DNA of 23,273 bases, from positions 1-23,273 of the forward strand of contig NZ_JAZGLW010000012.1 in the NCBI RefSeq assembly GCF_036409155.1, in the 5' to 3' direction. Source of the DNA: Mycobacterium sp. 050128 (GTDB lineage Bacteria; Actinomycetota; Actinomycetes; Mycobacteriales; Mycobacteriaceae). This document shows, piece after piece, positions 1 to 23,273 of the stretch; position 1 is the stretch's first letter, and the number at the start of each line of letters is the position of its first letter. A program made the translations under genes and the position numbers. Under the pieces are notes generated by a model. The model ran no database searches and was not told the DNA's origin. It saw only the letters and a list, made by a program, of their open reading frames with translations.

Positions 1-26
1 ATTCAATGAGAAACGTCGCGATCGAA

Positions 27-90
27 ATTCTCATCCAATCTGGGGCAATGCAGGTCAGACTAGTAAATGTGCCCCAGATTCAATGAGAAC
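27..90. repeat. Imperfect inverted repeat at the left edge
   Basis: Arms at 27-47 and 70-90 are reverse complements at 18 of 21 positions; the right arm begins TGCCCCAGATT and ends near ATGAGAAC. Part of the right arm (ATTCAATGAGAA) also recurs as a direct copy at 1-12. This could be the end of a lost mobile element or a protein-binding site. No transposase or integrase reading frame is present next to it, so the nature of the repeat is open. Confidence 0.5.
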
Positions 91-195
91 GGACACCGGT
101 TCTCCTATAGACTTCGGCACGGAGGTATTCACTGTCCCGGTGCAGCATGGAGCTCGGCGACGCCGATGCCCAAGACGCCTTCAAGGCCGACCTGC

Positions 196-1215
196 TTAGC
201 CCTTCGGGCGCAGAACGGTTTGTGCCACAGAGGATATAGCCGCAGCTGAACGATCGATGTCGTCGTCGGTTGTCGCCCAGTTCACTATCGGTATCCGCAG
301 TACGCACTGGCCCTGCCAGATCATCCCGCCTAGCCAGCAGGTTCCGTCGCGCTGGATGGCAGACAGGGCGGCCCGGTTGGCGTCATCTCCGCCTGGAAGT
401 CGCACCAGCACTTGGTTGAGGACGACGTCGTTGACAATCGACGGCGCCGGGGATGGCCGCCAGCCGCTTAGCCATGCGCCGGGCTTGGGCGCAGTTACGT
501 TCGATCAATTCGGCGACACCGGCGCGGCCCGGTGATCGGATGGCGGCGTAGATGGGCACCGCCCGGGCGCGGCGGGAGCTTTCGGCCACGTAGTTGGTGT
601 TGTCACGCTGACCGGAATCGATCACGTAGTAGCGCCCGTCCGCCAATCGCATGGCGGCGACGTGCGCCTCAGCGTCGGCAACGATGGCCATCCCCGCGTC
701 ATGGGGCACGTTGAGCCATTTGTGGGCGTCAACGGCCCAAGAGTCGGCGCGCTGGACACAGCGGGTGAGGTGTTGGGTGGCCCGTGCAGCAGCTGCCCAC
801 GGGCCGAATGCCCCGTCGATGTGTAGCCAGGCGTTGTGGGTGGTGCAGGCGTCGGCGATCGGTTCGAAGGCATCGAATGCGCCAGTGGCTACGTTTCCGG
901 CCTGGGCGCACACGATCGTGGGTTCCTCTGCCTGGGCGAGCGCGTCGACGAGTGCCTCGGGTTTCGTCCGGCCCTGGTCGTCGGTGCCGATGCGGAGGGG
1001 TGTGTTGGCACCCAGACCGAGCAGGCGCAGGGCGGTGTCGATGGCGGGGTTAGCGTGCTCACCGCACAGGATGCGTAGCGGCGGTGCGCCGATGAGCGCA
1101 CCTTTTCCACGTCCCAGCCGGCCCGGGCCAGCATCGCGTGGCGGGCTGCGGCCAGGCAGGTGGCGTTGGCGCCTTGACCCCCGGTGACAAAGCCGACGCT
1201 CGATGTGGCTCGCAA
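196..1215 (-). pseudogene. Frameshifted, 5'-truncated PLP-dependent decarboxylase
   Basis: Remnant of a group II pyridoxal-phosphate decarboxylase (glutamate / aromatic-amino-acid decarboxylase superfamily). Three consecutive reading frames carry family sequence in the right order. From 1215 to about 1105 comes the PLP-phosphate region (FVTGGQGANATCLAAARH). From about 1100 to 445 a second frame holds the cofactor lysine motif (AVDAHKWLNVPHDAG). From about 445 to 196 a third frame holds the C-terminal domain (GGMIWQGQCVLRIPIVNW). This gives frameshifts near 1100 and 445. The N-terminal roughly 100 residues expected before the TGG motif are not found upstream of 1215, so the gene is also truncated. 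It cannot make an intact enzyme as written. Family assignment is firm; the original substrate cannot be told. Confidence 0.85.
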
Positions 1216-1866
1216 TGCTGGTCTGCGTTGCCGCGGGCGCGTCAGTTAGAGCAAGATATGCGAGCTACGCGCGAAAGCCACAATCAGCCGAATATCTACG
1301 CTCGCCCGCGCCATTCTCGACGACGTGTTAAATCCTTGGCGTCCAACCGTTTCACGCTATCTGAGTGTCCTCGAACTACGAGTTGGACGCGTACAGTCTC
1401 GGCAGTAGCTCGCACTACGATAGCCTACCCCCCTATAGTAGTAGCGGCGAACAGTCGCTAAATCCTACAAAATCCATGAACGAGGCGGTGCGCCAGTGTC
1501 TTTGGTCATGCGAGAGCGGGAACCTACTGAAGCCCTAGACTGCAGTCTCGCGAATGTTCGATCTGCGATGGTCGCGCAAAGTGTGTCGGCGGGGTCGGAA
1601 AGACACCTCGGGTCTTGCCGCAGAACCGGTCGTCATATCCGCTCCCCCGCCGAGGCTGCCGCGGCTCGGGCCATGGTGGCGACCGGCAATCATAGGCGGC
1701 TCTGTTCGAAGCCGACGCGCTCGCGCAGAGCTGATGAAGTGGGCGGAGTAAGCAACGTGCTCAGGCATATCGAGCAAGTTATCGGCCAGAATTGGAGCGT
1801 TGCAATTCAATGTCTGGGTGAAACAGACACCTGCACAGGGTATGTCGCGGCGCCAGACCGGGTGCT
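1216..1866. other. Intergenic region upstream of copCD
   Basis: No recognisable gene. A degenerate copper-box-like 15-mer lies at 1426-1440: an intact TACCCC half, then three bases, then ATAGTA, matching the expected GGGGTA half only at its last three bases. An open frame of 124 codons (1496-1870, +) has no family resemblance that I can see. Its TGA overlaps the GTG start of copCD (GTGA), which could be translational coupling or chance. Confidence 0.4.
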
Positions 1867-3294
1867 GTGACCACCTGGCTGCGCCGCCTGATAGCCGGTG
1901 CTGGCGTCGCCGCCGCGCTGGCGGTGGCCGGCGTAGGCGCGGGCGTTGCGTGGGCGCACCCAACTTTGGTGTCGGCTGACCCGGCAAGCCAATCCACTGT
2001 GAGTGTCTCGCCCGCGTCGATCACCTTATTTTTCAACGAGGCCGTGACTTGCGCGCCCGACGCGATCACCCTGCTCGACGGCTCGGGACGGCAGGTGCCG
2101 GTAGGAGCGGCGCGCAGCGAGCGCGACGGTACTGCAATGACGACAAAGCCCCAGCGTCCTCTTGTGCCGGGCGTCTATACCGTGCGGTGGCGAGTGACCG
2201 GCAGCGACGGAGATGAGACCGAAGAGGAATTCAGTTTCGCGGTCGGAGTCACCGGGACTCCGGGTCTGGGCCGGCGCGCGAACACCGGTCCGGACTGGGA
2301 TACAGGCCTGCTTCGGTGGCTGCTGCTCACCGGGTTAGCCATCGCCGTGGGCAGCCTGGTCGCACAGCGCGCCACCGACGCCGTCCGCCAGGAGCAGCCC
2401 GCACTCCCCCGGCTGCCCTCGTGGGTGCCTGCGGGCGTGGCCTTGGCACTGGTGGCGGTGATCGGTCTGTTGATACAGCGCGTTAGCGATGCTGGCGCCT
2501 TCGCTGCGGTATGGCAGGGCCGCGCTGGGGCCGTTTTGCTGGTGCAAGGAGCAGGTCTCGTGACCGCGGCCGCTTTTGCCAAATTTGGCCGCTGGGCTCT
2601 TGCGCCGCTAGCTATTGTCATTGCGGCGGAGGGCATCCGTTCGCACGCCACCATTAATCACGGGCTCTGGGGAGCGGTACTCGTAGGCGTGCATCTGGCC
2701 GCCGTCACGGTGTGGGTGGGTGCGCTGCTACACACCACTCGAGCCGTCCTGGCGTGGCGACACCAAGGGGTAGCGGCGCGCTCGGTGATGACGGGCTACG
2801 TCCGAATAGCCCTGTGGTCCTATCTACTTGTCGTCGCCACCGGGATCCTCACTGCGTTAGCCGTCGTCTCACTACCTCAGCTGATATCGACGACCTACGG
2901 GCGGGTGTTACTGATCAAATTGAGCCTCGTGGCGGCCGCATCGTTGACGGCTCTGGCGGGTCGGCTCATTCACCGTGAAAATATGCGAATCTCGTTGCTA
3001 GGCAACATTATACGTGTCGAGACTGGGTTGCTGGCCGTAGTGCTCGCCACCAGCGCTCTTTTGATTTCCACGCCGCCCCCCAGCGGCCAAGCACACCTCA
3101 CAGAGCCGCAGCCCGCGTCGCCACCCCGCCATGAGCCGGTGGTCCCTGTCGCACCTAGCCCGACCGCCGACGCTCCGCGGAAACCGCCCGCCAGCACGAT
3201 CGCCCCCTGCACGAAACCATTCTGTGGGCCCGGTCTGACGGTTAGGCGAGAAACTTCCCATCGACGTCGATCCGGCGTAACCGGTCCTAGCTAG
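1867..3294 (+). CDS. CopC-CopD fusion, copper import/resistance membrane protein
   Basis: A 475-residue protein combining a periplasmic CopC domain and a CopD membrane domain, the architecture of YcnJ-like and actinobacterial CopCD proteins, which bind copper outside the membrane and move or buffer it. A signal peptide (residues 1-30, ending AWA) is followed directly by His31 in HPTLVSADPA. This is the N-terminal histidine that ligates copper in CopC proteins once exposed by cleavage. The CopC beta-sandwich runs to about residue 128 (EEFSFAVGV). About eight hydrophobic segments follow between roughly 147 and 400, then a Pro-rich tail holding CTKPFC. The start is GTG without a clear Shine-Dalgarno sequence, and only a poor copper-box-like site lies upstream. 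Family certain; direction of transport not decidable from sequence. Confidence 0.88.
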   Translation: MTTWLRRLIAGAGVAAALAVAGVGAGVAWAHPTLVSADPASQSTVSVSPASITLFFNEAVTCAPDAITLLDGSGRQVPVGAARSERDGTAMTTKPQRPLVPGVYTVRWRVTGSDGDETEEEFSFAVGVTGTPGLGRRANTGPDWDTGLLRWLLLTGLAIAVGSLVAQRATDAVRQEQPALPRLPSWVPAGVALALVAVIGLLIQRVSDAGAFAAVWQGRAGAVLLVQGAGLVTAAAFAKFGRWALAPLAIVIAAEGIRSHATINHGLWGAVLVGVHLAAVTVWVGALLHTTRAVLAWRHQGVAARSVMTGYVRIALWSYLLVVATGILTALAVVSLPQLISTTYGRVLLIKLSLVAAASLTALAGRLIHRENMRISLLGNIIRVETGLLAVVLATSALLISTPPPSGQAHLTEPQPASPPRHEPVVPVAPSPTADAPRKPPASTIAPCTKPFCGPGLTVRRETSHRRRSGVTGPS

Positions 3295-3460
3295 CGACCG
3301 CCGACGTCGAATCGGAGTGGTCGATGCGCAGCGTATGGCACACCTGTTGGGGTAGCTGAGTTCAGGGTGTGACGACCGATCGGCTGATTTGCACGTCGGA
3401 TTAGCGCCCAGTTAGATCCAATGCGCCGCAGGAATGTTCACTCAAGATGGCGAGTCGTGT

Positions 3461-3500
3461 CTGTTGCATACCCCCCGGGGGTGATATTATCACCACCATC
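3461..3500 (+). promoter_or_regulatory. Copper box 1 and probable leaderless promoter of lpqS copy 1
   Basis: The operator-like dyad TACCCC-CCG-GGGGTG lies at 3469-3483, one mismatch from perfect symmetry. A -10-like TATTAT follows at 3485-3490, and a weak -35-like CTGTTG lies at 3461-3466, so a repressor on the box would cover the promoter spacer. The ATG at 3501 is only 10 nt beyond the -10 and has no Shine-Dalgarno sequence, so the transcript is probably leaderless. The box resembles RicR/CsoR sites known from mycobacteria; the cognate repressor is likely the one encoded at 14837-15142. Confidence 0.75.
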
Positions 3501-3929
3501 ATGACTTCCCGGGGAGCCCGCTTTCGGCTGTGGCTGCGCTATGTAAGCGCAGTCGCTGTGCTCTTTTGGGCGGTGAGCCTCGGCGCTGGGTGCCACTTCG
3601 TTCATATGACTAGCGCGGCGCCGGCGGTGGCGTCCACGTCGCCAACCCAGGCAGGCCACGAAACGAGCGGCGTCACGGCGTCCCAGGTGTCGAACGCGCA
3701 CGCATCGACGCCGATCGTCGGCGGATGCCTACTCATACTTCGGACGTCACCGACAACGGACGCGGCTGGGCTTGTCCTCGCTGCCGCAGTCGCGGCTTTG
3801 GCTGGCGTAATGGCAGGGTCAGCCATACCGCCTACGCGCGGACCGCCTCCTTCTTTTCACGCCTTAAACGCCATTAGAGGCCGTTCGGGCCGAAGTATTT
3901 TGATCCAATTCTGTACCGCTCGTATCTGA
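3501..3929 (+). CDS. lpqS: LpqS-like copper-regulated envelope protein, copy 1
   Basis: A 142-residue secreted or membrane-associated protein. The N-terminus is basic and then hydrophobic (RYVSAVAVLFWAVSLGAGC), ending in a cysteine near residue 33; this resembles a lipobox but lacks the usual Leu at -3. A His/Thr/Ser-rich linker, a second hydrophobic stretch (about 86-108) and an ARGPP-like segment (TRGPPP) follow. The protein ends with GRSILIQFCTARI, close to the C-terminus that I recall for M. tuberculosis LpqS (RicR regulon). Start at 3501 is chosen because the copper box and -10 end just before it; an upstream in-frame ATG at 3447 would put the box inside the gene. It heads the lpqS-dao-DUF4396 unit and has an inverted paralogue at 19953-20387. 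The biochemical role of LpqS is not established. Confidence 0.72.
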   Translation: MTSRGARFRLWLRYVSAVAVLFWAVSLGAGCHFVHMTSAAPAVASTSPTQAGHETSGVTASQVSNAHASTPIVGGCLLILRTSPTTDAAGLVLAAAVAALAGVMAGSAIPPTRGPPPSFHALNAIRGRSGRSILIQFCTARI

Positions 3930-3990
3930 TAGGTCAGCCCTCAAGCTGTTGCGCTGAATGCTTCGGCTCGTTGGTGTTGTCCGAATCCGT

Positions 3991-4009
3991 CGCCGCGCAG
4001 ATCGCGGCG
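3991..4009 (+). promoter_or_regulatory. Hairpin upstream of dao copy 1
   Basis: Perfect inverted repeat CGCCGCG-cagat-CGCGGCG (7-bp stem, 5-nt loop) ending 22 nt before the dao ATG. The paralogous module carries a hairpin of the same stem and loop size at the same place (19805-19823) but with a different sequence, which suggests that the structure is what is kept. There is no T-tract, so it is unlikely to be a simple terminator; it may affect dao translation or processing between lpqS and dao. Confidence 0.5.
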
Positions 4010-4031
4010 TTGAAACAGAAACGAGAAATTC

Positions 4032-5201
4032 ATGAGTTTTGTCGCGTCTAGCTTCCAGGGTCAAGCAGCGGCGAGAGCCGGGTTGGTGACGGCACGCAAG
4101 GACCAGCCAGGTGCGTTGGTCATTGGTGCCGGAGTGAGCGGGTGGACCACCGCGTTGGTGCTGGCTCGCCAGGGCTGGCGAGTCGCTGTGGTCGCCGACC
4201 GGTTCGGCTCCGACACGGTGTCGACAGTGGCCGGTGCGCTGTGGGAATGGCCTCCCTCGGTGTGCGGCCGCCATCACGATGACCAGGCTGTGCTTGCCCG
4301 TTCAGCCGGTTGGGCAATGCATTCCTATGAGCGTTTCATGAGGCTTGCCGCCGATCCGCGCACCGGGGTAAGTCTTCGGCCCGCGGTCTTCTACTTCTCC
4401 CGCTCCGTGCGCGAGGATCCGGCCGAGTTGGAGAAAATGCTCGAGCTCGAAAAGTATGTACCGGGGTTCGCGCATGACGCCGCACTGATCGAAGCCCACG
4501 GTGTCAACCCGAACGCCGGGGTCGTCGACGCGTATTCGCATTTGGCACCCACCATCAATACCGACAGGTACCTGACCTGGCTGGCCAGCCAAGCCGAGGC
4601 CGAGGGTGTCAAGGCCATCCGGGCCAGTATCTCCGGTCCGCTCGAGGAACACGAGGATCGGTTGCTTTCCGAATACGGAGCTGACCTCATCGTCAACTGC
4701 AGCGGCCTGGGAGCGCGTCAGCTGGCCGGCGACCTGGCCATGGACCCGCACCGTGGAGCGCTGTTGCGTGTGATCAACGACGGGTCGTCGATACCACCGG
4801 TGACGGCGGCCCATGCGGTAGCCAACAACACCGGTAGCGACGACCAGAACATGGTCTTCATCGTGCCGCGTGGAGCTGACCGGCTGTTGCTGGGTGGGCT
4901 CGTCCAACCCGGTGAATACGACACGAACCTCACCCTGGATTACCCGCCGCTGCGCGAGATGCTCGAGCGTTGCACAGAGTTCCTGCCGATTTTGCGCGGT
5001 GCCCGGCTGGATCCGGTCGATCCTCTGCGGGTGGGGTTGCGGCCGTTCCGTGAAGGAGGTGTGCGACTCGAAATGCAGCCTGGCACTCGGATCGTGCACA
5101 ACTACGGTCACGGAGGTGCGGGCGTGACTTTGTCGTGGGGTTGTGCTCACGACGTTGCCGACCTAGCCGGCGCGATGCTAGTGCGGGAGGCTGCCGTCTG
5201 A
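4032..5201 (+). CDS. FAD-dependent D-amino-acid oxidase, copy 1
   Basis: A 389-residue flavoprotein of the DAO/DASPO family, which oxidises D-amino acids to 2-oxo acids with release of ammonia and hydrogen peroxide. The FAD-binding Rossmann motif GAGVSG is at residues 32-37. The VWEWPPSV-like segment (LWEWPPSVCG), the GLRPFREGGVRLE segment with the substrate-binding arginine, and the family signature around HNYGHGGAG (from His356) with TLSWGCA are all present. No signal peptide is seen, so it should be cytoplasmic. The paralogue at 18552-19784 starts at a point equal to GTG 4086, so the true start may be there rather than at ATG 4032. It sits between lpqS (102 nt upstream) and a DUF4396 gene, downstream of a copper box. 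Family certain; the substrate (D-amino acid type or D-aspartate) is not decidable. Confidence 0.9.
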   Translation: MSFVASSFQGQAAARAGLVTARKDQPGALVIGAGVSGWTTALVLARQGWRVAVVADRFGSDTVSTVAGALWEWPPSVCGRHHDDQAVLARSAGWAMHSYERFMRLAADPRTGVSLRPAVFYFSRSVREDPAELEKMLELEKYVPGFAHDAALIEAHGVNPNAGVVDAYSHLAPTINTDRYLTWLASQAEAEGVKAIRASISGPLEEHEDRLLSEYGADLIVNCSGLGARQLAGDLAMDPHRGALLRVINDGSSIPPVTAAHAVANNTGSDDQNMVFIVPRGADRLLLGGLVQPGEYDTNLTLDYPPLREMLERCTEFLPILRGARLDPVDPLRVGLRPFREGGVRLEMQPGTRIVHNYGHGGAGVTLSWGCAHDVADLAGAMLVREAAV

Positions 5202-5274
5202 GACGGCCGTGGCGAGGCCGCCGAAAGTGCCGGCGGAAGTTCGTTGTTCGATCGATGGGGAAAGGACCAAGATA

Positions 5275-6015
5275 ATGATGATGATGGCTATGCCCGCCCC
5301 AGAGTGGGTGACGGTATTGGGCTGGGTGGTGACGAGCGTCGGGGTGGTGCTGGCCGGTGTCATTCTCGCCGACATCTATGTTGGCGGTCATCGGCAGCCC
5401 GTACCCGCGATGGAGGCCGTGTGGCCGATCACCGCGATTTATGCCGGCCCGTTCGCATTGTGGGCCTACTACGGTTGGGGCCGACCAGCGACCCGGAAAT
5501 GGCAACGGCAACACGGGGAACCGCCTCGGTTGGGTTTTCCCGCGACGGTCGCAGTTGCCACTATTCCCGGTGGCGCCGCGTCAATGATTGGGCACGCGAT
5601 CGCCATGCCGCTGGTGATGTGGACCGGCATGACCATCGCACACCAGGCGGTGTGGCCGATGATCTTGCTGATTGCGGCGTTCGCCCTGCCGGTGCTGATT
5701 GTCTTCGAATACCACTGGCTCTCACGCACCGGCTCAGCGCCGACCGTCGGTCAGCGGCTGCGGGCCGCATCACTGATCTCGACGCTCGCGATTCTTGCGT
5801 TCGACGTGGGCATGGGCGCCTCGATGCTGCTTGTGGCCTTTGTATTGAAGTATTCGGGCACGTCGATGGCGCTGTGGCTGATCATGTGGGCCGGCATGTG
5901 GCTGGGCTTCGCGACTGCCTATCCCGTGGTGTGGTGGTGGCTCAAGAAGGATGCAACCGCGTCGCTGAGCCCGGCCGAGATCACCGACACAGAGCTAGTT
6001 GAGAGAGCACGCTAG
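5275..6015 (+). CDS. DUF4396 family membrane protein
   Basis: A 246-residue integral membrane protein with about six hydrophobic segments. After a short N-terminal helix (11-34) comes a PAMEAVWPITAIYAGPFALW segment (44-63), and then the core with GHAIAMPLVM (106-115), FEYHWLS (144-150), FDVGMGASML (176-185) and GMWLGFATAYPVVWWWLKK (207-225). These match what I recall of DUF4396. The function is unknown; members often occur next to copper or other metal genes. The start ATG 5275 follows an AAAGGA-type ribosome site, and an earlier in-frame start (GTG 5209) adds a segment unlike the paralogue. A broken paralogue follows dao copy 2 at 18265-18555, so lpqS-dao-DUF4396 is an inherited unit. Confidence 0.75.
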   Translation: MMMMAMPAPEWVTVLGWVVTSVGVVLAGVILADIYVGGHRQPVPAMEAVWPITAIYAGPFALWAYYGWGRPATRKWQRQHGEPPRLGFPATVAVATIPGGAASMIGHAIAMPLVMWTGMTIAHQAVWPMILLIAAFALPVLIVFEYHWLSRTGSAPTVGQRLRAASLISTLAILAFDVGMGASMLLVAFVLKYSGTSMALWLIMWAGMWLGFATAYPVVWWWLKKDATASLSPAEITDTELVERAR

Positions 6016-6112
6016 CTCAAAACCGTTGCTGTCGGCGCTGCCAACAGGGTCGATGTGTTCGATCGGTAACTCGGCCGCCACAGCAGTACCGAGCAGAAGG
6101 AGGGTGAAGGTT

Positions 6113-6874
6113 ATGCGTCGATCGGTTCGTTATCTCGCCGTTGTGGTCGCCCTCGCGGTGACGGCCGCGGCCCGCCCCCCGATTTTCAGTTCGGCGGCCG
6201 TCCCCTCCCCTGACGCGGCACCGCGCGTGGCCGAGATCCTTCCCTCCAATGGAGCGCTGGTAGGAGTCGCACACCCAGTAGTGGTGATCTTCACCGCGGC
6301 GGTGCCGGCGACTGATCGCGCCGCGATCGAGCGGACCATCCGCGTCACGTCACCGGGTAACATCACCGGTCGCTTCGAGTGGGTCGATGACCATGTCGTG
6401 CAGTGGGTTCCGGTTCGCTACTGGCCCGCTCACTCCCATGTCACGGTAAGCGTGCACGAGCTGGGTACGGGATTCGACACCGGCGATGCGCTGCTGGGGG
6501 TGGCCAGTATCTCTGCACACACCTTCACCGTCAGCAGGAACGGAGAGGTACTTCGGACCATGCCCGCATCGCTGGGCAAGGCCAGCCGCCCGACCCCGGT
6601 CGGCACCTTCACGGTGCTGGAAAAGCAACGCAGTGTAGTGATGGATTCGCGAACCATCGGTATCCCGCTGGACTCTTCAGAGGGTTACAAGCTCACCGTT
6701 GAGTACGCGGTGCGAGTCACCTGGGGCGGCGTGTATGTGCACTCAGCACCCTGGTCAGTCACCTCTCAGGGAAACTCCAATGTCAGCCACGGATGCATCA
6801 ACCTCAGCCCCGACAACGCCGCGTGGTATTTCGAACGCGTCACTATCGGCGATCCCGTGCAAGTCGTCGCATAG
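6113..6874 (+). CDS. Secreted L,D-transpeptidase (YkuD family)
   Basis: A 253-residue exported enzyme that forms 3-3 peptidoglycan cross-links, which involve D-amino-acid residues of the stem peptide. A signal-type N-terminus (RRSVRYLAVVVALAVTAAA) leads into an Ig-like domain (about 40-135) and then the YkuD domain. The catalytic signature is complete: His210 in VHSAPWS and Ser225-His226-Gly227-Cys228 in SHGCINLSP, with nucleophile Cys228. The length fits the smaller mycobacterial Ldt enzymes. The start is ATG 6113, which has a strong AAGGAGGG at 6097-6104. It lies 97 nt after the DUF4396 gene on the same strand and may share its transcript. No terminator is visible after it. Assignment is firm; which Ldt subtype is not decided. 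Confidence 0.9.
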   Translation: MRRSVRYLAVVVALAVTAAARPPIFSSAAVPSPDAAPRVAEILPSNGALVGVAHPVVVIFTAAVPATDRAAIERTIRVTSPGNITGRFEWVDDHVVQWVPVRYWPAHSHVTVSVHELGTGFDTGDALLGVASISAHTFTVSRNGEVLRTMPASLGKASRPTPVGTFTVLEKQRSVVMDSRTIGIPLDSSEGYKLTVEYAVRVTWGGVYVHSAPWSVTSQGNSNVSHGCINLSPDNAAWYFERVTIGDPVQVVA

Positions 6875-7131
6875 CGGGCCGATGTCCAGAAGCCCCTACC
6901 CGCACCCCCACCAACCCCCACCAACAGCACGCAGCACCAACCACCCGATTACACGAGGTCCGCCTTCACGACAGCTAACGGCCAACGAGCAATGCTGCGC
7001 TAAGTACGAAACCAATAAGACCAGCCCGCGACCCCAATCGCCAGGTCCTGCCCTGGGAGCGCCTATATATTGCCGAGGCTGGGGCCGCGCGCGTGCGGCC
7101 AAGATCGGCCGTCGTGGTCGGATACCCGACA
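6875..7131. other. Intergenic region, nothing recognised
   Basis: C-rich, low-complexity sequence (repeated CCCCCACCAA-type runs near 6900-6930) and no convincing gene, repeat or hairpin. The promoter of the blaI-like gene begins at its right end. Confidence 0.5.
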
Positions 7132-7174
7132 TTGTGTGTGCACCATAGTTTAATCTACTATGCACGTACGTAGT
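7132..7174 (+). promoter_or_regulatory. Promoter of blaI with operator site A
   Basis: A -35-like TTGTGT at 7132-7137 is 18 nt from a -10-like TACTAT at 7156-7161. The dyad CTAC-N11-GTAG (7155-7173) lies over the -10. Read on the minus strand it is CTACGTAC-N7-GTAG, the same sequence as at 8559-8577 and 11148-11166. Its position fits autorepression by the downstream BlaI-type protein. Confidence 0.65.
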
Positions 7175-7222
7175 TGAGTACATCGCGCGGTGTGGGATGC
7201 GGGGCCGGTGGGAGGCGTGACG

Positions 7223-7600
7223 GTGCGGGTGCGCGGGTTCGGAGAGTTGGAAGCCGTGGTGATCGACCGCATCTGGGACCGGGATGGAGCGACGAGCGTC
7301 CGCGAAATTTTCGACGAGCTGGCTGCCCAACGCGAGATCGCCTACACCACCGTCATGTCAACCATGGACAACCTGCACACCAAAGGGTGGCTGGCGCGTG
7401 AACGAGACGGCAAGGCCTACCGGTACTGGCCGACGTTGACCCGCGAGCAGCACAGTGCCCGGCTTATGCGTGAGGCGCTCGACGGCGGGGGGCGCGCCGA
7501 GCTGGTGCTTAGCCACTTCCTCGAACAGATCAGCCCAGAAGAATCCGCGCGGTTGCGTGCTGCGTTGCAGCGGCTGCCCAGACGACGCCGACGCAAGTAA
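7223..7600 (+). CDS. blaI: BlaI/MecI-type winged-helix repressor
   Basis: A 125-residue transcriptional repressor of the BlaI/MecI/CopY family. These dimers bind CTAC/GTAG-like dyads; in M. tuberculosis BlaI controls beta-lactamase and ATP-synthase-linked genes. The winged-helix domain covers about residues 1-75: FGELEAVVIDRIW, then TSVREIFDELAAQREIAYTTVMSTMDNLHTKGWL (recognition helix around TTVMSTMDNL), then a wing with RERDGKAYRYWP. The C-terminal dimerisation helices (75-115) end in a basic tail (RRRRRK). GTG 7223 is chosen because GGAGG lies 7 nt before it; GTG 7217 and 7190 are alternatives. No blaR sensor-protease or beta-lactamase gene is in the window, so the signal that removes it from DNA is unknown. 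It lacks the Cys-rich C-terminus of copper-sensing CopY. Confidence 0.85.
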   Translation: MRVRGFGELEAVVIDRIWDRDGATSVREIFDELAAQREIAYTTVMSTMDNLHTKGWLARERDGKAYRYWPTLTREQHSARLMREALDGGGRAELVLSHFLEQISPEESARLRAALQRLPRRRRRK

Positions 7601-7693
7601 ACCATGCCGGGCCCAGGGGCTCTGCCTGCAGCATGTCGAATATGGCTGCCTTGCAGTGGCATTGGTGCGAAGTGACTTCGCGTTCGTCGGCGG

Positions 7694-8259
7694 CTACGGT
7701 GGCCCCATCATGCCGCCGTGTCCCGTCATGCCGCCAGAGCCGCCCAGCATGCCCTACATCATCGCGGGCATCCCGTCGTCGTGGACGAAGCCGCTCACCT
7801 CACGGGCGTGAGCACGGATCGGGTCGATCAACGCGGGATCATCACTGGTTTCCTCGGCGATGACGCCCCTAGGTGTCAGGGTCAACCGGCGGCGGTAGCC
7901 CCGGGCGTTGCCGAACAGCATCGATAGGCCCGAGCCCATACATATGACCTCCGTGCCGTGGTCAAGATGGGAGTACATGCTCGACACGTGGTCGTGCAGT
8001 TGGGCGGCCAGGTCCGGCGAGTTCGACTCGGTGGTGGTGCGCACCCCGCCGGGGATCTCCTCGACCGTGCGACTGATCTCCGTGGGCCGGCGGAACATCT
8101 CCGTATACGCGCTCATGTCGGCCGGATTGGCAGCCCATCATGCCGCCGTCGGTCAACCGGATCCGCAGGATCGGCGTCCCGAGCGCGCAGCGCGCGCATA
8201 TACCCCAGACCGGCCAGCACGCAGGCGCCCAGCGCCGCGCGCCGGGTGAACCTATCCAC
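7694..8259 (-). pseudogene. Broken Tat-exported, Met-rich conserved protein
   Basis: The gene begins at GTG 8259 behind a strong AGGAGGTG (8264-8271). It starts with a twin-arginine-like signal (FTRRAALGACVLAGLG), then shifts frame near 8190 to GTPILRIRLTDGGMMG. It shifts again near 8117 to a 120-residue stretch (8116-7754: MFRRPTEISRTVEEIPGG, then RGVIAEETSDDPALIDPIRAHAREVSGFV). The final part resembles a conserved hypothetical family that I recall only by its TSDDP and IxAHAxxVSxFV pattern. A TAG at 7756-7754 interrupts a Met/Gly/His-rich tail that continues in the same frame to 7694 (GMLGGSGGMTGHGGMMGPP). Met-rich tails often bind copper. An alternative reading is two coupled small genes, because the signal frame ends in an ATGA overlap at 8116-8113. 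Confidence 0.6.
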
Positions 8260-8555
8260 GTGACACCTCCTGGATACCTCAATCTTGTTGACGGTCAACG
8301 AGCTAACGCGACCACCTCAATTTGCACGCCTACATCAGCCTGCCGTAGAAATCGTCTCTCGGGTACCGCCTCGCACGCCAGGCGACGCCGCCACCTGGAC
8401 GGTGTCAGCAATGAACAGAGCCGACGCGGCCCTTGCTGCGACCGGCCACCCATTTCAGGAGCCAGCTCGATCCCACGTCATCTATCGCGTTCGTCTTGTG
8501 CGTCGCCGGGGAGTTGGACGAAACCAGCGTGGCCACAGCGAGATACGAGGCTTAC
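8260..8555. other. Intergenic region, possible STAS-domain trace
   Basis: No intact gene. One plus-strand frame near 8480-8535 encodes AFVLCVAGELDETSVATA, which looks like the first strand and helix of a STAS (anti-sigma antagonist) domain, but too little remains to be sure. The ribosome site of the minus-strand pseudogene is at 8264-8271. Confidence 0.3.
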
Positions 8556-8580
8556 TATCTACGTACAGATGTCGTAGATA
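8556..8580. promoter_or_regulatory. BlaI-type operator site B
   Basis: Perfect 8-bp inverted repeat TATCTACG-N9-CGTAGATA, the most symmetrical of three sites sharing CTACGTAC-N7-GTAG (here 8559-8577). It lies between the divergent Met-rich pseudogene (start 8259) and the sigL-like pseudogene (start 8652), so it could control either side. Confidence 0.65.
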
Positions 8581-8605
8581 ATCAGGGTGGTAACGCTTGG
8601 GTTGG

Positions 8606-8633
8606 TGAACTTACCAGGTACTCGACTCGTGTC
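8606..8633 (+). promoter_or_regulatory. SigL/ECF-type promoter of the sigL-like pseudogene
   Basis: TGAACT at 8606-8611 and CGTGTC at 8628-8633 are separated by 16 nt. This is nearly the SigL consensus that I recall for M. tuberculosis (TGAACC and CGTGTC), which also drives the sigL-rslA operon itself. The promoter is therefore probably the old autoregulatory promoter, better preserved than the sigma gene that it serves. Confidence 0.6.
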
Positions 8634-8651
8634 ACAACAGGAGGTGACTGA

Positions 8652-9142
8652 GTGCCAGGAGCCACCGCAGGATCGGAGTGGCAAGTCGCGGCGATGGCGG
8701 CTCTCTCCGACGAGCGCTCCGCCGGCTTATGGCGATACACAATGGGTTTAACGAGCGCCCAGCGTCGCGCCGAAGACGTCGTCCGCGAGCCGCGCCAGCG
8801 GAGGCGGCAGCAATCACGAGCCGCAGCCGCCGAACGATCGGCGCGAGGGCCGCTCTTCACCATGGCGCGCAGCGTGCTCGTCGACGAGCGAGGCAGCAAC
8901 TCAAGCACGCCTCGGGTGACCACTCCTGACGAGATCGGCGCCGCGCTGGGCCAGCTGGTGATCCTCGACGCAATCGGCCAACCGTGGGCCGGGCATCGGG
9001 CCGTGATCGAATTGCTCGTGCCATCGGGGATCGACTACCACACGGATTGCTTCAGACGTTCGAATCGCCGCAACGACGGTGAAGTCACGATTCGTGTTAT
9101 CCCGCCCGGGCACTGCGGGTCACCCTGCACGAGACCGGGTGA
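8652..9142 (+). pseudogene. sigL: SigL-like ECF sigma factor, broken
   Basis: Remnant of an extracytoplasmic-function sigma factor closest in memory to M. tuberculosis SigL. From GTG 8652 (GGAGGTGA upstream) the first frame gives a weakened region 2 (LWRYTMGLT, AEDVVREP, LFTMARSVLVDERGS). The interdomain segment follows, shortened relative to SigL (TPDEIGAALGQLVILDAIGQ, HRAVIE). At about 9012 the frame shifts into region 4 (RIASDVRIAATTVKSRF, matching the SigL TAQIATDLGIAEGTVKSR helix-turn-helix). A second shift near 9105 leads to the natural C-terminus LRVTLHETG and TGA at 9140-9142. The part following AEDVV is also badly diverged. With region 2.4 and region 4 disrupted it cannot be a working sigma factor. 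The anti-sigma gene follows 147 nt later. Confidence 0.82.
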
Positions 9143-9289
9143 CACATCGAGCACGCGGCCGCTCATCCGGAGGCCCGTCGGCGGCGAATGCCAAATGGCG
9201 CAAGTTGGTTGGCTTGAGCCTAAAGCCGTCCGCCAGCCCGTCCATGCGCCCGAAATCTCAAATGCGGTGCTACCAGCTGGGGATGGAAG

Positions 9290-10021
9290 ATGATGAGGAC
9301 ATCGTTACGCGGTCCCGGCCCGACTGGTGACAACCACCACCACGCGATGTGGGATGCCGCCTACGTCTTGGGATCACTATGCACCACCGATTGGCGCGAA
9401 TTCGAGGCGCACATGGCCGGCTGCCCGCAATGCCGACAAGCCATCGCTGAACTCAGTGGCATTCCGGCCATGCTGTCACAGCTTGACCGCAATGACATCG
9501 CCGCGATCAACAAGGCAGACCAGCCATCCGCCGCATCGGAGATGCCACCGGAGTTGCTCCCAACGCTACTGGCCGCGGTGCATTCGCGTCGCCGCCGAAC
9601 CCGCGTGATGACCTGGATGGGTTGGGCCGCCGCTGCCATCATTCTGACGATCGGTGTGCTGATCGGGGTTCACAGCAGTTTCTTGACGTCCACCCCGCAG
9701 CAGTCGACCGTGTCGGCCCTGCCAATGGACCAGGTCGGGACCACCCTACTGTCCTCGACCGTATCGCTTGACGGCCAGCAGTGGGGTACGACCATCGCGC
9801 TGAAGTTCGTGTGCCTGGCTCCACCGGATGCCCCCCACGATACGGTGGCACTGGTCGTGGTAGGTCGCGACGGCAGCCAAACCCGGCTGGCGTCTTGGGT
9901 GGCCATCCCCCGCCACACGGCGACACCCACCGGCAGCGTTTCGATGCCGATCAGCCAGATCGCTGCAGTACAAGTGGTTTTGGCCGACAACGGTCACGTG
10001 ATGCTGCAACGCTCGATATAA
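9290..10021 (+). CDS. rslA: RslA-like zinc anti-sigma factor, orphaned
   Basis: A 243-residue anti-sigma factor of the ZAS class, very like M. tuberculosis RslA, which holds SigL inactive at the membrane and releases it on oxidation. The N-terminal cytoplasmic domain has AMWDAAYVLGSL and the zinc motif His41-x3-Cys45-x2-Cys48 (HMAGCPQC). After PPELLPTLLAAVHSRRRR, one membrane segment spans about 107-127. The outer domain keeps family blocks (VSALPMDQVGT, VVVGRDGSQTRLASW, QIAAVQVVLADNGHV). No frameshift is seen and the length is normal (I recall about 250 in RslA). Its partner sigma gene just upstream is a pseudogene, so it may act on a chromosomal SigL elsewhere or be on its way to loss. ATG 9290 and 9293 are both possible starts. 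Confidence 0.9.
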   Translation: MMRTSLRGPGPTGDNHHHAMWDAAYVLGSLCTTDWREFEAHMAGCPQCRQAIAELSGIPAMLSQLDRNDIAAINKADQPSAASEMPPELLPTLLAAVHSRRRRTRVMTWMGWAAAAIILTIGVLIGVHSSFLTSTPQQSTVSALPMDQVGTTLLSSTVSLDGQQWGTTIALKFVCLAPPDAPHDTVALVVVGRDGSQTRLASWVAIPRHTATPTGSVSMPISQIAAVQVVLADNGHVMLQRSI

Positions 10022-10063
10022 TTTCGACCGCACGCCGTATCAATTGGTTTCCAAGGCGCAGCG

Positions 10064-10774
10064 CTATTGGCCCGCCGCGAATTCATAATGGCTGGGTATG
10101 GATTCTCCGGGTTGGGGGCTCCCGAAGATCAGCACAATTTCGTCGCGCGCGTTGATGGGCAGGGCCGCAGGGTTGCCGGTGACAGGAGTGCCATTGAGGA
10201 AGGCCCGCAGCGTCTTTCCGTTGCCGGTCTGCAAACCGCCGATGCTGTCGGTGGACAGTCCGACGTCCCATTCGGTGAAGAACTCGCCGAGGGTAAACGT
10301 CTGCATCACGGGCGATTCGATATGAATCACCCCCGTCGAGTCGTGCGTGTGCACGGGGCTGATTCCCCGCCGGTCGACACCGATCATCGCGGGGACCTCA
10401 ACGGGTTGCCCGTTAACGCGCACGTCGAGGTGGGCATGAATGTGTTCGACAGTGCCCTCGCGACTGAGCATGGGCAGCCCGGCAGCTCGCACCGCGGCAG
10501 CTGCATCGGTCGGAGCGCTCCACGGCGGAGCTGTCTGACGACCGACCGCAGCGGTAACGGGTGGGTTATGCAGCTGCAGAGGAACTGCTTGATTCTGTTG
10601 AGAACGAACCGATTTCGCGATGACGAGGATGGCGATCAAGACGACGATTCCTGCTAGGACGATCCGTACCCATCCTCCGCTGCGCCCCCGCGCGCCAGCG
10701 TTCCGTGCCGCGACACAGGACCCCTTTCTCCTGCTCGCACCGTTTGGCCTAGCACCTGGCGCGTTTTTCGGCAT
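10064..10774 (-). CDS. Membrane-anchored His-rich protein, unknown function
   Basis: A 236-residue protein with a basic N-terminus, a single membrane segment at about 36-56 (VRIVLAGIVVLIAILVIAKSV) and an outer domain. The outer domain contains HIHAHLDV (His111, 113, 115), VNGQPVEVPAMIGVD, VHTHD (His142, 144), IHIES (His151) and TLGEFFTEW. I recognise this HxHxH...HTHD...HxES pattern from conserved actinobacterial hypothetical proteins, but it has no assigned activity. The clustered histidines suggest metal binding. ATG 10774 is chosen over 10801 because GGAGG lies just before it. It is convergent with rslA (42 nt apart). It follows a degraded gene in a unit whose promoter carries operator site C, so it is probably part of the BlaI regulon. 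Confidence 0.75.
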   Translation of the reverse strand: MPKNAPGARPNGASRRKGSCVAARNAGARGRSGGWVRIVLAGIVVLIAILVIAKSVRSQQNQAVPLQLHNPPVTAAVGRQTAPPWSAPTDAAAAVRAAGLPMLSREGTVEHIHAHLDVRVNGQPVEVPAMIGVDRRGISPVHTHDSTGVIHIESPVMQTFTLGEFFTEWDVGLSTDSIGGLQTGNGKTLRAFLNGTPVTGNPAALPINARDEIVLIFGSPQPGESIPSHYEFAAGQ

Positions 10775-10829
10775 CTTGAGCCTCCATTTCACAGGGATCA
10801 TGCGGATGGCCCGGCGGCCTGGCGTTGGA

Positions 10830-11101
10830 TCAGCGGTGGGAGGTCCTGGCCCGGATCGCCCGCAGGACGATCACCGCGACGCGGTGGTGGCGGTCGAACA
10901 CCATAGTGGTTGCAACCACGCTGATCGGGTAACGGCCCGCCTAAGGCGATCCTGTTGCGCATCGATTGGTCGAAGATGCCGAGATACATGACGAGGCGGG
11001 TTCGGTAGTGCGAGGCCGCCTGCTGGCCATCGCGTGCGTCGGTGCGCATCATTAGCCCCATCCGACAGCGCAGGCCAGGGTCGCGAGCCCCGGCACCGCA
11101 T
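10830..11101 (-). pseudogene. Degraded small gene, first in the site-C unit
   Basis: A GAGGAGGA ribosome site precedes ATG 11101. Protein-like sequence is split over frames. One gives LATLACAVGWG (signal-like) just after the start; another gives MMRTDARDGQQAASHYRTRL and MYLGIFDQSMRNRIALGG; the first resumes as GRYPISVVATTMVFDRHHR and RVAVIVLRAIRA and stops at 10830. I do not recognise the family. The ATG 11101 frame itself is open for 76 codons but is Arg/Pro-rich and looks like noise. It probably was an exported protein translated ahead of the His-rich protein, whose start lies 56 nt further on. Confidence 0.4.
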
Positions 11102-11147
11102 GTCTCCTCCTCGAATCGACCGTAGACCACCCGGGGCAATCTACGGT

Positions 11148-11193
11148 CTACGTACCTACACAGTAGTCTATTGCTCGCGCTGAGGCACGCCAA
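11148..11193 (-). promoter_or_regulatory. Sigma-A-type promoter with BlaI-type operator site C
   Basis: On the minus strand TTGGCG (11193-11188) and TAGACT (11170-11165) are separated by 17 nt, a good vegetative promoter. The dyad CTACGTAC-N7-GTAG (11148-11166) overlaps the -10 and the likely transcription start. It matches sites A and B exactly in its fixed positions. This should place the minus-strand unit 11101-10064 under BlaI repression. Confidence 0.68.
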
Positions 11194-11760
11194 TGACCGC
11201 GTGGCCGAAGCCCTCAGGGCGCGTAGGCGCCGATTTCTTCAAACGATGACGTGGCCCGGGCCGCCGGTACATTGCACACGAGAATGACAGTAGTGAAGTT
11301 ACCCACCGGTCGTGTACCGGGTTACCCCATCTCTGCATTCTGGCCGTGGTGACAGGTGGGGCAACGGCATCACCGTTGTCGTCAATGTCGTCAGCTCCAA
11401 ACCGGCCTCAGGTCACTTTCTTCCCAACGCCGCCGTCAGTCAACACACCTACGCGTGCCCTAATTTCCACGGAATTAGGACTGCAGGGAACAAACGCCAT
11501 AACTTATCTCGGTGCTCGGGTCGGTCGACACGGCGAAGGAATTGGTCAACGAGCGTTGCGGGTACGGGGTCCGTCGCGCCGAATCCCTCGGAGTGACAAC
11601 ATCGGGTGGTTGGCGATTCTGCCGAATAGAGCCGGCTCGAGCTCACAGGCCAGGACCCTCATCCGCATGAAGCGAATCCGGTAGACCGCTGTCCACCAGG
11701 GCGGCGACCCAACCTGCGCTTGTCTGAACTCGGCATCTTCGACCACGTGACGTCAATACC
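11194..11760. other. Intergenic region, nothing recognised
   Basis: Short overlapping frames occur on both strands, but none has a ribosome site or recognisable motifs. An imperfect dyad (TTACCCACCGGT ... ACCGGGTTA, about 11299-11325) is the only structure noticed and has no clear role. Confidence 0.45.
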
Positions 11761-11775
11761 TACCCCGGGGGGGTA
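11761..11775 (+). promoter_or_regulatory. Copper box 2 (copA unit)
   Basis: Perfect dyad TACCCC-GGG-GGGGTA. A -10-like TAGGCT at 11774-11779 overlaps its right end, so a bound repressor would block the promoter. It lies 297 nt before the copA ATG and 10 nt before the ATG of a possible leader ORF. Confidence 0.75.
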
Positions 11776-11785
11776 GGCTCGGATT

Positions 11786-12058
11786 ATGTTGGACCGGTCA
11801 TGCGGCGTTCGCGCTTCAGGAGTGCCGAGCACGCCGCCCCGACGCGGCTTAGCGTCCGCCAATGGGTTCTCCAAAACACGTGCTGTCGTCCACGGCTGTG
11901 GGCTCGTGGCGGTGTCACGCCCTGGGGGTCGCCGTGGTGTCATCCGTCAGCAGCTGTCTGGGGTGTCGACGCCTGGGGCGTATCAGATCTTGCCGAAGGA
12001 GCTGGCGGATAGGCCATCTGGGCCATCCACAGCCTACTTCCTAATTCGTCTCAGTTGA
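11786..12058 (+). CDS. Possible leader ORF between copper box 2 and copA
   Basis: A 90-codon frame whose ATG lies 6 nt after the -10-like TAGGCT, so it could be read from a leaderless transcript. It stops 14 nt before the copA ATG. The peptide has no recognised motif and only two cysteines (SCGV, HGCG). It may be a short protein, a coupling leader or chance; codon-bias analysis would be needed to choose. Confidence 0.25.
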
Positions 12059-12072
12059 TTGAGGAGTTAAAG

Positions 12073-14622
12073 ATGTCCGGTGTCGACGTTGCCGTTCTGG
12101 TTGGGACGGCGTTGGTGATCGCGGGGTTGGCGTGGTATTTCTTTGCCCCGCGACGCGCGCAGGCCGCTACCGTCGGCGGTGGTGTGCAGCGGCTTCAGAT
12201 TAGGGTGAGCGGTGGGTATAGCCCAAACGTCGTAGAGGTGCGCCAAGGTGTTACGGTGGAGATCGAGTTCGATCGGCAAGAGACCGGGGATTGCACATCG
12301 CGGGTCGTATTTCCCGACCTCCATTTGTCGGCGGCGCTGCCCGCTTACCAGCGCACCACAGTGCGGTTTACCCCGGAGCAGGCGGGATCGTTCGGGTTCG
12401 CCTGCGGCATGAACATGGTCTCAGGCACACTCGTCGTCACCCCCAACGACCTGGCCACGCCCCCTGGCGAATCTGAAACGCCCACCGCCGCTTCAGGTTG
12501 CGCGCCAGCCGATGGTGTGGCCGAGCCGGCCGCCGCCGAGATCGAGGCTACCCAGGCCGAAGAACGTCGCGCCGAGAGCGCCGACCTGGTCCGTAGGGTG
12601 GTGATCGGCGCGGCATTTACCCTTCCGGTGCTGTATGCGGTAATGGCTCACCCCTTGGGCGCGAAGTGGGTGCCGGGGATCTTGTTCGACCATTGGGTGC
12701 AGCTTGCCTTCATCACCCCGGTGATGTTTTACGTGGGGTGGCCGATCCACCGCACCGGCTGGCTGGCGTTGGCGCACCGCAGCGCCGACATGAACAGCCT
12801 CATCACATTGGGCACCCTGGCGGCCTATGGTTACAGTCTGTTGGTCACCGTCGCCTCTGGGGTCTTGCCGGCCGAAGTTCGCGACGTGTATTTCGAGGCG
12901 GTCGGAGTGATCCTGACCCTGATAATGCTGGGCCGATTGCTGGAAGCCCGCGCCAAGGCTGGCACCGGTGAAGCTATCCGCGCGTTACTCGGGTTGCAAG
13001 CCCGCACGGCCCGTGTCGTGCGGGGCGGCATCGAAACCGAGCTTCCCGTCGATGAGGTCATCGTCGGCGACCAGATCGTGATCCACCCCGGTGAGAAAAT
13101 CCCGGTCGATGCAACAGTGTTGTCTGGGCAGTCTGCCGTTGACGAGTCGATGGTGACCGGCGAATCGATACCAGTCACCAAATACACTGGCGACGCTGTC
13201 ATCGGCGCGACGCTCAACACCACCGGGTCGTTGCGGGTGCGTGCAACCAAGGTCGGTGCGGACACCATGCTGGCCCAGATCGTCCGCATGGTGCAGCAGG
13301 CACAGGCATCCAGAGCGCCGATCCAGCGGCTAGCCGACGCCATCTCGGCCTACTTCGTGCCGGTCGTGATTGCTACTGCCCTCATCACCTTCGTAATCTG
13401 GTTCATCGCCGGACCGACACCCACGTTGACCCAAGCGTTGGTATCGGCAGTGGCGGTGCTCATCATCGCCTGCCCTTGCGCACTGGGCCTGGCAACCCCG
13501 CTATCGATTATGGTCGCCACCGGCAAAGGCGCCCGCGCAGGCATCTTGATCCGCTCGGCGGAGGCACTGGAGACCGCGCAAAAGCTCGATACCATCGTGC
13601 TGGACAAGACCGGAACCATCACCACCGGCAAACCTGCTCTCACCGACGTCCACGCGACCGGGACCGTGGCGGAGAACGAACTGCTCATGCTGGTTGCCGG
13701 AGCCGAAGCCGACAGCGAGCACCCCATAGCCAGCGCGGTAATAGCCGGTGCCCGTGGCCGCGGCATCACCGTTCCCGCCCCAGCGGCGTTTGATTCAGTC
13801 ACCGGCAAAGGGGTCCAGGCTACGGTCGCTGGCCGTAGTGTCCTGGTTGGCACCGCGACCTTGCTGGCTGAAAACGGTATCGACACAGCCGAACTCGAGC
13901 AGATCAGCACCGAGCTCGCAGCCGCGGGCAAGACCCCGGTACTCGCCGCGGTCGACAGCTACCCGGCCGGCGTCATCGCCGTGGCCGACACCGTTAAGGG
14001 CGACTCCGTCTCCGCCATCGCCGCACTACGCGAGTTGGGTCTGCACGTGGTGATGATCAGCGGGGACAATGCCCGCACGGCAGCCGCGATCGCAGGCCAG
14101 GTCGGGATCGACCGAGTGCTCGCCGAGGTCTTGCCCGAACACAAAGCGGGTGAGGTCCGCCGGCTGCAAGCCGAAGGACGCCAGGTCGGTATGGTCGGTG
14201 ACGGTATCAACGATGCTCCCGCCCTAGCCCAAGCCGACGTCGGATTAGCGATCGGCACCGGCACGGATGTGGCCATCGAAGCCGCCGACATCACCCTAAT
14301 TTCAGGGTCACTGGCCGGGGTGGTTACCGCGATCCGGCTCTCCCGCGCCACCATGCGCAACATCCGGCAGAACCTCTTTTTCGCCCTGATCTACAACGCC
14401 GTTGGCATACCGCTCGCAGCCGGCGCGCTGTATCCGCTGCTGGGGCTGCGGCTCTCACCGATGGTCGCCGCCGCCGCGATGGCCCTATCGTCACTATCAG
14501 TCGTCGGCAACGCCAACCGCCTACGCCGCTACCCCATCAAGCCGCTGCCGACCACTGAGGCACCCGCGGTCGAACCCCACAGGGAAGTCGGCGCTGGTCA
14601 ACGCGAATCCCTCGCCACGTAG
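12073..14622 (+). CDS. copA: Cu(I)-exporting P1B-type ATPase with N-terminal cupredoxin domain
   Basis: An 849-residue copper-exporting ATPase. The N-terminus has a membrane segment (about 4-25) and a cupredoxin-like domain (about 38-123) with [13 protein letters not shown], Cys74 and FACGMNM (Cys111, Met113, Met115) in place of the usual CxxC HMA domain. The ATPase core has TGES 362-365 (actuator), Cys467-Pro-Cys469 in the transport helix, DKTGT with the phosphorylated Asp511, HP 550-551 (SEHPIASAV) and GDGIND 709-714. The last two helices carry Tyr774-Asn775 and Met803-x2-Ser806, the Cu(I)-specific P1B-1 pattern. ATG 12073 is preferred over TTG 12055 because GAGGAG lies between them. It is downstream of copper box 2 and followed by the RicR-like repressor gene. 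Function is firm; the ORF is intact. Confidence 0.95.
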
Positions 14623-14642
14623 GTCTGGCCTGTGACACAAAC

Positions 14643-14680
14643 GCCGGGGCGGCCACGAAGATCACGTCGCTTCCCCCGGC
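14643..14680 (+). terminator. Possible hairpin after copA
   Basis: GCCGGGG (14643-14649) pairs with CCCCGGC (14674-14680) around a 24-nt loop, 20 nt after the copA stop. There is no T-tract, so termination is only a guess. Confidence 0.25.
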
Positions 14681-14836
14681 GGCCTTGGCTGACGTCACTA
14701 ATCGCGCGAACGCACGCGCAGGCACGAAACCGATATTCTATAAACCCCGCAGGCTAGACTAGGCGTCAGTGGTCTCATTGGTAGCCGACCTACTGGTCAC
14801 CGCAGCGGCAACGCCGAGAGCGACCCGTCGACGAAA

Positions 14837-15142
14837 ATGCTGGGAGGCCAGTTGGAAACCACACACGGATATGTTGCGCACAAGGACGGCTACGCCAAAC
14901 GGCTGCGCCGAATCGAAGGCCAGGTCCGTGGCATCGCGAAGATGATCGACGACGACAAGTACTGCATCGACATCCTCACCCAGATCAGCGCAGCCAGCAG
15001 CGCTCTGCGAGCCGTGGCTCTAAACTTGCTCGACGATCACCTGGATAATTGCATAAGTCAAGCGATTACCCACGGAGGCGACGAAGTCGAAGTGAAGCTG
15101 GCCGAGGCCTCTGCCGCCATTGCCCGGCTGGTTCGCTCCTAA
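14837..15142 (+). CDS. ricR: RicR/CsoR-type copper-sensing repressor
   Basis: A 101-residue all-helical repressor of the CsoR family that leaves DNA when it binds Cu(I). The ligand triad is complete: Cys43 (KYCIDIL), His68 and Cys72 (LLDDHLDNC). Signature blocks YAKRLRRIEGQVRGIAKMI and SSALRAVALNLL are intact. The C-terminus KLAEASAAIARLVRS and N-terminal HGYVAHKDGYAKRL match RicR (Rv0190) in my memory better than CsoR (Rv0967). The start is ATG 14837; TTG 14852 (after GGAGG) would remove five residues. It lies 214 nt after copA. No copper box is seen just before it, so it may rely on the copA transcript or its own unregulated promoter. It is the natural regulator of the five copper boxes in this window. 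Confidence 0.92.
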   Translation: MLGGQLETTHGYVAHKDGYAKRLRRIEGQVRGIAKMIDDDKYCIDILTQISAASSALRAVALNLLDDHLDNCISQAITHGGDEVEVKLAEASAAIARLVRS

Positions 15143-15684
15143 TTGATGGCGTGTAAGCGGCGAGCCTCTGCCGCCACTCACGCCTCCAACGCATGCGCTC
15201 GCCGGGGCGCACACCATTGGCGTCCCATGCCGACAAACTCCACGACGCATTTCACGTCCACGAGCTTGCTGATCACGCGCATGGGCTCAGGCCACCTAGC
15301 CCTGGGAGGCTCCCAGCGCATCATCGTGGGGCGTCGACTGCGCCGCAGGCACGCCGATGCAGGACCCGGTCCGTAGCGATCTGCGTGGTGTCGGGGATGG
15401 GATCCTGCTGCCCCGCAAGACATTAGGCACCATCAAGACCAACTAGTGCTCCGGCTCTGCACCATCGCCCCCGCTGCCAGCGCCCCGGGCTGCTTGACCC
15501 GCTACGCACTGCCGCCGCAATGGGGTTTTCCCGTTTATTTGTCGTGAGCAACGGTCCTGACTGCGAACCCTTCAACCTCGGGCCATCGATTCGGCACCTC
15601 CGCGCACTCCGAGATTGGCCATTCATCGGACCTTAAACACAAAAATATCTCGGCCGCGGACACTACCCGAAAAGCCGTGTGCGC
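15143..15684. other. Intergenic region, nothing recognised
   Basis: Several overlapping frames of 60-80 codons on both strands carry no recognised motif or good ribosome site. No repeat or strong hairpin was noticed. Confidence 0.45.
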
Positions 15685-15954
15685 TCAGGGCCTTGGGTTT
15701 GTGCGCGGCACCGGGGGCGTAGGGTGCGGCGACACGATTAAGCCCGTGGGGGGTGCTCCCGCTCCGTCGACACCGCCAGGAGCCGCAAAGTCGGGACCGC
15801 CTGGGGCGGGCGGCGCCGGCGTCACGCTCGAAGCAGGGTCCGCAACTGGTGTGGTCGTACTGCTTGCCAATTCGCTGCCGCCAAATCCGACCGCTAAAAC
15901 TAACGCTGCCGCTCCGCCGAACAGCGCGATCGCCGCTTTCGTTTGAGATTTCAT
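15685..15954 (-). CDS. Small copper-box-controlled secreted protein A
   Basis: An 89-residue protein that begins KSQTKAAIALFGGAAALVLAVGFGG, a signal peptide or membrane anchor. It continues as a Pro/Ala/Gly/Thr-rich segment (TPAPPAPGGPDFAAPGG, SPHPTPPVP) without cysteine. ATG 15954 follows AGGAGAG, and the frame is open further upstream but would then run through the copper box at 16009-16023. It resembles protein B (16673-16945, opposite strand) over the first 30 residues, including QxKAAIAL and GG. No function is known; the context implies a copper-induced envelope or exported protein. Confidence 0.7.
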   Translation of the reverse strand: MKSQTKAAIALFGGAAALVLAVGFGGSELASSTTTPVADPASSVTPAPPAPGGPDFAAPGGVDGAGAPPTGLIVSPHPTPPVPRTNPRP

Positions 15955-16008
15955 CAGACTCTCCTGTGTTTGGTCGTTCGTCCTAACAACCCCAATGTTG
16001 CATGCAGA

Positions 16009-16023
16009 TACCCCCACGGGGTA
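16009..16023 (-). promoter_or_regulatory. Copper box 3 (small secreted protein A)
   Basis: Perfect dyad TACCCC-CAC-GGGGTA, 54 nt upstream of ATG 15954. A -10-like TATCTG (minus strand, 16010-16005) overlaps the downstream edge of the box. Confidence 0.75.
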
Positions 16024-16026
16024 GGG

Positions 16027-16600
16027 ACTTAGGTCCCCGCAGTTAGGGCAATCAGGCCTTCCAAGTGGCGGTGGAATTTGCACGGTGACGGCGGCGTTCC
16101 CGCGAATTCGTTCGCCGAAACGTGACGGCATAACGAGGTGAGGCAACACCGCCGCCAGGGTGGTCCAGTCCAGCATGACGCCGCCGATCTCGAAGGGCAT
16201 GGGCAGGATGGTGAGAAATTCACCCAATTCGGTAGTTGGCGCGATCAAGCCGCGTGGTATAGGTGATGACCGTTCGCAGGGTTCGCGGGCACGCTGCGCT
16301 GCAAAAGGCGAAGGGGATCGAGGCAGCGCGGGGGTTTACGGGTCCGCCTGATCTAACGATGATCCCGCCTGCGTCAGGTTAGCCATTGGTAACGTTGCGG
16401 GAGATAACCCAGGAATTAGGCCGCGCTACACCGATCTCCAGTTACCAACCCACCTGCGCGGATGTGCGGCATCGACCGTCGGGGACCCATTCCCGCGGAG
16501 CCCTACTGCCTCGTGAAATATCCGCCATCACAGGAGGCCCGCTCCTTCGCCTCGACACCGCCATGGAGGCTGGATTGCCTTTCACAATAGGGACCGAATG
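16027..16600. other. Intergenic region between the two small secreted protein genes
   Basis: No convincing gene. A minus-strand frame (16248 to 15955) reads into protein A but contains copper box 3, so it is not taken as coding. A short plus-strand frame (about 38 codons from 16266) ends at 16382 and is unrecognised. Confidence 0.4.
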
Positions 16601-16603
16601 CCC

Positions 16604-16618
16604 TACCCCCGGAGGGCA
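16604..16618 (+). promoter_or_regulatory. Copper box 4, degenerate (small secreted protein B)
   Basis: TACCCC-CGG-AGGGCA, two mismatches in the right half, 54 nt before ATG 16673. The distance equals that of box 3 from protein A, which supports it despite the mismatches. Confidence 0.6.
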
Positions 16619-16672
16619 TCGGCTGGAAGACTTTGTCTTCGCACGAACACCCAATCACGAGCGGAGAGCGCG

Positions 16673-16945
16673 ATGTTATCTCAACCGAAAGCGGCGATCG
16701 CGCTGGCCGGCGGCGCTATCATGTTTGCGTTAGCAGCCGGGATCGGTAGCGTTGTGTTACGAGGCAACACAACGCTACCCGCGCAGACCGCTGCCCCAAC
16801 TTCCACCGTGGCGCCCCATCCATCACCGATCACTCCTGACCGCGCGACACGCAATCCTCCTGAATGCGTCGAGCCCTACTGTGGCGTCCTGTTAAACCCG
16901 CCACCGCGCGGGGACGCACTGTGGATGCCCCGCGGAGCACCATGA
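16673..16945 (+). CDS. Small copper-box-controlled secreted protein B
   Basis: A 90-residue relative of protein A. The N-terminus LSQPKAAIALAGGAIMFALAAGIGSVVL is a signal peptide or anchor. A Thr/Pro-rich segment (PAQTAAPTSTVAPHPSP) and a C-terminal part with two cysteines (ECVEPYCGVLLNPPPRG) follow. The CxxxxxC pair may bind metal or form a disulphide and is absent from protein A. The C-terminal ECVEPYCG recalls the CTKPFCGPG tail of the CopCD fusion. ATG 16673 follows CGGAGAG. It is divergent from protein A across about 720 bp and 91 nt upstream of the universal stress protein gene. Confidence 0.72.
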   Translation: MLSQPKAAIALAGGAIMFALAAGIGSVVLRGNTTLPAQTAAPTSTVAPHPSPITPDRATRNPPECVEPYCGVLLNPPPRGDALWMPRGAP

Positions 16946-17036
16946 GACCGTCGACCCCGCTGTTCGATGTTCGTACGCAACGCATTACACAGCCTCGCGA
17001 TCCCCGTAGTCGCCGTCCCCACGGAAGGACAGTCAG

Positions 17037-17954
17037 ATGGCCAGCAACAACCACCATTTCGGCGTGCTGGTTGGTGTCGACGGGTCAGCTGGTTCCGATG
17101 CCGCCGTCCGCTGGGCTGCGCGCGAATCAGTGCTTCGTAAGCGGCGGCTCACGCTTATGCACGCCTCACCCCGATCGCCACTACCGCGCCTCGCTCCTTT
17201 CACTCCCACAGAGGCGCAGCACCGCCACGAAACTGACCTGCAAGCCATCAACGACCGTGCGACCAGGATCGCAGAAAGCGCTGTCGGAGAAGCTCATCCA
17301 GCGGAAATCGACAGTCAGTTGCACTTTTCCCCGCCCATGCCGACTCTGGTCGATATGTCTCGAGCCGCGGACCTCGTCGTCGTAGGCGCCCGTGGACTGG
17401 GCACCGTGCGTCGCGTATTGCTGGGCTCGGTCAGCGCCGGACTGATCCATCGAGCCCATTGCCCTGTCGCCGTCATTCACCGGGAGGTTTCGGCCCCGTC
17501 GCCGGCTGCCGTTGGTGGGCCCGTGCTGTTGGGCGTCGATGGATCACCAGCGTCGGAATTGGCCACTGCAATCGCATTCGCAGAAGCCTCGATGCGGGGC
17601 GCTCGATTGGTGGCTCTACACGCGTGGACCGACACCGATGCAGCCCAGGTTGCGAGCATGGAAGACTCCGTGCAGCAAGCGGCAGCCAAGGAAGTCCTCG
17701 CCGAAAGACTCGCCGGCTGGCAGGAACGCTATCCCGACGTCAGCGTGCTCCGCGCTGTTGTGTATGACCAGCCGGCCGCCCACCTGCTTGAGCGTTCCAA
17801 GTCAGCCCAACTCCTCGTCGTCGGCAGCCACGGCCGCGGCGGATTCGCCGGAATGATGCTCGGCTCAGTCAGCTCCGCAGTGGCTCAAGCGGCCCGCATA
17901 CCGGTGATCGTTGCGCGCCACCCCAAGCATCAGCAACGGTCTGCGAATCAGTAA
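17037..17954 (+). CDS. Tandem universal stress protein
   Basis: A 305-residue cytoplasmic protein with two Usp domains. Domain 1 (about 8-148) starts GVLVGVDGS and has the nucleotide-binding pattern G-x2-G-x9-G-S at Gly117, Gly120 and Gly130-Ser131. Domain 2 (about 162-295) starts LLGVDGS and has the same pattern at Gly263, Gly266 and Gly276-Ser277. Both keep the ATP-binding residues, so it should be the ATP-binding type common in mycobacteria. Start ATG 17037 follows AAGGAC. It may be co-transcribed with protein B from copper box 4. It is convergent with the minus-strand dao module. Confidence 0.93.
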
Positions 17955-18264
17955 AGCCACGCGCGTTTGGTTTCGCGAATCAGCCACACCAACCTAGACA
18001 TCACAGCGGTTTTGGGGAGTTATCTAGCAGTCGTTGGGTCCATTATATGGCCGGCCCCGACGGGGGGAACGAGCTGGCCAGTGACGTAATACCACGCGCA
18101 GCGAGCGCTGCGCATCATGTGAGCCTAGTCGTGTAATAGCCCGGCGCTCAACGCTTCCCGTACGGCCAGACGCCAACGGGCCACCACCGCGCCAACGTGT
18201 ATCTGCCCCGAATTGCACCTCGGCGGATATGTCACGAAACCGATCATCTCCTACTTCGAGGGTA
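17955..18264. other. Convergent intergenic region
   Basis: Lies between usp (+) and the DUF4396 remnant (-). The missing C-terminal four fifths of the second DUF4396 copy would be expected here, but no frame shows its GHAIAMPL or AYPVVWWW blocks. No terminator was recognised. Confidence 0.45.
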
Positions 18265-18555
18265 TTAGCACTGCCTCGGCCGGCGCCCCTTACGCTTGGG
18301 ACAATTGTTCGCGACAACAAACCGAGGGGCGTGCACATCGGGTTGGCTGGGCATTTCTTTCGCGCCCGCAGAACCACCGGCCGGTGCACTAATAGAGATC
18401 GCGGAGATCGGCCAACCTGCTTCCATCGCGGGCAGCGGCGGCCGGCCACCGCCCAGATCGATGTCTGCGATCATGACGCCGGCCACCATCATCGCGAGAA
18501 TGGTCACGACCGATGGCAAGGGCGTCATCCACGTCGGTGCGGGCTTTGTCATCAT
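18265..18555 (-). pseudogene. DUF4396 protein remnant, copy 2
   Basis: ATG 18555 overlaps the dao copy 2 stop (ATGA) and follows AGGAAGGAC. The first 50 or so residues parallel the intact copy at 5275-6015: KPAPTWMTPL, VVTILAMMVAGVMIADIDLGG, PLPAMEAGWPISAI. After that the frame leaves the family (an in-frame stop is met in one alternative frame near TATTAG) and ends at 18265 with unrelated basic sequence. The conserved core is gone, so it is non-functional. Confidence 0.72.
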
Positions 18556-19784
18556 TGTTTTAGTCCTTCCTGTGGCGACGCAGGCGCTGAATCCTGTTGA
18601 AACACTTGCGATTTATTCATGAAGAGGCCGAGTGGGCTCGCCGCTTCGCTGTTGCTGTGACGGCGGGTTTTGAGACGGCGCTGGTGAGCGAGCAACACGG
18701 CGGCCAGGTCAGCAACCTCGCGGGCGCAGCCCCACGACAGGGTGACGCCGGCGTCGCCGTGGCCGTAGTTGTGAACGATGCAAGCGTCGGGTTCGATCTG
18801 CAGTCGTACCCCACCTTCGCGGAACGGCTGCAGGCCCACCCATAGCGGGTCGAACGAGTCCAGTTGGGCAACCCGCAAAGTCGGCAGGAATTCGGTGCAG
18901 CGGTCGAGCATCTCGCGCAGCGGCGGGTAGTTGTCCAGCGTGAGATCGGTGTCGAATTTGCCCGGCTCCACCAGAGCGCCCAACAAAAGTCGATCAGCAC
19001 CGCGGGGTGCAATGAAGACGGCGTCGTGGTTGTCCGTGCTCGGATCGCCGGCCACCGCGTGCACCGCGGTCACGCGCGGCATGGAGGTGCCGTCATTGAC
19101 TACCCGTAACAGCGCAGCCCGGTGCGGTTGCACGGTCGGATCGCAGGCCAATTCGCGGGCTCCCAAACCAGAGCAGTTCACAATCAGGTCTGTCCCGAAT
19201 TCGGCCAGCAGCTTGTCGTGCTGCTCGGCTAGCGGGCCGCAGATGCTGCGCCGAACGACGGTCACGCCGGCGGCTTGGGCCTGCCCAGCTAGCCATCTCA
19301 GATACTTGGCGGTATCGATGGTGGGTGCCGGATAGGAATAGGCGTCCACCACCCCACAGCCCGCGTTGACACCGTATTCGGCGATCAGCCCGACGTCGTG
19401 CACAAACCCGGGCAGTAGCTGCTTGACGACGGCCATTTTCGTCATCGCAGCCCGATCCTGCTCGATGGGGCGTGAGAAATAGAACACCATGGGTCGCACG
19501 ATGACGCCGGTGCGGTGATCGGCGGCTAGTCCGCTGAAGCGCAGGTAGGAATCCAACGCCCACACGGCCGCGCGAGCATGCACCGCCTGATTGTGGTGGC
19601 GACCGCACACCGATGGTGGCCACTCCCACACAGCGCCCGCGACACTCGACACCGTGTCAGCGTCAAAGCGGTTGGCCGCTACGACGACTCGCCATCCTCG
19701 CCGGGCCAACACCAGTGCGGTGGTCCCTCCACTGATACCGGCCCCGATCACCAGTGCGCTCGGCTGATGTGTTCGCGCCCTCAC
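18552..19784 (-). CDS. FAD-dependent D-amino-acid oxidase, copy 2
   Basis: A 410-residue paralogue of the oxidase at 4032-5201, with identical residues at well over half of positions by eye. The FAD motif GAGISG is at residues 14-19. VWEWPPSVCGRHH, VNCSGLGARELA, GLQPFREGGVRL and HNYGHGDAGVTLSWGCA are present. The arginine block is GLQP rather than GLRP, and the glycine after HNYGHG is Asp (GHGD versus GHGG), both worth checking against activity. The C-terminus is about 35 residues longer than in copy 1 (from QRRLKTRR to EGLKQ) and looks like read-through of former spacer. GTG 19784 follows GGGAGGTG. It is downstream of lpqS copy 2 and copper box 5. Confidence 0.88.
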   Translation of the reverse strand: MRARTHQPSALVIGAGISGGTTALVLARRGWRVVVAANRFDADTVSSVAGAVWEWPPSVCGRHHNQAVHARAAVWALDSYLRFSGLAADHRTGVIVRPMVFYFSRPIEQDRAAMTKMAVVKQLLPGFVHDVGLIAEYGVNAGCGVVDAYSYPAPTIDTAKYLRWLAGQAQAAGVTVVRRSICGPLAEQHDKLLAEFGTDLIVNCSGLGARELACDPTVQPHRAALLRVVNDGTSMPRVTAVHAVAGDPSTDNHDAVFIAPRGADRLLLGALVEPGKFDTDLTLDNYPPLREMLDRCTEFLPTLRVAQLDSFDPLWVGLQPFREGGVRLQIEPDACIVHNYGHGDAGVTLSWGCAREVADLAAVLLAHQRRLKTRRHSNSEAASPLGLFMNKSQVFQQDSAPASPQEGLKQ

Positions 19785-19804
19785 AACCGCACCTCCCGTC
19801 GGCG

Positions 19805-19823
19805 CTTGTCCTTGATGGACAAG
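19805..19823 (-). promoter_or_regulatory. Hairpin upstream of dao copy 2
   Basis: Perfect inverted repeat CTTGTCC-ttgat-GGACAAG (plus strand), 7-bp stem and 5-nt loop, ending 20 nt before the dao GTG. It is the structural counterpart of 3991-4009 with an unrelated sequence. Confidence 0.5.
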
Positions 19824-19952
19824 AGCTAGTTAGTAGGCCCAGATAGGCCGGACTCATGTTCTGTGGTGAACGCCGCGAGCAGGGTTGTGGCGACGACTAC
19901 CGACAGCAGCAAAAGCCGCGGGGCAACCCACCCACGGCTTAAGACTTAGCAA

Positions 19953-20387
19953 TCAGGTACGAGTGATGCAAAAGCGGGTCAAGATACTTCGACCCGAACG
20001 AGGAAAGGCAAAGGCGATAGGCCGCGGCGGGCCGCGGGCTGCTAACACCACAGGCCAAGTCAGCGACCCGGTCAACAACACCAGCGCGAGAACAGCGGCG
20101 AGCGCAACGAGATCGGTTGTTGCGCAGGACTGTACGGCATGCTTGCATCCGCGATCGATCAGCAGGTCCGAGCCGTCGCCAACCGATGCAGACTGGACTA
20201 CTGCAACGCCGCTATGGTCGCTGACCGCAGTGGAGATCGACGAACTTCGAACACCGGAAACGCCCATATCGGACATGCTCATAGCGGGAAAGCGACACCC
20301 GCCGGCCACGGCGATCACCCAGAAGACGGCCGCCACCACGGTGGTATAGCGCAGCCACCTTCTGTAGCGAGCAATTTTCACGATCAT
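19953..20387 (-). CDS. lpqS: LpqS-like copper-regulated envelope protein, copy 2
   Basis: A 144-residue paralogue of the protein at 3501-3929. The N-terminus is basic/hydrophobic (RYRRWLRYTTVVAAVFWVIAVAGGC) with a cysteine at a lipobox-like site that lacks the -3 Leu. A Ser/Val-rich middle contains a CKHAVQSC cysteine pair. A hydrophobic segment (TDLVALAAVLALVLLTG), ARGPPRP and the conserved end GRSILTRFCITRT follow; the last closely matches the LpqS terminus that I recall (LLTRFCLARR). ATG 20387 lies 17 nt from copper box 5, exactly as in copy 1, with no Shine-Dalgarno sequence. An in-frame upstream extension to 20642 would cross the box and is rejected. It leads the minus-strand lpqS-dao-DUF4396 remnant unit. 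Confidence 0.75.
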   Translation of the reverse strand: MIVKIARYRRWLRYTTVVAAVFWVIAVAGGCRFPAMSMSDMGVSGVRSSSISTAVSDHSGVAVVQSASVGDGSDLLIDRGCKHAVQSCATTDLVALAAVLALVLLTGSLTWPVVLAARGPPRPIAFAFPRSGRSILTRFCITRT

Positions 20388-20397
20388 GGCAACACCC

Positions 20398-20419
20398 ACG
20401 CTAGCACCCCCCGGGGGTA
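20398..20419 (-). promoter_or_regulatory. Copper box 5 and leaderless promoter of lpqS copy 2
   Basis: Minus-strand TACCCC-CGG-GGGGTG (20419-20405), one mismatch from symmetry and the same mismatch as box 1. A weak -10-like TAGCGT at 20403-20398 lies 10 nt before the ATG, the same spacing as TATTAT in copy 1. Confidence 0.72.
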
Positions 20420-20541
20420 TTGAACAGAAGCGGCACGTAACGGCGACGAAACAACAAGGCATCACGTCGGGATCGACTGGGGTGGTCCGCATGTTTCTAC
20501 ACCAGTGCCAGTCCCTGTGTGCGCGACGGAAGTCCGGAGCT

Positions 20542-21450
20542 TTAGTTTCCGGTGTCCGCATGCCGATGAGGCAGCAGGATGATCGGCATCGCAGCCAGAA
20601 CGAGGCACAGGCCGATGCCCTGCATCTCAGTGAGCCGATCATTGAGCAGGACCCAACTGAAGGCGACCCCGAAGACCGGGGTGAGTATGGTCCATGCGCT
20701 CAGCGTCACCAGCGGTGCCCGCTGCAGCTCGCTGAACCAGATCATGTAGGGCAACGCGGTACTGGCCAAGGCCAAAAACAACAGGGCCGCAACAAAATGC
20801 GGTGTCCACGACACGGCAGGCACGCCCTCCACCGCGGCGGCCCAGCTGGCTAACGCGATACCGCCGCACACCAACTGCCACGCTGAGAACATCACCACGT
20901 CAACGCCGGCGCCGAGTCGGCGCGCCAGCAGCGTACTAGCGGTGATCGCCACCGACGCCGCGAGTGCCGACAACGCGCCGCTGCCCGTGCCGGCCGGAAT
21001 TGCCGCCACGATCAGCCCGAGGAACCCGACCACCAGCCCCGCCATGGCCCGCGGCCGTGGCCGCTCTCCATACAGCAGCCAAGCGGGTAGCACGATCAGG
21101 ACTGGCTGCGCGTTGGACAGTACCGCCGCCACGCCGCCAGCCACTCCGGCGGTGCCAGCGAACATCGCAGCGAACGCCACACTCACATTGACCAACCCCA
21201 AGACCACGACGCCGGGCCAGGCCGACCGCGGTGGCGCCGGGCGCCGACCACACCAACCGACCGCCAACAACACCCCGCCAGCCAGCAGGGCCCGCAGCGC
21301 CGCGAACCACAAGATCGGAGCATCAACTAGCCCATAGCGGATCCCCACGAAACAGGCGCCCCAGCCCGCAGTCACGATCAGCATCCTCCCCGGCCGCGGC
21401 GGTCGCAGCCGCGCCGAGACGACCGAAGCGTCAGCCACGGATATCACCAC
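20542..21450 (-). CDS. EamA/DMT-family transporter
   Basis: A 302-residue inner-membrane protein with ten predicted helices in two EamA repeats (about 25-155 and 165-295), as in RhaT/YdcZ-type drug/metabolite exporters. The first repeat has GWGACFVGIRYGLVDAPILWFAALRALLAGG and AAVLSNAQPVLIVLPAWLLYGERP; the second has ALASTALPYMIWFSELQRAP and LTPVFGVAFSWVLLNDRLT. Both repeats end in the usual helix-plus-basic/acidic turn (GERP, NDRLTEMQ). The start is GTG 21450 or nearby. The substrate is unknown. There is no copper box nearby, and its link to the rest of the region is not evident. Confidence 0.88.
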   Translation of the reverse strand: MVISVADASVVSARLRPPRPGRMLIVTAGWGACFVGIRYGLVDAPILWFAALRALLAGGVLLAVGWCGRRPAPPRSAWPGVVVLGLVNVSVAFAAMFAGTAGVAGGVAAVLSNAQPVLIVLPAWLLYGERPRPRAMAGLVVGFLGLIVAAIPAGTGSGALSALAASVAITASTLLARRLGAGVDVVMFSAWQLVCGGIALASWAAAVEGVPAVSWTPHFVAALLFLALASTALPYMIWFSELQRAPLVTLSAWTILTPVFGVAFSWVLLNDRLTEMQGIGLCLVLAAMPIILLPHRHADTGN

Positions 21451-21826
21451 CGGCGACCAGCCACCGTGGCTGGTGAGGATGCCCAGTCGGGTCGGCCGCG
21501 ATGCATGCCCACCGCAGGGTATGGCAGCAGAACAAGAGGTCGGCGATCATCGGCGTGGGCACGACCACGATCGTCTTGGCCTCACCCCGGCCGGCGCATC
21601 GTTTGCTCGTGATCGAGGCAGCCACGCTCTGTGCTGATTTTCGTGTCGTACCACCCTCACCGCTTGAGCCCCGCACGGTGTGATGATGACACGCACCAGC
21701 GCTGCCGCATGAACAAAAATGACCCGTACACATCGGAAGCGAACCCGGCTGTACACAACACGCGGTGAAACGCGGCCGGGTCAGACATGTCGCTGGCGCG
21801 TTCGGTGATGGCGGTGCGGTCCTGGT
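21451..21826. other. Intergenic region with a Cys/His-rich open frame
   Basis: A minus-strand frame (21733-21431) begins MCTGHFCSCGSAGACHHH, with four Cys and four His in 18 residues. It later has IVVVPTPMIADLLFCCHTLRWACIAADPTGHPHQP before overlapping the transporter start. No ribosome site is seen and no family is recognised, so it is not called as a gene. Confidence 0.3.
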
Positions 21827-23065
21827 CTACTGAAAGGTGAGTTCGGGCGGTATTTTGGCCATATCAGCAGTCCCCGACAAGAATTCGATGACATCCTCCT
21901 GCTCGGTAGCCCCGGCCGACGTTCTGGCGGTCACCGGGACGGTGACTTGACCGGAGAACGTCACGGTCAGACGGTAAGGGTCAAAATCGTTGAGCTTGAC
22001 CGCGCTTAGGTCGGCGCTCCCCCAGGCGGCGGTACCCTCGGCCAGGCCGCTGGACTCGAGATGCACCGGGCAGCCCCAAGGTGCCAACAGATTGGATTGT
22101 TGACAATTGGCCATCTCTATAGCCAGCTGCGCGCTCACAGCGGCGCGTCCCTTATCCGACAGCGCGAAGGTGGGATGGACCCAGAATGGAGCCATGGGCG
22201 TGAGTTGGTCGAGCAGAAGCGGTTGGACCGTCACCGTCAAATAGGCGTTGGTGGTGCCGATGTCGATCCACCCGGGAAACACATAAACCGTGGCCGCGCT
22301 AATGGGCTTGCCAAATAGCGTGAGTGTTTTCGCGGCGACGTTGCCTACCGAAGCACCCAGGCCCGGTGTGAACTTGAACGCCGCCGAAGCCAGCTTCCAA
22401 CGGTTGTGGTCCGTCCTCAAATCCAAAGTTGCGTCTGAGGTTTGATCACCGAAGGCGACGACCACATGCACATGAGCCATGCTCAATGCCGCGTTGGGTG
22501 CCGTCGAGTTGTCGTGCACGATCCGAATATTGCGGATTGGCCATTGCGCGACTTGCTTTTTGAGGGTGTCGCTGTTCAGAAATTCCGTGATGGCAGGCTG
22601 TTCCGTGCCATAGGACAGGGCCGTCTCGGCGTCACCACGGGCGAGTGCTTCCAGGTAGCTTCTGACCGCATCGCCGGCTGACCGGGCGGCCTGCCCGTCG
22701 CGCCGGTCGGCCACAGTGAGGACCAACACGACTGCCACCGCTACCAGCATTGCGCCGGCGCTCATCACTGCGATGAGTAGCCGTTTGCGGCTCGTGCGTG
22801 CCGTGGGAACCCGCGGCCACCAAAACGCAGGCGAACCCGACACAACCTGGTGGTCAGCGCCGGGGGGCACCGGCCGCGGTTGCCCCGTCGGCATTGACGG
22901 CGACACATCCAGTGACCCGAGATCCCGCGCGGGATCATTCGGACCGTGTTGGCATGGCCCGATCCCGCCCGGCGGGTCCTGGTCGGTCTGATTGGATCCG
23001 CGTTCTGCCTCCGGGTCGTCGAAACACTCACCCGACCAATCGGTCACCGCAACCTCCGAGGACAT
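21827..23065 (-). CDS. Membrane-anchored extracytoplasmic protein, unknown function
   Basis: A 412-residue protein. An acidic/Pro-rich cytoplasmic N-terminus (1-90) is followed by a single membrane segment at about 95-119 (LLIAVMSAGAMLVAVAVVLVLTVAD) and an outer region of about 290 residues. The first part after the membrane (AGDAVRSYLEALARGDAETALSY) looks like the helical start of an NTF2-like/DUF4878 domain, often found once or more in mycobacterial envelope proteins. Two cysteines in CQQSNLLAPWGC probably form a disulphide. ATG 23065 is preferred to the longer in-frame start at 23224, whose extra residues are Arg/Ser-rich and untypical. Function unknown. Confidence 0.75.
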   Translation of the reverse strand: MSSEVAVTDWSGECFDDPEAERGSNQTDQDPPGGIGPCQHGPNDPARDLGSLDVSPSMPTGQPRPVPPGADHQVVSGSPAFWWPRVPTARTSRKRLLIAVMSAGAMLVAVAVVLVLTVADRRDGQAARSAGDAVRSYLEALARGDAETALSYGTEQPAITEFLNSDTLKKQVAQWPIRNIRIVHDNSTAPNAALSMAHVHVVVAFGDQTSDATLDLRTDHNRWKLASAAFKFTPGLGASVGNVAAKTLTLFGKPISAATVYVFPGWIDIGTTNAYLTVTVQPLLLDQLTPMAPFWVHPTFALSDKGRAAVSAQLAIEMANCQQSNLLAPWGCPVHLESSGLAEGTAAWGSADLSAVKLNDFDPYRLTVTFSGQVTVPVTARTSAGATEQEDVIEFLSGTADMAKIPPELTFQ

Positions 23066-23273
23066 TGAATCCGTGTTGTTCGTGATCTTTTCAGTTGTTC
23101 GCCAGCGGCATCGTCTTGACAGATGCAGGCGACTGCAAGTGACAGGGCTCCGCTGCCCAGGCTTTTCGCCTCGTGTGTCTCCAGGCGCTTCGGGTGACAG
23201 CCTGCTCGAGGTGCTCCAGCGCATCCCGGCCGAATGTAGCGGGCCGTCGGCAACCCGCCACCGGTCAGTGATG

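Follow-up and report, generated by a model that had tools for sequence, protein, structure and literature searches.

Gene content and putative copper boxes of the window

The window analysed here, the whole 23,273-nucleotide stretch from Mycobacterium sp. 050128 (NZ_JAZGLW010000012.1), carries a CopC-CopD fusion gene (1867..3294, plus strand; Pfam CopC and CopD), whose product has a C-terminal CTKPFCG tail. It is followed on the same strand by lpqS1 (3501..3929; NCBIfam LpqS, 49.7 bits against a cut-off of 35), a gene for a D-amino-acid-oxidase family flavoprotein (DAO1, 4032..5201; Pfam DAO), a DUF4396 gene (5209..6015; Pfam DUF4396) 7 nt past DAO1, an L,D-transpeptidase gene (6113..6874) and a gene for a BlaI/MecI/CopY-family regulator (7190..7600), whose NCBIfam matches (CopY_TcrY, MecI, BlaI) are all below cut-off and which has the same annotation in M. 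lentiflavum. A predicted copper-exporting P-type ATPase with an N-terminal cupredoxin domain (cupredoxin-CopA; 12073..14622, plus; Pfam Cupredoxin_1 and E1-E2_ATPase) scores above the cut-off of TIGR01511 and has no HMA match, and the repressor gene ricR2 (14852..15142, plus) stands behind it. Then come two genes for small secreted proteins (protein 1, 15685..15954, minus; protein 2, 16673..16945, plus), a universal stress protein gene (usp; 17037..17954, plus; Pfam Usp) 91 nt past the second of them and, on the minus strand, DAO2 (18552..19784; Pfam DAO), a paralogue with 66% identity to DAO1, and lpqS2 (19953..20387; NCBIfam LpqS, 90.1 bits, cut-off 35). No tRNA genes and, at the gathering threshold, no Rfam families were found in the window.

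Five dyads of the form TACCCC-N3-GGGGTA, listed without a strand, lie among these genes. Box 1 (TACCCCCCGGGGGTG, 3469..3483, 1 mismatch) is 17 nt 5' of lpqS1, box 2 (11761..11775, exact) 297 nt 5' of the cupredoxin-CopA gene, box 3 (16009..16023, exact) 54 nt 5' of small protein 1, the weak box 4 (16604..16618, 2 mismatches) 54 nt 5' of small protein 2, and box 5 (20405..20419, 1 mismatch) 17 nt 5' of lpqS2. This pattern recount bears out the first-pass annotation, which had reported five dyads with 0–2 mismatches, each upstream of a gene fitting a copper response. Beyond these five there is no window site with ≤2 mismatches, and the looser core TACCC-N5-GGGTA gives 5 window sites at ≤1 mismatch, by their letters the same five dyads. 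At ≤3 mismatches the window shows no enrichment (11 sites vs a shuffle mean of 8.4). Four of the five boxes are solid, the box at 16604 being the exception.

A possible decayed box with 3 mismatches, TACCCCCCTATAGTA (1426..1440, no strand assigned), lies 426 nt 5' of copC-copD, which has no good box of its own. Its left half is intact and its letters are unchanged in the M. lentiflavum plasmid; it was left out of the site count. The 90-aa ORF at 11786-12058, in the leader of the cupredoxin-CopA gene, has indels and an early end in M. lentiflavum; it was rejected and is probably not a gene.

Frequency of the box in the host genome and the genus

In the host genome, 156 sites match the box with ≤2 mismatches vs 133 for the reversed control, which is near random, while 20 vs 5 sites are found at ≤1 mismatch and 5 vs 0 exact. 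The motif had been expected to depart from random frequency, and it does so at ≤1 mismatch and hardly at ≤2, so that a 2-mismatch match like 16604 weighs little alone. Of the exact sites, 2 out of 5 fall in the window (binomial 1e-4), as do 4 out of 20 with ≤1 mismatch (binomial 7e-7); contigs C12, C17 and C19, together 0.7% of the genome, carry 9 of these 20 (6e-15). Exact core sites number 14 in the host genome vs 3 in the reversed control, so that some of those in the genome could have arisen by chance.

Across the genus, the exact 12-letter box was found at 397 sites vs 9 reversed in 118 genomes, about 44-fold, and occurs in 116 of them. Thirty loci around exact boxes were tallied, ignoring mis-framed rows of the window RicR query: ricR occurs together with ilvD in 10 of them, a copper ATPase in 6, mymT in 2 and a lone RicR-like gene in 1, and 11 are without a match to any query protein used. 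A search of genome contigs with the window CopA retained 80 loci, chiefly copper ATPases of the general kind from distant bacteria; in one genome (G122) an exact box lies 5' of the homologous CopA.

The regulon had been described as local. However, a box of the same kind precedes chromosomal ricR/ilvD, mymT and an HMA-type copper ATPase in the host genome, and also other genes carried by contigs C17 and C19, and the word "local" has to be dropped.

The lpqS-DAO-DUF4396 units

DAO1 matches solved D-amino-acid oxidases, with the HNYGHGG and GLRPFR stretches aligned; by domain and signature stretches, DAO1 and DAO2 belong to the D-amino-acid oxidase family and are predicted oxidases. Among 297 genomes searched, DAO was found at 13 loci in 13 other genomes. 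lpqS lies directly 5' of DAO in 11 of the 13 loci, a box (≤1 mismatch) just 5' of lpqS in 8 of these 11, and DUF4396 downstream of DAO in 9 of the 13. Two loci are without lpqS, one of which (G118) is without any box. This association of lpqS-DAO-DUF4396 with the box across other genomes is our main new result.

A footprint was computed from ten aligned lpqS promoters picked for a good box; the 3 lpqS-DAO promoters (out of 11) whose proximal boxes are decayed were excluded, and so were the two near-identical copies from M. lentiflavum. In this footprint the box carries 1.88 bits vs 0.45 upstream, the gap from box to start codon is 17 nt in 9 of 10, and a TG at the box end is common to all ten. 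A single-sequence lpqS search gave matches in 4 of 61 genomes, but it overlooks real copies: those on G015 contig-706 and host contig C19 are above the LpqS cut-off and were unmatched in it.

The conserved promoter, beyond neighbourhood alone, connects DAO and DUF4396 with the RicR regulon at the level of sequence. The first-pass annotation had linked otherwise anonymous genes to copper; for DAO, DUF4396 and the small secreted proteins this link stands as far as boxes and DAO loci carry it, while copper itself as the signal for the window genes is what we infer. The usp gene, which it had listed as possible, is a candidate at most. In Acidihalobacter, DUF4396 proteins are mentioned as bordering a metal-resistance cluster (PMC7760498). 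As for D-amino-acid oxidase together with RicR, excerpts of a paper on H2S draw no such link (PMC7711268).

The window repressor

The ricR2 product, read from the TTG start at 14852, scores 174.2 bits against NCBIfam RicR (NF052430), 0.8 below the cut-off of 175; the chromosomal RicR scores 182.1. An alternative ATG start lies at 14837. The full Cys-His-Cys triad that had been claimed for a RicR-like repressor at 14837-15142 is present as C38, H63 and C67 (counted from TTG 14852), aligned with chromosomal RicR. In the tree, all 21 ilvD-linked rows fall into one group of 25 rows (support 97/89), and ricR2 stands outside it; by this placement it is an accessory RicR lineage and no orthologue of the ilvD-linked chromosomal RicR.

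A degenerate box with 3 core mismatches, AAACCCCGCAGGCTA (14742..14756, no strand assigned), lies 96 nt 5' of ricR2 with identical letters in M. lentiflavum; in two further accessory ricR genes an exact box stands 92 nt upstream. We tentatively take 14742 for an eroded operator; since the ricR2 promoter has a degenerate match only, autoregulation of ricR2 is unsure. Among the accessory ricR genes in other genomes, 5 of 7 have an exact core box no more than 400 nt upstream; among the ilvD-linked ricR genes of the tree set, just 11 of 21 do. Some accessory ricR genes adjoin lpqS and a multicopper oxidase gene (G015) or cupredoxin-CopA (G122): accessory RicR paralogues travel together with RicR-box genes.

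The small secreted proteins

By translation, small protein 1 has an N-terminal hydrophobic segment and is Pro-rich, and small protein 2 has a conserved CVEPYCGVLLNPPP tail; neither has a Pfam match. A CVEPYCG stretch is noted for these proteins, beside the CTKPFCG of the CopC-CopD tail. A search of 100 genomes gave matches in 16 at E ≤0.01, mostly weak or in another frame by eye, and at one such locus (G062) the box lies about 400 nt 5' of the gene. Small protein 1 gave zero tblastn matches against plasmids, a search that is blind here, since a DNA match places the gene on the M. lentiflavum plasmid.

Alternative explanations of the boxes

The dyads might be G+C-rich chance palindromes or terminator-like hairpins, as the near-random frequency at ≤2 mismatches would allow, but this is highly improbable given the excess of exact sites in the genus and the position of the boxes, which are sharply conserved and lie just 5' of start codons at a fixed distance. 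Chance palindromes were ruled out by counts, clustering and promoter conservation, and for all boxes but one, counts and footprint speak strongly against chance. Taken by itself, the box at 16604 is weak, and its candidacy as an operator rests on the fixed spacing to a paralogous gene. It is quite possible, if short of probable, that only 3469, 11761, 16009 and 20405 are operators, with 16604 decayed or chance and small protein 2 and usp outside copper control: the box has decayed further on the M. lentiflavum plasmid (3 mismatches vs 2 here), about 0.5 such sites are expected per 23 kb (from 156 genome-wide), and decayed boxes are found elsewhere on the island, for example 5' of lpqS3 on C17. 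However, its 54-nt spacing is the same as for the paralogous small protein 1, its core has just 1 mismatch, and a third small-protein paralogue (C17) is preceded by an exact core box.

It is well supported that the window boxes look like copper operators, and that their type is that of RicR rather than CsoR. The first-pass annotation had written "RicR/CsoR", of which the CsoR part falls. We consider it improbable that the boxes belong to CsoR proper, controlled by the product of the csoR-like gene on contig C19 and not by a RicR, even though that gene exists and has its counterpart on the M. lentiflavum plasmid in a run of csoR, DUF1490 and P-type ATPase genes, and CsoR operators, too, are C/G-tract dyads. 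The window boxes match those of ricR and mymT, and over 68 residues the window repressor shares about 37% identity with the CsoR of C19. Moreover, the csoR promoters (C19 and M. lentiflavum) carry another, longer operator: the site 5' of the csoR-like gene on C19, TACCCACCCCGGGTGGGGTGGGGTA, is close to the published CsoR operator GTAGCCCACCCC-N4-GGGGTGGGATAC (PMC10141476), from which the window boxes differ by letters. A CsoR operator was therefore rejected as their identity. The RicR and CsoR regulons are also reported to be distinct in M. tuberculosis (PMC4801387).

Relation to known systems

Very probably, the window belongs to a metal-resistance island of plasmid type that is tied into the RicR copper regulon, in a Mycobacterium closely related to M. 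lentiflavum. The plasmid NZ_CP092424.2 of M. lentiflavum ATCC 51985 (225 kb) has the same genes at 91–98% DNA identity in five main window blocks, and all 7 of its 7 sites (≤1 mismatch) fall within one 39-kb metal-gene stretch. Unlike in the window, csoR, ATPase, cation-diffusion-facilitator and other genes split the two halves there. Plasmid-borne copper resistance was reportedly described by Erardi in 1987 (listed among the references of PMC11877719) in scrofulaceum, a non-tuberculous mycobacterium; the likeness is one of description.

In M. tuberculosis, cysK2 presumably comes next after lpqS, whereas in the window lpqS is followed by DAO, DUF4396 and the L,D-transpeptidase. The RicR regulon of that species comprises ricR, mymT, lpqS, cysK2, mmcO, Rv2963, socAB and Rv1706A (PMC10470581, PMC10141476). 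As there, we find a RicR-type repressor and lpqS, ricR and mymT under the same kind of box, the operator being common to the window and the host's own ricR and mymT promoters; in G015, lpqS and the multicopper oxidase gene are divergent, with boxes between them or at their starts. In contrast, lpqS and DAO are multiplied in the window genome, and the window set includes cupredoxin-CopA and small Pro/Cys proteins and sits on an island of plasmid type that encodes a RicR paralogue of its own. The CsoR operon (csoR-DUF1490-ctpV) has a repressor of the same superfamily and is present on the same island (C19, M. lentiflavum plasmid), but operator and repressor lineage in the window differ. In summary, the kind of regulon is known and its contents are new.

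Proposed mechanism and significance

As we picture RicR binding, release by copper, operon structure and expression, a RicR-family repressor (chromosomal RicR, island RicR2, or both) would occupy the TACCC-N5-GGGTA boxes at promoters, often just 5' of a TANNNT-like -10. Cu(I) at the Cys-His-Cys site would release it, turning on one unit of LpqS, D-amino-acid oxidase, DUF4396 and the extra L,D-transpeptidase, a second unit of LpqS2-DAO2, the cupredoxin-CopA exporter and perhaps ricR2 downstream of it, as well as the small secreted Pro/Cys proteins. Chromosomal mymT, ricR and the second copper ATPase would be turned on too. DAO and other unexplained genes probably join the copper response in this way.

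The L,D-transpeptidase, which follows DUF4396 in the same gene run, had been missed by the first-pass annotation. It is an LdtMt1 paralogue with a YkuD domain, Big_10 (Pfam) and the catalytic SHGC, its best solved relatives being L,D-transpeptidase 1/LdtA; its start at 6113 was chosen by eye in an ORF that opens at 5999. A homologue was found in 291 of 297 genus genomes, so the L,D-transpeptidase alone is no copper marker. Copper has been reported to inhibit L,D-transpeptidases. One could imagine a non-tuberculous RicR regulon with a cell-wall arm, in which copper induces an operon for an extra LdtMt1-type transpeptidase, DAO and DUF4396, sustaining peptidoglycan cross-linking and handling D-amino acids, and in which CVEPYCG/CTKPFCG is a shared extramembrane Cu(I)-binding motif; we hold this full scheme to be rather unlikely. 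The extra L,D-transpeptidase in the gene run suggests that copper stress may be partly met in the cell wall.

Through a conserved promoter, D-amino-acid oxidase and DUF4396 can be linked to copper, and the boxes yield a list of genes, open to testing, for copper resistance carried on plasmids of environmental mycobacteria.

Copper boxes in the window and the source genome

The first-pass annotation described five TACCCC-N3-GGGGTA dyads, and a pattern scan of the window found all of them as described: at 3469 (lpqS1), 11761 (cupredoxin-CopA), 16009 and 16604 (small proteins 1 and 2) and 20405 (lpqS2). The 10-letter core, TACCC-N5-GGGTA, has five window sites with at most one mismatch, and their letters identify the same five dyads. 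The annotation named random frequency across the genome as evidence against the motif, and here the outcome depends on stringency. At two or fewer mismatches, the source genome has the 12-letter pattern at close to random frequency (156 sites vs 133 for the reversed pattern), so two-mismatch matches carry little meaning, while it is enriched with up to one mismatch (20 vs 5) and in exact form (5 vs 0). Two exact boxes lie within the window, one in the ricR/ilvD intergenic region, one 5' of a copper ATPase with HMA domain, and one on contig C19 (11410-11424), 5' of a gene for a 302-aa lipoprotein-like product. A single-mismatch box at C1:1158783 lies 5' of mymT. Exact core sites number 14 (3 reversed), and 7 of them are on the window's contig (C12), C17 and C19 (2.6e-12). 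The regulon, proposed as local, is larger than the window and extends to chromosomal ricR/ilvD, mymT, the HMA copper ATPase and C19, among others.

The C19 lipoprotein-like product (locus L105) has no Pfam match; relatives (33-39%) adjoin copper-ATPase sequences at two other loci (L156, L201). At C1:216340-216354 (2041-2055 of locus L007), an exact core box precedes a DUF5134 gene (TTG start) by 34 nt. DUF5134 may be another copper-regulon gene, since such genes also adjoin copper-ATPase-like genes in two other genomes (G113, G071). At C20:8857-8871 (L106), a single-mismatch box, which may be chance, stands 127 nt upstream of an ORF that by eye resembles a mercuric-reductase-type flavoprotein at its N-terminus.

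The RicR regulon across the genus

The exact 12-letter box is present at least once in 116 of 118 genus genomes, with 397 occurrences in total vs 9 for the reversed pattern. Thirty loci around exact boxes were fetched and compared with query proteins, disregarding rows from the mis-framed RicR_win query: ten contain ricR with ilvD, six a copper ATPase, two mymT and one a RicR-like gene alone, and 11 had no match to any query protein used. These loci fit the M. tuberculosis RicR regulon, whose members, according to passages of two papers, include ricR, mymT, lpqS and mmcO (PMC10470581, PMC10141476). A RicR-type copper regulon is real and well conserved. Of the proposed RicR/CsoR regulon, the RicR-type part stands; csoR on C19 has its own CsoR-type operator.

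Association of lpqS, DAO and DUF4396

DAO1 is a window gene of the D-amino-acid-oxidase family, and its homologues (E up to 1e-60) occupy 17 loci in 15 of the 297 genus genomes. Once the source genome's two loci and both G317 loci are excluded (the latter having the coordinates of the M. lentiflavum plasmid), 13 loci from 13 genomes remain, some possibly of close kinship. The proposed tie of DAO and DUF4396 to copper is supported by this set: lpqS is directly upstream of DAO at 11 of 13 loci, 8 of these 11 have a box with no more than one mismatch immediately 5' of lpqS, and DUF4396 is downstream of DAO at 9 of 13. In the other three lpqS-DAO loci, the proximal box, 18 nt from the start, is decayed and retains its left half; a core box with 0-1 mismatches is present 126-129 nt further upstream. 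Two DAO loci lack lpqS: in G118 no box was found, and in G015 DAO adjoins an accessory ricR with an exact box.

Ten promoters picked for a good box, two of them in the window and eight elsewhere in other genomes, were used as a footprint set, in which the box averages 1.88 bits vs 0.45 over 45 nt upstream. Nine of the ten have exactly 17 nt between box and start codon. A terminal TG, which counts as mismatched in the window sites, is common to all ten and thus represents the lpqS form of the operator, not decay.

By eye, the box is often immediately 5' of a TANNNT-like -10 in the aligned promoters; examples are TAGCAT downstream of several lpqS boxes, TACATT at mymT and TAGGGT at ricR. A repressor occupying the box should therefore obstruct RNA polymerase, an effect that Cu(I) would relieve. 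Binding to the box and induction by copper would be expected by analogy with the reported behaviour of RicR.

The window repressor and accessory RicRs

The window repressor gene, ricR2 (14852-15142, + strand), encodes the claimed Cys-His-Cys triad, as does chromosomal RicR, and its product scores 174.2 bits (RicR model cut-off 175; chromosomal RicR 182.1). In a tree of 39 rows it groups with accessory RicRs of other species, outside a 25-row group containing all 21 ilvD-linked RicRs (support 97/89); the finer order is unsure because 22 of 34 inner branches are open. Excluding M. lentiflavum as a near copy, seven accessory genes from other genomes fall outside the ilvD-linked group. An exact core box occurs within 400 nt upstream of five and is absent there in two; for ilvD-linked genes it occurs in 11 of 21. 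In G015 and G113, an exact box is 92 nt upstream of the accessory ricR. Before ricR2 there is just AAACCCCGCAGGCTA at 96 nt (3 mismatches), with the same letters in M. lentiflavum; it may be an eroded operator, but a match with three mismatches is weak evidence.

Accessory ricR genes also occur in islands of other genomes. The G015 island combines one with an lpqS (66.2 bits) and a multicopper oxidase gene in divergent orientation; two boxes are located at, and between, the starts of this pair. In G122 the order is box, cupredoxin-CopA (76%), box, accessory ricR, and an L,D-transpeptidase (63%) lies about 3 kb further on.

Small secreted proteins, L,D-transpeptidase and other genes

By eye, small proteins 1 and 2 are Pro-rich with a hydrophobic segment at the N-terminus, and in both genes the box is 54 nt before the start. 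Small protein 2 has CVEPYCGVLLNPPP, kept in all five relatives found and similar to the C-terminal end of copC-copD, CTKPFCG. The usp gene is simply the next one after small protein 2.

The L,D-transpeptidase encoded after DUF4396 has an intact catalytic SHGC, is closest among solved structures to L,D-transpeptidase 1 and is a paralogue of an enzyme present in 291 of 297 genus genomes, sharing 71% identity with the source genome's own chromosomal copy. Inhibition of L,D-transpeptidases by copper is reported in a passage of PMC8263019, which prompts a novel, more speculative reading, a cell-wall arm of the regulon. A separate idea draws on mammals, where the action of D-amino-acid oxidase on D-cysteine contributes to H2S formation (PMC7711268): sulfide could precipitate copper.

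The copper ATPase with cupredoxin domain (12073-14622) has no HMA match, and its relatives in Streptomyces, Chloroflexi and others align over nearly the full length, including the N-terminal part. After the lpqS1 unit, 7190-10021 contains a regulator of BlaI/CopY type, an ORF that looks like a sigma-factor remnant (8652-9293; 61 bits vs cut-off 202) and, at 9290-10021, a protein that carries the annotation zf-HC2 in M. lentiflavum.

A probable plasmid island with a new variant of the regulon

C12, C17 and C19 match the metal-gene region of a 224,738-bp plasmid in M. lentiflavum ATCC 51985; identity in most blocks is 90-98%, and all seven plasmid sites with at most one mismatch fall within 18.7-57.7 kb. 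C8 of the source genome carries part of a relaxase with 89% identity to the M. lentiflavum plasmid relaxase, which makes a related plasmid the probable home of the window. At the contig edge, window positions 1-95 match part of the Mycolicibacterium aubagnense plasmid NZ_AP022578.1 with 100% identity and probably represent a repeat or the end of a mobile element.

On C17, 3476-5485 covers a third lpqS (79.6 bits vs LpqS cut-off 35) with a DAO fragment and DUF4396 downstream; a half-decayed box lies 18 nt upstream of this lpqS. The contig also has a third small protein gene, preceded by an exact core box. On C19, 6246-7190 covers a fourth lpqS (101.7 bits vs 35) and a fourth small protein, a small Cys protein without a good box. 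With boxes decayed or missing, the extra lpqS copies look like spares losing copper control.

In the paper listings and passages covered, no description of DAO or DUF4396 as RicR-regulon members was found. The kind of regulon is already known, and its contents here are a new variant.
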